NCBI RefSeq assembly: GCF_006716675.1
Contig: NZ_VFPM01000003.1
Location: 248,001-312,000 of the forward strand
DNA from: Humibacillus xanthopallidus
GTDB taxonomy: Bacteria; Actinomycetota; Actinomycetes; Actinomycetales; Dermatophilaceae
Direction of reading: 5' to 3'
DNA: 64,000 bases
Shown here: positions 1-64,000 of the stretch, one piece after another
Numbering within the stretch: position 1 is the stretch's first letter
Layout: each line of letters starts with the position of its first letter
Notes under the pieces: generated by a model
Told to the model about the DNA's origin: nothing
The model's input: only the letters and a program-made list of their open reading frames with translations
The model's database searches: none
Program-made: the position numbers and the translations under genes

Positions 1-617
1 CGTTGTGCTCGACCGACGACGAGGCTGCCCGGCTCGAGGACCTGCAGGACGTGCTGGGTCAGGGGCCGGGACCGACGGCATATCGCACCGGGCTCCAGCT
101 CAGGGCCGGCATCGGGGTGTGGGGAGAGCCCGTGGACGCCCGCTGGGTTCAGTTCGATGAGGCGGTCCGAGACGCGTTCGGCGCCGTGCGGATGACCGCG
201 ATCCCGGTTCACCCGGACGGCGAGATTCTCGGTGTGCTCACCTGCCACCAGCCTGCCGACTCCACCCCACGGCTCGAGCAGGACGCCGCCCAGTTCCTCG
301 CCGACGCGATCGGGGTGAGCATTCTCAAGGATCCTGACGCGCTGGCCACGGACTTGAGCGGGCCCTGGGCCAGCCGTGCCCAGATCCATCAGGCAACAGG
401 GATGGTCGTCTCGCAGCTGCGGCTCAGCCCGGACGAAGCGTTGGCCCTGCTCCGCGCACACGCCTTCGCCCACACCTGGCCTTTGGCGCGGGTCGCAGCT
501 GCGGTCGTGACGAGGGAGCTCGACTTCGCCGCTTCCGACCGTGACACCGAGCCCAGCCGGCGCAGCCCCGAGCGATCTGGTAGCACCCCAAACCGCGACG
601 GGACCGACCAGCCATGA
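1..617 (+). CDS. GAF-ANTAR response protein, 5' end outside the window
   Basis: The reading frame is already open at base 3 and its first residues lie inside a GAF domain (LEDLQDVLGQGPG is the usual mid-domain motif), so the true start is upstream of the window and the TTG at base 3 is not a start. GAF covers roughly residues 1-100 of the visible part. An ANTAR domain follows (about 120-170; SRAQIHQATGMV, then LSPDEALALLRAHAF). ANTAR domains bind paired RNA hairpins and act as antiterminators; the ligand of the GAF domain is unknown. The stop overlaps the next start (ATGA at 614-617), so the two GAF-ANTAR genes were translationally coupled. Confidence 0.85.
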   Translation, partial: LCSTDDEAARLEDLQDVLGQGPGPTAYRTGLQLRAGIGVWGEPVDARWVQFDEAVRDAFGAVRMTAIPVHPDGEILGVLTCHQPADSTPRLEQDAAQFLADAIGVSILKDPDALATDLSGPWASRAQIHQATGMVVSQLRLSPDEALALLRAHAFAHTWPLARVAAAVVTRELDFAASDRDTEPSRRSPERSGSTPNRDGTDQP

Positions 618-1306
618 CACTCACCCCGATTCAAGCCCTTGCCCGGGCCACGTCGGCGCTCGTGTCCCGGCACGACGTCATGGACGTGATGGCTACCTTG
701 TTGGGCGATGCCCAGCAGGCCATGGATGCTGCAGCGGCCGGGCTGCTCGTGACCACTCCCCTCGGGGGGTTGGACGTTCTTGCGGCCACCTCACACCACG
801 CTTTGGACCTGGAGCTCTACGAGGCACAGGAACAGCACGGGCCCTGTGCCGACGCGGTGTCCGGCGGCGCGCCCGTGCTGCAGGATGGTGGCCCCGACCT
901 GGCTCGACGCTGGCCTGACCTGGCGGCCAAGATGCACGCAGCCGGCTACCGAGCAGTTCAGGCCCACCCCATGCGCTGGCACGGTTAGGCTGTCGGGGCG
1001 ATCAACATCTTCCACGCCAAGGCGCGGCTCACCGCGGACGACGTCACGCTGGCACAGGCGTTCGCCGACATCGCCACCCTCGTTCTGGTCACCCCCGACG
1101 ACCTCGGGATTCCTGAGGTCAGCGATCGCACCGCGGCTGCCCTCGCCGGGCGAACCATCATCGAACAGGCCAAGGGAGTTCTCGCACACCAGAACACGAT
1201 CACGGTCGAGGACGCCTACGCAACGCTGCGCGAGCGCGCTGTGAGGGAAGGAACCACCCTGACGGAGACAGCGAAGAACATCGTCCGAGACGCGCACCGG
1301 AAGTAG
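614..1306 (+). pseudogene. GAF-ANTAR protein interrupted by an in-frame amber stop
   Basis: The frame runs from ATG 614 through a GAF domain to a TAG at 986-988, after MRWHG. In the same frame it then continues without any shift as AVGAINIFHAKARLTADDV, and on through an ANTAR domain (RTIIEQAKGVLA, then TVEDAYATLRERA) to a TAG at 1304-1306. The residues on both sides of 986 read as one uninterrupted GAF strand, so a single base change, most simply CAG to TAG, explains the break. The truncated 124-residue product would lack the RNA-binding output domain. A base-call error or a suppressed amber codon are the alternatives. Its upstream neighbour has the same architecture. Confidence 0.85.
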
Positions 1307-1311
1307 ACGCT

Positions 1312-1473
1312 TCACCTGGCTCCGTCCTCGAGCCCTCCTCCTGGCCTGCCTGGCCGTTGGTCGATCTCGTCAACGGTGCCGCATCTCAGGCAACGAACCT
1401 CGACGGCCCGGCCCAGAACACCCGGCCGGTCCCAGCGGTGCCCGAGAAGGAGGCAGAGGATCGTGTGAGCCAC
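1312..1473 (-). CDS. small Cys-pair protein, 53 aa
   Basis: A short frame starts at GTG 1473 with VAHTILCLLLGHRW and contains one CxxC pair (VRCLRCGTV), with a Cys and a His near the N terminus that could complete a zinc site. Short actinobacterial proteins of this style (TILCxLLGHRW followed by CxRCG) are common but have no assigned role. The frame is open further upstream, but that part reads like non-coding frame. No clear ribosome site is seen. It lies 55 bp downstream of another small minus-strand gene and may be cotranscribed with it. Not recognised beyond this. Confidence 0.5.
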   Translation of the reverse strand: MAHTILCLLLGHRWDRPGVLGRAVEVRCLRCGTVDEIDQRPGRPGGGLEDGAR

Positions 1474-1528
1474 CCGTCGAGTATGCGCGCGGGATGTGCC
1501 CCGCCGCGACCGGCGGGCGCGGGCCAGA

Positions 1529-1747
1529 CTAAGGCTCTCCTGTCGGCGGATCGTCCGACGTCTGGACCGGGATGGCCCGCCGGCGCAGCTCCTCCACGAG
1601 TTCCTCCTCACGCCGAATGAGGTCGGCAAGAGCCGCTGGCTGCGGGCCCGCCACGGTGATTCCCGTTCGCGAGTGCATCGTGACATGGCGCAGGGCGTCT
1701 TCCACCTGCGCCAGCTCGGAGATGAGATCCCGGGTCGACCTGGCCAT
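1529..1747 (-). CDS. hypothetical small helical protein, 72 aa
   Basis: I do not recognise the family. Starting at ATG 1747 (MARSTRDLISELAQ) the product is charged and largely helical. Heptad-like stretches (LISELAQVEDALRHV and LADLIRREEELVEELRRR) suggest a short coiled coil. The frame extends to a TTG at 1771, but the ATG has a better upstream GGGTGG. The gene abuts the truncated start of the molybdopterin oxidoreductase, divergently, so its promoter region coincides with the deletion edge there. Confidence 0.5.
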   Translation of the reverse strand: MARSTRDLISELAQVEDALRHVTMHSRTGITVAGPQPAALADLIRREEELVEELRRRAIPVQTSDDPPTGEP

Positions 1748-1823
1748 GTCCACCCGGTACCCGAGTGGCAACGGGTGAAACGGAAAGAGACGCTGGCTCG
1801 TCGAGGCCTCGTGGGACGAGGCG

Positions 1824-3893
1824 ATGGAGCTCGTCGTGCGCCGGATGCGCGAGCTGCTCGACGAGCAGGGTCCCAGCGCCGTGGGGTTCTACACCACCGG
1901 GCAGCTCTCCTTGGAGGAGTACTACACGTTGGCGATCGTCGCGCACGGCGGCATCCGGACCAACCACGTCGACGGCAACACGCGCCTGTGCACCGCGACG
2001 GCGGCCGAGGCCCTCAAGGAGTCGTTCGGGTGTGACGGCCAGCCCGGCTCCTACACCGACGTGGACCATGCGGACGTCAACGCTCTCTTCGGCCACAACG
2101 TCGCGGAGACCCAGACGGTGCTGTGGATGCGGATGCTCGATCGCCTTGCCGGGGATGACCCTCCGGCCGTGCTGTGCGTCGACCCCCGGCAAACGCCGGT
2201 CGCCAGGGCTGCCACCGTCCATCTTGCGCCGCGACCCGGGACGAACGTCGCCCTGATGAACGGGATCCTCCACGAGGTCGTCGCCTCGGGGCACGTGGAC
2301 GAGGACTGGGTGCAGGCGCACACGGTCGGCTACGAGGACCTCGAGAAGCTCGTCGCGCGATACTCGCCGGAGGTCGTCAGCGCCATCTGCGACGTGCCGG
2401 CGGACGACATCCGGGCTGCGGCACGCCTCGTGGGCGAGGCCGAGGCGTTGGTCTCAACGGTGTTGCAGGGCTTCTACCAGTCGCACCAGGCGACCGCCGC
2501 CGCCGTGCAGGTCAACAACCTGCACCTCCTGCGGGGCATGATCGGTCGGCCCGGGTGCGGCATCCTGCAGATGAACGGGCAGCCGACGGCCCAGAACACC
2601 CGCGAGTGCGGGGCCGACGGCGACATGGCGGGCTTCCGGAACTGGAACAACCCGTCGCACGTGGCTGAGCTCGCCCGGCACTGGAACGTCGAGCCGAAGC
2701 AGATCCCGCATGCCACGCCGCCGACGCATGCCATGCAGATGATGCGCTACGTCGAGGACGGCTCGATCCGCCTCCTCTGGGTGTCCGGGACCAACCCCGC
2801 GGTATCGATGCCTGAGCTCGCTCGGATGCGCTCGATCCTGGCGCAGGACCGCCTCTTCCTCGTGGTCCAGGACATCTTCCCCACGGAGACGACGCAGCTG
2901 GCCGATGTCGTGCTGCCCGCCGCGGCGTGGGGGGAGAAGACCGGGACCTTCACGAACGCCGATCGCACCGTCCACCTCTCGGAGAAGGCCGTCGACCCAC
3001 CGGGCGAGGCCCGTCCCGACCTCGAGATCTTCGTCGACTTCGCTCGGCGGATGCGATTGCAGGACAAGGACGGTGAGCCCCTCGTCAAGTGGTCGTCGCC
3101 CGAGGAGGCATTCGATGCCTGGAGGGAGTGCAGTCGCGGACGCCTGTGCGACTACAGCGCGCTCAGCTACGAGAAGCTGCGCGGTGACAGTGGGATCCAG
3201 TGGCCGTGCACTGACGAGAGCCCGGAGGGCACTGAGCGGCTGTATGCCGGTGGCGTCTTTTGCGCGTCGCCTGACGACTGCGAGTCCTACGGTCGCGACC
3301 TCGAGACGGGCGCTCCGCTCGAGGAGCAGGAGTACCGCGCCCTCAACCCCGAGGGACGTGCCGTCATCAAGGCCGCCGACTACCGCCCGGCCCACGAGCT
3401 GCCGGACGTAGACCACCCGCTCCAGCTCATCACCGGCCGCACCGTCTACCACTTCCACACCCGCACCCGGACCGCCCGCGCCCCGGAGCTGCAGTCGGCC
3501 GCTCCCGAGGTCTGGGTCGAGGTGTCGGCCCACGACGCCTCGACGTACGGCCTCGACGAGGGAGACCTCGCGGAGGTGCGGACCCCCCGGGGGGAGGTGC
3601 AGGCGCGCGTGCGGGTCAGCGGCATACGACCGGGGGTCGTCTTCCTGCCCTTCCACTACGGCTATTGGGACACCCCGGAGGGCTGGCGGCCGGGCGACCA
3701 CGGGCGAGCGGCCAACGAGCTCACCCTCACCGACTGGGACCCCGCCTCCAAGCAACCGATCTTCAAGACAGCGGCGTGTGCGGTCCGCAAGGTCGCTGCG
3801 GCAGAGGGCATTCCGTCGCCGGCGCCGACGACCGCGGCATCCGGACCGGTCTCCGAGAGTGCCATCCCGACCGGCCGAGGAGGGATCCGATGA
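1824..3893 (+). CDS. molybdopterin oxidoreductase (nitrate reductase/formate dehydrogenase type), N-terminally truncated
   Basis: This is the catalytic subunit of a bis-MGD molybdoenzyme, resembling assimilatory nitrate reductases. The probable Mo-ligand cysteine is Cys56 in GNTRLCTATA. VLWMRMLDRL, NLHLLRGMIGRPGCG and GQPTAQNTREC follow, and a C-terminal dinucleotide-binding domain begins near LQLITGRTVYHF. Family members begin with a Fe4S4 domain (CxxCxxxC) of some 60-100 residues; it is absent. Homologous sequence can be read back to 1779 (RRWLVEASWDEA) but an in-frame TGA lies at 1776-1778, with no start before ATG 1824. The gene looks cut at its 5' end, and activity is doubtful. Its stop overlaps the next gene (ATGA at 3890). 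Substrate cannot be told from sequence. Confidence 0.8.
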   Translation: MELVVRRMRELLDEQGPSAVGFYTTGQLSLEEYYTLAIVAHGGIRTNHVDGNTRLCTATAAEALKESFGCDGQPGSYTDVDHADVNALFGHNVAETQTVLWMRMLDRLAGDDPPAVLCVDPRQTPVARAATVHLAPRPGTNVALMNGILHEVVASGHVDEDWVQAHTVGYEDLEKLVARYSPEVVSAICDVPADDIRAAARLVGEAEALVSTVLQGFYQSHQATAAAVQVNNLHLLRGMIGRPGCGILQMNGQPTAQNTRECGADGDMAGFRNWNNPSHVAELARHWNVEPKQIPHATPPTHAMQMMRYVEDGSIRLLWVSGTNPAVSMPELARMRSILAQDRLFLVVQDIFPTETTQLADVVLPAAAWGEKTGTFTNADRTVHLSEKAVDPPGEARPDLEIFVDFARRMRLQDKDGEPLVKWSSPEEAFDAWRECSRGRLCDYSALSYEKLRGDSGIQWPCTDESPEGTERLYAGGVFCASPDDCESYGRDLETGAPLEEQEYRALNPEGRAVIKAADYRPAHELPDVDHPLQLITGRTVYHFHTRTRTARAPELQSAAPEVWVEVSAHDASTYGLDEGDLAEVRTPRGEVQARVRVSGIRPGVVFLPFHYGYWDTPEGWRPGDHGRAANELTLTDWDPASKQPIFKTAACAVRKVAAAEGIPSPAPTTAASGPVSESAIPTGRGGIR

Positions 3894-4372
3894 AGATCGG
3901 GGTGGTTCTGAGAGACCTGCACCACGACGAGGTCGAGCTCGCCCGGGCCCTGCTGCGGATGGCCGACAAGCATCGGGCCGACCATGAGTTCTTCCACCTC
4001 GGGCACGACCTGGCGGCCTGGTCCATGAGGCATGTGCGCGAGATCGCTGCCATGGCAGTGCGGTTCGGTGAGCAGCTCGACCCGGAGCCGGCAGACTCCG
4101 CCCCGGTCGTCGATAGTGCTCGGCGATGGCTCTCCGAGCGCGGGGGACGCTCTGCCGAGGTCGAGCTCGTCATGGTGCGCGACCTGCGCGAGCTCTATCT
4201 GCGAGCCTCGTCGGTGCTGACGGACTGGGAGATGATCGGGCAGGCGGCGCAGGCCATCGTCGACGATGAGCTCCTCGAGCTCGCACAGCGGTGTCAGGCG
4301 GAGACGAAAAGACAGGCCACGTGGGCGAACTCGAAGATCAAGGAGTCCTCGACCCAGGCGCTGGTCGTATGA
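3890..4372 (+). CDS. His/Glu-rich helical protein coupled to the molybdoenzyme
   Basis: A 160-residue protein starts at ATG 3890 behind an AGGAGGG ribosome site, overlapping the stop of the oxidoreductase, so the two are translationally coupled. The first half is dense in His, Glu and Asp at helical spacing (DLHHDEVELARALL, then HRADHEFFHLGHD). This suggests a ferritin- or hemerythrin-like helical bundle, but I cannot name the family. A role as partner or assembly factor of the molybdoenzyme is inferred from coupling only. No membrane segment or signal peptide is visible. Confidence 0.7.
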   Translation: MKIGVVLRDLHHDEVELARALLRMADKHRADHEFFHLGHDLAAWSMRHVREIAAMAVRFGEQLDPEPADSAPVVDSARRWLSERGGRSAEVELVMVRDLRELYLRASSVLTDWEMIGQAAQAIVDDELLELAQRCQAETKRQATWANSKIKESSTQALVV

Positions 4373-4582
4373 GCTACGTCGCACCGGCCCTTTCCACGAA
4401 CCCGAGACTCGCGTCGTCGTGCGACCGATCGGCAACCCTCTGCCGTGGCCATGCTCATGCCGACTGCGGCGGCGACGAGCAAAGCCGCCGGCTTGGCCGC
4501 GTAAAGACGTCTTGTTGTGTTTGCCGGGCGGGTGGGCGGGTAGGAGGGGTGCGCAGTACCAACTCGAACGAGAGGAGACACC

Positions 4583-4957
4583 ATGACGACCCACCACTGG
4601 GACGCCTGGAACTATCGGGAGAGCACGGGGATCTCAACTCGTCAGGAGGACCTGACGGGCTTCAAGGTGCACGCGGTTGACGGTGACATCGGCAAGATCG
4701 ATGCCGCCACCCGCGACGTTGGTGCCGGCTACATCGTGGTCGACACCGGGCCTTGGATCTTCGGCCGCAAGGTGATGCTGCCGGCCGGGACGGTGGAGCA
4801 GGTCGACTGGGACGCCAACAGCGTCTACGTCGACCGGACCAAGGACCAGATCAAGGCCTCGCCGGAGCTCGGCGAGGACCAGCTGTCCGATCCTGGGTAC
4901 CGCGACCGCGTGGGGACCTACTACGGGGGAACCTACGACGGGCGCGACCAGCTCTGA
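4583..4957 (+). CDS. PRC-barrel domain protein
   Basis: A 124-residue protein preceded by GAGAGGAG. After a short N-terminal tail the sequence LTGFKVHAVDGDIGKIDAATRDVGAGYIVV is the standard opening of a PRC-barrel. It is followed by a KVMLPAGTVEQVDW strand and a C-terminal YRDRVGTYYGG tail typical of actinobacterial members. Such stand-alone PRC-barrel proteins are linked to stress or photosynthetic reaction-centre-like folds but have no defined reaction. It is the last plus-strand gene before a hairpin and a convergent regulator gene. Confidence 0.85.
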   Translation: MTTHHWDAWNYRESTGISTRQEDLTGFKVHAVDGDIGKIDAATRDVGAGYIVVDTGPWIFGRKVMLPAGTVEQVDWDANSVYVDRTKDQIKASPELGEDQLSDPGYRDRVGTYYGGTYDGRDQL

Positions 4958-4977
4958 CCCTCGGTTCGTCTGAAGGA

Positions 4978-5012
4978 GGTATGCCGTCGGGTGCCGCACC
5001 CGGCGGCATACC
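4978..5012. terminator. 35-nt hairpin between convergent genes
   Basis: GGTATGCCGTCGGGTGC is followed by one base and then GCACCCGGCGGCATACC, a 17-bp stem with a single G-T wobble and an almost absent loop. It sits 20 bp after the PRC-barrel stop and about 100 bp after the convergent BTAD gene's stop. There is no T-tract, so a bidirectional, T-less actinobacterial terminator is the best reading. Confidence 0.6.
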
Positions 5013-5116
5013 CCTGCTCATGCGTGGGCAACCAAGCCCACGTGAGGGCCCAGAGGCCGACGAGCGCGGCTGACGGTGCCGGCGCCCCGGATGTGGCCCG
5101 AAGCCGGGCCAGCCCA

Positions 5117-8100
5117 TCAACGCCCCTCCACGACGTCCACCGGCACCCGTTGGTGCGGCGGGAGGGGCCGGTTGGTCGCGGACCGCAGGATGCGTGCCTC
5201 GGCGGCCAGGTCGGCGGCTTCACCCAGCTCGCCGGCCAGCCGCGACACGCGGGCGAGCCCCTCCAGGCCCCCGGCGGTGAGGCCCGGCTCACCTCCCCAG
5301 CGCCCCAGCGCCACCGCCTCCACGTAGGCGTCGTGAGCGAGGGCCACCGCACCGCCGTTCTCGTCGCAGCGGGCCACGCCCAGCAGGGCGAGACCCCGCA
5401 TGACGGGCGTGCGAAGCCGCTCGAACCCGGCGACAGCCGCGTCGAAGCGGGCGCGCGCCGCGGCCCAGTCGCTGCGGAGCAGGGACACCAACCCCTGGCC
5501 GTAGTCGCACAGCACGACGCCGGCTCCGTCACCGACCTTCCGTGAGGCGCCCGCCGCGCGCTGGAAGAGGTCCTGCGCCATCTCGGGTCGTCCGAGGTCG
5601 AGCTGGGCGACCCCGAGGTCGGCGAGCGCCCACTGCACGGTGTTCCACAGGGCCGCCGAAGAAGCGACGTCGACAGCCTCCTCGAGCACGCGGGCGGCGT
5701 CCTCGAAGCGTCCGAACTGCCGCAGTCCCCATCCGAGGTGGTAGAGCGTGGCGGACAGCCCCCACGGGTCATCGAGCCGACGGAAGGCGGCAGCGGTGGA
5801 ACGCCCGAGGCGCACGGCGGCCTCGTCACCGCGCTTGAGAGCGGTCTCCATTCGTACGAAGCCGATGACCGCCGCGCCCCAGGCGTCGCCGTCGGCGGCG
5901 AACTGGGCGGCGGCCTCCTCGAGCAGGGACTCGTACCGTGCGTCCTCCATGCCGCCGGCGCTGCCCGGCACGCCTTCGACGGCGAGCAGCACCTTCGACA
6001 GGGCCGCCCGTGACACGTCGCTCACCTCCTCGAACGCCGCCAGGCTCTCGGCGGCAGCCGCCGCGCACTCGGGGCTCGGGTGGACCAGGCAGGCCCGCGG
6101 TCGTTCCACGAGGGAGAACGCCTGCAAGGCACGGGCGCGCGCCGCGGGGGAGCCGGTGGGCGAGTCCAGCAGTCCCCGGAGCACCTCGCGGCCCTCGAGG
6201 TGGCGCCCTAGGTGCCAGAACAGGCCGAGCGAGCCCGCCATCTCCAGTGCGGCGTCGCGGTCGCCGCCGGCCCCGGCCCACCACGAGAGGGCGGCGTGGA
6301 TGTTCGGCTGCTCGTCGCGGAGCACCGCCAACGCCTCGCGCTGCGCGCCGGAGCGCAGCAGGCGCTCACACTCTTCGGCCACCTGCTTGTAGTGCCCCGC
6401 GTGGTGACGTCGGAGCGCATTCATGTCCCCGCCCGCCTCGAGGCGCTCGGACGCGTACTCGCGGAGGGTCTCCAGCATGCGGTAACGGGTCGTGGCCCCT
6501 CGTTCGACCACGACCATGGACCGCTGGACCAGACGTCCGACGATGTCGAGCACCTCACCCGCCGGAAGGTCGCTCTCGGCCAGCACCGCCTCTGCGGCCT
6601 CGAGCGTCCACCCTCCTTGGAAGACCGAGAGGCGGTCGAATACCCGGCGCTCGTCGACGTCCAGCAGGTCGTAGCTCCAGCTCACTGCGGCCCGCAGGGT
6701 GCGCTGGCGCTCATCGGCGGTTCGGTTGCCCGAGGTGAGCAGGCTGAAGCGGTGACCCAGCCGTGCGGCGATGTCCACGGGGGACAGGGAGGTGACCCGA
6801 GCGGCGGCGAGCTCGATGGCGAGCGGCAGGCCGTCCAGGGCTCGGGTGATCGCGCCGACGGCGGCCAGGTCCTGCTCGGATGACACCGCGTCGGCAACCA
6901 GGGCGCGAGCCCGCTGGGCGAACAGCTGCGCGGCCGCGTGGTCCAGGATCTGGTGCGGCGGGGCGTCCGCCGGTGGGGTCTCGAGGGGACCGACGGTGAC
7001 CTGGACCTCATCGCGCACCGCGAGGGCCTCGCGGCTCGTCGCCAGCACCGTCACCTGGGGGCAGCGGGCCAGGATGTCGTCGGCCAGTGAGGCCGCGGCA
7101 TCGACGACGTGCTCGCAGTTGTCGATCAGCAGCAGGGCGCGCCGGTTGCCGAGGAAGGCGAAGAGGCGGTTGCGGACGTCCCGGTCGGCAGCGGCTCCAT
7201 CGAGGGGCACCCCCACGGCCTCGGCGACGGCCCAGGGGACCTGGTCGGCGGACCGGACGGACGCGAGGCGCACTCCGTGCACGCCGTCGGGGAAGCGGTC
7301 GGCCGCTCCGGCCGCCACGGCCAGAGCGAGGGACGTCTTGCCTGCGCCGCCCGGGCCGACCAGCGTGACGAGGCGCGCGTCGCGCAGCAGCTCGCGGAGC
7401 GTGCCGAGCTCCTCCCCCCTGCCGACGAGCGGGCGGGCGACGGTGGGAAGGCTGGTGGCCGCGAGTCGCGGCGCCTCCGCCACCCGCTGCCGCGGCGCAG
7501 CCACGGCGGGCGGGACCAGGTCGGCCTGCCTCCCGAGCGACGGGTCCTGCCGCAGGACGCGTTCGTGGAGGGACCGCAGCGACACCGACGCCTCCAGCCC
7601 GAGCGACTCGTCCAGAACCTTCCGGGTGCGCTGGTAGACCTCCAGCGCCTCGGTCTGGCGTCCGGCCCGATACAGCGCCACCATCAGCAGCCCGGCGAGC
7701 GACTCGAGCGTGGGGTCGGCGGCCACCAGGGGCTCGAGATCGGCGACGACCTCGAGGGCGCGTCCGAGGCCGAGGGCGATCTGCGCGCGCTCGGTGACGC
7801 ATGCCAGGTGCAGCTCGGCGAGTCGGCCCGCCTCCACGGTTGCCCAGGGTTCATGAATGAAGTCGCTCAGCGGTTCACCGCGCCACAGGGCGAGTGCCTC
7901 GTCGTAGCCGGCGAGGTGCTGCTCGTCGGGGTGGAGCGAGGCAGCCCCGGCCGTGCGGGCTCGGCCGATCGCGGAGGTGAATGCCACAGCGTCCACGCTC
8001 TCGGGCTCCACATCGGCCCGGTAGCCGGTGCCCTGGCGGACGACCACGTCGGGCAACCCCACGGACGTGAGGGCACGCCGCAGCTTCGAGACGCGAACCT

Positions 8101-8326
8101 GCAACGCGTTGAGCGGGTCGACCGGCAGCGACGAGCCCGACCAGAGACGGTCGACCAGCGTCGTCGCGGGGACGGTGCGTCGAGGAGTCAGCAGCAGCTG
8201 CGCCAGCAGTGCCCGTTCGGCGGGACCCGGCAGCCGGACGGGATGACCGCCGACGTGCACCTCCATCGGTCCCAGCAGCAGGTAGCGCACCTCGTCCACC
8301 GCCACACCACCCTTCGACACGGCCAT
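5117..8326 (-). CDS. BTAD-type transcriptional regulator with ATPase and TPR domains (AfsR-like)
   Basis: A SARP-family regulator of 1069 residues. The order is: a winged-helix DNA-binding domain (about 10-95), the bacterial transcriptional activation domain (about 100-245), an NTPase module with Walker A LVGPGGAGKTSLAL and a Walker-B-like LLLIDNCEHVV, then a long TPR region to the end. No C-terminal LuxR helix-turn-helix is present. I take ATG 8326 (MAVSKGGVAVDEVRYLL). The open frame reaches 8641 but overlaps the HMA gene there and reads as shadow. It lies 83 bp after the copper chaperone gene on the same strand, so it may be part of, or regulate, the copper operon; the target is unknown. 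Confidence 0.85.
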   Translation of the reverse strand: MAVSKGGVAVDEVRYLLLGPMEVHVGGHPVRLPGPAERALLAQLLLTPRRTVPATTLVDRLWSGSSLPVDPLNALQVRVSKLRRALTSVGLPDVVVRQGTGYRADVEPESVDAVAFTSAIGRARTAGAASLHPDEQHLAGYDEALALWRGEPLSDFIHEPWATVEAGRLAELHLACVTERAQIALGLGRALEVVADLEPLVAADPTLESLAGLLMVALYRAGRQTEALEVYQRTRKVLDESLGLEASVSLRSLHERVLRQDPSLGRQADLVPPAVAAPRQRVAEAPRLAATSLPTVARPLVGRGEELGTLRELLRDARLVTLVGPGGAGKTSLALAVAAGAADRFPDGVHGVRLASVRSADQVPWAVAEAVGVPLDGAAADRDVRNRLFAFLGNRRALLLIDNCEHVVDAAASLADDILARCPQVTVLATSREALAVRDEVQVTVGPLETPPADAPPHQILDHAAAQLFAQRARALVADAVSSEQDLAAVGAITRALDGLPLAIELAAARVTSLSPVDIAARLGHRFSLLTSGNRTADERQRTLRAAVSWSYDLLDVDERRVFDRLSVFQGGWTLEAAEAVLAESDLPAGEVLDIVGRLVQRSMVVVERGATTRYRMLETLREYASERLEAGGDMNALRRHHAGHYKQVAEECERLLRSGAQREALAVLRDEQPNIHAALSWWAGAGGDRDAALEMAGSLGLFWHLGRHLEGREVLRGLLDSPTGSPAARARALQAFSLVERPRACLVHPSPECAAAAAESLAAFEEVSDVSRAALSKVLLAVEGVPGSAGGMEDARYESLLEEAAAQFAADGDAWGAAVIGFVRMETALKRGDEAAVRLGRSTAAAFRRLDDPWGLSATLYHLGWGLRQFGRFEDAARVLEEAVDVASSAALWNTVQWALADLGVAQLDLGRPEMAQDLFQRAAGASRKVGDGAGVVLCDYGQGLVSLLRSDWAAARARFDAAVAGFERLRTPVMRGLALLGVARCDENGGAVALAHDAYVEAVALGRWGGEPGLTAGGLEGLARVSRLAGELGEAADLAAEARILRSATNRPLPPHQRVPVDVVEGR

Positions 8327-8409
8327 CGTGCCGGAGCCCGCTCGGACCGGCAACGGTCGACGGAGCGTCCCGGCTGTCACCTGGGGCGTCCGCCGATCGA
8401 GGGCGGCGG

Positions 8410-8646
8410 TCACCGGTTGCGGGCGGGGCCCGACGCGGCACCGGGGTGGGGGGCGTATGCCGTGCCGTCGAAGACGGCGATCACGTCGCCCAACGCCATG
8501 GTCCCCGTGACCCGGACCCGGGTGCTGGCGGCATCGGCCTCCACGGTCGCCACGCCCGGCACGTCCCGCAGCCAGCGCGACACCTCGCGGACGCACCGGC
8601 GACACCCCATCCCGTCGACCAGCAGGGTGATCTCGCGCCACCTCAC
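8410..8646 (-). CDS. heavy-metal-associated (HMA) domain protein
   Basis: A 78-residue single-domain metallochaperone starting at GTG 8646 behind GGAAGGAG. It carries the soft-metal motif GMGCRRC, in place of the common GMTCxxC, inside a beta-alpha-beta ferredoxin-like fold (REITLLVDGMGC, then VSRWLRDVPGVATVEAD). It probably carries Cu(I) to or from CopA, whose gene ends 37 bp upstream. The Arg-Arg between the cysteines is unusual and would change surface charge at the metal loop. Confidence 0.8.
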   Translation of the reverse strand: MRWREITLLVDGMGCRRCVREVSRWLRDVPGVATVEADAASTRVRVTGTMALGDVIAVFDGTAYAPHPGAASGPARNR

Positions 8647-8683
8647 TGCGGCTCCTTCCACGTCGGTCGTACGTCGATCGTCC

Positions 8684-10966
8684 TCACCGCGCGCTCGCGG
8701 CGGAACGGAAGCCACGCAGCCGCAGGCTGTTGGAGACCACGAAGACGGACGAGAACGCCATGGCGCCACCGGCGATCATGGGGTTGAGCAGCCCGGCCGC
8801 CGCCAGCGGCAGCGCGGCGACGTTGTACGCGAACGCCCAGAACAGGTTGCCGCGGATGGTCCCCAGCGTGCGCCTGGCGAGCCGGATGGCGTCTCCAGCA
8901 GCCCGGAGGTCGCCGGAGACGAGAGTGAGGTCACTGGCCTCGATGGCGGCGTCGGTCCCGGTGCCCATGGACAGCCCGAGGTCCGCCTGGGCCAGGGCGG
9001 CGGCGTCGTTGACTCCGTCGCCGACCATGGCCACGACCTTCCCGTGCTCCTGCAGCCGCTTGACGACGGCCACCTTGTCAGCGGGCAGCACCTCGGCGAT
9101 GACCTCGTCGATCCCGACGGCCGCCGCGACCGCCCGCGCCACCGTCTGGTTGTCCCCGGTCAGCAGCACGGGCGTGAGGCCGAGCGCCTTGAGCTGCCTG
9201 ATCGCCTGCTCGGACGTCGGCTTGACGGCATCGGCCACGGCGATCACTCCACGCGCTCTCCCGTCCCAGGCGACGGCCACCGCCGTCTGCCCGCTCTTCT
9301 CCGCCGACGCCATGGCAGCCTCGAGCTCGGGAGGCAGCTCCTGCGCCCACTGCTTCAGCAGGCGCGGACGGCCAACGAGGACCGCGTGCCCGTCGACGAT
9401 GCCCTGGACCCCGAGACCCTCGATGTTGACGAAGTCCTCTGTCGACGGCAGCGCACCGAGGGCCGCAGTGGCGCCCTTCGCGATCGCCTGGGCGACCGGG
9501 TGCTCGGAGTGGTCCTCCAGCGCCCCGGCGAGCCGCAGCACCTCGTCGATGTCCTCGCCGTCGGCGGCGCGCACCCCGACGAGCGTCATCCGCCCTGTGG
9601 TGACGGTGCCGGTCTTGTCGAGGACGACCGTGTCGACCCGGCGGGTGGACTCCAGCACCTCCGGACCCTTGATGAGGATGCCGAGCTGGGCGCCGCGACC
9701 GGTCCCGACCATGAGCGCGGTCGGGGTGGCGAGGCCGAGGGCGCACGGGCAGGCGATGATGAGGACAGCCACGGCGGCCGTGAAAGCCGCCGAGGCGCCG
9801 CTGCCTGTGCCGATCCAGAAACCGAGCGTCGCGACCGACAGGGCGATGACGATCGGCACGAAAACCCTGGAGATCCTGTCGGCCAGCCGCTGGGCAGCGG
9901 CTTTGCCGTTCTGGGCGTCCTCGACCAGGCGCGCCATCTGCGACAGCTGGGTGTCGGTGCCGACCCGGGTGGCGGTGACCAGCAGGCGCCCGCCGGCATT
10001 GACCGTCGCCCCGACCACGGCATCGCCCGGACCGACCTCGACGGGCGCCGACTCACCTGTCAGCATGGACGCGTCCACCGCCGAGGAGCCCTCTACCACG
10101 GTGCCGTCGGTGGCGATCTTCTCGCCCGGGCGAACGACGAAGGTATCGCCCACCTGCAGCTGGTCGACGGGGATGCGTGTCTCTGCACCGCCACGGACCA
10201 CGGCGACGTCCTTGGCGCCGAGCTCGAGCAGAGTGCGCAGTGCGGCCCCCGCACGCCGCTTGGAGCGGGCCTCGAAGTAGCGGCCGGCGAGGATGAAGGT
10301 CGTGACGCCTGCGGCCGCCTCGAGGTAGATGTTCCCGGAGCCGTCGGTGCGACGGATGGCGAGCTCGAAGGGGTGCGTCATGCCGGGGAGCCCCGCGTCT
10401 CCGAGGAACAGGGCGTAGAGCGACCACCCCAGCGCGGCGAGGGTGCCGACGGACACGAGGGTGTCCATGGTCGCGGCGCCGTGGCGCAGGTTGGCCCAGG
10501 CGGCCCGGTGGAACGGCCAGGCTCCCCAGACCACGACGGGGCCGGCGAGGGTCAGGGAGAGCCACTGCCAGTAGGTGAACTGCCAGGCGGGCACCATGGC
10601 GAGCGCAACGACGGGCAGCGAGAGTGCCGCCGACACCACGAGCCGTCGACGCAGCTGCCGCACCGGCTCGTCCTCGTCGCGGGAGGTGCCGCTGTCGCGG
10701 ACGTGGTCGTCGCGGGGTGGCCCGGGCAGGCGAGCGGTGTAGCCCGCCTGCTCGACGGCGCCCAGCAGGTCCGCGGTGCTGACGCCGGGGCCGACGACGA
10801 CGCGGGCCTTCTCCGTCGCGTAGTTGACCGTGGCCGTGACGCCCTCGAGCTTGTTGAGCCGTCGCTCGACCCTGGATGCGCATGAGGCGCAGGTCATGCC
10901 GCCGATCAACAGCTCGACCGGTTGGCCGACGTCGACGACGTGGGCGGTGTCCTGCGTGGTGCTCAT
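8684..10966 (-). CDS. copA: copper-translocating P1B-type ATPase
   Basis: A Cu(I) export ATPase of 760 residues in the plasma membrane. It has an N-terminal HMA domain with GMTCASC (residues 23-29), the TGES actuator motif, the transmembrane CPC in [11 protein letters not shown], the phosphorylated DKTGT, SEHPVA, and the hinge [10 protein letters not shown]. The last membrane helices carry YN and MAFSS, the P1B-1 signature for Cu(I). The chosen ATG 10966 follows a GAAAGGAAG ribosome site; the open frame reaches 10990. It is the second gene of a minus-strand copper operon controlled from the divergent region near 12.1 kb. Confidence 0.95.
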
Positions 10967-10993
10967 GGTGTCTTCCTTTCTCGAGGACACGGT

Positions 10994-12016
10994 TCAGTGG
11001 GCGTGTGATGCGGCCGTGTGGCCTGTTGTGCCGGGTGTGGGTGTCGCGGCGGGCGTCGGCGACGCGCCACGCGTGCTCGTTGCGCCGGCGGGCACCGTGA
11101 ACTCCGCCGTGCGCACCACTCCGCGGTGCTTGAAGTCGAAGTAGAGGCGGTACGTGCCGGTGCTCGGGACGGTGGCGGCGAAGTCCACGCGCGGGCCGGG
11201 CAGGGTGTTCCCGTCGCCCGGGTGGCCTGCCGGGTGCACGTGGAGATAGGCGAGGTCGCCGGCTCGGAGGGCCACCATGTGCCCGTAGGCGCCGAGGTAG
11301 GGCTCGAGGTCGCTCACCGGCGTGCCGTTGCGAAGCACCGAGAGCGTGACCGGTGAGTCCTGGCCGGGTGCCAGCCGGCCGGTCAGGCGGACGGTGTAGT
11401 CGCCGACGGTCGCCGTGGCGGTCGCGGGTGCCAGCGGGATGGGCCGGTAGTCGCCGGGTACCGCGAGGTCGGCGCCGAGGGTGACGGGGTCGCCCGCTGC
11501 CGGTACGAAGTCGGCGAAGACCCGGTAGGCGCCAGGCACCGACAGGTTCACCGGGCTCGACCACGTCCCGGCGCTGTCTCGGACCGGGTGAAGGTGCTGG
11601 TACCCGCCGAGGTCGCGACGCACCACGATCAGGTGGAGCTCCTTGCCGTGCGCCGGGGTGAAGTCCTGCAACGCCGAGCCGTCCTGGCGCAGGATCGTGA
11701 AGGACATGGTGGCTGCCGGGGATGCCGGCACGGTCTCGGCGGCCAGCTGCAGGCGGTAGCCGGCGGCGGAGACCATCACGCCGCCGGGCACGTCCCGTGG
11801 TGCGCCAACCCCGCTCGAGCCCTGTGGGTCGGTGGTCGCATCGTCGCCGGCGCCAAGGCTGGCTCCATGGTCGTCGCCGGAGCCGCTCCGGTGGTCGGTG
11901 ACGGGCTCGCCGAGCGGCTCGATCCGGGGTTCCAGAGCCCTGCCGGCGACCGCTCCGCCGGTGAAGACCGCGGCCAGGGCGAACGCGAAGACGCCGATGG
12001 TGGTGACTGGCTTCAT
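10994..12016 (-). CDS. secreted or membrane-anchored copper-resistance protein with His-rich tail
   Basis: A 340-residue exported protein from ATG 12016, behind GAGGAGGAAG. An N-terminal hydrophobic segment (TTIGVFAFALAAVFTGGAVAG) is a signal peptide or anchor. Then come a His/Asp-containing linker (VTDHRSGSGDDHGA) and two beta-rich domains, each with a heart of GYQHLHPV or LAYLHVHPAGHPG, suggestive of cupredoxin-like metal-binding folds. The C terminus ends HTAASHAH. It is the first gene of the copA operon, so a role in extracytoplasmic copper binding is inferred; no named family is claimed. Confidence 0.75.
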   Translation of the reverse strand: MKPVTTIGVFAFALAAVFTGGAVAGRALEPRIEPLGEPVTDHRSGSGDDHGASLGAGDDATTDPQGSSGVGAPRDVPGGVMVSAAGYRLQLAAETVPASPAATMSFTILRQDGSALQDFTPAHGKELHLIVVRRDLGGYQHLHPVRDSAGTWSSPVNLSVPGAYRVFADFVPAAGDPVTLGADLAVPGDYRPIPLAPATATATVGDYTVRLTGRLAPGQDSPVTLSVLRNGTPVSDLEPYLGAYGHMVALRAGDLAYLHVHPAGHPGDGNTLPGPRVDFAATVPSTGTYRLYFDFKHRGVVRTAEFTVPAGATSTRGASPTPAATPTPGTTGHTAASHAH

Positions 12017-12090
12017 GACTTCCTCCTCGTGCAGGTCAGGCAGCGAGCGAGTGCTCTTGGGGGTGACGCGCCGTTGCCCGTGGTCTGTAG

Positions 12091-12107
12091 ATACCCCCGT
12101 ACGGTAT
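12091..12107. promoter_or_regulatory. CsoR-type copper operator, copA side
   Basis: ATACCCCCGTACGGTAT is an imperfect palindrome with ATACC/GGTAT arms, of the TACCC...GGGTA type recognised by the copper sensor CsoR. It lies 75 bp upstream of the first gene of the copA operon, which is transcribed to the left. No csoR gene is present in this window. Confidence 0.6.
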
Positions 12108-12230
12108 GTGTCACATGACGCCGGAACAAGCCACCCGGATGCGCGGACAGCCCAAATCAACCTGACCGCAACGGAACAGACAGCACTTGGACAGCGATCG
12201 ACAAACGGCGTCCGGCAGCCTTCTTCTTGT

Positions 12231-12245
12231 TACCCCCATGGGGTA
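12231..12245. promoter_or_regulatory. CsoR-type copper operator, MFS side
   Basis: TACCCCCATGGGGTA is a palindrome with TACCCC/GGGGTA arms around CAT. It lies 50 bp before the MFS-copZ-thioredoxin operon start at 12295. With the site at 12091 it puts both divergent arms of the copper island under the same probable repressor. Confidence 0.65.
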
Positions 12246-12294
12246 TACAACCAGACACTGCCCCGGCAGTCATGTCAACGACTAGGAGAAAGAG

Positions 12295-13737
12295 ATGAGC
12301 ACCACCACCGCGTCGCGGCGCTGGAAGGGCCTCGCCCTCATCGCCGCGGCCCAGTTCATGGTCATCATGGACACCTCGATCATCGGGGTCGCCCTGCCTG
12401 AGATGCAGGTGGACCTCGGCTTCACCCAGGAGGACCTGTCCTGGGTCTTCAACGCGTACGTCGTGGCCTTCGGGGGCCTGCTCCTCCTCGGCGGCCGCCT
12501 GTCCGACCTGTTCGGAGCGCGGAAGGTCTTCACCACCGGTTGGGCCGTCCTGCTCGCCGGGTCCGTCCTCGCCGGCGCGGCGGGGAGCCCGGCGGCGGAG
12601 CTCGCGGGTCGTGCGGTCCAGGGCGCGGGTGCGGCACTGGTCGCACCGTCGGCGCTGACGCTGCTCATGATGACGTTCGGCGCCAACCCCAAGGAGCTGA
12701 CGAAGGCCCTGGCGCTCTACGGCGCTGCCGCGCCGGCGGGGGGCACGGTCGGCGTGTTCCTGGGTGGCATCATCACCGAGTACCTGTCGTGGCCATGGGT
12801 GTTCTACGTGAACGTGCCGATCGCCGTGCTGGTCCTGCTGGCGACGCCGGCGCTCCTGCCGGCCGGTGGCGCACGCCGTGGCTCGGTCGACGTCGTCGGC
12901 GCCCTCATGGTGACGCTGGGCCTGGGCGCCGCGGTGTATGCCGTCGTGCGCGCTCCCGAGGTCGGCTGGGGATCGGCGTCCACCTGGGTGGCGCTGGCCG
13001 TGGCAGCCGCCCTCCTGGTCGGTTTCGTCGCGGTCCAGGCCTCGCGTCGTGAGCCGCTGGTGCGGCTTGGCATCTTCCGCACGCCGAACCTCGGCGCGGC
13101 GAACCTCGCGCAGCTGCTCCTCGGTGGCGCCTGGATCCCGATGTGGTTCTTCCTGAACCTCTACCTCCAGCAGGTGCTCGGCTACAGCGCGTTCCCGTCG
13201 GGGGCGGCCCTGCTGCCGATGACCGCGCTCATCATGGTCGGGATGATCGCGCTGGCACCCAAGGCCATGTCCGCGTACGGCCCCAGGGCCATGATCGTTT
13301 CCGGCATGCTCCTGCTGGCCGCGGGCCTGGGCTGGCTCTCCCTCGTCAGGCCCGACGGCTCCTTCTGGGTAGACGTGCTGCCCGCGTCGCTGGTGGCCGC
13401 ACTAGGAATGAGCTTGGCCTTCATCCCCTCCCTCGGCACAGCCATCAGCTCCGCCCGTCCCGAGGAGGGTGGTCTCGCCTCCGGCATCGTCAACGTCAGC
13501 TACCAGGTCGGCTCGGCTCTCGGACTGGCCGCCATGACGGCAATCGCTGCCGCGGCCGGGGCGGGCGAGACCGGTGACCGGTCGGCGCTCACCGACGGCT
13601 TCTCGGCGGCCTTCGTCGGCGCAGCCATCATCGCGCTGGTCGGGGCGCTGGCCGCCGCAGCCTTCCTGCGCACCGGTGCGCCGCAGCAGGTTTCCGAGAC
13701 GGTCTCCGAGCCCGTCTCTGAGCCCGTCCAGGGCTGA
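12295..13737 (+). CDS. MFS transporter, DHA2 (14-TMS drug/H+ antiporter) type
   Basis: A 480-residue proton-driven exporter of the plasma membrane. It opens with FMVIMDTSIIGVALPEMQ, the DHA2 motif D1 style. Motif A (GGRLSDLFGARKVF) follows TM2-3, with about fourteen hydrophobic segments in all. The C-terminal tail has a short repeat (SETVSEPVSEPV). ATG 12295 follows AGGAGA. A CsoR-like operator 50 bp upstream and copZ immediately downstream suggest expression under copper stress. Whether it moves copper complexes or another compound cannot be read from the sequence. Confidence 0.85.
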   Translation: MSTTTASRRWKGLALIAAAQFMVIMDTSIIGVALPEMQVDLGFTQEDLSWVFNAYVVAFGGLLLLGGRLSDLFGARKVFTTGWAVLLAGSVLAGAAGSPAAELAGRAVQGAGAALVAPSALTLLMMTFGANPKELTKALALYGAAAPAGGTVGVFLGGIITEYLSWPWVFYVNVPIAVLVLLATPALLPAGGARRGSVDVVGALMVTLGLGAAVYAVVRAPEVGWGSASTWVALAVAAALLVGFVAVQASRREPLVRLGIFRTPNLGAANLAQLLLGGAWIPMWFFLNLYLQQVLGYSAFPSGAALLPMTALIMVGMIALAPKAMSAYGPRAMIVSGMLLLAAGLGWLSLVRPDGSFWVDVLPASLVAALGMSLAFIPSLGTAISSARPEEGGLASGIVNVSYQVGSALGLAAMTAIAAAAGAGETGDRSALTDGFSAAFVGAAIIALVGALAAAAFLRTGAPQQVSETVSEPVSEPVQG

Positions 13738-13846
13738 GAAGCCAACGCCTCGGCGAGCCCGGGCTTTCAGACCCACGCCGCAACCGTGGCGTGCGGCGGT
13801 CCGCGAGGACCGTCACCATCCACCACTCCCACAGGAGGACAAACCG

Positions 13847-14056
13847 ATGAGTCAGAACACCTACACCGTCACCGGCATGACCTGCGGCCACTGTGTCTCC
13901 TCGGTCACCGAGGAGATCGAGCAGATCCCGGGCGTGAGCGACGTGGCCGTGGACCTCGCCACCGGCGCGGTCACCGTCACCAGCGCCGGCCCGGTCGACG
14001 AGTCCGCCGTGCGGGCCGCCGTGACCGAGGCCGGCTACTCCCTCGCCGACCACTGA
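13847..14056 (+). CDS. copZ: copper chaperone, single HMA domain
   Basis: A 69-residue cytosolic Cu(I) chaperone with GMTCGHCVSSV at residues 10-20 and the usual continuation VTEEIEQIPGVSDVAVDLATG. The start at ATG 13847 has an ACAGGAGGA ribosome site. It is the second gene of the plus-strand copper operon and would hand Cu(I) to CopA (divergent, 3 kb left). It differs clearly from the GMGCRRC protein at 8410-8646, so the island encodes two distinct HMA carriers. Confidence 0.92.
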   Translation: MSQNTYTVTGMTCGHCVSSVTEEIEQIPGVSDVAVDLATGAVTVTSAGPVDESAVRAAVTEAGYSLADH

Positions 14057-14122
14057 CCAGCCGGGTCCGGCGGCGGCCAGCCGCCGGACCCGGTGCCTCC
14101 CCGAACCGCTGAAAGGAAAGCC

Positions 14123-14476
14123 ATGACCGAGCTCCAGCACGTCACAGACGCCGACTTCGCGAAGGAGGTGCTGCAGTCCGACACCCCCGTGCTCGTCGAC
14201 TTCTGGGCACCGTGGTGCGGCCCCTGCCTGCAGGTCGCCCCCGTGCTCGCCGCGATCGCCGCCGACAACCCCGACACGCTCCGGGTCGTCAAGCTCGACG
14301 TCGACGACAACCCCGTGACCGCAGCGCGCTACGGCATCACCGGGATGCCCACGATGAACCTCTACCGCGGGGGCGAGGTCATCGGAACGATCCACGGGGC
14401 CAAGCCCCGCTACGCCCTCGAGGCCGACCTGGGCAAGCTCCTGGGCGGCACCCTCACGAAGGGAGGGACGCGATGA
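14123..14476 (+). CDS. trx: thioredoxin
   Basis: A 117-residue thioredoxin with the canonical redox site WCGPC (residues 31-35) in VDFWAPWCGPC, and the cis-proline loop TGMPTMNLYRGG. There is no signal peptide, so it is cytosolic. ATG 14123 (MTELQHV) follows GAAAGGAAAG; the frame is open further upstream but lacks a ribosome site there. Placement between copZ and an epimerase in a copper-responsive operon suggests it repairs thiols oxidised or metallated under copper stress. Its stop overlaps the next start (ATGA). Confidence 0.92.
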   Translation: MTELQHVTDADFAKEVLQSDTPVLVDFWAPWCGPCLQVAPVLAAIAADNPDTLRVVKLDVDDNPVTAARYGITGMPTMNLYRGGEVIGTIHGAKPRYALEADLGKLLGGTLTKGGTR

Positions 14477-15390
14477 GCCTCGGCGCAGGAGCCCACCCAC
14501 ACGTGCTCGTCATCGGAGCAAGCGGCTACCTGGGCCGAGCAGTCACCGAACGCCTCGTCGAAACCGGCCACGATGTCGTCGCCCTCACCCGCGAGCGGGC
14601 AGAGACGACTCCGGTGCACCATGGCGACACGGTGCGCGGCGACCTGCGCGAGCCCGACTCGCTCCGCGCGGCGGTGACACCTGACGTCGACGCGGTGATC
14701 CACCTGGCCACGCCGTTGGGCAACGAGGCCGCCGACCTCGCCGCGCTCGAAGCGATCATCACGCAGCTCAGCGGCTCTGGGCGACCCTTCCTCTACACCA
14801 GCGGGGTCTGGGTGCTGGGGCCCTCCCCAGCGGGTGCGGAACCCTTCGACGAGGACGCGCCCCCGAGACCCCTCGCACTCGTGGGCTACCGCCACAGGCT
14901 GGAGGAACGCGTGCTGGCCGCGGCGGATGAGGGCGTGCGCGGCATGGTGATCCGCCCCGGCGTGGCGCATGGGCGTGCTGGCGGGATCCCGGCGCTGCTC
15001 CTTGACCTTGCCCAGCAGCACCGCGAGGCGCTCCACGTCGGGGAGGAGCGGGTGCGCTGGCCGATGGTGCACGTCGACGACCTGGCCGAGCTCTTCGTCC
15101 TGGCCCTGCGCGACGGAGCCGCCCGCAGCATCTTCCACGGCGTGTCCGAGGGTGTGGACACGCGCGACCTCGCGGCTTCAGTGGCTGTCGCCGCAGGTGT
15201 CAGCGGCACCCGGCCGTGGTCGCTCACGGAGGCGGCCGCGGCCCTCGGCCAGTCGTTCGCGGAGGCGCTCGCCACCGACCAGGTGGTCTCCGCCGTACGC
15301 ACCCGACACGCTCTGGGCTGGCAGCCTCGGCACCCGAACGCGCTCGAGGACCTCGCCCACGGGTCCTACCGCCGACTGCAGGTGGGCTGA
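14473..15390 (+). CDS. NAD(P)-dependent epimerase/dehydratase family protein
   Basis: A 305-residue extended short-chain dehydrogenase. The nucleotide-binding glycine motif is GASGYLG near the N terminus, followed by DVDAVIHLATPLG. The catalytic region is atypical: the usual YxxxK is represented by GYRHRLEERVL, with His and Arg in place of Lys. FLYTSGVWVLG carries the preceding Ser/Thr strand. It could be an NmrA/atypical-SDR redox sensor rather than a true epimerase. ATG 14473 overlaps the thioredoxin stop, so it is the coupled last gene of the copper operon and is followed by a strong hairpin. Confidence 0.8.
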   Translation: MSLGAGAHPHVLVIGASGYLGRAVTERLVETGHDVVALTRERAETTPVHHGDTVRGDLREPDSLRAAVTPDVDAVIHLATPLGNEAADLAALEAIITQLSGSGRPFLYTSGVWVLGPSPAGAEPFDEDAPPRPLALVGYRHRLEERVLAAADEGVRGMVIRPGVAHGRAGGIPALLLDLAQQHREALHVGEERVRWPMVHVDDLAELFVLALRDGAARSIFHGVSEGVDTRDLAASVAVAAGVSGTRPWSLTEAAAALGQSFAEALATDQVVSAVRTRHALGWQPRHPNALEDLAHGSYRRLQVG

Positions 15391-15403
15391 GCCGCCGGCA
15401 CCA

Positions 15404-15440
15404 GCGGTGTGGCGCGGCCGACGGGACCGCGCCACACCGC
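15404..15440. terminator. GC-rich hairpin after the copper operon
   Basis: GCGGTGTGGCGCGG and CCGCGCCACACCGC form a perfect 14-bp stem with a 9-nt loop, 13 bp after the epimerase stop. No T-run follows. The position at the end of a plus-strand operon supports a terminator. Nothing else convincing is seen between it and the Crp/Fnr gene at 15638. Confidence 0.65.
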
Positions 15441-15637
15441 ATACGGCTGGAAAGGTGTGCTCGCCCGACTGCTTCGACTGCTCCAAGGACCAGTGTGGCG
15501 ACAGCATCGGGCCGCGAGTCCCGGTCTCGGTCCTGGAAGCCCGGCCTTCCGCGCTCACGCACCGTCCCCAACTCGGTGTGGTGACGGTAGTCGAGGCAGG
15601 CGGGCTGGCTCCCTCCCTTCGTTCCTAGACTCAGGTC

Positions 15638-16315
15638 ATGGGAGACACCTGCGTCTCGCGTGTGCCGGTCTTCGCCGGGCTGTCGGCGGAAGACCAACGA
15701 CGCGTGGCGGGGCTGGCGCATCCGATCCGCCTGGCGGCCGGCGAGCTCGCGTACTCGGCCGGTGGTGGCCCGTCGCGTCTCATCGTGCTGCACACGGGGC
15801 ACCTCAAGATCTATCGCGTCTCCTCAGACGGGTCTGAACAACTCCTCCGCGTGCTGGGGCCCGGCGAGTTCGTCGGCGAGGCGTCGGTGTTCACGGACCG
15901 GGCACCTGAGGACCACGCCATGGCACTGGACGATTGCCAGCTCTGCGTGTTCCGCCACGACGACCTGAGGACCCTGATCAACCGGCACCCGCAGATTGCC
16001 CTGCGGATGCTGGCCACGGTCAGCGCCCGACTCTCCGACGCCGAACAGCGGCTCAGCTCCTTGACCTCGCACGACGTCGAGAGCCGCGTAGCCGACTACC
16101 TGCTCGGCCTGCCGGGCTCATGGCGGGGCGGCATTGCCACCGTTACCCTGCCCTTGGCCAAGAAGGACGTCGCCGCCCTGCTCGACACGACCCCGGAGAG
16201 CCTCAGCCGGTCCCTGAGGAGCCTTTCCGACAAAGGGCTGATCTCGATCGGCCCGGGCCGCTCGGTCGCGATCACCCAACCAGATCGGCTGCGGCGGGCA
16301 GCCCACCTGGTCTGA
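15638..16315 (+). CDS. Crp/Fnr family transcriptional regulator
   Basis: A 225-residue regulator with an N-terminal cyclic-nucleotide-binding-like beta barrel (VFAGLSAEDQRRVAGL, then LGPGEFVGEASVF) and a C-terminal winged helix whose recognition helix is in KKDVAALLDTTPESLSRSLRSL. Only one N-terminal cysteine (Cys5) is present, so an FNR-type iron-sulfur cluster is unlikely. The effector is unknown. Its last 44 bases overlap the convergent S26 protease gene. It follows the copper operon but is separated from it by a hairpin. Confidence 0.88.
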   Translation: MGDTCVSRVPVFAGLSAEDQRRVAGLAHPIRLAAGELAYSAGGGPSRLIVLHTGHLKIYRVSSDGSEQLLRVLGPGEFVGEASVFTDRAPEDHAMALDDCQLCVFRHDDLRTLINRHPQIALRMLATVSARLSDAEQRLSSLTSHDVESRVADYLLGLPGSWRGGIATVTLPLAKKDVAALLDTTPESLSRSLRSLSDKGLISIGPGRSVAITQPDRLRRAAHLV

Positions 16316-16724
16316 GGCCCGCGTGGCGGCGTGCACCGGTCAGTCGTCGGATGACCACCGCGTCGACGTCGGCCACCGGGACGAACGGCTCGTCCCAGAC
16401 CCTGGAGTCGTCCGAGACATGGGGATTGTCACCAGACATGAAGTAGCTGCCCATCGGCACCCGCCATGCCGCGGTGTAGGCGCCCGGGATCCGGGGCCGC
16501 CCATCGACGGACTCGCTGTTGACGAACAGGCGGCCGCCCTCGAGTTCCACACGGTCATCCGGGACCCCTGCAACACGCTTGAGCATCCGGGCCCCACCGT
16601 GCCGGAAGACCACGACCTCGCCCCTCCGCGGCAGCCGGGACCACCCAACGCCTCGAGTGAGCAGCAGGTCGCCCGAACGGTAGGTGGGGGCCATGGACTC
16701 ACCGGCCACCCTGACCACGCGCAT
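16272..16724 (-). CDS. S26-family signal peptidase-like protease without membrane anchor
   Basis: A 150-residue serine protease of the LepB/SodX type. The catalytic Ser is in GESMAPTY near residue 11 and the catalytic Lys in RMLKRVAGV near residue 50. Box E is SGDNPHVSDDSRVW. Unlike LepB it has no N-terminal membrane helix, as in the proteases that mature nickel superoxide dismutase. It begins 12 bp after the DUF6448 gene, whose product has a short leader before HCD, so that protein is its likely substrate (inference). A GTG at 16727 is an alternative start. Confidence 0.8.
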   Translation of the reverse strand: MRVVRVAGESMAPTYRSGDLLLTRGVGWSRLPRRGEVVVFRHGGARMLKRVAGVPDDRVELEGGRLFVNSESVDGRPRIPGAYTAAWRVPMGSYFMSGDNPHVSDDSRVWDEPFVPVADVDAVVIRRLTGARRHAGLRPGGLPAAADLVG

Positions 16725-16736
16725 CACACCAGCGTC

Positions 16737-17330
16737 CTAGTGCGCGTGGCTGTGGTGCTCGGTCGAACCGGGGCTCACCTGCGCGTGCTGGTCGTGCTCC
16801 TCACCCTCGGTGTACGTGAAGAAGCTGACGTACGCGGCGATGTAGCGCCGAGCAGCCTCGAGGTCGTCCACGTCGAAGTCCCTGAGGCCCAGCGCAGCCT
16901 GGAACCTCCGATGGAGCTCGATGCGGCGCTCCGGTGCCACCATGAGCAGCAGGTCCGCGTCCGACCCCGACGCGATCGCCTCGTCCGCGGCCTCGACCAC
17001 CGGGTCGATCCGGGTGCCGGCGGGCTGGATGCCGGTGAAGCCGGCACCCTCGGCCATCCGGTGGACGCGGACCAACGTCTCGAGGAAGAGCCGATCCGCC
17101 ACGTCGGCGGCGACCGGACCGAGGCCGCGAACCTTCAGCACCTTGTCGAAGACGTCGCGCACCTCGGCCTCACCGTCGGCAGGGACCCACTTCAGGGCGT
17201 AGTTGATGTTGCCCGTCTCCAACGCCTTGCGTCCGTCGGTGACCGCCGGACCTTCGGCGGTGTCGCAGTGGGCCTGCACGGTGACCGGCCACATAGCGGA
17301 GAGCCTGGTGATGATGCGGTTGATGAACAT
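16737..17330 (-). CDS. DUF6448-type protein with Ni-SOD-like His-Cys-Asp hook
   Basis: A 197-residue protein. A 20-residue leader ending WPVTVQA precedes HCDTAEGPAV, then a helical body (EAEVRDVFDKVLKVRGLG, then RRIELHRRFQAALGL). It ends in a His-rich tail (EHDQHA, EHHSHAH). The leader-plus-HCD layout is that of nickel superoxide dismutase precursors, in which cleavage exposes His1 and Cys2. Here the second hook cysteine (position 6) is Glu, so classic Ni-SOD chemistry is not expected. The next gene encodes an S26 protease. A metal-binding role is inferred from the hook and tail. Confidence 0.75.
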   Translation of the reverse strand: MFINRIITRLSAMWPVTVQAHCDTAEGPAVTDGRKALETGNINYALKWVPADGEAEVRDVFDKVLKVRGLGPVAADVADRLFLETLVRVHRMAEGAGFTGIQPAGTRIDPVVEAADEAIASGSDADLLLMVAPERRIELHRRFQAALGLRDFDVDDLEAARRYIAAYVSFFTYTEGEEHDQHAQVSPGSTEHHSHAH

Positions 17331-17420
17331 CTGGGGTTCCTCCGTTCGCTGAGTGGTTCCAAACTAGGCCGGAGGCGGCTGCCCGTCCTTGACGGGGATC
17401 AACTCTGCGGGCTTCGACTG

Positions 17421-18092
17421 CTAGCCCTCCACACCCGTCGAGGTATGCGGCTGCCCGACGGGTTTCGACTCGGGTGAGCCGCGCTCCCGCAGGTAGATGC
17501 TCAGCACCACCATGCTTCCCACGGCGAGGAACTCGGACTGCCAGTTCTGGAAGGTTCGGTTCCAGAAGTCGGGGGAGGCCAGGTACTCCCCCCAGCCGAC
17601 CGGCGCCTCGAGCCCTTGGATCTGGTCTGCGTTGAACGCGCTGCGGCCCGCAATGAACTGGGCGAGCCACGAGAGCAGGAAGATCAGGCCCATCGTCAGG
17701 CCGAGCGACCGGGACAGGAGCGATCGCCTCCAGCCCGAGGCCTTGGCCCATGCCGGCGAGTCGTCCATCGCGTAGGCGCCGACCTTCTGCTCCTCGTCCG
17801 TCTCGCGCCCGACCTTGTCGAGTGGCTTGGACTCCGGCGAGCCCTTCTGCACGAGCCAGACCGTCAGGAGGATGTAGAGGAGGAACTGGAGGTACTCGGA
17901 CTGCCAGTTCTCGGCGACGTCGACGGTGAACTGTGAGGACGTCACGTACTGGCCGAGATCCATCTGCGGCAGTCCCGCCCCGAGAGCCTGCTCGTTGTAG
18001 TCGGCCCGACCTGTCAGGGCCTGGCCCACGAGCGCAGCGAGGAGCAGCGTCGTGAACGCGAGGCTCAGACCGTGGTCACGCAGCCGCTTCAT
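17421..18092 (-). CDS. DUF6766-type membrane protein with internal duplication
   Basis: A 223-residue protein made of two related halves (about 8-90 and 127-211). Each has a hydrophobic helix, a short exposed stretch, then NWQSEYLQF or NWQSEFLAV, a second helix, and the identical end RGSPESKP or KGSPESKP. That gives four membrane segments in a tandem repeat. The function is unknown. It is the third gene of a tightly packed minus-strand operon: its ATG overlaps the stop of a 27-residue peptide gene. A 90-bp gap separates it from the DUF6448 gene. Confidence 0.8.
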   Translation of the reverse strand: MKRLRDHGLSLAFTTLLLAALVGQALTGRADYNEQALGAGLPQMDLGQYVTSSQFTVDVAENWQSEYLQFLLYILLTVWLVQKGSPESKPLDKVGRETDEEQKVGAYAMDDSPAWAKASGWRRSLLSRSLGLTMGLIFLLSWLAQFIAGRSAFNADQIQGLEAPVGWGEYLASPDFWNRTFQNWQSEFLAVGSMVVLSIYLRERGSPESKPVGQPHTSTGVEG

Positions 18093-18172
18093 CGGTGCAC
18101 CAGCCCGATGGCAATGCAGTAGGCCAGCCCACTCGCGATGAAGACGAGGAAGCCGATGAAGAGGGCCCGCAC
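18089..18172 (-). CDS. 27-residue membrane peptide
   Basis: A very short frame from GTG 18172 encodes MRALFIGFLVFIASGLAYC plus IAIGLVHR, a single transmembrane helix with basic ends. It has a GGGAGG ribosome site, begins one base after the stop of the lipoprotein gene, and its TGA overlaps the ATG of the DUF6766 gene (ATGA at 18089-18092). Perfect packing between two coding genes argues that it is translated. It may be a small subunit of the DUF6766 membrane protein. Confidence 0.7.
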   Translation of the reverse strand: MRALFIGFLVFIASGLAYCIAIGLVHR

Positions 18173-18173
18173 G

Positions 18174-18581
18174 TCAGCCTCCCTTGATGTCGCACTCGTA
18201 CGGACCGTCGGGCCGTGGCGTGCACCCCGCGGCGGTCACCTTCCAGCCCTTCTCGAAGCGCGCGAGAAAGACAGTGTCGCGGTCCAGTCGGACCATGGCG
18301 TCGAGACCGTAGACCTCCACCTCACGCAGACCTCCTCCCGCAGGCGGGGACGCGTCGGAGAGCCCTCGGGCACAGCTGCCCGACCCCTGCTCCAGCTCAC
18401 TGGCCGTCTGCGGCGCGAGGAGGCTGCAGGCGGTGGCCGCGTCGGTCGGTGCGACGGAGCTGAATCTCAGGGCCGCAGCGCCCGCAGCATCGACCTCCGG
18501 GTTGCCCTGGCCGGAGCATCCGCTCAGCGCCGCGGCGCCGACGAGGGTGGCGAGGAGGCCGGACAGCGGGGCTGCGTGCAC
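18174..18581 (-). CDS. putative lipoprotein, 135 aa
   Basis: From GTG 18581 the product has a short lipoprotein signal peptide (LLATLVGAAALSGC) with the lipobox ALSGC. The mature part of roughly 110 residues (CSLLAPQTASELEQ, EVEVYGLDAMVRLDRD, GWKVTAAGC) has paired cysteines. It resembles small exported actinobacterial proteins that monitor or bind envelope components, but no family is assigned. It is the first gene of the operon that continues with the membrane peptide, DUF6766, DUF6448 and the S26 protease. The frame extends upstream but reads as shadow there. Confidence 0.65.
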   Translation of the reverse strand: MHAAPLSGLLATLVGAAALSGCSGQGNPEVDAAGAAALRFSSVAPTDAATACSLLAPQTASELEQGSGSCARGLSDASPPAGGGLREVEVYGLDAMVRLDRDTVFLARFEKGWKVTAAGCTPRPDGPYECDIKGG

Positions 18582-18699
18582 GTCCGGCCCGTACCCCGTC
18601 CCTCGGGTCCCGACGCACCTCGGGACGAAGAAGTCGCCCGGGCGACTGAGCACCTCCTGCTCGCCTGCCCTGTGGCGTGACCGGTGACAAGATGGAGCC

Positions 18700-19503
18700 A
18701 TGGCCATCGCAGCCGACGACACCAGCACCGGGGCCCAGGCCCCGAGACCTGCCGCCTCCAGCGCCTCGGGGGCCGGAGTGCCTCCCGCCCGGCTGGAGGA
18801 TGTCATCGACGAGCCGTTGACCGAGCTGACACGGCGGCTCGTCGAGACCGAGGGCGTGACGGGCACCCTGGCTGACATCCTCGATTCCGCGGTCGTCGCG
18901 GTGCCGTGTGGGTGGGCAGCGGCCGCTGTGATGGACGAGGTCCGAGACCGCCCCGCGCGACTGTCCGCCGCCACCGACGCGTCGTTGGCCGTGCTCACGG
19001 CACAGATCGCCGCTGCCGCGGGCGCGAGTCCCGGCATCCTCGCCTTCCGCTCCGGCGAGGTGGTGCACTGCCCCGACCTCTCGTGCGAGGCGAGGTTTGC
19101 CGACTACTCCGCCGAGATGCTGGCGCACACGGAGGTGCTGTCGGTCCTCTCGCTGCCGTTGCACCTGCGCGGTGAGACGCTCGGGGTGCTCACCCTGTAT
19201 GCCGCCACCCCCGGCGCCTTCGACGAGGGTGCGATCCAGCGCGCCACGGAGTTGGCGGACCTCGCAGCGGTCGCCGTCGATGCCTCGCTCGCTGCGGAGC
19301 GCGCCGACCACCTTTCACGCGCCCTCGGCAACAGCCGGGACATCGGGCTCGCCATCGGCGTTCTCGTGGAGCGCTACAAGATGACACCGGAACAAGCCTT
19401 CCGGGAGCTCAGCGAGGCGAGCCAGAACTCCAACCGGAAGCTGGTGGAGCTGGCGCGTGATCTCGCCGAGACCGGGGAGTTCGCCCCGAGACTCCATCCC
19501 TGA
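18700..19503 (+). CDS. GAF-ANTAR response protein
   Basis: A 267-residue cytosolic regulator: a low-complexity N-terminal tail, a GAF domain (about 60-185; FRSGEVVHCPDL, then LHLRGETLGVLTLYA), and an ANTAR domain at the C terminus (SRDIGLAIGVLVERYKMTPEQAFRELSEAS). ANTAR proteins bind two-hairpin leaders in nascent RNA and prevent termination. No target hairpin pair is evident beside it. It is divergent from the lipoprotein operon at 18581. This is the third GAF-ANTAR locus in the window and the only one seen complete. Confidence 0.88.
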   Translation: MAIAADDTSTGAQAPRPAASSASGAGVPPARLEDVIDEPLTELTRRLVETEGVTGTLADILDSAVVAVPCGWAAAAVMDEVRDRPARLSAATDASLAVLTAQIAAAAGASPGILAFRSGEVVHCPDLSCEARFADYSAEMLAHTEVLSVLSLPLHLRGETLGVLTLYAATPGAFDEGAIQRATELADLAAVAVDASLAAERADHLSRALGNSRDIGLAIGVLVERYKMTPEQAFRELSEASQNSNRKLVELARDLAETGEFAPRLHP

Positions 19504-19519
19504 CACGCCGGCGCCGGTG

Positions 19520-19613
19520 CGCCGCCGTGATGAAGGAGCCGGGGGAGGTGACGTGCCAGTGCTCCTCGTTCGGGGGGCACCAGACCCTCCGTCCAGCGGA
19601 CCTCGACCTGCAT
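19520..19613 (-). pseudogene. scrap of a cupin gene
   Basis: An ATG at 19613 sits behind AGGAGAGG, 39 bp after the DUF2255 stop, and opens MQVEVRWTEG. The same DNA in another minus-strand frame reads VWCPPNEEHWHVTSPGSF, which resembles the C-terminal metal-binding end (CPPGxxHWHGAxP) of small cupins. The simplest reading is a cupin gene that has lost its middle and its frame. The evidence is short and the call is tentative. Confidence 0.3.
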
Positions 19614-19652
19614 CTCGGGTCCTCTCCTGGTGGAGTGTGGAACTGCTGTGGG

Positions 19653-20018
19653 TCAGGCCGGCTCGACGCGCAAGGTTGTCGCGCGTGCCAGAGGGCTGGT
19701 GATCGCGCGCACGGCGCTGCCGTTGCCGTACTTCTCCCGGTAGGCGCGGTCGATGGCGTCGTCATGCGACTGGTCAGGCGTGAAGGTGACGTCGATGGTG
19801 GCGCCGCCGGCCTCGATGCGACCGGTGCCGGTGCGCCGTACGCCCCGGTACCAGCCGCCGGAGGCGCCTCGGACCGAACGGATCCAGAGGCCGTTGTCGA
19901 CGATGACCTGCCAGACGATCCGCGGCGTGCGGAGCGTTCCGTCAGGGCGGTGTGCTGCGACGGTCATCTCTTCGTCGGCGTCGACGACGGCGAGGCGGTC
20001 GGGGTCCCACCTGCTCAT
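19653..20018 (-). CDS. DUF2255 family protein
   Basis: A 121-residue small beta-rich protein from ATG 20018 behind GAGAGGGAG. The sequence W-x-I-R-S-V-R-G-x-x-G-x-W-Y-R-G (residues near 55-72) and DDAIDRAYREKYG near 95-108 are typical of DUF2255, a split-barrel fold often found next to nitroreductase-like or F420-type proteins. No cofactor motif is visible and the function is unknown. The downstream cupin scrap suggests that a two-gene unit existed here. Confidence 0.8.
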   Translation of the reverse strand: MSRWDPDRLAVVDADEEMTVAAHRPDGTLRTPRIVWQVIVDNGLWIRSVRGASGGWYRGVRRTGTGRIEAGGATIDVTFTPDQSHDDAIDRAYREKYGNGSAVRAITSPLARATTLRVEPA

Positions 20019-20283
20019 GGCATCTCCCTCTCGGAGGACGGAGCGTCGAAGGCAGACGACGCGAATGCCGCCCGCCCGCCGGTGTAGTGGCTCGCTCTCA
20101 TGGCATCCAGTCAACCCGCTGAGCAGCGGACGAGGGAGTCCCCGGCCGAGCCGAGACGTCGCTCGCCGTGTGGTGGCAGGCACGACTTCCGCGATCGCCT
20201 CTCGCCTGGGGTGCACCTCTGATCGAATGGGCACAGTGAGAGTTACCGCCAGTGGCGGGCCCGGCTGGGGAGGAGGGGCAACG

Positions 20284-22899
20284 GTGCAACGCCCTCGCGG
20301 AGGTCGTTTCTCGCCATCGCCATTGACCGGTCAGGTGGTCAGGCGACGGCGGCTGTTCGACCGCCTTGCCGCGCGCTCGGCCGTCCTCGTCCTGGGACCT
20401 GCCGGATACGGCAAGTCGGTGCTCCTCGCCTCATGGCTGGCCGAGGCCCGGCCGGAGGGAGCGGTCGTCTGGCTGACCCTCGACCCGTCGGACCGCGACC
20501 CGGGGCGCCTGGCTGCGGACCTCCTGACGGCGATGCGCACGCCTGGGGCCGGGCACCTCGCGACCTTGCTCGAGCGCCTGGAGGATCCCCCGCTCTTCGC
20601 CGACCACCTGGCCTTCGTCGATACCCTTCAGCAGACCCTCGTGGACGAGGAGGTCGCACTGACGCTCGTCCTCGACGACCTCCACCACCTCGTGGGCTCA
20701 CCGCGCGCCCTGGAACTGGTCGACCACTTCATGGCGTGGGCGCCGCCCTCCTGCAGGGTCCTGCTCGCGTCCCGTTCGATGCCACAGCTGCGGCTGCAGA
20801 AGCTGCGCCTCGACGGGCGGCTCGAGCTCGTCGGGCACAGCGACCTCGCCTTCACTCGCGAGGAGACCGCCGTCGCGGTGGGGCTCTGGGGGCTGGGGCT
20901 CGGACCCGACGCCGTCGCCGAGCTGCACACGCTGACCCAGGGCTGGCCGGCGGCGACCCGCCTGGCGGTCCTCGCCGTTCGCGCCGGAGCCCGGACCGAC
21001 CTGCACGACGTCCGTCGCGACGACGCGCTCGCCGAGTACCTCACGACGGAGGTCCTCGGCTCTCTCGATCCCGACCTTCGCGAGTTCGTCCTCGATGCAA
21101 CGATCGACGAGCTCGTGTGCCCGTCCCTCCTGGATGCGGTGCGCTCGAGCACGGACTCGGCAGCGCTGCTCGAGCGGTGTGCCCAGGACGGGCTGTTCCT
21201 CAACCGGGAGTCCGGTGCCGGCGACGAGCCGTGGTTCCGCTGGCACGGACTCTTCGCCTCGAACCTTCGACTTCCCCGGCTGGCTCGCCCCCACTCCGCC
21301 CAGGCAGCCGAGCGGCGAGCAGCCCTGTGGTGGCGCAGCGTCGATCCCGATGTCGCTGTCAGCCATGCCCTGGCAGCGCGTGACGACGAGCTGGCCGGCG
21401 AGATCGCCGCCTCCGTGTGGCTCGACCTCGTCCTCGCGGGCCAGAGTGACACGGCACGAAGGCTCGCGGCAGCAGTTCCCGACGACGTGACGGACGCCGC
21501 GGAGCTCCATCTCGCCACGGCCTTCGTGACGGCGGAGGAAGGGGCCGTCGACGTGGCCAGGTTGGAGCTCGAACGGGCCCGAGAACTGTCGCATCGGTTG
21601 CCCCCGTCGGCTCGCACCCAGTTCGAGATGAGGGCCACCGTCATCGAGCTCTTCGTCGTCCGAGACCGGGTGGCGTTGACGGAGTCCCTGGCGCGCGGGC
21701 ACCGGCTGGTCGTCGAGTCCGAGGCAGGCTCGGTCTCCCTGGACCGTGCCACGATGGCGCTCCTCAAGCTCTACGTGGGGATGAGCGAGGCGCGTCTGCT
21801 CGACCGACCCCTCGAAGCCGTGCGGCTGCTGCGCCAGGCTCACCTGACCGCGAACGAGTCGGGCTACACCGCGCTCGGGCTCATGGCGCAGGCCGAGACC
21901 TGCATCCCGTCGATCGCGACCGGTCGCCTCGACGACGCGCAGGCGCTGGCGAGGGACGTGCTCGCACAGGCCAACGCCAAGGGTTGGGGCGACCTGCCGG
22001 GCATCGCGATGGCCTCTGGCTACCTGGGGTGGCTGGCGCTGTGGAAGGGGGAACCACGCCGAGCGATCGCACTTCTCGACCGGTGCGAGGCGACGTTGCT
22101 CCCGCATGACTGGGCAATGCTCGGCCTGGTCACGACAGTGCTCGCCCAGGCGTGTCTGAGCGCGGGGGACGTCGAGGGCGCAGAGCGCGCAGCCGAGCGA
22201 GGTCGGGAACTCGCCACTCATGACCGTATGCCGCCGTGGTGGCCCTCGCTGGTCCTGGCCCTCGACGCCATGGTGCTCATGGAGCGTGGTCACGTCGAGG
22301 AGGCCCGGGTCATGGCGCAGCATCCTGCCGATGGACCCGAGTTCCACCTCGCGACGTGCTTCCGAGGCTGCGTGCTACTGAGGAGCGGTCGCCCCCAGGA
22401 GACGCTCGACGTGCTCGACACGATCCCGGCGGAGCGCATGTTCCCGCACGTCAGCGGCGTCGTCGACACCCTGCGTGCCCAGGCCCTCGCGGAGTTCGGC
22501 GACAGGCAGCTGGCCCACGAGGCGCTGGAGCGGGCCCTCGACACCTCGCAGCGGTACGGCTTCCTCGAGCCGTTCCGACTGGTCGGGGACGTGCTCACCC
22601 CGTTGCTGACCGAGCACAGCAGCACGGGGACCCGACACGGCGACCTCGTCCTCCGTGTCCTCGCCCACCTGTCGAGCAACCTGCCCACGTCGGTCAACGA
22701 CTGGGGCGAGACCCTCACCGAGCGCGAGCGGACCATCCTGCACTACCTCGCAACCGACATGTCGCCCTCCGAGATCGCGACGGCCGAGTTCATCTCCGTG
22801 AACACCGTCAAGACGCACCTCGCCCACGTCTACCGCAAGCTGGACGTCGCCAACCGGCGCGCCGCCGTGCGTCACGCGACCCAGCTCGGGCTGATCTGA
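20284..22899 (+). CDS. MalT-like LuxR family regulator (paralog 1)
   Basis: An 871-residue ATP-dependent regulator. The P-loop is GPAGYGKS (about 38-45), followed by a Walker-B-like LTLVLDDLHHL, a long helical (TPR-like) sensor region, and a C-terminal LuxR helix-turn-helix (LTERERTILHYLATDMS, then ISVNTVKTHLAHVYRKL). I start it at GTG 20284 because GGGGAGGAGG lies just upstream; the frame is also open to an ATG at 20227. It is closely related to the protein at 32845-35463 and less so to that at 37153-39963. A DszB-like gene follows 126 bp downstream on the same strand. Confidence 0.88.
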   Translation: MQRPRGGRFSPSPLTGQVVRRRRLFDRLAARSAVLVLGPAGYGKSVLLASWLAEARPEGAVVWLTLDPSDRDPGRLAADLLTAMRTPGAGHLATLLERLEDPPLFADHLAFVDTLQQTLVDEEVALTLVLDDLHHLVGSPRALELVDHFMAWAPPSCRVLLASRSMPQLRLQKLRLDGRLELVGHSDLAFTREETAVAVGLWGLGLGPDAVAELHTLTQGWPAATRLAVLAVRAGARTDLHDVRRDDALAEYLTTEVLGSLDPDLREFVLDATIDELVCPSLLDAVRSSTDSAALLERCAQDGLFLNRESGAGDEPWFRWHGLFASNLRLPRLARPHSAQAAERRAALWWRSVDPDVAVSHALAARDDELAGEIAASVWLDLVLAGQSDTARRLAAAVPDDVTDAAELHLATAFVTAEEGAVDVARLELERARELSHRLPPSARTQFEMRATVIELFVVRDRVALTESLARGHRLVVESEAGSVSLDRATMALLKLYVGMSEARLLDRPLEAVRLLRQAHLTANESGYTALGLMAQAETCIPSIATGRLDDAQALARDVLAQANAKGWGDLPGIAMASGYLGWLALWKGEPRRAIALLDRCEATLLPHDWAMLGLVTTVLAQACLSAGDVEGAERAAERGRELATHDRMPPWWPSLVLALDAMVLMERGHVEEARVMAQHPADGPEFHLATCFRGCVLLRSGRPQETLDVLDTIPAERMFPHVSGVVDTLRAQALAEFGDRQLAHEALERALDTSQRYGFLEPFRLVGDVLTPLLTEHSSTGTRHGDLVLRVLAHLSSNLPTSVNDWGETLTERERTILHYLATDMSPSEIATAEFISVNTVKTHLAHVYRKLDVANRRAAVRHATQLGLI

Positions 22900-23025
22900 C
22901 CGAGGTCGAGGATCATCCGAGAGGTCATCCCGAAGCATGATGCGAGCCTTTCGGACCGCCCGCGACGCTGGTCCTTGGGCCACCCGACCACCGCGGCCGG
23001 CCCCGCCCCAAGGAAGGAACGCGTC

Positions 23026-24201
23026 ATGACCAGCACTGCAGCGCCAGAGCGCCGATCGACCACCGTCCCCCTCGACTGGAAGGAGGTCTGGTTCACGAAC
23101 TGCCCGATGGTCTCCGCCAACAACATCGACCAGGAGCTGGGGTGGTGCCGTGAGGAGTTCAAGAAGATCGGCGTGGAGTATGCGTACTTCCGCCACGCGC
23201 CAGAGAACAACTGGTACCCGCACTACATCCACAACCTCGACAACCTGATCCGCTTCGGTGGCCTCTACCCACCGATCCACGTCAACGCCGACATCCGTCG
23301 CACCGTCCTGCTCGGCGCGACGTGGGTCTCCGAGGGCGGGTGCATGGCGGTGCGCGCTCGCGACCCGTTCTTCCGGATGGAGGATCTGAAGGGCAAGAAG
23401 ATCGGCATCAGCAAGAGCCTCAACACCGTCAAGAACGACTGGTGGCGCATCCAGGAGCACATGGGCATCGAGACGATGCTCAGGCTGCACGACCTGACGA
23501 TGGACGACATCGAGCTGGTCGAGTTCCCCTACCCGGACGACTGGTACGACAAGCCCGAGATGCTCGTCCCGCCCATGAACAACCCGTCCGAGCTGTGGAT
23601 GCGCCGCGACCACAAGCACGACCTGGCCTTCCGTCCGCTGGAGACGGCACTGCTCAACGGCACCGTCGATGCCATCTACACGCAGAGCAAGGTCTTCCAG
23701 CACCTTCAGGAGGCCACGGGCCGGATCAAGATGATCGAGGATCTGTCGAGGTACCCCGACTGGACGATCCAGGTCGCCAACACCCCCGCCGTCATCACGT
23801 GCACCGAGGTCATGGCCGATGAGCACCCCGAGCTGGTTGTCGCCTACATGAAGGCGATGGTCAAGGTGGGGCGGTGGGCGAACGACAACAAGCGTGCAGC
23901 GGCCTACATCCTCAACCACCAGACCTTCTACCGCGATGCCGAGGACACCTACCAGGGCATCAAGGACGTCGACATGGTGCCGAGCCTCAGCGCTCAGAAC
24001 CTGGAGTGCATCAAGATCGGCAAGGACTTCATGGTCAGTCACGGCTACATCCACAACGACTTCGACGTCGACGAGTGGGCCCGCCCGGAGTTCCTCGAGA
24101 AGGCGGCCGAAGAGGTCCTCGCCGAGGAGTGGGAGCGGCGGAGCTGGAGCAAGCTCCCGGCCGGGGGAGGGCTCGATGTCGAGGGCACGCGGCTCGGCTG
24201 A
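23026..24201 (+). CDS. DszB-like sulfinate desulfinase family protein
   Basis: A 391-residue protein of the periplasmic-binding-protein fold without a signal peptide, hence cytosolic and more likely an enzyme. Three features match 2'-hydroxybiphenyl-2-sulfinate desulfinase (DszB): NCP with Cys26 (catalytic Cys27 in DszB), and a His-x9-Arg pair, His66 and Arg76, in which Arg opens RFGG, as His60 and Arg70 do in DszB. The motif DLKGKKIGISKS is the usual SBP-fold helix. DszB releases sulfite from an aryl sulfinate; the substrate here is unknown. ATG 23026 follows AAGGAAGGAA. A rhodanese gene is 24 bp downstream. Confidence 0.7.
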   Translation: MTSTAAPERRSTTVPLDWKEVWFTNCPMVSANNIDQELGWCREEFKKIGVEYAYFRHAPENNWYPHYIHNLDNLIRFGGLYPPIHVNADIRRTVLLGATWVSEGGCMAVRARDPFFRMEDLKGKKIGISKSLNTVKNDWWRIQEHMGIETMLRLHDLTMDDIELVEFPYPDDWYDKPEMLVPPMNNPSELWMRRDHKHDLAFRPLETALLNGTVDAIYTQSKVFQHLQEATGRIKMIEDLSRYPDWTIQVANTPAVITCTEVMADEHPELVVAYMKAMVKVGRWANDNKRAAAYILNHQTFYRDAEDTYQGIKDVDMVPSLSAQNLECIKIGKDFMVSHGYIHNDFDVDEWARPEFLEKAAEEVLAEEWERRSWSKLPAGGGLDVEGTRLG

Positions 24202-24225
24202 GCCCGACGACGAGAGGAGGACGAC

Positions 24226-24618
24226 ATGACCGCGACAACGGCAGCACAGATGGTGGAGAGTGCCAGGGCCCGGGTGGCCACGGTCACCCCGGAGGACGCT
24301 CGAGAGGAGGTCGCGCGAGGTGGCGTCGTCGTGCTCGACGTCCGTGAGCCGATCGAGTGGGAGGAGCACATCGAGGGCGCGGTGCAGATCCCGCGCGGCA
24401 TCCTCGAGTTCCAGGCCGACCCGGCCTCGCCGGCCCACAACCCGGCCCTCGCACCGGACCGGAGGGTCATCGTCGTGTGCCGTAGCGGCACGCGCGCAAC
24501 CCTGGCCGCAGCGACCCTCATGGAGCTCGGATTCACCGACGTCGTCAACCTCGCTGGCGGCATGAACGCCTGGAAGACGGCGGGCCTGCCCACCGCCGAG
24601 GCACACGGCGCGTTCTGA
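24226..24618 (+). CDS. rhodanese-domain sulfurtransferase
   Basis: A 130-residue single rhodanese domain with the persulfide loop CRSGTR (Cys85), preceded by VVVLDVREPIEWEEHIEGA and followed by LAGGMNAWK. It is cytosolic with no signal peptide. It sits 24 bp after the desulfinase-like gene, behind GAGAGGAGG, so the two are an operon. Rhodaneses move sulfane sulfur to acceptors such as cyanide, sulfite or thiols, which fits disposal of sulfite released by a desulfinase (inference). Confidence 0.88.
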   Translation: MTATTAAQMVESARARVATVTPEDAREEVARGGVVVLDVREPIEWEEHIEGAVQIPRGILEFQADPASPAHNPALAPDRRVIVVCRSGTRATLAAATLMELGFTDVVNLAGGMNAWKTAGLPTAEAHGAF

Positions 24619-24630
24619 GCCAGGCGATCA

Positions 24631-24667
24631 GCCTGCGGCGACGTCCGCTTGGGGCGTCGCCGCAGGC
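24631..24667. terminator. hairpin between rhodanese and convergent MFS gene
   Basis: GCCTGCGGCGACG and CGTCGCCGCAGGC form a perfect 13-bp stem around an 11-nt loop, 12 bp after the rhodanese stop and 13 bp before the end of the convergent MFS gene. A bidirectional terminator is the obvious role. Confidence 0.75.
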
Positions 24668-24679
24668 AGTCGTGCGAAC

Positions 24680-26200
24680 TCAGGCGCCCTTCGGTGCGGC
24701 GGCGGAAGCCGTCGTCGGCAGTGTGACCGAGGTCGAGGCCGAAGCCGCTGCGGCCGAGTCCTCGAGTGTTCCTCGGGCAGGCGGGTGGCGGCCCATCACG
24801 ACCGCCATCACGACGCCCGCGAAGCTGATCGCGGCCATGACCCACGACGCCGTCGCCAAGCCCGCAGCCAGCGCGTCAGAGGCTGAGGCTCCTTGCTCTG
24901 TGCGGCTGGCGATGACGCCCCCGTAGATCGTCGCAGCCAGCGCGGTCGCCACCGCTGCACCGACGTAGCGGGCCATGTTCGAGATGCCGGAGGCTGAGCC
25001 GACCTGCTTCTCGGGGACACAGGCTGTGGAGGCTGACGAGGCGGGCCCGTTCGAGAGCCCCATCCCCACGGCCACCGCCAGCAGCGGGAGCAGGAAGGCG
25101 CGGTACGCCCAGTCGGCATCGACGAACCCGACCGCCGCAAAGCCGATCGCGGTCAGCAGGAAGCCGATGGCGATCACCTGTCGCCCACCCAGACGAGCCG
25201 TCAGCCGTGGCACGGCCGCGGCGATGGCGACCAGGCCGACCGTGGCCGGCAGGGTGGCGAGTCCCGCCTGCAACGTCGTGAAGCCGAGCGCGTCCGGGTT
25301 CTGGAAGTAGAGGCTGAGGAGGTACATCAAGGCGTTGATCGTTCCGGACCCGATGAGGATGGCGACCGTCGCACCGACGAGCACCCGGTTGCGAAGGAGG
25401 GCGAGGTCGAGCATCGGGACGGCCACCCGCCGTTCGACCGCGATGAAACCGAAGCCTGACGCCACGCCGACAGCGACGCACGCGAGTGTCGCGACAGACA
25501 CCCAGCCCCACGCGCTGCCCTTGCTGAGAGCCAGGATGAGAGGTCCGAGAGTCAGGGCGATGAGCGCCGAACCGGCATAGTCGATCGAGCGCGACCGTGT
25601 GGTGTCGCGCGACTCCGACACCTTGCGGGCCGTGATGAGGATGCAGACCCCGCCGATGACGGCGTCGACCCAGAAGAGGCCCTGCCAGCCCATCACCGTG
25701 ACGAGCACGCCACCCATCAGCGGGCCGGCGGCCGCCCCGACGGCGGCCGCTGCCCCCCACAGCGACACGGCCCGCAGCTGGGCCTGGCCGCTGTTCGCCA
25801 CCGAGAGCAGGCTGAGGCCGCACGCCAGGATCGTGGCCCCCGCCGCACCCTGGATGAAGCGACCGGCAATGACGGCCCCGCCGGACGACGACAGGCCGAT
25901 GAAGACGCAGGACACGACGAAGAGCAGCAGGCCGAGCTGGAAGACGCGCTTCCGCCCGAAGACGTCACCCATGGAGCCGGCGGTCACGATCACAGCGGCA
26001 CCGACGAGGGAGTATCCGGTCACGGCCCATTGCAGGGTGGTGACGTCCGTGCCGGTATCAGCGCTGATGGCCGGCAACAGGATGCTGACGGCGGACGTGT
26101 TGGCATTGACGACGAACGTGGACAGGCACGTCGCGGCGAGAACGCCACCGGCCGCAGCCGTGGCGCCGTCGCGCGCTGCTGACGATGTGGCCCCCGACAT
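24680..26200 (-). CDS. MFS transporter, DHA2 type
   Basis: A 506-residue multidrug-type proton antiporter with about fourteen membrane segments: TSAVSILLPAISADTG (first helix end), motif A GSMGDVFGRKRVF, and motif C region WGAAAAVGAAAGPLMGG. The C-terminal tail is Ala/Ser/Thr rich. The substrate is unknown. The promoter region upstream holds one of the TCAYCC-N5-GGRTGA palindromes (26274-26290), 74 bp before the start. It converges with the desulfinase operon, sharing a hairpin. Confidence 0.85.
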   Translation of the reverse strand: MSGATSSAARDGATAAAGGVLAATCLSTFVVNANTSAVSILLPAISADTGTDVTTLQWAVTGYSLVGAAVIVTAGSMGDVFGRKRVFQLGLLLFVVSCVFIGLSSSGGAVIAGRFIQGAAGATILACGLSLLSVANSGQAQLRAVSLWGAAAAVGAAAGPLMGGVLVTVMGWQGLFWVDAVIGGVCILITARKVSESRDTTRSRSIDYAGSALIALTLGPLILALSKGSAWGWVSVATLACVAVGVASGFGFIAVERRVAVPMLDLALLRNRVLVGATVAILIGSGTINALMYLLSLYFQNPDALGFTTLQAGLATLPATVGLVAIAAAVPRLTARLGGRQVIAIGFLLTAIGFAAVGFVDADWAYRAFLLPLLAVAVGMGLSNGPASSASTACVPEKQVGSASGISNMARYVGAAVATALAATIYGGVIASRTEQGASASDALAAGLATASWVMAAISFAGVVMAVVMGRHPPARGTLEDSAAAASASTSVTLPTTASAAAPKGA

Positions 26201-26273
26201 CGTGGTGCTCCCCTCATCCGGACACAGGCTGCTGCCTTCGCCTCGAACCTAGGGCGGGAGGCGCTCCGGAGAC

Positions 26274-26290
26274 TCACCCTCCGAGGATGA
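26274..26290. promoter_or_regulatory. palindrome TCACCC-N5-GGATGA
   Basis: TCACCCTCCGAGGATGA is a 6-5-6 inverted repeat upstream of the minus-strand MFS gene (start 26200). The same layout recurs at 35495, 35883, 40042, 60502 and 60553, always in intergenic DNA. Confidence 0.5.
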
Positions 26291-26317
26291 ATGTCGCGAC
26301 GCGACGCGAACGTCGAG

Positions 26318-26974
26318 TCAGGCGCGCCGCTGCCGAGCGAGGATCAGGAGGCTGACGACGAGCACCCAGCCGGGGAAGACGAGCCCGGTCCACAGGCTGA
26401 GGTTGATGACGAAGAGCAGCAGCGCCGCGAGAACGAAGGTGACCGCGGCCAACCATCGCGGCATGAGGCCCGTGCGCATCCAGATCGTCCCCAGGGAGAT
26501 CATGAAGACGCCCGCCATGCGCAAGGCGTAGACGTTGCCGATCTGCAGCATCACGGCACGGCCGAAGGAGACGGTGTCGCCGCTGTAGAGACCGCCGCCG
26601 GCACCGATACCCGCGAGGAGAGCGCCGGCGACCGCCAAGGACACGAAGATCATCGCGAGGAAGAGCAGTCCGCTCCCCAGGAAGACCGAGGCGAAGAAGC
26701 GGTCCTCCAGCTCACCCAGTTGGTCGCGGATGACACCGATGAACCACAGGAACGCGATGCCCGCAAAAGGCATGAGGGACAGCGCAACTCGGATCCGCCC
26801 ACCTGCATCGTCGGTCCATGGCGTTCCGGCAAAGGGATCCTCCGGCGTGACGGACCGCAGCAGAGCCAGACTCGTCGCGAAGAGCAGTGCGAAGGCGACA
26901 CCAGCGAGGCCGGCCGCTCTCGGGGTGCTGAGTCGGCGCAGCGACCTGTCTTGGGCTGAGGGAGTGGTGGTCAC
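26318..26974 (-). CDS. hypothetical six-helix membrane protein
   Basis: A 218-residue protein from GTG 26974. Hydrophobic segments are visible at AGVAFALLFATSLALL, MPFAGIAFLWFIGVI, LGSGLLFLAMIFVSLAVAG, MAGVFMISLGTIWM, VTFVLAALLLFVINLSLW and GWVLVVSLLILA, with a Gly-rich loop between the third and fourth. No transporter motif or catalytic residue is recognised. The frame is open farther upstream but there it reads as shadow. It is divergent from the AspT-type exchanger at 27096. Confidence 0.65.
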   Translation of the reverse strand: MTTTPSAQDRSLRRLSTPRAAGLAGVAFALLFATSLALLRSVTPEDPFAGTPWTDDAGGRIRVALSLMPFAGIAFLWFIGVIRDQLGELEDRFFASVFLGSGLLFLAMIFVSLAVAGALLAGIGAGGGLYSGDTVSFGRAVMLQIGNVYALRMAGVFMISLGTIWMRTGLMPRWLAAVTFVLAALLLFVINLSLWTGLVFPGWVLVVSLLILARQRRA

Positions 26975-27095
26975 CTTCTGACGGTAGAGCCGCGAGAGTG
27001 CCCAGACACCCGGAATGGCCCCGCCGTGACGCGAATCGCGCCGTGTCGTGAACCAACGGTCTGACGGCGGCCCTCGCCGGACGAGAGGATGAGAC

Positions 27096-28682
27096 GTGCT
27101 CACCACGCTGTCGGGGCAACCCGTCCTGCTCCTTGCCCTGCTCTTGCTGCTCGGCGCCGTCCTGGGCCGCGTCAAGATCGGGGGCGTTGCCATCGGCCCG
27201 GCCGCGGTGCTCTTCGCGGCCATCGCGGTGTCCGCGCTGGGCGTCGCCAACGGGGTCAAGCTCCAGATCCCCGAGACGGTCGGCACGCTCGGCCTCGTCC
27301 TCTTCACCTACACGATCGGCATCGTCTCCGGCCCGAGCTTCTTCGCCTCGCTCCGCCACGGTTGGCCGGTCATGCTCTCGGTCGTGGCGAGCTTCGTCGT
27401 GGTGGCCGTCGTGGCCGTCCTCGGTGGACAGGCCCTGGGCCTGACGTCGTCGGTCGTCGCCGGCACCTTCGCCGGCGGGCTGACCAACACCCCGGCCCTT
27501 GCGGCCGCGACAGAGCTCGCACCCGATCCGGCTGGCCCGACGATCGGCTACTCGATCGCCTACCTCTGGGGTGTCGTCGGCATGCTTCTCGCAGCGTCGT
27601 GGTCACTGCGACACCGCGGTCAGGAGGCGCCGCCGAGCGAGCCGCTCGTCAACCAGACCATCCGGACGGAGCTGGCCGACGGCCTGCTGCTCTCGGACGT
27701 CGAGGAGCGGTACCAGCAGCGGGTGACGTTCTCGCGACTCAAGCACGGGCACTTTGCCAACCCCACGGTGGTGGCAGGCGAGGACGAACGCCTCGGCCCC
27801 AACGACCTCGTCACGGTCGTGGGTCCGCGTGACCTCGTCGACCAGGTGACCGCCGAGCTGGGCCACCGGTCGTCCCACGACATCGTCAGCGGGCCCGGGG
27901 AGCTCGACTACCGCCGTATCACCGTCTCCAACACCCCCCTTGCGGGACGTTCCATCGGAGCGTTGGACCTCGAGGGCCGCTTCGGCGCCCACATCAGCCG
28001 GGTGCGGCGTGCCGACATCGACCTCGTGGCGTCGCCCGACTTCGTGCTCCAGATGGGCGACCGGGTGCGAGTCACGGCCCCTGCTGACCGGATGAAGGAC
28101 GTCAGCGCATTCCTCGGCGACTCAGACCGGGGGATGTCCGACATCAACCCGGGTGGTTTTGCGCTCGGGCTCTCCCTCGGCCTGCTCATCGGGTTGGTCC
28201 ACATCCCTCTGCCCGGAGGTGGGTTCGCGCTGGGTGCGGCCGCGGGCACGTTGCTCACCGGGCTCGTCTTCGGGCGACTGGGACGCATCGGTCCGGTTGT
28301 CACCTCGATGTCCAACGGGGCCGCACAGTCGCTCTCGTACTTCGGCATGATCACCTTCCTCGCGTATGCCGGAACGCGGGCGGGGGAGCGCATCGTCGCG
28401 GCGATCGGCTCCGACCTCGGGTGGAAGGTGGCAGTTCTCGGCTTCCTCATCACGACGGGGGCGGCGCTCCTGCTGCTCGTCGCCGGTCGCCTCATCCACC
28501 GGATGGGCGGCACCCAGCACGCCGGCATGCTCGCGGGCGCGCAGACCCAGCCGGCCATCCTCGCCTTCGCCAACGACCGCACCGGCTTCGACACGAGGGT
28601 GGGCCTCGGCTACGTGCTCGTCTATCCGATCGCGATGATCGCCAAGATCGTCATCGTGCAGGTGCTCGTCGGCCTCGGCTGA
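27096..28682 (+). CDS. AspT/YidE-type aspartate:alanine exchanger family transporter
   Basis: A 528-residue membrane protein from GTG 27096 behind GAGAGG. It has the AspT/YidE duplicated layout: five or six helices, a cytosolic block with two RCK_C (TrkA_C) domains (LGPNDLVTVVGPRDLVDQV, then QMGDRVRVTAPADRM), then a second half whose GNPxxx-like motif is replaced by GAAAGTLLTGLVFGRLG. TFAGGLTNTPALAAATE is the conserved N-half substrate motif. Family members exchange aspartate, alanine or dicarboxylates. It converges with an M20 dipeptidase gene whose own operon includes a C4-dicarboxylate carrier. Confidence 0.85.
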   Translation: MLTTLSGQPVLLLALLLLLGAVLGRVKIGGVAIGPAAVLFAAIAVSALGVANGVKLQIPETVGTLGLVLFTYTIGIVSGPSFFASLRHGWPVMLSVVASFVVVAVVAVLGGQALGLTSSVVAGTFAGGLTNTPALAAATELAPDPAGPTIGYSIAYLWGVVGMLLAASWSLRHRGQEAPPSEPLVNQTIRTELADGLLLSDVEERYQQRVTFSRLKHGHFANPTVVAGEDERLGPNDLVTVVGPRDLVDQVTAELGHRSSHDIVSGPGELDYRRITVSNTPLAGRSIGALDLEGRFGAHISRVRRADIDLVASPDFVLQMGDRVRVTAPADRMKDVSAFLGDSDRGMSDINPGGFALGLSLGLLIGLVHIPLPGGGFALGAAAGTLLTGLVFGRLGRIGPVVTSMSNGAAQSLSYFGMITFLAYAGTRAGERIVAAIGSDLGWKVAVLGFLITTGAALLLLVAGRLIHRMGGTQHAGMLAGAQTQPAILAFANDRTGFDTRVGLGYVLVYPIAMIAKIVIVQVLVGLG

Positions 28683-28728
28683 CGAGCACCCGCACGACGA
28701 CTGGCACCATCAGCCGGCGGCACCGCTG

Positions 28729-30090
28729 TCAGCCGGACCCGCTGCCGGTAGCGAGACGCTGGAGCAGCAGAGCCTGGGCCACGATGAGCTTCTCTATCTC
28801 GACCGGGTCGACGCTCTCGTCAGATGCATGGATGCGAGCAGCGGCGACGTCCTCGGGGCCCCACAGCACGAACTCCGCCCCGGGTGCTGCCTTCTCGAGA
28901 GTGCGCAGCAGGGGGATCGAGCCTCCGCAGCCCGCCTCGCCGGCAGGCCTGCCGAAGGCTTCCGACAGCGCGTCGCGCGCCGCGGCATACCCCGGCCCGT
29001 CCGTCTTGCAGAGGAACGGCGGAGCCTCCTTGGTGCGTTGCACCTCGACCTTGGCGTCCCACGGCACATGGCTCTCGAGGTGTGCGACGAGCGCGTCCAG
29101 CTCCTTCGTGGGCTCGGAGCCGGGGACGATGCGCATCGAGATCTTGGCCCTGGCCTCGGGGATGAGCACGTTGGACGACGACGCGATGTCGGTCATGTCG
29201 ATGCCGATGGCGTTGACCGAGGGGCGGGCCCACAGCCTGGCTCCCACGGGACCGCTGCCGGTGAGAGCGACTCCCTCGAGCACGTCGGCGCTCGACCGGA
29301 GGTCGTCCTCGCTGAGGTCGGCGCCGTCCCAGACCGTCTCGGAGACGCCAGCGATGGTCACGTTGCCGTCGTCGTCGTGCAGAGTCGACAGGAGCCGAGC
29401 GAGCGCCATCATGGCATCGGGTGCAGGTCCGCCGAAAACGCCTGAGTGCAAAGGGTGCTCGAGCGTGCGCACCGTGACGATGCACGCCACATCGCCGCGC
29501 AGGGCGGTCGTGAGGGCCGGTTCGCCGACACGGAGGTTGCCCATGTCGCAGATCACGAAGAGGTCGCAGGCGAAGAGCTCGGGGTGAGCCTCGACGAAGG
29601 CTTCGAGGTTGCTCTCCGTCTCCTCCATGCCCTCGAGGATGAGCTTGACCGTGCACGGCGGCTTGCCGTCGAACACTCTCAGCGTGCCGAGGTGGCTCAC
29701 GAGACCGCTGATGTCATCGGCGGCCCCGCGTCCATAGATGCGGCCGTCCTCCTTGCGCGTGGGCGTCCAGGGGTCGCTCGTCCAACCCTGCTCCGGGGGA
29801 GCGGGTTGCACGTCGTAGTGCGCGTAGAGGACGACGACCGGCGATCCGGGCGGACCCTCGATCTCGCCGTAGATGGGGGGGTAGCCCGAGGGGACGTCCA
29901 TCAGCTGCGCATTGGTGAAGCCCACGTCGCGGAACATCTGCAACGCCACCTCGCCCATCTGGCGCACCGGTTCCTCGGGGTAGCCGGGGAACGCGATGGC
30001 CGGGATCGCGATCAGTGTCTCGAGGTCCTCGATGACTCCGGGCATCAGCTCGCTGACGCGCTGGGCGATCTGGTCCTTGTCCATGTGCAT
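28729..30090 (-). CDS. M20-family dipeptidase
   Basis: A 453-residue di-zinc peptidase. Metal-site motifs are YAHYDVQP (His91, Asp93), GRGAADDISG (Asp near 125) and LEGMEETES (the Glu-Glu pair near 157-160). A lid/dimerisation domain is inserted in the middle. Such enzymes hydrolyse dipeptides such as carnosine-like or Cys-Gly substrates; the exact one is not predictable. ATG 30090 follows AAGGAG. There is no signal peptide, so it is cytosolic. The gene lies 56 bp downstream of the Dcu carrier on the same strand, suggesting uptake coupled to peptide breakdown. Confidence 0.88.
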   Translation of the reverse strand: MHMDKDQIAQRVSELMPGVIEDLETLIAIPAIAFPGYPEEPVRQMGEVALQMFRDVGFTNAQLMDVPSGYPPIYGEIEGPPGSPVVVLYAHYDVQPAPPEQGWTSDPWTPTRKEDGRIYGRGAADDISGLVSHLGTLRVFDGKPPCTVKLILEGMEETESNLEAFVEAHPELFACDLFVICDMGNLRVGEPALTTALRGDVACIVTVRTLEHPLHSGVFGGPAPDAMMALARLLSTLHDDDGNVTIAGVSETVWDGADLSEDDLRSSADVLEGVALTGSGPVGARLWARPSVNAIGIDMTDIASSSNVLIPEARAKISMRIVPGSEPTKELDALVAHLESHVPWDAKVEVQRTKEAPPFLCKTDGPGYAAARDALSEAFGRPAGEAGCGGSIPLLRTLEKAAPGAEFVLWGPEDVAAARIHASDESVDPVEIEKLIVAQALLLQRLATGSGSG

Positions 30091-30146
30091 GCTTGCTCCT
30101 TGTCGATGTCTCGAGGTCCCGACGTCAGGGTCGGCTCGCGCGTGCG

Positions 30147-31502
30147 TCAGAAGAAGACGGCGCCGATGAGTGCGCCGACGGCGATGGTGACCACCGACAT
30201 GATGAGCATCGGGACGAAGAAGCTGTGGTCGAGCAGTTTCGTGCCGAGCTTGGTCGAGCCCGTGAGGTCGAAGTTGGCTGCCGCGATCTGCGTGCCGTTG
30301 GCGGGCAGCGTGTAGACGCCGCTGAGGGCGCCGGCCCACATACCGGTCACGACGCCGGCAGGAAGCCCTGCGGCGAGCCCGATCGGCACGATGGTCCGTG
30401 TCGCGGTCGACTGGCTGGTGGTCAGTGCTGCGACCAGGAAGACGGCCAGAGCGAAGATGAACTGCCAGCTCGTCACCCAGCCTCCGATGGTGCTGACGAT
30501 GTAGTCCTCGTGCGCGGAGATGAAGGTCGCTGTCAGCCAGGCGATCCCGAAGAGCGCGATGGCCGAGATCATGCCGGCCTTGAAGACCGACTGGTCGGGA
30601 ACCGTCTTCACGTCGGGGCGGCCGAGGAAGAGGATCGCCACGCCGACGACGAACATGACCATGACGATCGTCGTCGTCATGTCGATGGGCACGGCTTCCT
30701 CGCCCTCCGCACCGAACGCCGGTCGCAGTTGGGGGAAGAGGCCGAAGATGACGATCGCGACGACGCCGAGCAGGAATGCCAACGCGGAGTTGCGCCCCTC
30801 CTTGGTGTAGGTGAGACGTGAGGCCGCGGACTCGCCATCAGCAAGCAGCTGCGGCGCGGCGAGCTGCCCGGACTCGATCTTCGCCTGGATCTCGGGGTCG
30901 TCGTCGAGGTTCTTCCACATCCGGTTGACCACGAGCGAGGTGACGACGATGCCGACGACACAGGCCGGGATGGTGATCGCGAGGATCTGGGTGAGCCCGA
31001 GGTTGTACGGCTCCACGTCGGTGAGCGTCAGCATCGCCGCCATCGCGGCCGACACGGGCGATGCCGCCAGCGCCATGCCCGACTGCACGACCGTCACGGT
31101 GAGCGGGCGCGAGGGACGGATGCGGTTCTTGTACGAGACGTCGTAGATGACGGGGAGCAGCGGGTAGATGATGTTGCTCGTGCCGGCTCCGATGGAGAAG
31201 AGGAACGCCGTCAACGGGGCGATGATGGTGATCTGCTTGGGTCGCTTCTCGATGACTCCCGCCGCAACCGCCACCATCCAGTCGATACCGCCTGCGGCCT
31301 GCATCATGGCGGCGGAGGTGACCACGGCGAGGATGATCGCCAGAGCCGCGGCGGGCGGCTCGCCCGGCGGCTCACGGAAGACGAAGACGAGCACGAACGT
31401 GCCGAGGCCGCCCCAGAGACCGACGCCCACGCCGCCGGCCCGAGTACCCATGACGATCGCCCCGAGCACCACGAGTGCTTCGAGCACGAACTGAACGCTC
31501 AT
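30147..31502 (-). CDS. anaerobic C4-dicarboxylate transporter (Dcu) family protein
   Basis: A 451-residue carrier with 10-12 hydrophobic helices, in the DcuA/DcuB family: AIILAVVTSAAMMQAAGGID near the N terminus, FLFSIGAGTSNIIYPLLPVI, and the C-terminal TTSQSTATRTIVPIGLAAG, which is well conserved in Dcu proteins. These exchange aspartate, fumarate, malate or succinate. ATG 31502 follows AGGAAGGA. It is the middle gene of a set with an exported lipoprotein upstream (35 bp) and the M20 dipeptidase downstream. Regulation is not apparent. Confidence 0.88.
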   Translation of the reverse strand: MSVQFVLEALVVLGAIVMGTRAGGVGVGLWGGLGTFVLVFVFREPPGEPPAAALAIILAVVTSAAMMQAAGGIDWMVAVAAGVIEKRPKQITIIAPLTAFLFSIGAGTSNIIYPLLPVIYDVSYKNRIRPSRPLTVTVVQSGMALAASPVSAAMAAMLTLTDVEPYNLGLTQILAITIPACVVGIVVTSLVVNRMWKNLDDDPEIQAKIESGQLAAPQLLADGESAASRLTYTKEGRNSALAFLLGVVAIVIFGLFPQLRPAFGAEGEEAVPIDMTTTIVMVMFVVGVAILFLGRPDVKTVPDQSVFKAGMISAIALFGIAWLTATFISAHEDYIVSTIGGWVTSWQFIFALAVFLVAALTTSQSTATRTIVPIGLAAGLPAGVVTGMWAGALSGVYTLPANGTQIAAANFDLTGSTKLGTKLLDHSFFVPMLIMSVVTIAVGALIGAVFF

Positions 31503-31536
31503 CTCGATTCCTTCCTGCAGGGGTGCCGGGGCGGCA

Positions 31537-31974
31537 TCAGCCGGCCGGGCACTGGGTCGCGATCTTCTCGTTGAGGCTGGCGACGGCACCGCGCAGATCG
31601 GTGAGGGCGCTGTTGATCTGCGGGGCCACCGTCTCGAGGGACGCGTTGCTCGCGGAGTCGACGGACTCCTTGAAGGTCACGAGCTTTGCCCGCAGGTCGG
31701 AGATGGCGGTGTCGTAGCGTCCCTCGGTGACGGCCTGCAGCCGGTCGAGCTTGGCCAGCGCCGCGTCTACCTTGGCACTCAGCTGCCGAAGCGCGGCGCC
31801 GTCGGGTTTGACCGCCTGAACCTGTGCGACTGCAGCGGTGAGGTCCTTGGCCTTTGCGCAGAGATTCTGGGCCGACGGCGTGGCGCCGCTGCAGCCCGCC
31901 ACGACAAGGCTCGTGGCGATGGCTGCAGCAGCTGCCAGCCGGCCTACGGTGTCACGGTTCACCGGGGACGACAT
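31537..31974 (-). CDS. putative lipoprotein with helical mature domain
   Basis: A 145-residue exported protein. A signal peptide with lipobox VVAGC (AAAIATSLVVAGCSG) is followed by an almost entirely helical mature part (LTAAVAQVQAVK, LSAKVDAALAKLDRLQ, LRGAVASLNEKIA) with heptad periodicity and a Cys near each end. It resembles short coiled-coil envelope lipoproteins; no family is assigned. It begins 3 bp after the SHOCT gene and ends 34 bp before the Dcu carrier, so it is probably transcribed with both. Confidence 0.75.
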   Translation of the reverse strand: MSSPVNRDTVGRLAAAAAIATSLVVAGCSGATPSAQNLCAKAKDLTAAVAQVQAVKPDGAALRQLSAKVDAALAKLDRLQAVTEGRYDTAISDLRAKLVTFKESVDSASNASLETVAPQINSALTDLRGAVASLNEKIATQCPAG

Positions 31975-31977
31975 CGC

Positions 31978-32364
31978 TCAGGCCAGGGCCTTGGCCTTGA
32001 TCGCCGCGAACTCCTCGGGAGTGATGGCGCCGGAGTCGAGCAGGCTCTTGGCCTGGGCGAGCTGATCGACACCCGACGATCCCGCGGACGGTGCAGCCAC
32101 GCTGCGGATGTAGGCGTCCTGGGCCGCCTTCGCCTCGGCGTTGCGCTGCATCGCGCGAGCCGTCATGCCCTTGCCTCGGGCGATGAGGTAGACGAGAGAG
32201 GCGATGACGGGGACGAAGACGAGGAAGAGCACCCACAGCGCCTTGGCAAACCCGCCCAGCTCGTGGTCACGGAAGAGATCGCCGAAGATCTGGAACAGCA
32301 CCATGAGGTAGGCGATGAAGAAGAACCACCAGACGAGCAACCAGAAATAGCTCCAGAAGTCCAT
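31978..32364 (-). CDS. PLDc_N and SHOCT domain membrane protein
   Basis: A 128-residue protein from ATG 32364 with an AAAGGA site. Two membrane helices (FWLLVWWFFFIAYLMVLFQIF and KALWVLFLVFVPVIASLVYLIA) form a PLDc_N-like anchor with a short DLFRDHELGGF loop between them. The C-terminal SHOCT domain is complete (QLAQAKSLLDSGAITPEEFAAIKAKAL). SHOCT modules are oligomerisation or protein-binding elements. It heads the run that continues with the lipoprotein, Dcu and M20 genes, and is the same type as the protein at 36515, where the membrane part is missing. Confidence 0.85.
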   Translation of the reverse strand: MDFWSYFWLLVWWFFFIAYLMVLFQIFGDLFRDHELGGFAKALWVLFLVFVPVIASLVYLIARGKGMTARAMQRNAEAKAAQDAYIRSVAAPSAGSSGVDQLAQAKSLLDSGAITPEEFAAIKAKALA

Positions 32365-32419
32365 GACGATGCCATCCTTTCGATGCGGCCTGCGACGGCC
32401 GCGGTCGGGAAACGAGCTC

Positions 32420-32713
32420 CTACAGCTCCTCACTGTCATCAGACAGATGCGCCGGGTCGTCATTCTCCGAGGACGAGATCGCCTCGTCCTGTTCGTCCTC
32501 CGGGTGCTGCGCTGTGCCCGTCCTCTGGACGAGACGCGTCGAGACCACCTCGAGGCCGAGGGCGGTGAGGGTCGAGATGACCCCCACCAGCTCCTGGCTG
32601 TCGTGCACGGTCACCGACAGGGTCGTGCGCTCCCCGTCGCTCTCCGAGCACGACGCATACGGCCACACGTCACGCTCGTCGACGACACCTCGGACGACGA
32701 CGACTGCTCGCAT
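32420..32713 (-). CDS. small ferredoxin-fold-like protein beside LuxR paralog 2
   Basis: A 97-residue protein from ATG 32713, behind ACGGAGG. The first 70 residues (MRAVVVVRGVVDERDV, LSVTVHDSQELVGVISTLTALGLEVVSTRL) have the strand-helix-strand pattern of the small proteins at 35609 and 40122: an N-terminal strand, a helix with L-x-G-x-x-x-x-L, then G-L-x-V-x-x-x-x-x. The C-terminal third is acidic and disordered. It lies 131 bp downstream of LuxR paralog 2 on the same strand. No function is known. Confidence 0.65.
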   Translation of the reverse strand: MRAVVVVRGVVDERDVWPYASCSESDGERTTLSVTVHDSQELVGVISTLTALGLEVVSTRLVQRTGTAQHPEDEQDEAISSSENDDPAHLSDDSEEL

Positions 32714-32844
32714 GCTCGACCTCCGTTTGCTGCACGGGGACGTCCCCCGTCTGGTCAGCATCGCGTGGTCGCCGTGTCGCCGCGTCATTCCTTTGAGACG
32801 AGATCGGCCAATGGCATCGGCTCGCCCCCGCGCCGCGCACGTCG

Positions 32845-35463
32845 TCAGTAGAGGTCGAGCTCCGCTGCGCGCCGGATCGCTGAGCGCCGGTTGTTGACGC
32901 CGAGCTTGCGGTAGATGTGCGCGATGTGGGTCTTGGCCGTGTGCACGGAGATGAACTCCGCATCCGCGATCTCGGTGTTGGTGAGGTTGGTGGCGAGGTA
33001 ACGCAGGATCACGTGCTCACGCTCGGTCAGCTGCTCGGACCAGATCGTGGTGTGGTGCTGCGCGGGGTCGGCTAGGCGAGCCAGCACCTGCGTCACGACT
33101 TCGGGGTGACTCGTGCCATGGCTCAGGTGCTCCCTCAACAGCGCCGTCAGCTCGGCGCCGCCTGCGAGGAACGGCCTGAAGAGGCCGTCGGGTTCGGCTG
33201 CAGCGAGGGCCTTCTCGAGGGCGAGGTGCGCGTCCTCCTTGCCGAGCACGGCCAGTGCCTCGGCCTCGACGCAGCGCGACAGGCACTCGACCTGGATGGG
33301 AGCATCTGACGAGTCCGCGCACTCCAGCTGGGACAGGGCCTCCACCGGGCGCCCGGCCCGCAGCAGGACCGTCGCGCGCAGGGCCGGGGCGGCTGGGTAG
33401 TCCGGGCCCGACGGGGGATCGAGGGCGAGCTCGACCGCACGACCAGGTTCGTGCTCCGCCCACAGGAGCAGTCCCTCGATGGCTGCCAGCATCCTGGGCC
33501 ACCACGCCGGTGCCCCGCCTGCGTCGATCAGCGCGGCGATCTGGGTCATGCTGGCGCGTGCCGCGGCGAGGTCTCCCAGCGCGAGGCAGGTCTTGGCGTG
33601 GAAGTGGAGAGCGAGACCGCGCAGTTCCCAGTCGAAGGGGAACAACATCGACAGGCTGCGCTGCAGCTGAGCCCGGGCCTCGTGGAGGTTTCCGCGCCAG
33701 TAGTCGAGCCAGCCGAGGTAGACCACTGCGGGCGCGAGCGTCGTCAGGCCCACCCAGCCGTTGGCCTCTGCCTTCGCCAGCACATCCACCGCCCGGTCGT
33801 GCGCCTCGGTCAGCTGCCCTTCGGTGATCGCCGGGATGCAGGACTCCGCGAGCGCCGTGAGCTCGAGAGCGGAGAGGCCGGCCGTCCCTGCTGTCCGTGC
33901 GGCGGTGCGGAGCAGGTCGAGGGCCGTCTCGACATGCTGCTGGACCCGCGCCTCGCCCATGCCCACGAGTACCTGCACCGACGCCATGACAACAGGATCG
34001 AGTCCCGTGCGCGCGTCGGCGAGCTCCTCGAGCATCGCCACGCCGGCCCGGGCCGCCTCGCCCAGACCCAGGTCGCAGCCGGTGACGAGCAGCTCGACGA
34101 GCGCCGTCCGCTGCTCGAGTCGGGTCCGCTCCACCTCGGACAGCGTGCCCGCCGAGATGCGTGCTGCGTCGAGCTCGGCCCGCGCCAGACCGGTCTCGCC
34201 ACGTTGCACGGAGACGAGCGCCTTGGCGAGGTGGGCGTCGCCGCGGTAGGCCGACACGTGGGGGAGCCGGTCGACGGCGGACAGCACCGCATCGACGCGC
34301 CCCTGCAGCAGCAGCTCGAGCCAGGACTCGGAGAAGATGCGCGAAGCCGCCTCCCCGTCGCCGGCGGCCAGCGCGTGCCCGATGGCCGTCGGGGCATCGA
34401 CGCTGCTCCACCACGATGCCGCGGAGGCGTGCAGCCGAGACGCCAGGCTCGGGTGATCGGCCGCCAGGCGACGTTGGGTGTGCGCGGCGAAGAGGGGATG
34501 CCACTGGTACCACTGTCCGTGTGTACCCGGAACGCCGCGGGAGAGGAAAAGCCCTGCGCTCACGCATGATTCGAGAAGTGCCTCAGCTGTGCAGGTGCCG
34601 CGCACGGCGTCGACGAGCGACGGGCAGACCTGCTCGTCGAGGGAGGCTTCGAGGACGAAGTTCCGCAGGTCCGGTGCCAGTGAGGCGAGGACCTCGGTGG
34701 CGAGATAGTCCGCGAGGGCCTGGTCGCGCCGCAGCTCCACCGACACATCTGTGGCCGTGCCTCGGTGGCGAGCGGCGAGAATTGCCATCCGCACTCCGGC
34801 AGGCCAGCCGTCCGTGGCCTGCTGGATGGCCGTGACCGTGGTGAGGTCGAGGTCGAGCTGCGCCGCTCGGACCGCTGCTGTGGACTCCTCGAGGCTGAAG
34901 GCAAGGTCGTCGTGGGCGAGGTAGGTGAGCCGGTCCTCGAGTCTCAGGCGCTGCAGGCGCAGTGGTGGAACGACCCGAGCCGCCATCGAGATCCTCAGGT
35001 TGGCCGGCGCCCACCTCAGCAGGTGGTCGACGATCGTGGTCGAGGCGACCGATCCGGCGAGGTGCTGAAGGTCGTCGAGGACGAGCAGGTGTGGCTGGGC
35101 GGAGTCGTAGAGCGCTTCGAGCAAGGAGTCGACGAGGCTGAGTGGCTCGGCCCGCAACGACGAGACCCGCAGCTGCTCGACCTGGTCGCTCAGAGGCTCG
35201 ATCCCTGCCAGCGTGGTGGCAGTGAGGAGGTCCCCGACGAAGCGCACTGGATCCTTGTCGGTGTCGTCGAGCGTGAGCCACACGGTGCCCCCCGGTGGCC
35301 GCCGCTCGGCTGCGGCTGCCAGCAGGGTCGACTTGCCATACCCCGCGACACCCGCCAGGACCGTCACGGGACGCGCCTCCATGAGCGTCGCGAGACGGGG
35401 CCTCTCGATGAGCCCCACGGACACCCCGGGCGGGGTCATCCGTAGCTGGCGTGGTACGACCAT
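32845..35463 (-). CDS. MalT-like LuxR family regulator (paralog 2)
   Basis: An 872-residue ATPase regulator: P-loop GVAGYGKS (about 38-45), a Walker-B-like LLVLDDLQHLAG, a long helical repeat region, and a C-terminal LuxR helix-turn-helix (LTEREHVILRYLATNLT, then ISVHTAKTHIAHIYRKLG). It is closely related over its length to the protein at 20284-22899. ATG 35463 has a GGAGGAAA ribosome site; the frame is open further to 35610 but overlaps the divergent small gene. A TCATCC-N5-GGTTGA palindrome lies 32 bp upstream, so autoregulation is possible. Confidence 0.88.
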   Translation of the reverse strand: MVVPRQLRMTPPGVSVGLIERPRLATLMEARPVTVLAGVAGYGKSTLLAAAAERRPPGGTVWLTLDDTDKDPVRFVGDLLTATTLAGIEPLSDQVEQLRVSSLRAEPLSLVDSLLEALYDSAQPHLLVLDDLQHLAGSVASTTIVDHLLRWAPANLRISMAARVVPPLRLQRLRLEDRLTYLAHDDLAFSLEESTAAVRAAQLDLDLTTVTAIQQATDGWPAGVRMAILAARHRGTATDVSVELRRDQALADYLATEVLASLAPDLRNFVLEASLDEQVCPSLVDAVRGTCTAEALLESCVSAGLFLSRGVPGTHGQWYQWHPLFAAHTQRRLAADHPSLASRLHASAASWWSSVDAPTAIGHALAAGDGEAASRIFSESWLELLLQGRVDAVLSAVDRLPHVSAYRGDAHLAKALVSVQRGETGLARAELDAARISAGTLSEVERTRLEQRTALVELLVTGCDLGLGEAARAGVAMLEELADARTGLDPVVMASVQVLVGMGEARVQQHVETALDLLRTAARTAGTAGLSALELTALAESCIPAITEGQLTEAHDRAVDVLAKAEANGWVGLTTLAPAVVYLGWLDYWRGNLHEARAQLQRSLSMLFPFDWELRGLALHFHAKTCLALGDLAAARASMTQIAALIDAGGAPAWWPRMLAAIEGLLLWAEHEPGRAVELALDPPSGPDYPAAPALRATVLLRAGRPVEALSQLECADSSDAPIQVECLSRCVEAEALAVLGKEDAHLALEKALAAAEPDGLFRPFLAGGAELTALLREHLSHGTSHPEVVTQVLARLADPAQHHTTIWSEQLTEREHVILRYLATNLTNTEIADAEFISVHTAKTHIAHIYRKLGVNNRRSAIRRAAELDLY

Positions 35464-35494
35464 CGCGCTTTCCTCCGAATGCCGCCGGCGAGAG

Positions 35495-35511
35495 TCATCC
35501 TCACGGGTTGA
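35495..35511. promoter_or_regulatory. palindrome TCATCC-N5-GGTTGA
   Basis: TCATCCTCACGGGTTGA has one mismatch in the right arm compared with the GGRTGA consensus of the other five sites. It lies between the divergent LuxR paralog 2 (start 35463) and the small gene at 35609. Confidence 0.45.
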
Positions 35512-35608
35512 CGCGGCGAATGCCTCGTGCCTCGAGACTATGACGCGAGGAAGTCCCGAGCATGCCGAACGGGCATCTTGCCGGGACCGCGGTTGTGTGA
35601 GGTGAGTC

Positions 35609-35848
35609 ATGCGGATGTACGAGATCGTCCTCGACGGTCAGCTGACCTCGGACCTGCCCGCCTCCGTGGGCGAGGTCGTCCGGCGACAGGAGCGAGGCGC
35701 GAGCGTCCTCAGCGTTCCCGTCGGTGAGAAGGCGACACTCGACGCCGTCCTCGGGCTGCTCGAGTCGCTCGGCATCGGCATCACGGCGATGAAGGAGGTC
35801 GAGGTTCCACCCGAGCCGCACGCGTCCCCGGGCCACACCGACGGCTGA
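35609..35848 (+). CDS. small ferredoxin-fold-like protein divergent from LuxR paralog 2
   Basis: A 79-residue protein from ATG 35609 after GAGGTGAG. It opens MRMYEIVLDGQLTSDLP and continues EKATLDAVLGLLESLGIGITAMKEVE, the same strand / helix / strand plan as the product of 40122 (YEFVLAEPLPP, then LHGLLDRFHAYGLTVLEMRQL). The family name is not known to me; an ACT- or ferredoxin-like fold is a guess. It shares an intergenic region and a palindrome with the LuxR gene. Confidence 0.7.
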   Translation: MRMYEIVLDGQLTSDLPASVGEVVRRQERGASVLSVPVGEKATLDAVLGLLESLGIGITAMKEVEVPPEPHASPGHTDG

Positions 35849-35882
35849 TGCCCGGGCGTCCCACCATCACGCCGAGCCCAAG

Positions 35883-35899
35883 TCATCCCCCTCGGGTGA
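35883..35899. promoter_or_regulatory. palindrome TCATCC-N5-GGGTGA
   Basis: TCATCCCCCTCGGGTGA, arms complementary except one pair, lies 65 bp before the DUF6325 gene (start 35964). It matches the 6-5-6 layout of the sites at 26274 and 60553. Confidence 0.5.
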
Positions 35900-35963
35900 T
35901 GCCATGCATTCCGGCGGTGAGTGACGCTCGGGACGTCAACCACATCCGTCAAGGAGGCAAGAC

Positions 35964-36440
35964 ATGAGTGTGAACGTCGACGTGGGGCCGATCGACTTCC
36001 TGGCCCTCGAGTTCCCCGGAGCCCGTCTGAACGGTGAGGGGATGGCCATCATCGTCGATCTCGTCGAGCGGGGCATCATCCGCGTCCTCGACATGAGGGC
36101 TGTCCTGCGCAGCGAGGACGGCACCATCACGGCTGCCGCCATCACCGATCTGGACGGCGACGGGGTCCTCGACCTCGCGGTCTTCGAGGGCGCCGAGTCC
36201 GGCCTCATCGACGAGGACGACATCAACGAGGCCGGCGAGCTCGTCCAGCCCGGTGACGCCGTGGCGCTGCTCGTCTACGAGAACACGTGGGCGGGTCCCT
36301 TCGTGTCGGCCATGCGCCGCGCCGGGGCCTCCGTGGTCGCCAGCGCCCGCATCCCCGCCGACGAGGTGATCGCCCGCCTCGAAGCCCTCGAAGCCGCAGA
36401 AGGCGCCGGCTCCGCCGAGCAGGCGACGGACGCCGACTGA
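35964..36440 (+). CDS. DUF6325 family protein
   Basis: A 158-residue acidic protein opening VDVGPIDFLALEFPGARLNG, with IIVDLVERGIIRVLDMRAVL and DAVALLVYENTWAGPFVSAM, the usual landmarks of DUF6325. Two related ferredoxin-like halves are suggested. It commonly precedes a SHOCT protein, as here. The function is unknown, but the pair is often expressed with general stress genes. It starts at ATG 35964 behind CAAGGAGG, 65 bp after a palindrome shared with LuxR and transporter loci. Confidence 0.85.
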   Translation: MSVNVDVGPIDFLALEFPGARLNGEGMAIIVDLVERGIIRVLDMRAVLRSEDGTITAAAITDLDGDGVLDLAVFEGAESGLIDEDDINEAGELVQPGDAVALLVYENTWAGPFVSAMRRAGASVVASARIPADEVIARLEALEAAEGAGSAEQATDAD

Positions 36441-36514
36441 CCCACACCCTCGCGCAGACCGAACCGGTCGGCGCACGCTCGAGCCACCCCTACGTCAGAT
36501 CGAAGGAGCACACC

Positions 36515-36814
36515 ATGGGACTTCTACGTGGAGTTGCCAGGACCGCCGTCGTCGCGGGGACCGCGACCGCGGTGTCGAACCGCGTCTCGCGCCGTCAGGC
36601 CGGGAGGTGGGCCGCCCAGGACCAGCAGGCCGCCCCGCCCGAGCAGCAGTATGCGGAGCCGCCGCCCCAGCAGTACGCCCCGCCGCCGGAGCCCGCCGAG
36701 GAGAACACGGGCGTGGATCTCGACGCTCTCAAGCAGCTCGGCGAGCTGCGTGACGCCGGCGTCCTGACGGAGGCCGAGTTCCAGGTGCAGAAGGAGCGGA
36801 TCCTCGCCCGCTGA
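36515..36814 (+). CDS. SHOCT domain protein following DUF6325
   Basis: A 99-residue protein from ATG 36515 behind GAAGGAG. A short N-terminal helix (LLRGVARTAVVAGTATAVSNRV) leads into a Pro/Gln-rich linker (QQYAEPPPQQYAPPPEP) and a C-terminal SHOCT domain (DLDALKQLGELRDAGVLTEAEFQVQKERIL). It is paired with the DUF6325 gene 74 bp upstream. The linker suggests that SHOCT acts as a tethered oligomerisation handle. No catalytic function is expected. Confidence 0.85.
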   Translation: MGLLRGVARTAVVAGTATAVSNRVSRRQAGRWAAQDQQAAPPEQQYAEPPPQQYAPPPEPAEENTGVDLDALKQLGELRDAGVLTEAEFQVQKERILAR

Positions 36815-36878
36815 CCGGGCCCGGGAGACGCACCGGCGGCCGCCTCCGAGCGGTTTCGCGGATCGACGTCGTCTCCGC

Positions 36879-36884
36879 TATGGT
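36879..36884 (+). promoter_or_regulatory. probable -10 of the tRNA-Gly promoter
   Basis: TATGGT in the context CGCTATGGTCT lies 40 bp before the tRNA 5' end. The tRNA-Val gene has CGGCTATTGTT at nearly the same distance (47246). A good -35 is not obvious. Confidence 0.35.
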
Positions 36885-36924
36885 CTTGCTCGCACCGGAC
36901 GGAGCCTCGCTCTGGCCGGTGAGT

Positions 36925-36997
36925 GCGGACGTAGCTCAGTTGGTAGAGCGCAACCTTGCCAAGGTTGAGGTCGCCGGTTCGAGCCCGGTCGTCCGCT
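36925..36997 (+). tRNA. tRNA-Gly (anticodon GCC)
   Basis: A 73-nt cloverleaf: acceptor arms GCGGACG and CGTCCGC, D-arm GCTCAGTTGGTAGAGC, anticodon arm CAACC-TTGCCAA-GGTTG with anticodon GCC, and T-loop GGTTCGAGCC. The discriminator is T; CCA is not encoded. It is followed by a strong hairpin. Confidence 0.96.
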
Positions 36998-37005
36998 CCG
37001 TGTGA

Positions 37006-37045
37006 CGTTGGGCCCCCTCGACCACCAGGTCGAGGGGGCCCAACG
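37006..37045 (+). terminator. 18-bp stem hairpin after tRNA-Gly
   Basis: CGTTGGGCCCCCTCGACC and GGTCGAGGGGGCCCAACG form a perfect stem with an ACCA loop, 8 bp after the tRNA. It is a clear intrinsic-type terminator, with only CCGTTT following. Confidence 0.85.
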
Positions 37046-37152
37046 CCGTTTCCAGCTGTCTCCCAGCGTGTCGATCCTGAGAAACCGCTGACTGATCGCC
37101 GGGCTGCAGGCATGATCAACCGTGACTCCTTAAGCCATTGGGGGTAGCGGTT

Positions 37153-39963
37153 GTGAGCGGTGGGACGCACACGCCGGCTTGGACGTGGCCCTCACCACGT
37201 CGTGAGCCGCCACTGCCGCCTACCCATCTGCTGCGCCGCGACCGCCTCGCTGCGCCGACGCCGCGGTCCAGGGCGACGCTGCGAGGTCACGGCACCGTCG
37301 TCGTCGTCACCGGTCTGGTCGGAGCCGGCAAGTCGACGCTGCTGTCGAGCTGGGCCGCGGACCTGCGGGCCGCGGGTCAGGGCGCCGGATGGGCGTCCCT
37401 GCAAGACGAGGACGACGACCCGGTCGTGCTCCAGGACCTCGTGCTCGGAGCCCTGCACGACGCGCTGCCGGCACGGGTGCGTCAGCAGCTGGCTCAGCCC
37501 GGCTCGACAGCCGAGGACGGCGACGGCACGGAGGCCGAGCGTGGACTGACGGGGCAGGTCGCCGAGGCGGTGCGCAGGGCGGGCGCGCCGATCTGGCTCA
37601 TGCTCGACGACGTCCAGGTCATCCAGTCGGACGGCGCGGTGCTCGCGCTCGACCGACTCCTCCAGTGGGCGCCGCCCAACCTGCACATCGTGATGGCGGC
37701 CCGGTCGGATCCCCGGGTCTCCCTCGGGCGCCTGCGCCTGCAGGAGCGGCTCCTCGAGATCCGCGATGCAGAGCTCCGTCTCGACGAGGACGAGACCGCG
37801 CAGCTGCTGGCGGCCGAAGGCCTCGACCTGTCGGGCGAGCACGTCCACCGGCTCTGGCAGCTGACCGAGGGCTGGGTCGCCAGCGTCGCCCTCGCCGCCA
37901 TGACGCTGCGATCGGGCCGCGACGTCGGCGGCGTCCTCGACGGCTTCGGCACCGACGGCGGACTCTGGTTCCTCATCGAGGAGGTGCTGCACGAGCTGCC
38001 CGAGGAGACCCACACCTTCCTGCTCGACACCTGCCTTCCGGAGCGCCTGTCCACCGAGATGGCCGAGCTGCTGAGCGGCCGTGACGATGCCGGACAGCTG
38101 CTCCACCACCTCGCGGACACCAACTCGCTCGTGTCGGTCTTCGGTGCAGAGGACCGGAGCTACCGCTATCACACGCTGCTGCGCGGCTACCTCGTCGCCC
38201 GCCTCGCCGACCTCAGCGGGCAGCGCAGCAGGGCTCAACACCTGCGCATCGCTCGCTTTCTCCACGCCCGGGGCGACGACGCCGAGGCACTCGACCACGC
38301 CATCTCGTCGCGCGATCGGTCCACCGTCTTCACGCTCCTGCACGAGGACGGGCTGCGGCTCCTGCTCGAAGGCCATCACGACGTGGTCGACCGCGCGATC
38401 GGGCACCTGCTCGAGAGCCCGAGCGACGAGCAGCCGCGTCGACGGTTCCTGCACGTGCTCGCGGCCATCATCGCCCTCGACTTCGGTGACCTGCCTCGGG
38501 CCGAGGCGCACCTCGAGAGTGCAGGCGGACGCTACCGGGAGCCCACCGCGCCTGCAGCGCCGTCTGCCGTGCTGCCCAGACGTCTCGACCGCCTTCTGTC
38601 GGCTGCCTGGCTCTACCGCGACCGGCTGCGCGGCGACCTGGATCCCGCGGTGGTCGACGCCGTGCTCTCGTCGGCGAGCCGCCTCGGCGGTGCCGAAGCG
38701 GTGGGGCAGTCCGACCTGCGCGCTTTAGAGCACGTCACGGCGGGCATCGCTCTCATCTGGCTCGGCCGCTTCGACGAAGCGGTGGCGGTGCTCGAGTCCG
38801 TGTTCGTCGACGCGGATGTGCGAGGTCACGACTTCGTCGTCATGACGTGCGCCGCGGCGCTGTCGACGGCACACACGGCGCTCGGCACCTTCGCCGAGAT
38901 GAGGCAGTGGGCTCAGTACGCCATCGACTACGCCACAGCTCGCGGGTGGGCGGCCTCCCCGCGCCTGGTGCCCGCCTATGTGTGCGCCGCGGCCACCGCC
39001 CACGACGGGCTCGACCCCGGGCGGGCAGCGGAGCTCATCGGGGTGGCCGAGGCGATCCTCGAGAGCGGGGCTGCCCCGCTCGACGCGCCGAGTGGAGCGA
39101 CCGGTGTCATCGTGGCTCCGGAGGTCGTCCGCTCGGTGCGCGCGGTCCGGTCCTTCATCGACTTCGACCGTGCCGCGGGCAACCCCGCCGAGCAGCGCCG
39201 CATCGTGCGGGCGCGACATGACGAGGTGCTCGCGCTCGCATCGGAGCGCTTCTCACGGACACTCGTCGCCTTCGAGGTCGCCGAGCACCACCGAATGGCA
39301 CTGGCGTGTGGAGAGGTCGACGCCGCGCGCGCCAGCGTCGAGCTGGCGGAGCGACGGCTCGGAGCGGGCGGTGAGACAGCGGTGCTCGCGGCGCAGCTCG
39401 CCGTCCGGCTCGACCGGGAGGAGGAAGCGCGTCATCTCCTCCAGGGAGTGCTCGCGAGACCCGAACGCGTGCCCGTGGTCCACCTCCGGGTCGTCGGGCT
39501 CCTCCTCGAGGCGTCCCTGGCCCACCGCAACGACCAGCCGACGGTGGCCCATGACGCGCTCCTTCGCGGGCTGGCGATCGCCCGCCGCCTGGGCTCGGTG
39601 CGCCTCGTCCTCGAGGTGGCACCCGAGGTCTTCGAGCTGCTCGTCGAGGGCCGCGGTCGCTTCGGCGCGGAGGAGGACTTCGTCGAGCACGTCATCGAGT
39701 CCGCGTTGACCGTCGCGGCACTTCACGAGCCGACCCACCGGTATGCCGTCTCGCGGGGCCCCGCTGCCGCCCCGGTGCTCACCCCCCGCGAGCTCAGCCT
39801 CCTCCAGGACCTCCCGTCGATGCTCACCGTGCCCGAGCTCGCCCGGGCCCGTGCCGTCTCCCCGAACACCGTGAAGACACAGCTGCGTTCGCTGTTTGCC
39901 AAGCTCGGCGTCGGCAACCGCCGCGAAGCCGTTGCCGAGGGCAGGCGCGAGGGACTCATCTGA
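37153..39963 (+). CDS. MalT-like LuxR family regulator (paralog 3)
   Basis: A 936-residue ATPase regulator: P-loop GLVGAGKS (about 54-61), a Walker-B-like IWLMLDDVQVI, helical repeats, and a C-terminal LuxR helix-turn-helix (LTPRELSLLQDLPSML, then VSPNTVKTQLRSLFAKLGVGNRREAV). The HTH is diverged from those of paralogs 1 and 2. The start is uncertain: GTG 37153 is chosen over TTG 37138, and neither has a strong ribosome site. It lies just after the tRNA-Gly terminator and is followed by a small partner gene at 40122. Confidence 0.82.
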   Translation: MSGGTHTPAWTWPSPRREPPLPPTHLLRRDRLAAPTPRSRATLRGHGTVVVVTGLVGAGKSTLLSSWAADLRAAGQGAGWASLQDEDDDPVVLQDLVLGALHDALPARVRQQLAQPGSTAEDGDGTEAERGLTGQVAEAVRRAGAPIWLMLDDVQVIQSDGAVLALDRLLQWAPPNLHIVMAARSDPRVSLGRLRLQERLLEIRDAELRLDEDETAQLLAAEGLDLSGEHVHRLWQLTEGWVASVALAAMTLRSGRDVGGVLDGFGTDGGLWFLIEEVLHELPEETHTFLLDTCLPERLSTEMAELLSGRDDAGQLLHHLADTNSLVSVFGAEDRSYRYHTLLRGYLVARLADLSGQRSRAQHLRIARFLHARGDDAEALDHAISSRDRSTVFTLLHEDGLRLLLEGHHDVVDRAIGHLLESPSDEQPRRRFLHVLAAIIALDFGDLPRAEAHLESAGGRYREPTAPAAPSAVLPRRLDRLLSAAWLYRDRLRGDLDPAVVDAVLSSASRLGGAEAVGQSDLRALEHVTAGIALIWLGRFDEAVAVLESVFVDADVRGHDFVVMTCAAALSTAHTALGTFAEMRQWAQYAIDYATARGWAASPRLVPAYVCAAATAHDGLDPGRAAELIGVAEAILESGAAPLDAPSGATGVIVAPEVVRSVRAVRSFIDFDRAAGNPAEQRRIVRARHDEVLALASERFSRTLVAFEVAEHHRMALACGEVDAARASVELAERRLGAGGETAVLAAQLAVRLDREEEARHLLQGVLARPERVPVVHLRVVGLLLEASLAHRNDQPTVAHDALLRGLAIARRLGSVRLVLEVAPEVFELLVEGRGRFGAEEDFVEHVIESALTVAALHEPTHRYAVSRGPAAAPVLTPRELSLLQDLPSMLTVPELARARAVSPNTVKTQLRSLFAKLGVGNRREAVAEGRREGLI

Positions 39964-40041
39964 GCCCAAGGGCCTGCACGCCACACGGCTCGACCCGGAT
40001 TCACGCAGGAGCCCGCGCGTAGTCACCCGGAGTCACCGGAG

Positions 40042-40058
40042 TCACCTGCACCGGGTGA
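40042..40058. promoter_or_regulatory. palindrome TCACCT-N5-GGGTGA
   Basis: TCACCTGCACCGGGTGA, with nearby extra TCACC half-sites at 40023 and 40033, lies between LuxR paralog 3 and the small gene at 40122. One arm base departs from the TCAYCC consensus. Confidence 0.45.
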
Positions 40059-40121
40059 CGCGCGGAGCAGCACGGTCGCGACAGGCTGGGGACGCCAGCC
40101 GATGCGATCCGAAGGGGTGTC

Positions 40122-40325
40122 ATGCGCTACGAGTTCGTGCTCGCTGAGCCGCTGCCTCCAGCTGTGGCGGCAGCTTTCCCGGAGTTGACGGAGTCGACGA
40201 CGACGAGCAGCCGCGGCACCGTCCTCTACGGCCCCATCACCGACCGGGCGCACCTGCACGGCCTCCTCGACCGCTTCCACGCCTACGGCCTGACCGTTCT
40301 CGAGATGCGCCAGCTCCCCGACTGA
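40122..40325 (+). CDS. small ferredoxin-fold-like protein after LuxR paralog 3
   Basis: A 67-residue protein: MRYEFVLAEPLPPAVAAAFP, then TVLYGPITDRAHLHGLLDRF and HAYGLTVLEMRQLPD. It has the same plan as the proteins at 35609 and 32420 and, like them, neighbours a MalT-like LuxR gene. The upstream region contains the palindrome at 40042. No catalytic residue is evident. The function is unknown; a small regulatory partner of the LuxR ATPase is a possibility to test. Confidence 0.7.
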   Translation: MRYEFVLAEPLPPAVAAAFPELTESTTTSSRGTVLYGPITDRAHLHGLLDRFHAYGLTVLEMRQLPD

Positions 40326-40384
40326 ACAGCGCTCGCCGGAGCGACAGCCGCCCGGCGGTCGGGCTCCCCGCCTAGAGTGACGAC

Positions 40385-41362
40385 ATGGCGGCATCCCGCG
40401 GCACCCCTGCGGTCGAGCTCGAGATCGAGGGGCTGCCCGTACGACTCTCGAACCCGGACCGCGTCTACTTCTCCGAGCGCGGCGAGACCAAGCTCGACCT
40501 CGCCCGCTACTACGAGTCGGTCGGCCCGGGCATCGTCAACGCGTTGCGGGAGCGACCGTGCATGCTGCACCGCTTTCCCAAGGGTGTCGATGGCCCGAAG
40601 GTCCACCAGAAGCGCCTGCCCGCGGGCGCGCCGCCGTGGGTCGAGACGGTGCGCCTCCACTTTCCGCGCTACGGGCTCCACGCCGACGAGCTCTGCGTGA
40701 CCAAGCTCGCCGACGTCATCTGGGCGGTGCAGATGTCGACCGTCGAGTTCCACCCGTGGAACAGCCGTCGAGCCGACACGGAGAGCCCCGACGAGTGGCG
40801 CATCGACCTCGACCCGATGCCGGAGTGCCCCTTCGACCGGGTGCGGCGCGCCGCCGAGGTCACGCACGAGGTCTTGGGCGAGCTCGGGGCGGTGGGCTGG
40901 CCCAAGACGTCGGGCGGCTCCGGCCTGCACGTCTACGTTCGCATCGAGCCGCGCTGGGGTTTCAAGGACGTGCGGCGAGGCGCCCTCGCCTTTGCCCGCG
41001 AGGTCGAGCGCCGGCTCCCCGACGACGTCACGACGACGTGGTGGCGCAAGGACCGCTCGCCCTCCGACCTCTTCGTCGACTACAACCAGAACGCTCGCGA
41101 CCACACGATCGCCGCTGCCTACAGCGTGCGCGGCAACCCGCGCGGCACCGTCTCGGCACCCCTGCGCTGGGACGAGGTCGCCGACGCCCTGCCCGACGAC
41201 TTCACGATCGCCACGATGCCGGCGCGCTTCGCGGAGCTCGGTGACCTCCACGCGGGCATCGACGACGCCATCTTCGACTTCGCGCCCCTGCTCGAGTGGG
41301 CCGAGCGCGACGAGCGCGACGGCCGCGACACGCCGCCCGAGCCCGAGCCCGAGCCCTCCTGA
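40385..41362 (+). CDS. LigD-type archaeo-eukaryotic primase/polymerase domain protein
   Basis: A 325-residue stand-alone polymerase domain (PolDom) of the LigD family used in non-homologous end joining. Motifs: SNPDRVYFSERG at the start, the metal-binding DLD in EWRIDLDPMP (Asp141, Asp143), GSGLHVYVRI, and SDLFVDYNQNARDHTIAAAYSVR. No ligase or nuclease domain is attached, and Ku is not in the window. The C terminus has a short Pro-Glu repeat. ATG 40385 lacks a good ribosome site, so a leaderless transcript is possible. It ends convergent with the CHAT gene. Confidence 0.92.
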   Translation: MAASRGTPAVELEIEGLPVRLSNPDRVYFSERGETKLDLARYYESVGPGIVNALRERPCMLHRFPKGVDGPKVHQKRLPAGAPPWVETVRLHFPRYGLHADELCVTKLADVIWAVQMSTVEFHPWNSRRADTESPDEWRIDLDPMPECPFDRVRRAAEVTHEVLGELGAVGWPKTSGGSGLHVYVRIEPRWGFKDVRRGALAFAREVERRLPDDVTTTWWRKDRSPSDLFVDYNQNARDHTIAAAYSVRGNPRGTVSAPLRWDEVADALPDDFTIATMPARFAELGDLHAGIDDAIFDFAPLLEWAERDERDGRDTPPEPEPEPS

Positions 41363-41432
41363 GCCGTATGCGTGGAGCGGGCCGGGCGGCATACCGCGGT
41401 CTGGTGCGCGCGGGCACTCAGGCCGGTGACCG

Positions 41433-43973
41433 TCAGTCCCGGGCGATGACGTAGGGCGGGGGAGCCTCGGGGTCTCCGACCGTGGGCTTGGGCTCCGTGA
41501 GGATCTCGCAGGTGCCGTCGGTGGGGCAGCCCACGAGGCGGTTGCGCCCGTCAGGTGTGACGGTGCTCAGCACGAGCGTGCGGGGGACGGGGCGCGTGCG
41601 ATAGCCGACCTGCACGACGGTCGAGCCCGACGGCACGCGCACCGCGAAGGCCGGCTTGCCCGTCGTGGTGTCGATGAGGAGCACACGGCTCTGCTCGGGA
41701 CCGGTCGGGGCCTTCCAGGCGATGGCGTAGCGTCCGTCGCCGGTGACACCCTTGAGCTCGAGTCCTTGGCAGTCGAGGTCCTTCGTCGCCTGCGACGGGG
41801 TGTCGACACCGACGACGGCGAAGCACTTTGTTCCGGAACCGCCGACGGCGGTCCTCGTCGAGTCGTTGAAGGCGACCATCTCGCTCTGGCGCCACTCGGC
41901 GGCCTTGCTCGTCGTCGTGTCCCAGCGGAACGTCGTGCCGTTGTCGGTGAAGAAGACCGCCGGGCCGGCGAAGCCGACCACCTCGGCGCCCGTTCCCACG
42001 CCCGGCAGGCTGGCGACCTCGCGGCCGTCGGTGTCACGCACGCTGAGGCGGCCGTCGTCGCCGTCGACGTAGGCGAAGCGACCGCCACGGTTCGCCTCGA
42101 CGCGGCTCCTGAAGTGGCCGAGGTCCTCGATCGTCGTGCCGCCGGGGTCCTCGAGCACCATCTTGACGAGTCCGTTCGACGTCACTGTCACGACGCGGTT
42201 GCCACCAGGGAGGCGCAGCACGTCAAGGGTGCTCCCGTCCGAGCCGCTCTGGTTGCTGCCGGCCGCGCTGTGGAAGTCGCCGTCCACGGCATACGGCAGG
42301 ACGAGCGCGCCGGTGGGCTCGCCTGTGGTCGGCAGGTCGACGGTGGGGATGCCGGAGATCGTCGTCGGTGAGCCGGTCGCCTGCGGGAACCCCGTGACAC
42401 CGGCGGACGGTGTCGGTGTGGGGCTCTCGCTCTGGTTGCGCCACACGATGGCACCCACAGCCGTGACGAGCAGGAGCGCTGCGGCTGCGGCTGCCACGAG
42501 CACCCGGCGTTGGTGACGGGGCGGGGCCGCCGCCCCTGGGGTGCTGGGCGGAGCCGGGGGAGTCGTCGCCGTGGCGGGGCCGGACTGTGTGGTGGGGCCG
42601 GCCTGCGTGGTGGGGCCGGCCTGCGTGGTGGGGCCGGTCGACGCGACCGGGCTCGTCGGCGTCTCCGGTGGGGCGCTCGTGTCATCCGGACGGACCTGTT
42701 CGAGCAGCTGCGTCACCTCGGCGTCGTCGGGCTTCTCCGCGGCGAGCTGCTCGAGGATGGGCGCCGCCGTCTCCGTGGCACCGGTGGCCAGCGCCGCTTT
42801 CGCCGCTGCATAGAGCGAGTCCCGGCGGTGCTGCTCCCCGGGCTGGGCGACACCGGAATGCACGAAGGTGAAGGGCTCGTCGGAGCCGCCGGTCGACCGC
42901 AGGAGCACAGCCGTGCCCCACTCGGACGCCTCGTCGGAGGTGGCCATCGCCTTGCGCACCTCGCAGATGGCGGCGTCGATGCCGAGGCCTCGGGTGAGGA
43001 AGGAGTAGAGCTCGTGGCTGAAGACGAGCGCAGCCCGGTCGCTGATCTCGGTCTGCATGGCGACGACCGCCGGCAGGCCCTGCCGCACGAGGGCCTGCCC
43101 GACGCCCGAGAAGGCATCACGGCCGGAGCTGCGGGCGCCCTCGCAGGCATTGAGGACGGCGAGCTGCATGTCGCGCGCGTCGTGGAGCAGGGTGCCGAGC
43201 CGGGCACCCGTGACGCGATGCGCGGTGCCGTCGTCGCGCTCGAGAACGAGCACGCCCTGGTCGAGCTCGCGGTCGAAGCCGCCGTGGCCGACGAAGTGGA
43301 AGACGTGGAACGGGTCGAGCAGGGCGCGCTGCAGTGCGGGAAGCGTCGCGTCGTCGAGGACGACGAGCTCGATGAGGCCCGCGTCGACGAGGTCCTTCGT
43401 CGTCGCCTCGAGCAGCTGCCGCTCGCGGTCGACGGCGAGCCGGGGCACGTCGCTGGGGCTCGAGATCATGACGAGCACCTGCAACGGCGGGTTGACGACG
43501 ACAGGCGGCGGCACGCCGAAGGCCTTGACCTGACGGATGATCGGCGTGCGGTTCGACAGGGTGACGAAGCGTCCGAGCTCAGCGGAGTAGAGGTACTCCC
43601 ACGGCACGGGCTGCAGGTCGGGGGCTCCCTCGAGATCCAGCCGGAGGCGCACGTCGCGGCCGGACCGCGTTGCTGCCTCGACCTCGGACCGGAAGGCCGA
43701 GCCGATGGCGCCGCTGAGCAGGGCGTCACCGAGGCGCTGGCCCAGCTCTCTCACGTCACCGACCCGCTCCGAGACCGGCACGAGACGGCGGGAGGCGACC
43801 CGCGGTGGGCCGACGGCCACCATGAAGCCCGCGAGCTCGGTCGCGCTGAAGGGCAGTGAGAAGGGTGCGGCCAGCGGCTCACCACCGGGGCCGTTGCGGT
43901 CCGGCACGCGCACGGAGTAGCCGGCGTCGTCGCGACTGATGACGACGTCGAAGTCGACGTACGGATCGTTCAC
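41433..43973 (-). CDS. CHAT (caspase-like) protease with membrane helix and C-terminal beta-rich domain
   Basis: An 846-residue protein. The N-terminal part is a CHAT domain with the His of HFVGHGGFD (about 228) and the Cys of VLNACEGARS (about 275), both in place. A helical spacer follows, then a threonine/proline-rich linker with GPTTQAGPTTQAGPTTQSG repeats, a membrane helix (VLVAAAAAALLLVTAVGAIVW, about 491-512), and a C-terminal domain with repeated VTVTSNGLVKMVL-, LSVRDTDGREVASL- and VLLIDTTTGKP-type strands, resembling a beta-propeller. The topology puts the protease inside and the propeller outside (inferred). The target is unknown. Confidence 0.85.
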   Translation of the reverse strand: MNDPYVDFDVVISRDDAGYSVRVPDRNGPGGEPLAAPFSLPFSATELAGFMVAVGPPRVASRRLVPVSERVGDVRELGQRLGDALLSGAIGSAFRSEVEAATRSGRDVRLRLDLEGAPDLQPVPWEYLYSAELGRFVTLSNRTPIIRQVKAFGVPPPVVVNPPLQVLVMISSPSDVPRLAVDRERQLLEATTKDLVDAGLIELVVLDDATLPALQRALLDPFHVFHFVGHGGFDRELDQGVLVLERDDGTAHRVTGARLGTLLHDARDMQLAVLNACEGARSSGRDAFSGVGQALVRQGLPAVVAMQTEISDRAALVFSHELYSFLTRGLGIDAAICEVRKAMATSDEASEWGTAVLLRSTGGSDEPFTFVHSGVAQPGEQHRRDSLYAAAKAALATGATETAAPILEQLAAEKPDDAEVTQLLEQVRPDDTSAPPETPTSPVASTGPTTQAGPTTQAGPTTQSGPATATTPPAPPSTPGAAAPPRHQRRVLVAAAAAALLLVTAVGAIVWRNQSESPTPTPSAGVTGFPQATGSPTTISGIPTVDLPTTGEPTGALVLPYAVDGDFHSAAGSNQSGSDGSTLDVLRLPGGNRVVTVTSNGLVKMVLEDPGGTTIEDLGHFRSRVEANRGGRFAYVDGDDGRLSVRDTDGREVASLPGVGTGAEVVGFAGPAVFFTDNGTTFRWDTTTSKAAEWRQSEMVAFNDSTRTAVGGSGTKCFAVVGVDTPSQATKDLDCQGLELKGVTGDGRYAIAWKAPTGPEQSRVLLIDTTTGKPAFAVRVPSGSTVVQVGYRTRPVPRTLVLSTVTPDGRNRLVGCPTDGTCEILTEPKPTVGDPEAPPPYVIARD

Positions 43974-44177
43974 CTGCTACCCCTCACCAGCGTCTGGACG
44001 GGCATCTCTCGGGGGACGGAGCGGCCGGGTCTCCGCGCTGATACCCCTACCCCCGACAGTGTCCTCCTCAGCGGCGGGTGATGATGGGCGAAGCGCCGCA
44101 CCATCGGACCGCCCCGACCGGGGCGCTTCGACGGCGTGCCCCACGGCTCCATCACCGACGACCAGAGGAGAACAGCC

Positions 44178-44660
44178 ATGACGGCTCTCACCGACTTCAC
44201 CGCCACGACGATCGACGGGCAGGAGCGCTCGCTCGCCGACTGTGCGGGGCAGGTTGTGCTCGTCGTCAACACCGCCAGCCAGTGCGGGTTCACCCCGCAG
44301 CTCGAGGGTCTCGAGTCGCTCTACGAGACCTACCGTGACCGTGGCTTCACCGTGCTCGGCTTCCCGTGCAACCAGTTCGGCGGCCAGGAGCCGGGCACCG
44401 AGGAGGAGATCGGCGAGTTCTGCCAGAAGAACTACGGCGTCAGCTTCCCGATGTTCGCCAAGGTCAATGTCAACGGCGACGACGAGCACCCGCTGTGGGC
44501 GTGGCTGAAGTCCGAGAAGGGGGGCCTGCTCGGCGCCCGGATCAAGTGGAACTTCACGAAGTTCCTCGTCGGTCGCGACGGCCAGGTCATCGAGCGCTTC
44601 TCGCCGCAGACCGAGCCGGCCGACCTCAGCACCCCCATCGAGAAGGCGCTCGCCGACTGA
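44178..44660 (+). CDS. glutathione peroxidase family (thioredoxin-type peroxidase)
   Basis: A 160-residue peroxidase with the peroxidatic Cys36 in NTASQCGFTP, FPCNQFGGQEPG, and the Trp of KWNFTKFLV. Actinobacterial homologs reduce hydroperoxides with thioredoxin rather than glutathione. It is cytosolic. ATG 44178 has GAGGAG upstream; the open frame reaches 44136. The next gene, pabB, starts 33 bp downstream on the same strand. Confidence 0.92.
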   Translation: MTALTDFTATTIDGQERSLADCAGQVVLVVNTASQCGFTPQLEGLESLYETYRDRGFTVLGFPCNQFGGQEPGTEEEIGEFCQKNYGVSFPMFAKVNVNGDDEHPLWAWLKSEKGGLLGARIKWNFTKFLVGRDGQVIERFSPQTEPADLSTPIEKALAD

Positions 44661-44692
44661 GGGCCGGCGCGGTGGCGCCTAGGATCGCTGCC

Positions 44693-45721
44693 GTGGACCG
44701 AGCCCGCTTCGCCGACAGGCGTGCCCGTGAGGTCGTCGACGTGCGACGCGGCGAAGACGCCCTCGAGGCGATCTCGCGTGACGGCTTCTGGGCCGTCGTC
44801 GCGACCTTCGAGGGCGAGGTCACGGCGATCCGCTTCGCTGTCGTCGAGCAGGACGAGTCCGCAGAGCCCGAGGTGCCACGGTGGACGCCGCTCGACGGGA
44901 GCTGGACCAGCTCCTTCGACCGGACGGCATACGTCTCGGCGGTCGCGGAGGTGCGCGAGCGGATCGCAGCCGGCTTCGTCTACCAGGTCAACGTCTGTCG
45001 GGTGCTGACCCACGAGCTGTCCGACGAGGCTGATCTCGACGGGCTGGATCTTCTTGTGCGACAAGGTAATCCTGCACCGCACGCCGCACGGATCAGATGC
45101 GACGAGGCCGGCATCGACCTCGTGTGTGCCTCGCCCGAGCTCTACCTGAGGCGACGCGAGGGTCGCCTCGTCACCCGGCCGATCAAGGGCACGGCACCCA
45201 CGCCGGAGCTGATGCTGCCCAAGGACCACGCCGAGAACGTCATGATCGTCGACCTCATGCGCAACGACATCTCCGGTGTCTGCGAGCCCGGCACGGTCTC
45301 GGTCGACGAGCTGTGCGTCACCGAGGCCCACCCCGGGCTCGTGCACCTCGTCTCGACGGTGAGCGGAGAGCTGCGGGCGGGGGTCGAGTGGCCCGGCATC
45401 TTCGGCGCCACCTTCCCACCGGGGTCGGTGTCGGGAGCCCCGAAGTCGAGCGCGCTGACAACGATCGCCGACCTCGAGTCGGCACCTCGCGGTCCCTACT
45501 GCGGGGCCATCGGATGGGTCGACGCCGACCGGGGAACGGCCGAGCTCGCCGTCGGCATCCGCACCTTCTGGGCCGACCGCGACGACGCGGGCCGGAGGCA
45601 CCTGCGCTTCGGCACGGGGGCCGGCATCACGTGGCACTCCGACCCCGAGGGTGAGTGGCTCGAGACCCAGCTCAAGGCGACCCGGCTCATCGGGCTGGCC
45701 GCGGGCACTGTGACACCATGA
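44693..45721 (+). CDS. pabB: chorismate-binding aminodeoxychorismate synthase component I-like
   Basis: A 342-residue member of the chorismate-utilising enzyme family, short because the N-terminal half of a full PabB/TrpE (about 450-500 aa) is missing, as in many actinobacterial short forms. Conserved blocks: GFVYQVNVCRVL, TRPIKGTAPT, ENVMIVDLMRNDISGVC, LVHLVSTVSGEL, FPPGSVSGAPK. It makes 4-amino-4-deoxychorismate for folate. I start it at GTG 44693; the frame is open further into the peroxidase gene, as shadow. A lyase gene follows, so the pair is a pabBC unit. Confidence 0.85.
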   Translation: MDRARFADRRAREVVDVRRGEDALEAISRDGFWAVVATFEGEVTAIRFAVVEQDESAEPEVPRWTPLDGSWTSSFDRTAYVSAVAEVRERIAAGFVYQVNVCRVLTHELSDEADLDGLDLLVRQGNPAPHAARIRCDEAGIDLVCASPELYLRRREGRLVTRPIKGTAPTPELMLPKDHAENVMIVDLMRNDISGVCEPGTVSVDELCVTEAHPGLVHLVSTVSGELRAGVEWPGIFGATFPPGSVSGAPKSSALTTIADLESAPRGPYCGAIGWVDADRGTAELAVGIRTFWADRDDAGRRHLRFGTGAGITWHSDPEGEWLETQLKATRLIGLAAGTVTP

Positions 45722-45812
45722 GAGCGATCGACACACGCGCGCGCGAGGGCCGACCGCGGCACCTCTGGTCGGTGGCGACGCGTGCAGACGAACGGGACGG
45801 AGTGGGGCAGCG

Positions 45813-46661
45813 GTGACGGGGACGAACATCCGGGTGTGGGTCGACGGCGACCTCGTCGAGCCTGAGGGCCCCGCCGTGAGCGCCCTCGACCACGCCGTCA
45901 CGGTAGGCGACGGCGTCTTCGAGACGGCCAAGATCGTCGACGGGGCACCTTTCGCGCTGACCCGGCACCACCGCCGTCTGCTGCACTCCGCGGCCGGCCT
46001 CGGGCTGCCCGTCCCTGACCTCGCACTCGTCGACAAGGGTGTCGCGGCCGTCCTGGAGGGCGAGCCGATCGCCTTCGGCCGGTTGCGGTACAGCGTCACC
46101 GGAGGGGTCGGGCCGCTCGGCTCCGACCGCGACGAGGCCTCGCTGACGACCATCGTGCTCGCCGCGCCCCAGGCCCGGCCGCCGGCCAGCGGCCGGCTCA
46201 CCGTCGTGCCATGGACGCGCAACGAGCGGTCCGCGGTCGTCGGCCTCAAGACGACGTCGTATGCCGAGAACGTCGTCGCACTCGCCCGGGCCAAGGCGGT
46301 GGGAGCCATCGAAGCCGTCTTCGCCAACACGCGCGGCGAGCTGTGCGAGTGCACCGGGAGCAACATCTTCGTCGTCGTCGACGGTGTCGTGCTCACGCCG
46401 CCGGGCGACTCGGGCCTGCTCTGCGGCATCACCCGTGAGCTCGTCATCGAGTGGGGCCGCGAGGGCGGGGTCGAGGTGCGCGAGCAGGTCCTTCCGCTCG
46501 ACGTCCTGACGACCGCCGACGAGGTGTTCATCACGAGCTCGACGAAGGACGTGCTCCCCATCGACGCGATCGACGACCGTGAGCTGCCCCCTGCGCGACC
46601 GGTCACGACGGCCCTGCAGGAGATCTTCCGCCATAACGCCGATCGGACCCTCGACCCGTGA
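45813..46661 (+). CDS. pabC: aminodeoxychorismate lyase, class IV aminotransferase fold
   Basis: A 282-residue PLP enzyme of the class IV aminotransferase family. The PLP lysine is Lys146 in VVGLKTTSYAENVVALARA. FANTRGELCECTGSNIFVV and LLCGITRELV follow, as in PabC and branched-chain aminotransferases. In this context, next to pabB, 4-amino-4-deoxychorismate cleavage to p-aminobenzoate is likely. GTG 45813 follows GGAGTGGGG. Its stop overlaps the start of the TIGR02611 gene (GTGA at 46658). Confidence 0.88.
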   Translation: MTGTNIRVWVDGDLVEPEGPAVSALDHAVTVGDGVFETAKIVDGAPFALTRHHRRLLHSAAGLGLPVPDLALVDKGVAAVLEGEPIAFGRLRYSVTGGVGPLGSDRDEASLTTIVLAAPQARPPASGRLTVVPWTRNERSAVVGLKTTSYAENVVALARAKAVGAIEAVFANTRGELCECTGSNIFVVVDGVVLTPPGDSGLLCGITRELVIEWGREGGVEVREQVLPLDVLTTADEVFITSSTKDVLPIDAIDDRELPPARPVTTALQEIFRHNADRTLDP

Positions 46662-47194
46662 ACGCCCGCGAGCCCGTTGTCCCGGCGAAGGACGAGACGG
46701 TGGTGACCGGGGAGCCCGGCGCCACGCGCGAGCCGGGCGGCCGGCATACCGGCGCGGTCGACTACTCCGACCTCAACGCGACGCTCGACGTCGACGAGGA
46801 CCGGTGGGCCTGGCGGGCGCGGCTGCGCAGCAACAAGGTCACGCATCTCGCGTGGCGCATCGCGGTGGGCGTCGTCGGGGGGGTGGTGACGGTGGCGGGG
46901 CTCGTCATGGTGCCCGCCCCGGGGCCCGGCTGGCTCGTCGTCTTCTTCGGGCTGCTCATCCTCGCGAGCGAGTTCGAGTTCGCCCAGCGCCTGCTCGACT
47001 ACGCGAAGCGGCACGTCAGCCGGTGGAACGACTGGATCATGGCACAGGCCCTCTGGGTGCGCGGTGCCGTCGCGCTCGGCACCCTCGCGATCGTGTGGGT
47101 CGTGGTGTGGAGCTACCTCGCGTGGCAGGGGATTCCGGCGTTCCTGCCGCAGTGGGCGGAGGATGTGCTGACCCGGGTTCCGGGCATCGACTGA
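46658..47194 (+). CDS. TIGR02611-type membrane protein
   Basis: A 178-residue protein with a polar N-terminal tail, a membrane helix (WRIAVGVVGGVVTVAGLVMV), the conserved PAPGPGWLVVFFGLLIL motif, and a last helix (LGTLAIVWVVVWSYLAW). The PGPG turn with a following helix is the landmark of TIGR02611. The function is unknown. It is translationally coupled to pabC by a GTGA overlap. Confidence 0.85.
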   Translation: MNAREPVVPAKDETVVTGEPGATREPGGRHTGAVDYSDLNATLDVDEDRWAWRARLRSNKVTHLAWRIAVGVVGGVVTVAGLVMVPAPGPGWLVVFFGLLILASEFEFAQRLLDYAKRHVSRWNDWIMAQALWVRGAVALGTLAIVWVVVWSYLAWQGIPAFLPQWAEDVLTRVPGID

Positions 47195-47245
47195 GGTCCG
47201 GGAGCGGTTCCGCGGGGCGATTTCCGCGGCGGGCCGCGGACCGGC

Positions 47246-47251
47246 TATTGT
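47246..47251 (+). promoter_or_regulatory. probable -10 of the tRNA-Val promoter
   Basis: TATTGT in CGGCTATTGTTT lies 42 bp before the tRNA-Val gene, at the same distance as the CTATGGT before tRNA-Gly. Confidence 0.35.
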
Positions 47252-47293
47252 TTCCCCTCGTCGCCCCGATCTAGCCACGTGGCTGGGGCGCCC

Positions 47294-47367
47294 GGACGTG
47301 TAGCTCAGTTGGTTAGAGCGCTCGCTTCACACGCGAGAGGTCAGGGGTTCGAGTCCCTTCACGTCCA
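47294..47367 (+). tRNA. tRNA-Val (anticodon CAC)
   Basis: A 74-nt cloverleaf: acceptor arms GGACGTG and CACGTCC, D-arm GCTCAGTTGGTTAGAGC, anticodon arm CTCGC-TTCACAC-GCGAG with anticodon CAC, and T-arm with GGTTCGAGTC. The discriminator is A; CCA is not encoded (ACCG follows). Confidence 0.95.
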
Positions 47368-47415
47368 CCGAAGAGAAATGGCACCTGACCTGCGGAAACG
47401 GGCCTGAAGGCCGTG

Positions 47416-47829
47416 CTACACCCCGGCCGTGCGGTGGGCTATCGAGTACTGCTCGTCGGTGACGGGCTCGAGCCAGGTGGTGGCCTCGCCGTCTCCGGAG
47501 GCGTCGAGGATGGCGTAGTGGCACATCATGTTCTCGCTGGTGCCGCCGTGGAAGTGCTCCTCTCCGGCCGGTGTCCAGACGCTGTCGCCGGGGCGGAGGA
47601 CGACGGTCTTGCCGTCGCGGGTGCCGACGAGCCCGATGCCGTCGGTGCACACCAGCAACTGGCCGTTGGCGTGCGAGTGCCAGTTGGTGCGGGCACCCGG
47701 CGTGAAGCGGACGAGCCCGACGACCAGCCGGGAGGTGCCGTCTCCGTTGAAGACCGGGTTCATCCACACGTCGCCGGTGAAGCTCGCGGCCGGGGTCTTG
47801 ACCGTGGCGGTGGCGGGGTTCTTGTCCAT
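47416..47829 (-). CDS. cupin domain protein
   Basis: A 137-residue single-domain cupin from ATG 47829. Metal ligands are the two His of WHSHANGQ and the His of EEHFHGG. VWTPAGEEHFHGGTSENM is the second cupin motif. Such cupins accompany aldo/keto reductases, flavodoxins and Zn alcohol dehydrogenases in MerR-controlled redox clusters, and the genes on the other side fit that. It is divergent from the alcohol dehydrogenase remnant, with the 26-bp element at 47903 between them. Confidence 0.88.
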   Translation of the reverse strand: MDKNPATATVKTPAASFTGDVWMNPVFNGDGTSRLVVGLVRFTPGARTNWHSHANGQLLVCTDGIGLVGTRDGKTVVLRPGDSVWTPAGEEHFHGGTSENMMCHYAILDASGDGEATTWLEPVTDEQYSIAHRTAGV

Positions 47830-47902
47830 GTCGTGTCCTGTCGTGTGCGCAGGGACCATGGCTCCACGCTAGGTGTCGTGCGCAGCGACAGGGAGGTCCT
47901 GT

Positions 47903-47928
47903 CAGTACCCCGAACGACAGGGACTCCC
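47903..47928. promoter_or_regulatory. 26-bp element, copy 1
   Basis: CAGTACCCCGAACGACAGG plus GACTCCC. Copy 2 at 50306 is identical at 24 of 26 positions. Both end exactly 33 bp before an apparently leaderless start codon. The element contains an imperfect AGTACCC...GGGACT inverted repeat, as in MerR-type operators. A -10 candidate is TTGAAT at 47948. Confidence 0.6.
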
Positions 47929-47960
47929 CCCGCTCGCGGATGCCGCGTTGAATCGGCGAC

Positions 47961-48095
47961 ATGCGAGCAACCTTCCTGTATGGCGCGGACGACGTCCGCG
48001 TCACCTTCGACCGGACCGTGTCACTGGAGCAGACACCCGACGGCGGTGCGGCCATGGATGACCGCACCGCCCCGAAAGTGATGGTCCGCCCATGA
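47961..48095 (+). pseudogene. zinc alcohol dehydrogenase reduced to its two ends by an in-frame deletion
   Basis: A 44-codon frame: MRATFLYGADDVRV is the opening of medium-chain zinc dehydrogenases, and FDRTVSLEQTPDGGAAMDDR plus TAPKVMVRP is the end of the same family. The roughly 300 residues between, with all zinc and NAD ligands, are gone, and the frame is kept. The product cannot be an enzyme. The start is at ATG 47961, and its stop overlaps the following MFS start (ATGA at 48092), so it may survive as a leader that couples translation. The 26-bp element upstream is intact. Confidence 0.8.
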
Positions 48096-49558
48096 GCGAC
48101 GTCAAGACCCTCGCCACCAGGTCGGCAGCCGGCACCCGACACGCTGCTGGCACGGGCGCCATCCTCGCGATCATCCTGATCAGCTACTTCATGATCCTGC
48201 TGGACAACTCGGTGATCTTCACGGGTCTGCCGAGCATCCGCGTCAGTCTCGACATGTCAGCCACGCAGCTGACCTGGGTCCAGGACGCCTACACGCTGGT
48301 CTTCGGCGGCCTGCTCCTCCTCGGGGCGCGCGCCGGGGACATCGTCGGGCGTCGCCGACTCTTCATCGTCGGTCTCGCCATCTTCGGCACCGCCTCTCTG
48401 CTCATCGGCCTCGCACCCACGGGGTCATGGATGATCGCCGGCCGAGCGGTGCAGGGGGTGGGCGCTGCGATCGTGGCGCCGAGCTCCCTGGCCCTCATCA
48501 CCGCCTACTTCCAGGGCCAGGAGCGCAACAGGGCCGTCGCCTGGTACGGCGCGACCGCCGGCATCGGCGCCAGCCTCGGCCTCTTGGTCGGCGGCGCCCT
48601 GACGACCTGGATCTCCTGGCGAGCCGCCTTTCTCGTGAACGTCCCGATCGCTGTCGCGATGATCATCGGCGCCAAGGTGGTACTGACCGAGACCCCTCGC
48701 CAACGCGGTCGATTCGACGTGCCGGGGGCCGTGTTCGCCACGCTGGGCATGGGCGCTCTCGTCTTCGGGATCATCGAGTCCTCCGAATCCGGCTGGACCT
48801 CGCCCGTCGTCATCGCCTCTCTGGGTCTTGGCGTGGTCCTGCTCGTCGCGCTGGTGGCGAACGAGGCCCGCGCGGAGCAGCCCATCATGCCTTTGCGGCT
48901 CTTCGCCAGCCGGGAGCGCAGCGGTGCCTACGGCGCTCGCATGCTCTATCTCGGGGCCATGATCGGGTTCTTCTTCTTCAGCACCCAGCTCATGCAGGAC
49001 GGGCTCGGGTTCACCCCGCTGCAGGCGGGACTCGGCTTCTTGCCCATGTCGCTCGTGAACTTTGCGGTCGCCCTGTCGATCCCCCGGCTCAGCACCCGGG
49101 TCTCCAACGCGGTCCTGCTCTGCAGTGGCATCGCGCTCACCCTCGTGGGAATGGCATGGCTGAGCAGGGCCGGAATCGACGGCTCGTACCTCGTCTCCGT
49201 GGCGCTGCCGATGGCGCTGATCGGCGCCGGGCAGGGCCTCGCATTCGCGCCGCTGACCAACGCCGGCCTGGCCGGAGTCGCACCGCAGGACGCGGGAGCC
49301 GCATCCGGTCTGGTCAACACCGCCCACCAGCTCGGCATGGCTCTCGGCCTCGGCGTGCTCGTCGCCGTCTCCGCCCACGCCGGCGCGGGCCTGCACGGGC
49401 CAGCGGCAGTGGCCGCCCAGGTCGAGGTCGCCCTGACGGGCGCCGCCGTGCTGCTCGCCGCCTCCCTGCTGGTCGCGTTGACTGTCGTGCTGCCCAAGCG
49501 TCAGCGCGCTGCCTCGCCTGCCCGGACCTCGAGCGGCGCGGCGCGGTACCGGGCATGA
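48092..49558 (+). CDS. MFS transporter, DHA2 type
   Basis: A 488-residue proton antiporter with about fourteen membrane helices. LLDNSVIFTGLPSIRVSL opens the first helix, motif A is GARAGDIVGRRRLF, and GATAGIGASLGLLVGG follows. The substrate is unknown. It is translationally coupled at both ends: ATGA with the alcohol dehydrogenase remnant upstream and ATGA at 49555 with the flavodoxin gene downstream. Expression therefore probably depends on the element at 47903. Confidence 0.88.
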   Translation: MSDVKTLATRSAAGTRHAAGTGAILAIILISYFMILLDNSVIFTGLPSIRVSLDMSATQLTWVQDAYTLVFGGLLLLGARAGDIVGRRRLFIVGLAIFGTASLLIGLAPTGSWMIAGRAVQGVGAAIVAPSSLALITAYFQGQERNRAVAWYGATAGIGASLGLLVGGALTTWISWRAAFLVNVPIAVAMIIGAKVVLTETPRQRGRFDVPGAVFATLGMGALVFGIIESSESGWTSPVVIASLGLGVVLLVALVANEARAEQPIMPLRLFASRERSGAYGARMLYLGAMIGFFFFSTQLMQDGLGFTPLQAGLGFLPMSLVNFAVALSIPRLSTRVSNAVLLCSGIALTLVGMAWLSRAGIDGSYLVSVALPMALIGAGQGLAFAPLTNAGLAGVAPQDAGAASGLVNTAHQLGMALGLGVLVAVSAHAGAGLHGPAAVAAQVEVALTGAAVLLAASLLVALTVVLPKRQRAASPARTSSGAARYRA

Positions 49559-50261
49559 GACCCGCTTGGCGCCGACAGATCGGGCGACGCGCCCTGGTGG
49601 CCTCCGGCATCGCCGCCGTCGCCGCGTCCACGCTCGCCGCGTGCACCGGCCGACCTGCCACGCACACGGCGAGTGACGCCAGCGCACGAAGCGTCCCCGC
49701 AACGGGCGCGACCAGCGACGTCAGTCCCAGCACGCGAGCCGGGCGCACGCTCGTGGCCTACTTCTCGCGAGCCGCGAGAACTACCACTACGGGGGACGGG
49801 TCGATCTCGACGTCGGCAACACCGCCGTCGTCGCCCGGATGATCGCCGAGCTGACCGACGTCGACCTCTACGAGATCCGCGCCGCGGAGCCGTACCCCCA
49901 CGACTACGACGCGACCGTCGCACGCAACCTCACAGAACAACAGACCGACGCGAGGCCACCCATCGCTGACCCGCTGCCCGCGCTCGACGCATACGGCACG
50001 ATCGTGCTCGCCAGCCCCGTCTGGAACGTCCGGGCGCCGATGATCATGCGGACCTTCGTGGAGTCCGTCGACGTCACCAGCCACACCGTCCTGCCCCTGG
50101 TGACCCACGCCGTCAGCGCCATGGGCCGCGTCGCCGAGGAGTACGCGCAGCTGCTCGGCGGAGCGAAGGTCGGCGAGGGCCTTGCCGTCCAAGGGGAGCA
50201 GGTACGTGCGGCTCGGCCAGAGGTTGCGGCCTGGTTGGGGCGCGCTGGGCTGCGCCGGTGA
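49555..50261 (+). pseudogene. Tat-exported lipoprotein flavodoxin, frameshifted
   Basis: The frame from ATG 49555 begins with a Tat signal (WRRQIGRRALVASGIAAVAA) and lipobox LAAC. A Ser/Thr-rich linker and the flavodoxin start RTLVAYFSRA follow. It then goes out of frame near 49777; in the +1 frame the rest continues as expected (ENY..YGGRVDLDVGN, MIAELTDVDLYEIR, LDAYGTIVLASPVWNVRAP) to a TGA at 50259-50261. Adding one G after GCC restores a complete flavodoxin. This is either a real one-base deletion or a sequencing error. The enzyme would be an extracytoplasmic FMN protein. Confidence 0.8.
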
Positions 50262-50305
50262 CCGACCCACATCAGGCGAGCCGAGGGTGTGTGGGGGGGT
50301 ACTCG

Positions 50306-50331
50306 CAGTACCCCGAACGGCAGGCACTCCC
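50306..50331. promoter_or_regulatory. 26-bp element, copy 2
   Basis: CAGTACCCCGAACGGCAGG plus CACTCCC, 24 of 26 identical to copy 1 at 47903. It ends 33 bp before the GTG of the aldo/keto reductase. A -10-like TAGCGT is at 50351, the same offset as TTGAAT for copy 1. Confidence 0.6.
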
Positions 50332-50363
50332 GGCCCGGCGCGACTCCCTCTAGCGTGGTTGAG

Positions 50364-51248
50364 GTGAGCACACCAACGATGACATTGAACAACGGCATCG
50401 AGATCCCGGCGCTCGGTTACGGCGTCTTCCAGACCCCGCCCGAGCAGACCATCGCCGCCGTCACCACGGCGCTCGAGACCGGGTACCGGCACATCGACAC
50501 CGCAGCGGCATACGGCAACGAACGCGAGGTCGGGGAGGCGATCCGCCGCGCCTCGGTGGCGCGCGACGAGCTCTTCCTCGAGACGAAGATCTGGATCAGC
50601 GACTACGGCTACGACGAGACCCTGCACGCGTTCGACAAGTCCGCCGGCAAGCTCGGCGTCGAGCAGATCGACCTGCTGATCCTGCACCAGGCGCTGCCCG
50701 GCGCGTTCGACCGGACCATCGCCGCCTACCGGGCGCTCGAGCAGCTGTATGCCGACGGCAGGGTCCGCGCCATCGGTGTCTCGAACTTCATGCCGGCCCA
50801 CCTCGACCGGTTCCTTGCCGAGACGTCGGTCGTCCCGACCGTCAACCAGATCGAGGTCCACCCCTACTTCCGGCAGTCCGAGCTGCTCGCCTACGACGAG
50901 CAGCGCGGCATCCTCAACCAGGCATGGTCGCCGATCGGCGGGATCACCTTCTACCGCGACGGTTCCCACGGCAGCACCCTGCAGGACCCCGTCATCGGTG
51001 ACATCGCCGCCGCGCACGACAAGACGCCCGCGCAGGCCATGCTGCGCTGGCACCTGCAGCAGGGACGCCAGGCCATCCCCAAGTCCGTGACGCCGTCACG
51101 GATCTCGGAGAACCTCGACATCTTCGACTTCGAGCTCAGCAGCGAGCAGCTCACCGCGATCGACGCCCTCGACACCGGCGTCCGGGGCGGCCCAGAGCCC
51201 GAGGACATCACCCTTGAAGCCTTCGGCCGCCCGATCCCCGAAGCCTGA
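50364..51248 (+). CDS. aldo/keto reductase
   Basis: A 294-residue NADPH-dependent reductase of aldehydes and ketones (AKR5-like). The catalytic tetrad is visible: Asp45 and Tyr50 in HIDTAAAYGNE, Lys75 in ETKIW, His108 in LLILHQ. C-terminal IPKSVTPSRISEN binds the NADP phosphate. I choose GTG 50364 because it keeps the same distance to the 26-bp element as the start at 47961, implying a leaderless mRNA. ATG 50379 is the alternative. It is part of the redox-stress cluster with the cupin, flavodoxin and MFS genes. Confidence 0.9.
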   Translation: MSTPTMTLNNGIEIPALGYGVFQTPPEQTIAAVTTALETGYRHIDTAAAYGNEREVGEAIRRASVARDELFLETKIWISDYGYDETLHAFDKSAGKLGVEQIDLLILHQALPGAFDRTIAAYRALEQLYADGRVRAIGVSNFMPAHLDRFLAETSVVPTVNQIEVHPYFRQSELLAYDEQRGILNQAWSPIGGITFYRDGSHGSTLQDPVIGDIAAAHDKTPAQAMLRWHLQQGRQAIPKSVTPSRISENLDIFDFELSSEQLTAIDALDTGVRGGPEPEDITLEAFGRPIPEA

Positions 51249-51465
51249 CCCAGACAGCCGGTAGTGGTCGGGCGGGGGGGTAGGCGCGCGAGCCAGCGTC
51301 TGAGAGCGTGTAAGGGACAACTGGGGGATTCACGACAAGAACCTTGGTCACGGTCGAACTCGTCCTTTCGGTCGCGAGACGCCGTCCCCACCTGGTCGCT
51401 ACCTTGGGCACGCCGACCCCTCGGGGGGCGTAGGTGTCGGCGACCGAAGGGGAGGAACCACGACC

Positions 51466-54465
51466 GTGCCCACTCGTAGGGTCCTGGCTGCCACGGCTGC
51501 CGCCATCACGCTCCTGGCCACTGGGCCCGGCGTTGCCGCGAACGCCGCGTCCGTGACGTCAGCCGCCCTCAGTGGCCGCGCTGGCGCCTTCGCGACAGCG
51601 GCTGCTGCGTTGACGCTGCCGGCAGGTTTCCAGCTCGTGGACTACCCCACGGGGCAGGCGGCATACAACCTGACGAACTTCGCCTGGCTGGATGATGGTG
51701 GCTTGCTGACGAGCGGCAAGAACGGCCTGATCACGTTCCTGCCTCCAGGCGGCACGGTGGCACGCGTCGTGGGCCAGGTACCATCCGTGAGGGCACTCGG
51801 CGACCACGGCTTCCTGGGCTTTGCGCCGGCCAACGACTACTCGTCCACGGGTCGGGTGTTCGTGTCGTACGACAAGGGCGATCCGGCGGGCACCGGTTTC
51901 GGGATGGTGGAGGAGTGGAAGGCGCTCCCCGCTGACAGTCCCACCAGCTTCACCCGGGTCCGCACCCTGATCGATGGCAGTCAGACCTCGCCGCAGCTGG
52001 CCCAGGTTCAGCACACCCACGGTATCGACTCTGTCGTGGTGGCCCCGGACGACACGTTGTTCGTCAGCATCGGAGATGACGCCCTCAACAACGGCGACCC
52101 CACGACCCTGCGCGCTCAGGACCTGAACCAGCCGTACGGCAAGGTGCTGCATCTCACCCCGGATGGTCAGGGCGTCCCCAGCAACCCGTTCTACTCCTCC
52201 GCTGCTCCTTCGTCGTGGCGCAGCATGATCTATGCCTACGGTTTCCGTAACCCGTTCCGCTTCGCCCTCGACCCGCGCTCCGGTGTGCCGCATCTGGGTG
52301 ACGTCGGCTGGAGCACCACCGAGGAGGTCAACACCCTGGTGCCGGGAGCCAACGCCGGCTGGCCGTGCTATGAAGGGCCTGCCCAGACCACGTTCTCGAC
52401 CTACAGCGTCTGCCAGGCGCTCTACGCCGCCGGCTCGGCGCGGATGCCGATCTGGTCCTACCGGCACGACGAGTCGGGTGTGCAGGCGGGGGCCGCGGTG
52501 GTGGGCGGTGTCCACTACACGGGCACGTCCTATCCGAGTCAGTACCGCAACTCCTTCTTCTTCGGCGACTACGCCCGCCACAACCTGTGGACCCTGGCGA
52601 CCGACACCGCCGGCGCGATGACGAGGGCGCCGGAGAGCGCCGGCTTCGCGACCGACGCCGGCGGCCCGGTCGCCTTCCACACAGGCCCGAACGGCGACGT
52701 GACCTACGCCGACCTCCTCAGCGGCCAGGTCCGGCGCCTCGTCTACCAGGTCGGCAACCGCGCCCCGGTGGCCACGTTCAGCTCAAACACCGATGCGGCC
52801 ACCAAGACGGTCGCCTTCTCAGCGGCAGACTCCTACGACCTGGATGGTGACGCGCTGACGTACAGCTGGGACTTCGGGGACGGCGCGAGCGCGACCGGGC
52901 TGACCGCCGTGCACACGTACGTGACAGCGGACCCCATGACGGTGGCCCTGTCCGTCCGTGACCAGCTGGGGGCCACGACCACCGCTACGACCACGATCTA
53001 TCCCGACAACGAAACCCCACTGCTCACCCTCACCGCCCCTGCCGCGTCAACCACCTACGCGGTGGGGGACGTCGTCGAGCTGTCCGCGACCGCCACTGAC
53101 GCTGAAGACGGCCCGGTGACGGTCAGCTGGGACACGAGCCTGCTGCACTGCCCGTTCGCCGGCAGCTGCCACGTGCACCCCGACGGCGACCCGGTGACGG
53201 GCCCGACATACAGCAAGCCGTTCACCGACCACGGCGCGGACACGACCATGCTGGTCACCGCCCACGTCGTGGACTCCAAGGGCGCCACGGCGACGACCAC
53301 CTATGAAGCCGAGCCCACGCTGCGCACCATCGCGGTGGACAGCCCGGTGGCCGTGAACATCAACGGGGTGACTGCTGCCTCAGCCCAGGTGGTTGCTGGC
53401 TCCAGCGTGGAGCTCGTCGCCCCGGTGACCTCCACCTACTGGTCCTTCGCCGACTGGAGCGACGGGGGTGCGGCCGCCCACGCCATCACCATGCCCAACG
53501 TTGACCTCAGTGTCAGCGCTCGGTACACGACCGCGATCGACGCCAAGTACACCGCGCTGGGGGGGAGCTCCGCCTTCCTGGGGAGTCCGACCACACCCGA
53601 GTACGACGTCGCCGGGGGTCGGGCCCGCAACTACACGGGCGGTCGCCTGTACTGGAGCGCTGCCACCGGCGCCCACGAGGCGCACGGCGCAATCCTGACC
53701 AGGTACCTCGCCGCCGGGGGACCGACGGTCCTCGGGTTCCCCACCACCGATCAGGTGGCCGTCACCGGCGGCCTGGCGGTCTACTTCACCAAGGCCCGGA
53801 TCTACTGGTCGTCGACAACCGGAGCGCGCCTGCTCAACGGCGCGATCCTGACCAAGTACCTCGCGGTCGGCGGCCCCGACCGGTACGGGCTACCCACGAC
53901 CGACGTCACCGCGGTGACCGGTGGGTGGTACGCCCACTTCACCGGCGGACGCAGCATCTACTACTCCGCCACGACCGGAGCGCACCTCGTGAAGGGAGGG
54001 ATCCGGACCAAATACCTCGCCACTGGGGGACCGACGGTCCGCGGATTCCCCACCACCGATGAGATCGGAGTGACCGCCGGGCTGGCCACGTACTTCACCA
54101 AGGCCCGCATCTACTGGTCGTCGACAACCGGAGCGCGCCTCGTCAACGGCGCGATCCTCACCAAGTACCTCGCGGCCGGCGGCCCCGACCGGTACGGGCT
54201 ACCCACGACCGACGTCACCGCGGTGACCGGTGGGTGGTACGCCCACTTCACCGGCGGACGCAGCATCTTCTACTCCGGCACGACCGGAGCGCACCTCGTC
54301 TACGGCGCGATCCGCACGAAGTACGCGTCAATGGGCTACCAGACCTCCTGCCTCGGGTTTCCCACCACCGACGAGTACGCCATCACCGACGGCCGCCGCA
54401 ACCGCTTCGCCCATGGAAGCATCACGTACCGCTACAGCACCAACACGACCACCTCCAGCTGCTAG
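51466..54465 (+). CDS. secreted sugar dehydrogenase-like beta-propeller with PKD and LGFP repeats
   Basis: A 999-residue exported protein from GTG 51466 behind GGGGAGGA, with a signal peptide (TAAAITLLATGPGVAANA). Residues of about 50-430 are a soluble PQQ glucose/sorbosone-dehydrogenase-type propeller (HGFLGFAPANDY, DDTLFVSIGDDA, RNPFRFALDPRSG). A PKD domain follows (YSWDFGDGASATG), then an Ig-like region. The C terminus is a string of LGFP-type cell-wall repeats (LGFPTTDQVAV, YGLPTTDVTAV, RGFPTTDEIGV). The protein is probably retained on the wall, where LGFP repeats bind. Catalytic activity is not proven by motifs alone. Confidence 0.8.
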   Translation: MPTRRVLAATAAAITLLATGPGVAANAASVTSAALSGRAGAFATAAAALTLPAGFQLVDYPTGQAAYNLTNFAWLDDGGLLTSGKNGLITFLPPGGTVARVVGQVPSVRALGDHGFLGFAPANDYSSTGRVFVSYDKGDPAGTGFGMVEEWKALPADSPTSFTRVRTLIDGSQTSPQLAQVQHTHGIDSVVVAPDDTLFVSIGDDALNNGDPTTLRAQDLNQPYGKVLHLTPDGQGVPSNPFYSSAAPSSWRSMIYAYGFRNPFRFALDPRSGVPHLGDVGWSTTEEVNTLVPGANAGWPCYEGPAQTTFSTYSVCQALYAAGSARMPIWSYRHDESGVQAGAAVVGGVHYTGTSYPSQYRNSFFFGDYARHNLWTLATDTAGAMTRAPESAGFATDAGGPVAFHTGPNGDVTYADLLSGQVRRLVYQVGNRAPVATFSSNTDAATKTVAFSAADSYDLDGDALTYSWDFGDGASATGLTAVHTYVTADPMTVALSVRDQLGATTTATTTIYPDNETPLLTLTAPAASTTYAVGDVVELSATATDAEDGPVTVSWDTSLLHCPFAGSCHVHPDGDPVTGPTYSKPFTDHGADTTMLVTAHVVDSKGATATTTYEAEPTLRTIAVDSPVAVNINGVTAASAQVVAGSSVELVAPVTSTYWSFADWSDGGAAAHAITMPNVDLSVSARYTTAIDAKYTALGGSSAFLGSPTTPEYDVAGGRARNYTGGRLYWSAATGAHEAHGAILTRYLAAGGPTVLGFPTTDQVAVTGGLAVYFTKARIYWSSTTGARLLNGAILTKYLAVGGPDRYGLPTTDVTAVTGGWYAHFTGGRSIYYSATTGAHLVKGGIRTKYLATGGPTVRGFPTTDEIGVTAGLATYFTKARIYWSSTTGARLVNGAILTKYLAAGGPDRYGLPTTDVTAVTGGWYAHFTGGRSIFYSGTTGAHLVYGAIRTKYASMGYQTSCLGFPTTDEYAITDGRRNRFAHGSITYRYSTNTTTSSC
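53716..54333 (+). repeat. two tandem 309-bp LGFP units
   Basis: The DNA from 53716 recurs 309 bp (103 codons) later from 54025. Each unit encodes two LGFP modules. Long stretches are identical, for example about 78 bp from 53881 and from 54190 (opening CGGTACGGGCTACCCACGAC). Boundaries are approximate. The identity points to a recent duplication or gene conversion within the open frame. Confidence 0.8.
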
Positions 54466-54724
54466 CTGCGCTGGTCCGACAGGTTCCTCCAGACGATGAC
54501 GAAGAGGTGAGTCGCGCAGTCCGTCCTCCTGGCCGAGTGCATGCCGAACCGGACCGGTACAGCCTCGGCCAGGTGGTGGCCGACATGGTGTTCCGTCGGT
54601 GACAGTGACGTTGGAATGGGCCGCCCACGGGTCATCGACGGCGCGTTCCGCGGCTGCCGGTCGGTACTGTTGACTGCTCAGTGTGACGTCGCACGCCGGT
54701 GCACGCGCCTGGGCGGAGGGCTCC

Positions 54725-55291
54725 ATGGGTAAGTTGATCTACGCAGCCAACACCTCACTCGACGGCTTCCTCGAGGACGAGACGGGGTCGTTCGACTGGT
54801 CCGTGCCGGACGAGGACGTGCACGCGTTCTGGAACGAGCACGAGCGGCACATCGGCACGTCGCTCTACGGGCGACGCATGTACGAGACGATGAGTGTCTG
54901 GGAGAGCGACGACTGGTTGGTGGACGAGTCCCCGGTGGTCCGCGAGTACGCCGAGATCTGGCGTGACGCCGACAAGGTCGTCTACTCCACCTTGCTCGCC
55001 GACGTGTCGACCACCCGCACACGCATCGAGCGGCAGTTCGAGCCCGAGGCTGTGCGACGGCTCAAGGAGACCTCCAGCTCCGACCTCAGCATCGGAGGTG
55101 CGGGGATCGCGGCCGAGGCCTTCCGACACGGCCTGGTCGACGAGTGCGTCCTGCTCCTCTGCCCGGTCCTCGTCGGTGGCGGCAAGCCGGCTCTACCTCG
55201 AGGCATACGACTCGACCTCGAGCTGCGTGACCAGCGTCGATTCGACAACGGCGTGGTCTACGTGCGCTACGCCGTCCGGCACCCCGCCTGA
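54725..55291 (+). CDS. dihydrofolate reductase family (RibD C-terminal) protein
   Basis: A 188-residue reductase-fold protein. It opens GKLIYAANTSLDGFLEDETG, continues SLYGRRMYETM, and ends SSDLSIGGAGIAAEAFRHGL, VDECVLLLCPVLVGGGKP and RFDNGVVYVRY, all typical of the RibD_C/DHFR-like family of short actinobacterial proteins. NADPH-dependent reduction of an unknown substrate is likely. ATG 54725 follows GGAGGGC. In the 259 bp upstream I see no other gene. Confidence 0.88.
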   Translation: MGKLIYAANTSLDGFLEDETGSFDWSVPDEDVHAFWNEHERHIGTSLYGRRMYETMSVWESDDWLVDESPVVREYAEIWRDADKVVYSTLLADVSTTRTRIERQFEPEAVRRLKETSSSDLSIGGAGIAAEAFRHGLVDECVLLLCPVLVGGGKPALPRGIRLDLELRDQRRFDNGVVYVRYAVRHPA

Positions 55292-55320
55292 GAGCGAGCT
55301 CCGGATGCGCGGGGCGGCCG

Positions 55321-56223
55321 TCAGCCCGAGCGACGCCTGTCGTTCGGGCTGGGCGCCGCGACTGGTTCATGGGTGGTCGGGTTCTCCCTCGGAGCCGGGT
55401 TGTCCACGCCGTTGACAGGGTGCGCCCAGAACTCACGGATGAGCGTGGCGGTGGCCGCCGCCGCCTCGAGCGGCACGAGGTAGGCGGCGTCAGGCACGAT
55501 GGCGGTGCGCCCGTGCGGGAGGAGGCGGGCGGCGGCCTCGGCCTGATCGGGCGTGAATCCGGCGTGCTCACTGCCGGTGACGATCAAGGTCGGGGTCGTG
55601 ATCTGCGTCAGCTGGGGGGTCAGGTCTTCGCGCCCCAGCGAAATCGAGAGCACGGCATTGCGCAGCATCCGGCGCCTGGCGTGGCGGAGGCTGTCGCACA
55701 CGAGGTCGACGGCTTCGGGGTCGTGGCCTCGCGTGTGGGTCGACAGCAGCACCTTCGTGACGCCGGAAAGCACGGGCGTGATCGGCCCGAGGACCCCGTG
55801 AAGGGCCAGGAGCGGGTAGGTCCGCCGACGTTCCGCTGGAGACAAGGACGCGACCGGTGTTCCGAGCGTGACGAGCGTTCGGCACTGCTCCGGGTGGTCG
55901 GCCGCGAGCTGGAGGCCGACGTGCCCGCCCCACGCGTTGCCGACCCAGTCCACCGGCTCGGTCACTGACATCGCGTGCAGGACCTGCCGTGCCCCGGTCA
56001 CGCAGTCGCGCAAGGTGTACCGGCGTCCGGGATCTCCGCTCGCGCCGTGGCCGGGTCCGTCGATGATGACCAGGCAGCGGTCCTGCGCGAGGGCGGGAAC
56101 AACCCGATCCCAGGAACGCGCATCCATGAACAGGCTCGGCCACAGCACGGCTGGGAGGCCGCTACCGACCACCCGGACTGCAAGGGGCCCGACCACGGTG
56201 TCGATCGCGTTTTGATGCGTCAT
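55321..56223 (-). CDS. alpha/beta-hydrolase fold protein lacking catalytic Ser and His
   Basis: A 300-residue alpha/beta-hydrolase from ATG 56223 behind CAGGAGGG. The core is present (IIDGPGHGASGDPG, and TPTLIVTGSEHAGFTPDQAE). At the nucleophile elbow the sequence is GNAWGGH, with Ala where G-x-S-x-G needs Ser. Near the C terminus the expected GxxHLVPLE is DAAYLVPLE, with Tyr for His. Two of the triad are therefore lost, and a non-catalytic or altered role is likely. The C-terminal tail is Pro/Asn-rich. It is divergent from a TetR gene and shares its operators. Confidence 0.8.
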   Translation of the reverse strand: MTHQNAIDTVVGPLAVRVVGSGLPAVLWPSLFMDARSWDRVVPALAQDRCLVIIDGPGHGASGDPGRRYTLRDCVTGARQVLHAMSVTEPVDWVGNAWGGHVGLQLAADHPEQCRTLVTLGTPVASLSPAERRRTYPLLALHGVLGPITPVLSGVTKVLLSTHTRGHDPEAVDLVCDSLRHARRRMLRNAVLSISLGREDLTPQLTQITTPTLIVTGSEHAGFTPDQAEAAARLLPHGRTAIVPDAAYLVPLEAAAATATLIREFWAHPVNGVDNPAPRENPTTHEPVAAPSPNDRRRSG

Positions 56224-56234
56224 GATCCCTCCTG

Positions 56235-56280
56235 TTGACAGTGTCAACCATTACTATCCGCAACAGGTTGACACTGTCAA
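56235..56280. promoter_or_regulatory. twin TetR operators between hydrolase and TetR genes
   Basis: TTGACAGTGTCAA at 56235-56247 and TTGACACTGTCAA at 56268-56280 are two 13-bp palindromes 33 bp apart. They are placed to control both divergent starts (56223 and 56297), as expected of an autoregulated TetR repressor. Confidence 0.75.
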
Positions 56281-56296
56281 TAGATTGGGGTGAGGG

Positions 56297-56923
56297 ATGG
56301 CCGATACGGCATCCGAAGCCGAGGACAGGCTGGAATCGAGGCTCCTGCGCGCCGCCTTGAAGGAGCTGGCGGACGCACCGGTGGAGCAACTCAGCATGCG
56401 CCACGTCGCGCAGTCGCTCGGGGTCAGCCACCAGGCGCCGTACGTGCATTTCGGTAGCAGGAAACGGTTCCTGGCGGCTGTGGCAGGGACCGGCCTGGCC
56501 GAGGCGACGGCACGGGCCCGTGCGGCGGTGGAGGCCGCGGGGGACCGCCCACCGGCCCGTCTGCACGCTCTGGCCGATGCGTATCTGGACTTCATCCGCG
56601 AGCACCCGCACGTCCACGACCTCGCACACGGGCCCACCGTCGCCAAGGCCGACCACCCCCTGCTCCAGCGGGCCGCGATCCAGTACTGGGACCTGCTCCA
56701 CGACACGATCGCGTCCTGTCAACCGCAGGGAACCTCCGAGGCCGAGGTCCTGTGCCGGGCGGCCGTGGCCTGGTCGACGGTGTACGGCATCTCCCGACTC
56801 TCTGCCTTCGGCCAGCTCCCAGACTCCGTCCCCGCATCCGCCGGCGAGCTGATCCACGGAGCCATCGACCAGCTCCTCGCCGGCTGGCAGCACGGCATGA
56901 CCGACCCCTCCCAGAGGTCGTGA
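56297..56923 (+). CDS. TetR family transcriptional repressor
   Basis: A 208-residue repressor. The helix-turn-helix is LSMRHVAQSLGVSHQAPYVHFGSRKRFLAAVA (residues of about 34-65), preceded by a helix LLRAALKELADAP. The C-terminal ligand domain is helical (IREHPHVHDLAHGPTVAKAD). The ligand is unknown. It ends 5 bp before the convergent SulP gene's stop. With twin palindromes in the divergent promoter it probably represses itself and the pseudo-hydrolase. Confidence 0.92.
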   Translation: MADTASEAEDRLESRLLRAALKELADAPVEQLSMRHVAQSLGVSHQAPYVHFGSRKRFLAAVAGTGLAEATARARAAVEAAGDRPPARLHALADAYLDFIREHPHVHDLAHGPTVAKADHPLLQRAAIQYWDLLHDTIASCQPQGTSEAEVLCRAAVAWSTVYGISRLSAFGQLPDSVPASAGELIHGAIDQLLAGWQHGMTDPSQRS

Positions 56924-56928
56924 TTCAC

Positions 56929-58551
56929 CTATGACGCGGCGATGATGGCCTGCTCAAGACGCGGGACGACCGTGAGGACCTTGCCGAGCCCCGCTCGGAG
57001 AACGATGTTCTCGGCATCCGTCGAGAGCTCGGCGAGGAAGACGCGGATGCCGCGAGCGGCGAAGTCTGTGGCCTGTCGACGCAGGACCTCGGTGCCCGTG
57101 AAGTCGATGTCGTCCATGGCCGCCGCGTCGAGGACGACGGCCTGAACCGGGGCGGTCGCGGCAGCCACGAGGTCGCGCACTCGCTCGTCGAAGTAGGCGG
57201 CGTTCTCGAAGAAGAGCCCGGTGCCGAATCGGTAGACGAGGATGCCGTCCATCGGGGTGCCAGGCTGCACCCGGCCGAGGAGGCGCGGCGCGACGTCGCC
57301 GTCGGAGACGAGCACCTCGTCGTGCGGCTGGTGCTGGCGCCGGAGCCGGTCGACGAGAGAGACGAGCACGGCGAGCAGGATGCCCTGCTCCACGCCGACG
57401 AAGGCGACGACGACGAGGGCCAGCATCGCCGCGCCGAACTCGAACAGTCGGGTGCGCCGGACCGCCTGGAGCTGGCCGACCTTGACGAGACCGACGCCGA
57501 TCGCGAAGACGACGCCGTCCAGCACGGGGGAGGGCAGGTACTCGAACAACCCCGTGGCGAAGAGCAGGACGATGCCGATGACCAGCGCCATGGTGATGTT
57601 GACGAGCTGGCTCCGGCTGCCGGCGCCGTCACCGGCGGAGGTCCGCGGCGGGCTGCCGTTGATGGCAAAGCCACCCGTGAGGGCACTGCCGGTGTTGGCC
57701 GCGGCGAGCCCGTAGAGGTCCTGGTTGGTGTTGTCGCGGTAGCCGTTCTTGGTGGCGAAGCTGCGGGCAACGGCCGCACTCTGCGCAAGGATGACGACTG
57801 CGATGGCAGCGGCGGTTGCCGTGAGCCGCGTGAGCTCACCGGCGTCGAAGGTCGGGAGGGTCAGGCTGGGCAGTCCCGCCGGCACGTCCCCGACCATCGA
57901 CACGCCGCGGCCCTCGGCGCCGATGAGGGCTGCGACCACGCTGAAGACCACGACCGCGAGGAGGGCTGCGGGGAGCTTGGGTAGCACCCGTTCCATGAAG
58001 AGCATCGACACGACGACCCCGAGCGCGAGCGCGGCAGAGGTCACGTTGATGTGTCCGAGGTTGGTCACGGTGGCGACGAGCTTGTCCCACGTCGTCCCCG
58101 AGGCCGTGATGCCGAGCATCCCGGGTAGCTTGCCGATGATGAGCGAGACGCCGACCCCGCTGAGGAACCCGGCCAGCACGGGCTGCGAGATGAGGTCGGC
58201 GAGGAACCCGAGGCGCGCGATCGCCATGAGGAGCAGGATCGCGGCGGTGATGAGGCCGAGCACGGCAACGGTGCTCGCGTAGGTGGGACTCCCCGCGGCG
58301 ACGACGGCGCCGGCGCCGGCCGCGACGAGCGCTGCCGTCGCGGAGTCAGCTCCCACGACGAGCTGTCGCGTCGAGGCGATGAGCGCGAAGAGGATGGCAG
58401 GCAGCAATGCACAGTAGAGACCGGTCTGCACCGGCAGACCGGCGATGCTGGCATAGCCCAGTGACTCGGGAATGGCGATCGCAGCGACGGTGACGCCGGC
58501 GACCAGGTCGCCACGGAGCCACTGCCTCCGGTATCCCGTCAGGAGCGCCAT
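56929..58551 (-). CDS. SulP-family anion transporter with STAS domain
   Basis: A 540-residue permease. The sulfate-transporter core opens VAAIAIPESLGYASIAGLPV and continues QLVVGADSATAALVAAGAGA, with about 12 helices. A C-terminal STAS domain follows (VVLDAAAMDDIDFTGTEVLRR). SulP proteins carry sulfate, bicarbonate or other anions; the substrate here is not set by sequence. ATG 58551 is used; a GTG at 58569 is possible. Sulfate uptake would fit the sulfatase genes 2 kb away, but nothing more than proximity supports it. Confidence 0.9.
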   Translation of the reverse strand: MALLTGYRRQWLRGDLVAGVTVAAIAIPESLGYASIAGLPVQTGLYCALLPAILFALIASTRQLVVGADSATAALVAAGAGAVVAAGSPTYASTVAVLGLITAAILLLMAIARLGFLADLISQPVLAGFLSGVGVSLIIGKLPGMLGITASGTTWDKLVATVTNLGHINVTSAALALGVVVSMLFMERVLPKLPAALLAVVVFSVVAALIGAEGRGVSMVGDVPAGLPSLTLPTFDAGELTRLTATAAAIAVVILAQSAAVARSFATKNGYRDNTNQDLYGLAAANTGSALTGGFAINGSPPRTSAGDGAGSRSQLVNITMALVIGIVLLFATGLFEYLPSPVLDGVVFAIGVGLVKVGQLQAVRRTRLFEFGAAMLALVVVAFVGVEQGILLAVLVSLVDRLRRQHQPHDEVLVSDGDVAPRLLGRVQPGTPMDGILVYRFGTGLFFENAAYFDERVRDLVAAATAPVQAVVLDAAAMDDIDFTGTEVLRRQATDFAARGIRVFLAELSTDAENIVLRAGLGKVLTVVPRLEQAIIAAS

Positions 58552-58647
58552 GGCGTCACCGTGGCACACCCCTCGCCCACGGCGTGGGCGAACTCGCGAA
58601 ACGACCCGCCACGATGGGAGATCGAAAGTGCGATCGGTGGGCCTGTC

Positions 58648-59946
58648 TCAGTCGCGGAGGCCTGGGGAGGTTTCGTCGGACATCCGGTTTGCCCGATGCA
58701 AAGCCGCAGCCGCGGGGCGAAGCTCGATGACATCGACTGGTCCACCGGGCTCCGGACCGGCGGCCGTGGCAGCCCGGCCGTAGCGCCCGGCCAGCGGTGC
58801 CGCGCTGAGCCCGTGGGCCAGCACGCTGACGAGCACGGTGACCGTCACGATGGCCACCGCCTCGTCCGACACCGGCCCCAGGGACTCGAGGGCGAGGAGC
58901 GCGAAGACGAGGGAGGCCAGCCCCCTGGGGCCGAACCACCCGACGAACAGCACTGTCCTGCGGTCGAGTCCGCTGCCGAGCAGCGACAGCGCCACGGGCA
59001 GCATCCGCACCACGGTGAGGCTCAACGCGGCATACAGGAGCATGAGTGGGTCGACGCGTTCGAGCATGATGGGGACGGCGATGGCGCCGAACGCCAGCCA
59101 CACGAGGGACGAGACCAGTGCACCCGCCTGCTCGAGGAAGACCAGCTCCTCGGGCCCCCGGCGCCCGGCGCAGGCGCCGAAGGCCAGCCCTCCGCAGAAC
59201 GCGGCGACGAACCCGTTGCCGTCGAAGGCGAGGGAGGCGGCATACGCCAGCAGACCGAGGGCGAGCACGGCGATGCCCGTGAAGTCCTCGGCTGCCAGGT
59301 CGTGCCTCCGGGCCAGGCGCAGGAGCCAGCCACCCGCAGCGCCGACGGCGGCCCCGATCACGACCCCGAGGGCCAGCTGGACGAGGGCGCGGCCGGCGCC
59401 CTCGTCGCCCTCGAGACCGGCCGCGGCCGCCGCGCCCGCGATGGCGACCATGACGATGGGCGTGGCGATCCCGTCGTTCAAGCCGCTCTCCACCGTGATG
59501 AGCTGACGGATGCGTGACGGCACGACCGGATTGGTGACGACGGGGATCCCGAGCGCTGCGTCGGTCGGCGCGAGGGCGGCTCCCACGAAGAGTGCCAACC
59601 AGAGCCCCAGCCCGGGCCAGAACCACGCAGCCAGGGCCCAGCCGAGCAGGACCGTCAGCGGCAGGCCGACGCCGAGCAGGCGCAGGTAACGCCCCACGTC
59701 AGGGCGCAGCTCGCGCATCGGCAGACGGGCGGCATCCGAGAAGAGCACCCAGACCAGGGTGATCTCGAGGAGGGGGGTGAGCGCGGCGGGCTCCTCGGGT
59801 CCCTCGACCACCCCTACCCACGCGAGCGCGGCACCGACGGCGATGAAGACGATCGGTGCCGTCAGGTCAGCGCGGGCCAGGCGCTTGGAGACCAGTCCCC
59901 AGCCGAACAGGGTGGCCGCGACGATGACGAGAGCGCTGGTATTCAT
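58648..59946 (-). CDS. CPA1/CPA2-type Na+/H+ antiporter family protein
   Basis: A 432-residue cation/proton antiporter with about twelve membrane helices. VGAALAPTDAALGIPVVTN has the conserved Asp-containing unwound-helix region, and TVESGLNDGIATPIVM matches the second conserved block with Glu and Asp. The C-terminal tail is polar. It would exchange Na+ or K+ for protons. ATG 59946 is the start; the GAP-family gene ends 27 bp upstream on the same strand, so the two may be cotranscribed. Confidence 0.85.
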   Translation of the reverse strand: MNTSALVIVAATLFGWGLVSKRLARADLTAPIVFIAVGAALAWVGVVEGPEEPAALTPLLEITLVWVLFSDAARLPMRELRPDVGRYLRLLGVGLPLTVLLGWALAAWFWPGLGLWLALFVGAALAPTDAALGIPVVTNPVVPSRIRQLITVESGLNDGIATPIVMVAIAGAAAAAGLEGDEGAGRALVQLALGVVIGAAVGAAGGWLLRLARRHDLAAEDFTGIAVLALGLLAYAASLAFDGNGFVAAFCGGLAFGACAGRRGPEELVFLEQAGALVSSLVWLAFGAIAVPIMLERVDPLMLLYAALSLTVVRMLPVALSLLGSGLDRRTVLFVGWFGPRGLASLVFALLALESLGPVSDEAVAIVTVTVLVSVLAHGLSAAPLAGRYGRAATAAGPEPGGPVDVIELRPAAAALHRANRMSDETSPGLRD

Positions 59947-59973
59947 GGCCGTTCCTTTGCAGGGGTCGGTGCA

Positions 59974-60399
59974 TCAGGTGAGGGGCGGGATGCCCTTCGA
60001 GATGAGGTCCACACCGAGCGCGAGGAAGAGCACGGTCATGACAGCATCGTGGTGAAGGGCGAGCCAGTCCTTGGTCGCGTCGAGCCTGGTGCGGGCGGAC
60101 TCGCCACCCACGAGGTAGTAGGTGACCGGGCCGGCGATCGTCAGGCTGGCGACGACGAAGACCAGGACGGCGATGACGGCGTTCGTCGTCGGGAGCGCCA
60201 GACCGGCAACGGCCGCGCCGGCGCCGGCCGCGAGAAGGAGGTTCTTCGGGTTCACGCCCGCCAGCAGCAGGCCGAGCGCGAACATCGGACCGTGGACCTT
60301 GGCTCGGCTCGAGAACAGCATGAGGATCACCGCGATGATCGGGACCGGGCTGATCGCGACGCCGACGGCGAAGGGGAGGACTGCGGCAATACCGTCCAC
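59974..60399 (-). CDS. GAP-family (Sap-like) membrane protein with internal deletion
   Basis: A 141-residue form of a family normally about 210-230 residues. It starts at GTG 60399 behind GAGGAG. VLPFAVGVAISPVPIIAVIL and SRAKVHGPMFALG are the family's first third, and LLLAGVNPKNLLLAAGAGAA and VTYYLVGGESARTRLDATKD its last third. The join FALG|LLLAGVNPKN (near 60270) omits the helix pair and loop that normally lie between, about 80 residues, with the frame preserved. Transport of lipids or small molecules is proposed for the family; this copy is probably defective. Confidence 0.75.
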   Translation of the reverse strand: MDGIAAVLPFAVGVAISPVPIIAVILMLFSSRAKVHGPMFALGLLLAGVNPKNLLLAAGAGAAVAGLALPTTNAVIAVLVFVVASLTIAGPVTYYLVGGESARTRLDATKDWLALHHDAVMTVLFLALGVDLISKGIPPLT

Positions 60400-60758
60400 G
60401 TGAGGGCTCCTCGTCGGACGGTGCCCTTGCCCGCCCGTCACGTGACGAAACGGCGCCGGGGCACCGGAGACCATCGTCGCGCCACGTCGCGAGTGAGTGG
60501 ATCACCCCTCCCGGATGACATTTTGGGCGACTGTGACGCGCCCGAGCGGAGGTCATCCGTTTGGGATGACGACCGGGGGCTGAGCCCCTGCCACGCTGAT
60601 GCTGGATGCCTCATCCTGTGGACCTCGTCCAGCAGGTACCCGTGGCGGGGGGCGAGCGGCATACGACCCCCGCGCGGTGATCGGTTCGTGCCTTCACCGC
60701 GCCACCCAGACGTGCCACCACGACTTCTCCGGTCGTGGTCAGGAGGAGAGGCGGCACC
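60400..60758. other. 359-bp intergenic region with two palindromes
   Basis: I see no gene here. It contains two copies of the 6-5-6 palindrome: TCACCCCTCCCGGATGA at 60502-60518 and TCATCCGTTTGGGATGA at 60553-60569, 34 bp apart and between the divergent GAP (left) and sulfatase (right) genes. The second copy has fully complementary arms and the best match to the consensus. The sulfatase ribosome site is the AGGAGGAG at 60741. Confidence 0.6.
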
Positions 60759-63113
60759 ATGTCACAGGACTTCAAGGGCAAGATCGAGCTCGACATCAGG
60801 GACTCCGTGCCGGACTGGGAGCCCTATCTCGCGCCGAAGGCACCCGCCGGAGCCCCGAACGTGGTGTTCGTCGTGTGGGACGACGTGGGCTACGGGACCA
60901 TGGACTGCTTCGGCGGTCCCGTGCACACTCCGACGATGAGCCGCATCGCCGACACGGGCGTGCGCTACGCCAACTTCCACACCACGGCGCTGTGCTCGCC
61001 GACACGTGCCTCGCTCCTCACGGGGCGCAACGCGACGTCCAACGGCATGGCGACGATCGCGGAGTTCAGCTCGGGCTTCCCCGGCATCTCGACGCGGATC
61101 CCCTTCGAGAACGGCTTCATCTCGGAGGTGCTCCTGGAGCACGGCTACAACACGTACTGCGTCGGCAAGTGGCACCTCACGCCCGGTGAGGAGACCGGCA
61201 TGGCCGCGTGGAAGAAGCGGTGGCCTCTCGGTCGCGGGTTCGAGCGGTTCTACGGCTTCCTCGGTGGTGAGTCGAGCGGGTGGTATCCCGACCTCATCCA
61301 CGACAACCACCCGACGGAGCCGCCGGCGACGCCGGAGGAGGGCTATCACATCGCAAAAGACCTCTCGGACAAGGCGATCCAGTTCATCCGCGACGCCAAG
61401 GTGGTCGAGCCGGACAAGCCGTTCTTCCTCTACTTCAGCCTCGATGCGGCGCACGCGCCGCACCACGTCTTCCAGAAGTGGGCCGACAAGTACACGGGTG
61501 TCTTCGACGAGGGGTACGAGGCGATCCGTGACCGGATCCTCGCTCGGCAGAAGGAGCTGGGGCTCCTCCCGGAGGACACCGTGCTCTCCCGCATCAACCC
61601 GCGCGGTGAGCCGGCCGCGACCGGCCCGGACGGGCAGCCGTGGCCGATGCTCGACACCGTGCGGCCCTGGGAGTCCCTCAGCGCTGACGAGAAGCGGCTC
61701 TTCGCCCGGATGGCGGAGGTGTTCGCCGGTTACGTGGAGTACACGGACGACCAGGTCGGTCGGCTCGTCGACTTCCTCGAGTCGTCCGGCGAGCTCGACA
61801 ACACGATCATCGTCGTCGTCTCCGACAACGGGGCGAGCGGCGAGGGCGGCCCGAACGGGACGTTCAACGAGTGGCGCTTCTTCAACGGCGTGCCCACCCC
61901 GACCGAGCTCACCCTCCAGCACATCGACGAGCTGGGCGGCCCCAAGTCCTACAACCACTACAACACGGGCTGGGCATGGGCGTTCGACACGCCGTTCCCG
62001 TACTGGAAGCGCTGGGCGGGCTACGAGGGCGGGATCGCCGACATGTGCATCGTGTCGTGGCCGGCCACGGTGCCCGCCAACGAGATCCCGCGGTCGCAGT
62101 ACGTGCATGCCGTCGACGTGGTCCCGACGATCTACGACCTCATCGGCATCACGCCACCGCAGACCCTGGGCGGGTTCGAGCAGCGCGCCCTCGAGGGCGA
62201 GAGCTTTGCCGCGTCGCTGACGCAGCTCGACGCTCCTGCGAAGCGCACGCAGTTCTACGCGATGCTCGGCCAACGGGCGATCTACGAGGACGGCTGGCTC
62301 GCCTGCACGCTCCACCCGCCACTGAGTGGCTGGGGCACGTTCGACCAGGACGTGTGGGAGCTCTACCACATCGAGGTCGACCGGGCGCAGGCGACGAACC
62401 TGGCTGCTGACGAGCCGGAGCGCCTGGAGCAGCTCACGGCGCGCTGGTTCGAGCTGGCGGAGCAGTACAACGGCCTGCCGCTCGATGACCGCACCGCTCT
62501 CGAGCAGACGCTTGCAGAGCGCCCCAGTGGCTCCCCGCCGCGGGAGCGCTACGTCTACTACCCCGACTGTGCACCCGTGCCCGAGCAGTCCGCCGTTCTC
62601 ATCAGCGGCCGGTCCTACACGATCGCAGCGGGCATCCACGCTGCCTCCGAGTCCACCGAGGGAGTGATCTTCGCCCACGGCGGTCTGGCAGGCGGGCACA
62701 GCCTCTTCGTCCAGGACCACCGGCTCACGTATGCGTTCAACTGGGTGGGCACGCACGTCCAGACCGTGACCGCTGACCGGGTCCTGGAGCCGGGCGCGCA
62801 CGTCGTGACCGCGGAGTTCGTCGCCGAGGGGCGAAGCGAGGACCCGATGATGGCCGGTGCGCGGGGGACACTGACGCTCTACGTCGACGCCGACGTCGTG
62901 GGCAGTGCGCCGATCGTGACCCAGCCGGGCCTCTTCTGCGCCGTGGGCGACGGGCTCTGTGTAGGCCGTGATGACGCCTCCGCCGTGTCGCCGAGCTACA
63001 CGGCGCCCTTCCGCTTCACGGGTGGGAGCATCGACAAGGTCGTCGTCGACGTGTCCGGAGAGAGGTACGTCGACCAGGAGGCGGAGGTGCGGGGATGGTT
63101 CCTGCTCGACTGA
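60759..63113 (+). CDS. cytosolic arylsulfatase of the Cys type
   Basis: A 784-residue type I sulfatase. The formylglycine motif is CSPTRASLLTGR (Cys79), VVWDDVGYG holds the metal-binding Asp pair, and GKWHL and VVSDNGASGEGG follow. No signal peptide is present, so it acts inside the cell. After the sulfatase core (to about residue 560) there is an extra C-terminal beta-rich domain of some 200 residues (TEGVIFAHGGLAGGHSLFV, GTLTLYVDADVV). The start at ATG 60759 follows AGGAGGAG. A radical-SAM maturase gene follows. Two palindromes lie upstream. Confidence 0.9.
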   Translation: MSQDFKGKIELDIRDSVPDWEPYLAPKAPAGAPNVVFVVWDDVGYGTMDCFGGPVHTPTMSRIADTGVRYANFHTTALCSPTRASLLTGRNATSNGMATIAEFSSGFPGISTRIPFENGFISEVLLEHGYNTYCVGKWHLTPGEETGMAAWKKRWPLGRGFERFYGFLGGESSGWYPDLIHDNHPTEPPATPEEGYHIAKDLSDKAIQFIRDAKVVEPDKPFFLYFSLDAAHAPHHVFQKWADKYTGVFDEGYEAIRDRILARQKELGLLPEDTVLSRINPRGEPAATGPDGQPWPMLDTVRPWESLSADEKRLFARMAEVFAGYVEYTDDQVGRLVDFLESSGELDNTIIVVVSDNGASGEGGPNGTFNEWRFFNGVPTPTELTLQHIDELGGPKSYNHYNTGWAWAFDTPFPYWKRWAGYEGGIADMCIVSWPATVPANEIPRSQYVHAVDVVPTIYDLIGITPPQTLGGFEQRALEGESFAASLTQLDAPAKRTQFYAMLGQRAIYEDGWLACTLHPPLSGWGTFDQDVWELYHIEVDRAQATNLAADEPERLEQLTARWFELAEQYNGLPLDDRTALEQTLAERPSGSPPRERYVYYPDCAPVPEQSAVLISGRSYTIAAGIHAASESTEGVIFAHGGLAGGHSLFVQDHRLTYAFNWVGTHVQTVTADRVLEPGAHVVTAEFVAEGRSEDPMMAGARGTLTLYVDADVVGSAPIVTQPGLFCAVGDGLCVGRDDASAVSPSYTAPFRFTGGSIDKVVVDVSGERYVDQEAEVRGWFLLD

Positions 63114-63128
63114 CGCGGTTGTCCGTGG

Positions 63129-64000
63129 GTGACCGTGGACCCGGGTCGTGACGGAGGAAGGGCTGCGGCGCCGCCGCTGACGGCGTCGCGGTCCTTCCAC
63201 GTCATGTCCAAACCCACCGGGGCGATCTGCAACCTCGACTGCGAGTACTGCTTCTTCCTCTCCAAGGACGAGCTCTACCCGGGCAGCGGCTTCCGGATGG
63301 ACGCGGACGTCCACGAGGCCTACATCAGCCAGCTCCTCGCCGCCCAGCGTGGTGCCGAGGAGGTGGTCGTGGCCTTCCAGGGCGGCGAGCCGACGCTCAT
63401 GGGCATCGACTTCTTCCGCCGCACCCTCGAGCTGGAGCAGCGATTCGCCGCGCCGGGCCAGCGGATCCTCAACACCCTGCAGACCAACGCCACCTTGCTG
63501 AACGACGAGTGGTGCACCTTCTTGCGCGACAACGACTTCCTCGTCGGGGTCTCGATCGACGGGCCGCGCGAGATGCACGACGCCTATCGCGTCGACAAGG
63601 GCGGCAAGCCCACCTTCGACCGGGTCATCCGCGGCCTCGAGGCGCTGAAGCGCAACGGCGTCGAGTGGAACGCCCTGACGACGGTGAACGCCGCCAACGG
63701 CGACCACGGCCGCGAGGTCTACACGTTCCTGCGCGACGAGCTCGGGGCCACGTTCGTGCAGCTCATCCCCATCGTGGAACGCGTGACCCCTGAGCTGCTG
63801 CCCCTGGCCGAGTCCGGGTGGGGGGCGCGGTCGGGTGACCGGCCGCTCTACCTCCAGGAGGGCGACCTCGTCACCCATCGCACCGTGGGTGCCGAGCAGT
63901 ACGGACGGTTCCTCGTCGACGTCTTCGAGGAGTGGGCCCGCCACGACGTCGGCGACGTCTTCGTCTCGATGTTCGACACGGCCCTCGCGCACTGGATGGG
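63129..64000 (+). CDS. radical-SAM anaerobic sulfatase maturase (anSME), 3' end outside the window
   Basis: The frame is open from GTG 63129 to the window end. The radical-SAM motif is CNLDCEYC (CxxxCxxC, residues 34-41) in GAICNLDCEYCFFLSKDELYP, and FQGGEPTLMG matches the next block. This is the anSME family, which oxidises the active-site Cys or Ser of sulfatases to formylglycine without oxygen. It lies 15 bp after the sulfatase gene, its evident client (CSPTR type). The C-terminal SPASM domain is beyond the end. The start codon is weakly supported (no good ribosome site). Confidence 0.88.
   Translation, partial: MTVDPGRDGGRAAAPPLTASRSFHVMSKPTGAICNLDCEYCFFLSKDELYPGSGFRMDADVHEAYISQLLAAQRGAEEVVVAFQGGEPTLMGIDFFRRTLELEQRFAAPGQRILNTLQTNATLLNDEWCTFLRDNDFLVGVSIDGPREMHDAYRVDKGGKPTFDRVIRGLEALKRNGVEWNALTTVNAANGDHGREVYTFLRDELGATFVQLIPIVERVTPELLPLAESGWGARSGDRPLYLQEGDLVTHRTVGAEQYGRFLVDVFEEWARHDVGDVFVSMFDTALAHWM

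Follow-up and report, generated by a model that had tools for sequence, protein, structure and literature searches.

The window, that is, the whole 64-kb stretch of DNA analysed here, contains three genes for LuxR-type regulators of the LAL class, three genes for small proteins, and six copies of the palindrome TCAYCC-N5-GGRTGA. The features are given below in order of position, with each putative operator on the strand toward which it is aimed.

20335–22899, + strand: LuxR paralog 1, a LAL; start uncertain (longest open reading frame from 19753); 43% identical to LuxR paralog 2
24680–26200, − strand: MFS exporter, putative target of the site at 26274
26274–26290, − strand: putative operator, perfect, aimed at the MFS exporter gene; −10-like TAGGTT at 26246–26251 (−)
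32420–32713, − strand: third member of the small-protein family, 97 aa, downstream of LuxR paralog 2 on the same strand
32845–35463, − strand: LuxR paralog 2, 872 aa, MalT-like LAL with NTPase, TPR_MalT and GerE HTH domains (Pfam; NCBIfam MalT model, 226.5 bits)
35495–35511, + strand: putative operator, one mismatch, aimed at the small gene 35609–35848; −10-like GAGACT at 35534–35539
35609–35848, + strand: small LAL-linked protein, 79 aa, putative target of the site at 35495
35883–35899, + strand: putative operator, perfect, aimed at the DUF6325 gene; −10-like GACGCT at 35923–35928
35964–36440, + strand: DUF6325 protein (PF19850, E 2.2e-10), putative target of the site at 35883
36515–36814, + strand: SHOCT protein, 3' of the DUF6325 gene (PF09851, E 2.8e-9)
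37153–39963, + strand: LuxR paralog 3, a LAL with a divergent recognition helix (Pfam)
40042–40058, + strand: putative operator, one mismatch, aimed at the small gene 40122–40325; −10-like CAGGCT at 40082–40087
40122–40325, + strand: small LAL-linked protein, 67 aa, predicted ferredoxin-like fold, putative target of the site at 40042
59974–60399, − strand: SfLAP, a membrane protein of the GAP family, putative target of the site at 60502; the next gene (58648–59946) encodes a Na+/H+ exchanger
60502–60518, − strand: putative operator, perfect, aimed at the SfLAP/GAP gene; −10-like GACGAT at 60473–60478 (−)
60553–60569, + strand: putative operator, perfect, aimed at the sulfatase gene; −10-like CACGCT at 60592–60597
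60759–63113, + strand: sulfatase, 784 aa, putative target of the site at 60553

The sulfatase gene is followed, from about position 63204, by a radical-SAM sulfatase maturase gene that extends beyond the window end (read from L045:5204–6505).

E. coli MalT is composed of NTPase, TPR, and GerE HTH domains. The three LALs of the window contain AAA and TPR_MalT domains in place of an autoinducer-binding domain, which Pfam did not detect in any of them. The genome carries at least six LAL paralogs. The score of LuxR paralog 2 on the NCBIfam MalT model misses the equivalog cut-off of 537 bits, and the five other scanned LALs of the genome score 178.5–349.4 bits; two of these (349.4 and 240.4 bits) exceed LuxR paralog 2, which is thus not the most MalT-like LAL of the genome.

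A sequence-only reading of this DNA had reported the six palindromes, four perfect and two with one mismatch, all between genes. Our scan of the window recovered them at the same positions and with the same division into perfect copies (26274, 35883, 60502, and 60553) and one-mismatch copies (35495 and 40042). All six are intergenic, the copy at 35495 only with the chosen start of LuxR paralog 2: it falls within the longest possible open reading frame of this gene (32845–35610) and lies outside it if the gene starts at 35463, the start selected here, which is preceded by GGAGG on that strand. The half-sites at 22913 and 22925 lack a right arm at a spacing of 5 nt, as had been noted.

Frequency, spacing, and promoter position of the palindrome

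Computation established the site, its spacing, and its placement. The exact motif occurs 14 times in the 5.27-Mb genome and its reversed-pattern control 0 times, and a chance origin was rejected on these counts. When up to one mismatch is allowed, the numbers are 64 and 13, respectively. With up to two mismatches the window shows no enrichment (14 places against a shuffle mean of 11.03, with 27 of 100 shuffles containing as many), and the signal is therefore confined to near-exact copies. Across the whole genome, all 14 perfect sites lie between genes as called by the simple predictor of this analysis, which excludes a repeat of coding sequence as their origin; the predicted coding fraction of the window is 0.857. 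The genome scan that had been suggested as a check thus found the motif neither at chance frequency nor mainly within genes. Of 50 one-mismatch places, the 36 examined comprise 22 intergenic and 14 coding ones, and 8 of the 22 are accompanied by an in-register −10 hexamer directed toward a gene. The perfect sites are dispersed, with five located within about 43 kb on contig C3 and nine on contigs C1, C2, and C4.

The spacer was analysed in the 80 loci listed by a search for protein similarity to LALs, which used one peptide pattern and not the motif; some of these loci resemble the query in the HTH only. They contain 45 perfect sites and 0 reversed ones in 1.45 Mb. All 45 have the 5-nt spacer, whereas each other spacer of 0–12 nt yields 0–3 matches. 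Five nucleotides is the sole favoured spacing, and a spacing artefact was rejected.

The position of the palindrome relative to promoters was determined from 148 perfect sites taken from the genome itself, from chosen relatives, and from named loci; the choice leaves out the site-rich genomes G022, G072, G075, and G093, one site of G039, and some sites of G096, G185, G219, G313, and G320. By a tolerant rule, which counts sites as intergenic even if they reach as far as 60 nt into the end of a predicted gene, 144 of the 148 are intergenic. Of 206 oriented site–gene pairs, 80 contain the hexamer NANNNT, with a first base other than A, at offset +22 and 46 contain it at +23, compared to only 1–9 pairs for each of the remaining offsets between 14 and 31. 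At each of the six window sites, a −10-like hexamer follows the palindrome at a distance of 22 or 23 nt in a single orientation, always directed toward a gene; the probability of this outcome for all six, calculated from the local hexamer frequency, is approximately 5e-7. The direction of a site can thus be read from the −10 hexamer at +22/23. Since a −10 hexamer occupies positions −12 to −7, this offset puts the motif end and the transcription start about 34 nt apart; the distance is derived here from the −10 position.

The hexamers refine the assignment of targets. The sequence-only reading had placed the site at 35495 upstream of both LuxR paralog 2 and the divergent small gene. The assignment to the small gene (35609, + strand) stands, whereas toward LuxR paralog 2 (− strand) there is no −10 hexamer at +22/23, and the site is probably not a promoter element of LuxR paralog 2. 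Between the SfLAP and sulfatase genes, the sites at 60502 and 60553 each seem to serve only the gene that they face.

Conservation of the site and its co-occurrence with LALs

Comparison of genomes established computationally that the site is conserved and co-occurs with LALs. Each of the six window sites has a counterpart at the corresponding position in the same-genus genome G001. The arms are retained, including those of both one-mismatch variants, and the spacer letters differ in five of the six sites. The site at 35495 retains the identical mismatch, and at 40042 the whole 17-mer is identical. G001 has 15 sites and, of the LALs of the window, counterparts to LuxR paralogs 2 and 3 only; two further LAL-like matches are found elsewhere in this genome.

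The 297 genomes examined from the order contain 346 perfect and 44 reversed sites in total. No perfect copy is present in 142 of these genomes, and few have more than three. A LuxR2-like LAL match (E 1e-20 or better, with three LAL candidates scored per genome) was found in 49 genomes, which contain a mean of 3.45 sites, compared to 0.71 in the 248 others (Mann–Whitney p 1.8e-9 with our own genome excluded; p-values are optimistic, because relatives are not independent samples). Four or more sites occur in 16 of the 49 LAL genomes and in 4 of the 248 others, and all 12 genomes with at least five sites have a LuxR2-like LAL match. The strength of the match correlates with the number of sites in the LAL genomes other than our own (Spearman 0.56). 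Within genus g40, 13 sites are found in genome G185, whose LAL match has an E of 9.7e-77, compared to 0–3 in each of the six other genomes. There are exceptions in both directions: G057 (LAL of 208.7 bits) and G247 (156.8 bits) have 0 sites, G137, G198, G205, and G245 have four sites each without a LAL match, and G075 has eight sites, yet the LAL found there belongs to another helix class than the site-linked KTH type.

The link to the site differs among LALs. With helix classes defined in this analysis, 25 of 73 LALs whose recognition helix is of the KTH type have a site at a distance of at most 1.1 kb, compared to none of the 17 LALs with an [RK]THT[KR] helix (Fisher p 0.0024); among 42 further LALs with an unclassified helix, the number is 6. 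In a tree of 116 LALs, calculated using FastTree with long-branch warnings, the site label is clustered (18 changes compared to 26.0 when shuffled; 0 of 500 shuffles as low). The site-linked LALs are spread over several clades, and LuxR paralogs 2 and 3 belong to different ones. A site is located at the LAL's own promoter in only 17 of the 116, and 29 LALs have a nearby site.

A MalT-like LAL as the candidate activator

We propose, with a probability of roughly 0.85, that the palindrome serves as operator for an activator of the MalT-like LAL class, which drives a dispersed regulon. LAL binding and activation would follow by analogy with MalT of Actinoplanes. In Actinoplanes sp. SE50/110, the sequence 5'-TCATCC-5nt-GGATGA-3' was reported ahead of 17 transcription starts in a region of 51 genes, with the 3' end of the motif 34.4 ± 1.0 nt from the transcription start, over the −35 region (Droste et al. 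2020, PMC7567727). The region is activated by the MalT-like LAL ACSP50_3915: deletion of malT lowers the expression of 42 of the 51 genes, and overexpression raises that of 39 (PMC7567727). Parts of the region, called MRLGR, are present in four other Micromonosporaceae (PMC7567727), and it is also named in PMC11205506. The motif, its promoter position, and the class of its regulator are thus already known from Actinoplanes. The earlier suggestion of a regulon under a LuxR-type regulator is well supported, MalT-like LAL genes are located among the sites, and the analogy would narrow the regulator class to MalT-like LALs.

In the proposed mechanism, two C-terminal GerE/LuxR HTH domains would bind the two inverted GGRTGA half-sites. 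The operator would substitute for the −35 box, with the −10 hexamer about 22 nt downstream, so that the bound activator could contact RNA polymerase (class II activation). Some signal would switch on the NTPase module and, with it, the dispersed regulon. The outputs would include the sulfatase, SfLAP, DUF6325, and PLDc_N-SHOCT membrane proteins, exporters, and transporters of ions and of carboxylates, as well as a glutaminase, an aminopeptidase, and the small ferredoxin-like proteins tied to LAL genes. The activator would most likely be LuxR paralog 2, possibly with specificity overlapping among the LAL paralogs. We regard LuxR paralog 2 as the leading candidate at about even odds, lowered from a slight preference because two other LALs outscore it on the MalT model. 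The LAL at C1:1201387, which adjoins a perfect site, was set aside as the regulator, because a full-length match is missing from G001 despite the 15 sites of that genome.

The palindrome might instead be bound by a regulator of another family, such as a response regulator or a Crp-like protein, with the LALs as mere neighbours or targets. Of the 29 LALs with a nearby site, 17 have it upstream of their start, so LALs could be targets only, and G075 and the four four-site genomes without a LAL match break the LAL pattern. Nevertheless, all of the site-rich genomes have a LAL match, the genetics of the same palindrome in Actinoplanes point to a MalT-like LAL (PMC7567727), and GGRTGA resembles the E. 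coli MalT core GGA(T/G)GA (PMC7567727), which together make a regulator of another family improbable. We give even less credence to the site being a repressor operator or a general sigma-factor promoter element. Its overlap with the −35 position at a fixed spacing fits a promoter element, but three observations argue against this explanation: the site is strictly palindromic, with two-fold symmetry over 17 bp and a free centre, many genomes have no or few perfect copies, and deletion and overexpression identified the Actinoplanes regulator as an activator (PMC7567727).

A variant with more weight, which we nonetheless place below even odds, is that several paralogous LALs share the operator, each responding to a separate signal and perhaps paired with a particular small protein, and that the regulon is their merged output. 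The number of LALs in the genome, the three small proteins beside the window LALs, and the distribution of site-linked LALs over several clades, with LuxR paralogs 2 and 3 apart, are consistent with sharing. On the other hand, G001 keeps its sites with counterparts to only two of the window's LALs, though it has the two additional LAL-like matches, and deletion of the second LAL of Actinoplanes had slight effects only (unpublished data quoted in PMC7567727).

The system that we propose resembles the Actinoplanes MRLGR in the palindrome, the 5-nt spacer, the distance to the transcription start (here via the −10 hexamer), and the MalT-like LAL, as well as in genes for membrane proteins, transporters, and peptidases and, as far as the excerpts of the report extend, in the lack of maltose genes under the regulator (PMC7567727). 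It differs from the MRLGR, as described in those excerpts, in its dispersal over four contigs rather than in one 51-gene region, the bacterial group, the several LAL paralogs, the sulfatase, SfLAP, DUF6325, and SHOCT content, and the small LAL-linked proteins. Position 4 of the arm is Y/R here, compared to the fixed T/A in the TCATCC/GGATGA given for Actinoplanes. The LAL architecture and the similarity of the half-site to GGA(T/G)GA (PMC7567727) are shared with MalT of E. coli and Klebsiella, in which the repeats of an asymmetric GGGGA(T/G)GAGG box contrast with the inverted palindrome here. Missing the equivalog cut-off and having no maltose genes among those scanned also set the present system apart from E. 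coli MalT. SARP-LAL regulators such as Streptomyces PimR are likewise large ATP-binding LuxR-related proteins (PMC5930380, PMC3367932); however, PMC5930380 refers to heptameric direct repeats, and Pfam detected no SARP domain in the three window LALs. Among the papers listed by literature searches for the motif or the gene set, PMC7567727 alone describes the motif. The other bacterial group, dispersed layout, wide spread, and gene content are new here.

Regulon content and small LAL-linked proteins

The genes beside sites in our own genome encode PLDc_N-SHOCT (two), DUF6325 (two), and sulfatase (two) proteins, SfLAP, CitMHS, an M17 aminopeptidase, a glutaminase, abhydrolases, AI-2E, SulP, and MFS proteins, and a HerA-like ATPase without an in-register −10 hexamer; a DUF2252 gene adjoins a one-mismatch site. 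No maltose genes and no arginine deiminase pathway were seen among the scanned genes beside these sites. A similarity in kind to members of the 51-gene Actinoplanes region may be present in relatives, in which amidotransferase-like and aminopeptidase P-like proteins, with N-termini judged by eye, adjoin sites. Across genomes, the 129 targets with an in-register −10 hexamer include sulfatase (14), DUF1269 (10), DUF6325 (9), SHOCT (8), PLDc_N (8), MFS (6), AI-2E (5), DUF7144 (5), SulP (3), SfLAP (3), DUF389 (3), and YflT (3) proteins, in a tally that lists 25 of 86 families and may count one protein twice. The regulon is dispersed and repeatedly holds sulfatase, DUF6325/DUF1269, PLDc_N-SHOCT, MFS, and AI-2E proteins, LALs, and a ferredoxin-like protein of about 68 aa. 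Our guess is that it serves a late-growth, starvation, or envelope-stress programme, based on the target families and on expression in Actinoplanes, which rises during growth (PMC7567727).

None of the three small proteins of the window matches a Pfam or NCBIfam model. One of them has a confidently predicted ferredoxin-like fold (pLDDT 89.7), for which a fold search returned generic ferredoxin-like folds only, none with E <0.001. Proteins of 66–78 aa are encoded next to sites in 10 of the 31 genomes or loci surveyed, and LALs in 11; some of the loci were included because they contain a LAL. It is conceivable, but in our view doubtful, that an ancient MalT-like-LAL regulon is widely shared among actinobacteria, with a recurring core of sulfatase, DUF6325/DUF1269, PLDc_N-SHOCT, AI-2E, SulP, and SfLAP proteins, and that the small ferredoxin-like proteins, which would be produced from the same sites next to LAL genes, are dedicated feedback partners that restrain the LAL switch. 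Among the papers listed by literature searches, none reports such control of a LAL, and none mentions DUF6325.

The regulon reaches well beyond the Micromonosporaceae, which extends a one-family motif to distant actinobacterial lineages. Many unannotated actinobacterial genes, including those of DUF6325, DUF1269, PLDc_N-SHOCT, and small LAL-linked proteins and of 784-aa sulfatases, would thereby be tied to one switch. The readable operator enables members of the regulon and their direction to be predicted from sequence alone, and the question of which signal is sensed by the abundant LAL proteins becomes testable.

Small protein family and sulfatase maturase

The small genes at 32420-32713, 35609-35848 and 40122-40325 encode three members of one unnamed protein family and adjoin genes for large LuxR regulators (LALs). 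Relatives of the family in other actinobacteria adjoin TCAYCC-N5-GGRTGA sites together with LALs or sulfatases. The window's sulfatase gene is followed by a gene that extends beyond the window's end and is carried in extracted locus L045:

about 63204-64000 (L045:5204-6505), anaerobic sulfatase maturase gene (NCBIfam TIGR03942, 459 bits)

The position of this gene next to the sulfatase gene suggests a sulfatase of the formylglycine type, the maturation of which would proceed without oxygen.

Degenerate copies of the motif

22913-22941, degenerate double half-site upstream of the gene at 23026 (TCATCC-N6-TCATCC followed by GCATGA with a 4-nt spacer)
32460-32476, two-mismatch motif copy within small gene 32420-32713

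The hexamer offset check placed GACGCT exactly 22 nt beyond the end of the notional motif at 22925, and the double half-site may therefore be a weak or LuxR1-specific putative operator. When the window LALs were compared with the same-genus genome G001, no LuxR1 counterpart was among the matches. The 32460-32476 copy has the -10-like hexamer GACAGT at +22, pointing to the PLDc_N-SHOCT gene (31978-32364). Both copy and hexamer are kept in G001, possibly because of coding conservation.

Further sites

L040:4672-8129, two adjacent sulfate permease-like genes (likeness judged by eye)

At extracted locus L040, TCCTCC-N5-GGATGA is located 52 and 98 nt upstream of the two genes, the first of which alone has an in-register -10, 22 or 23 nt past the motif end. 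Of 11 perfect sites in G039, a relative's genome, 10 read TCACCC-N5-GGGTGA and one deviates from this in the right arm only, whereas the sites of the window genome are mixed C/T at the variable arm position. A LAL with a narrower site preference may act in G039.
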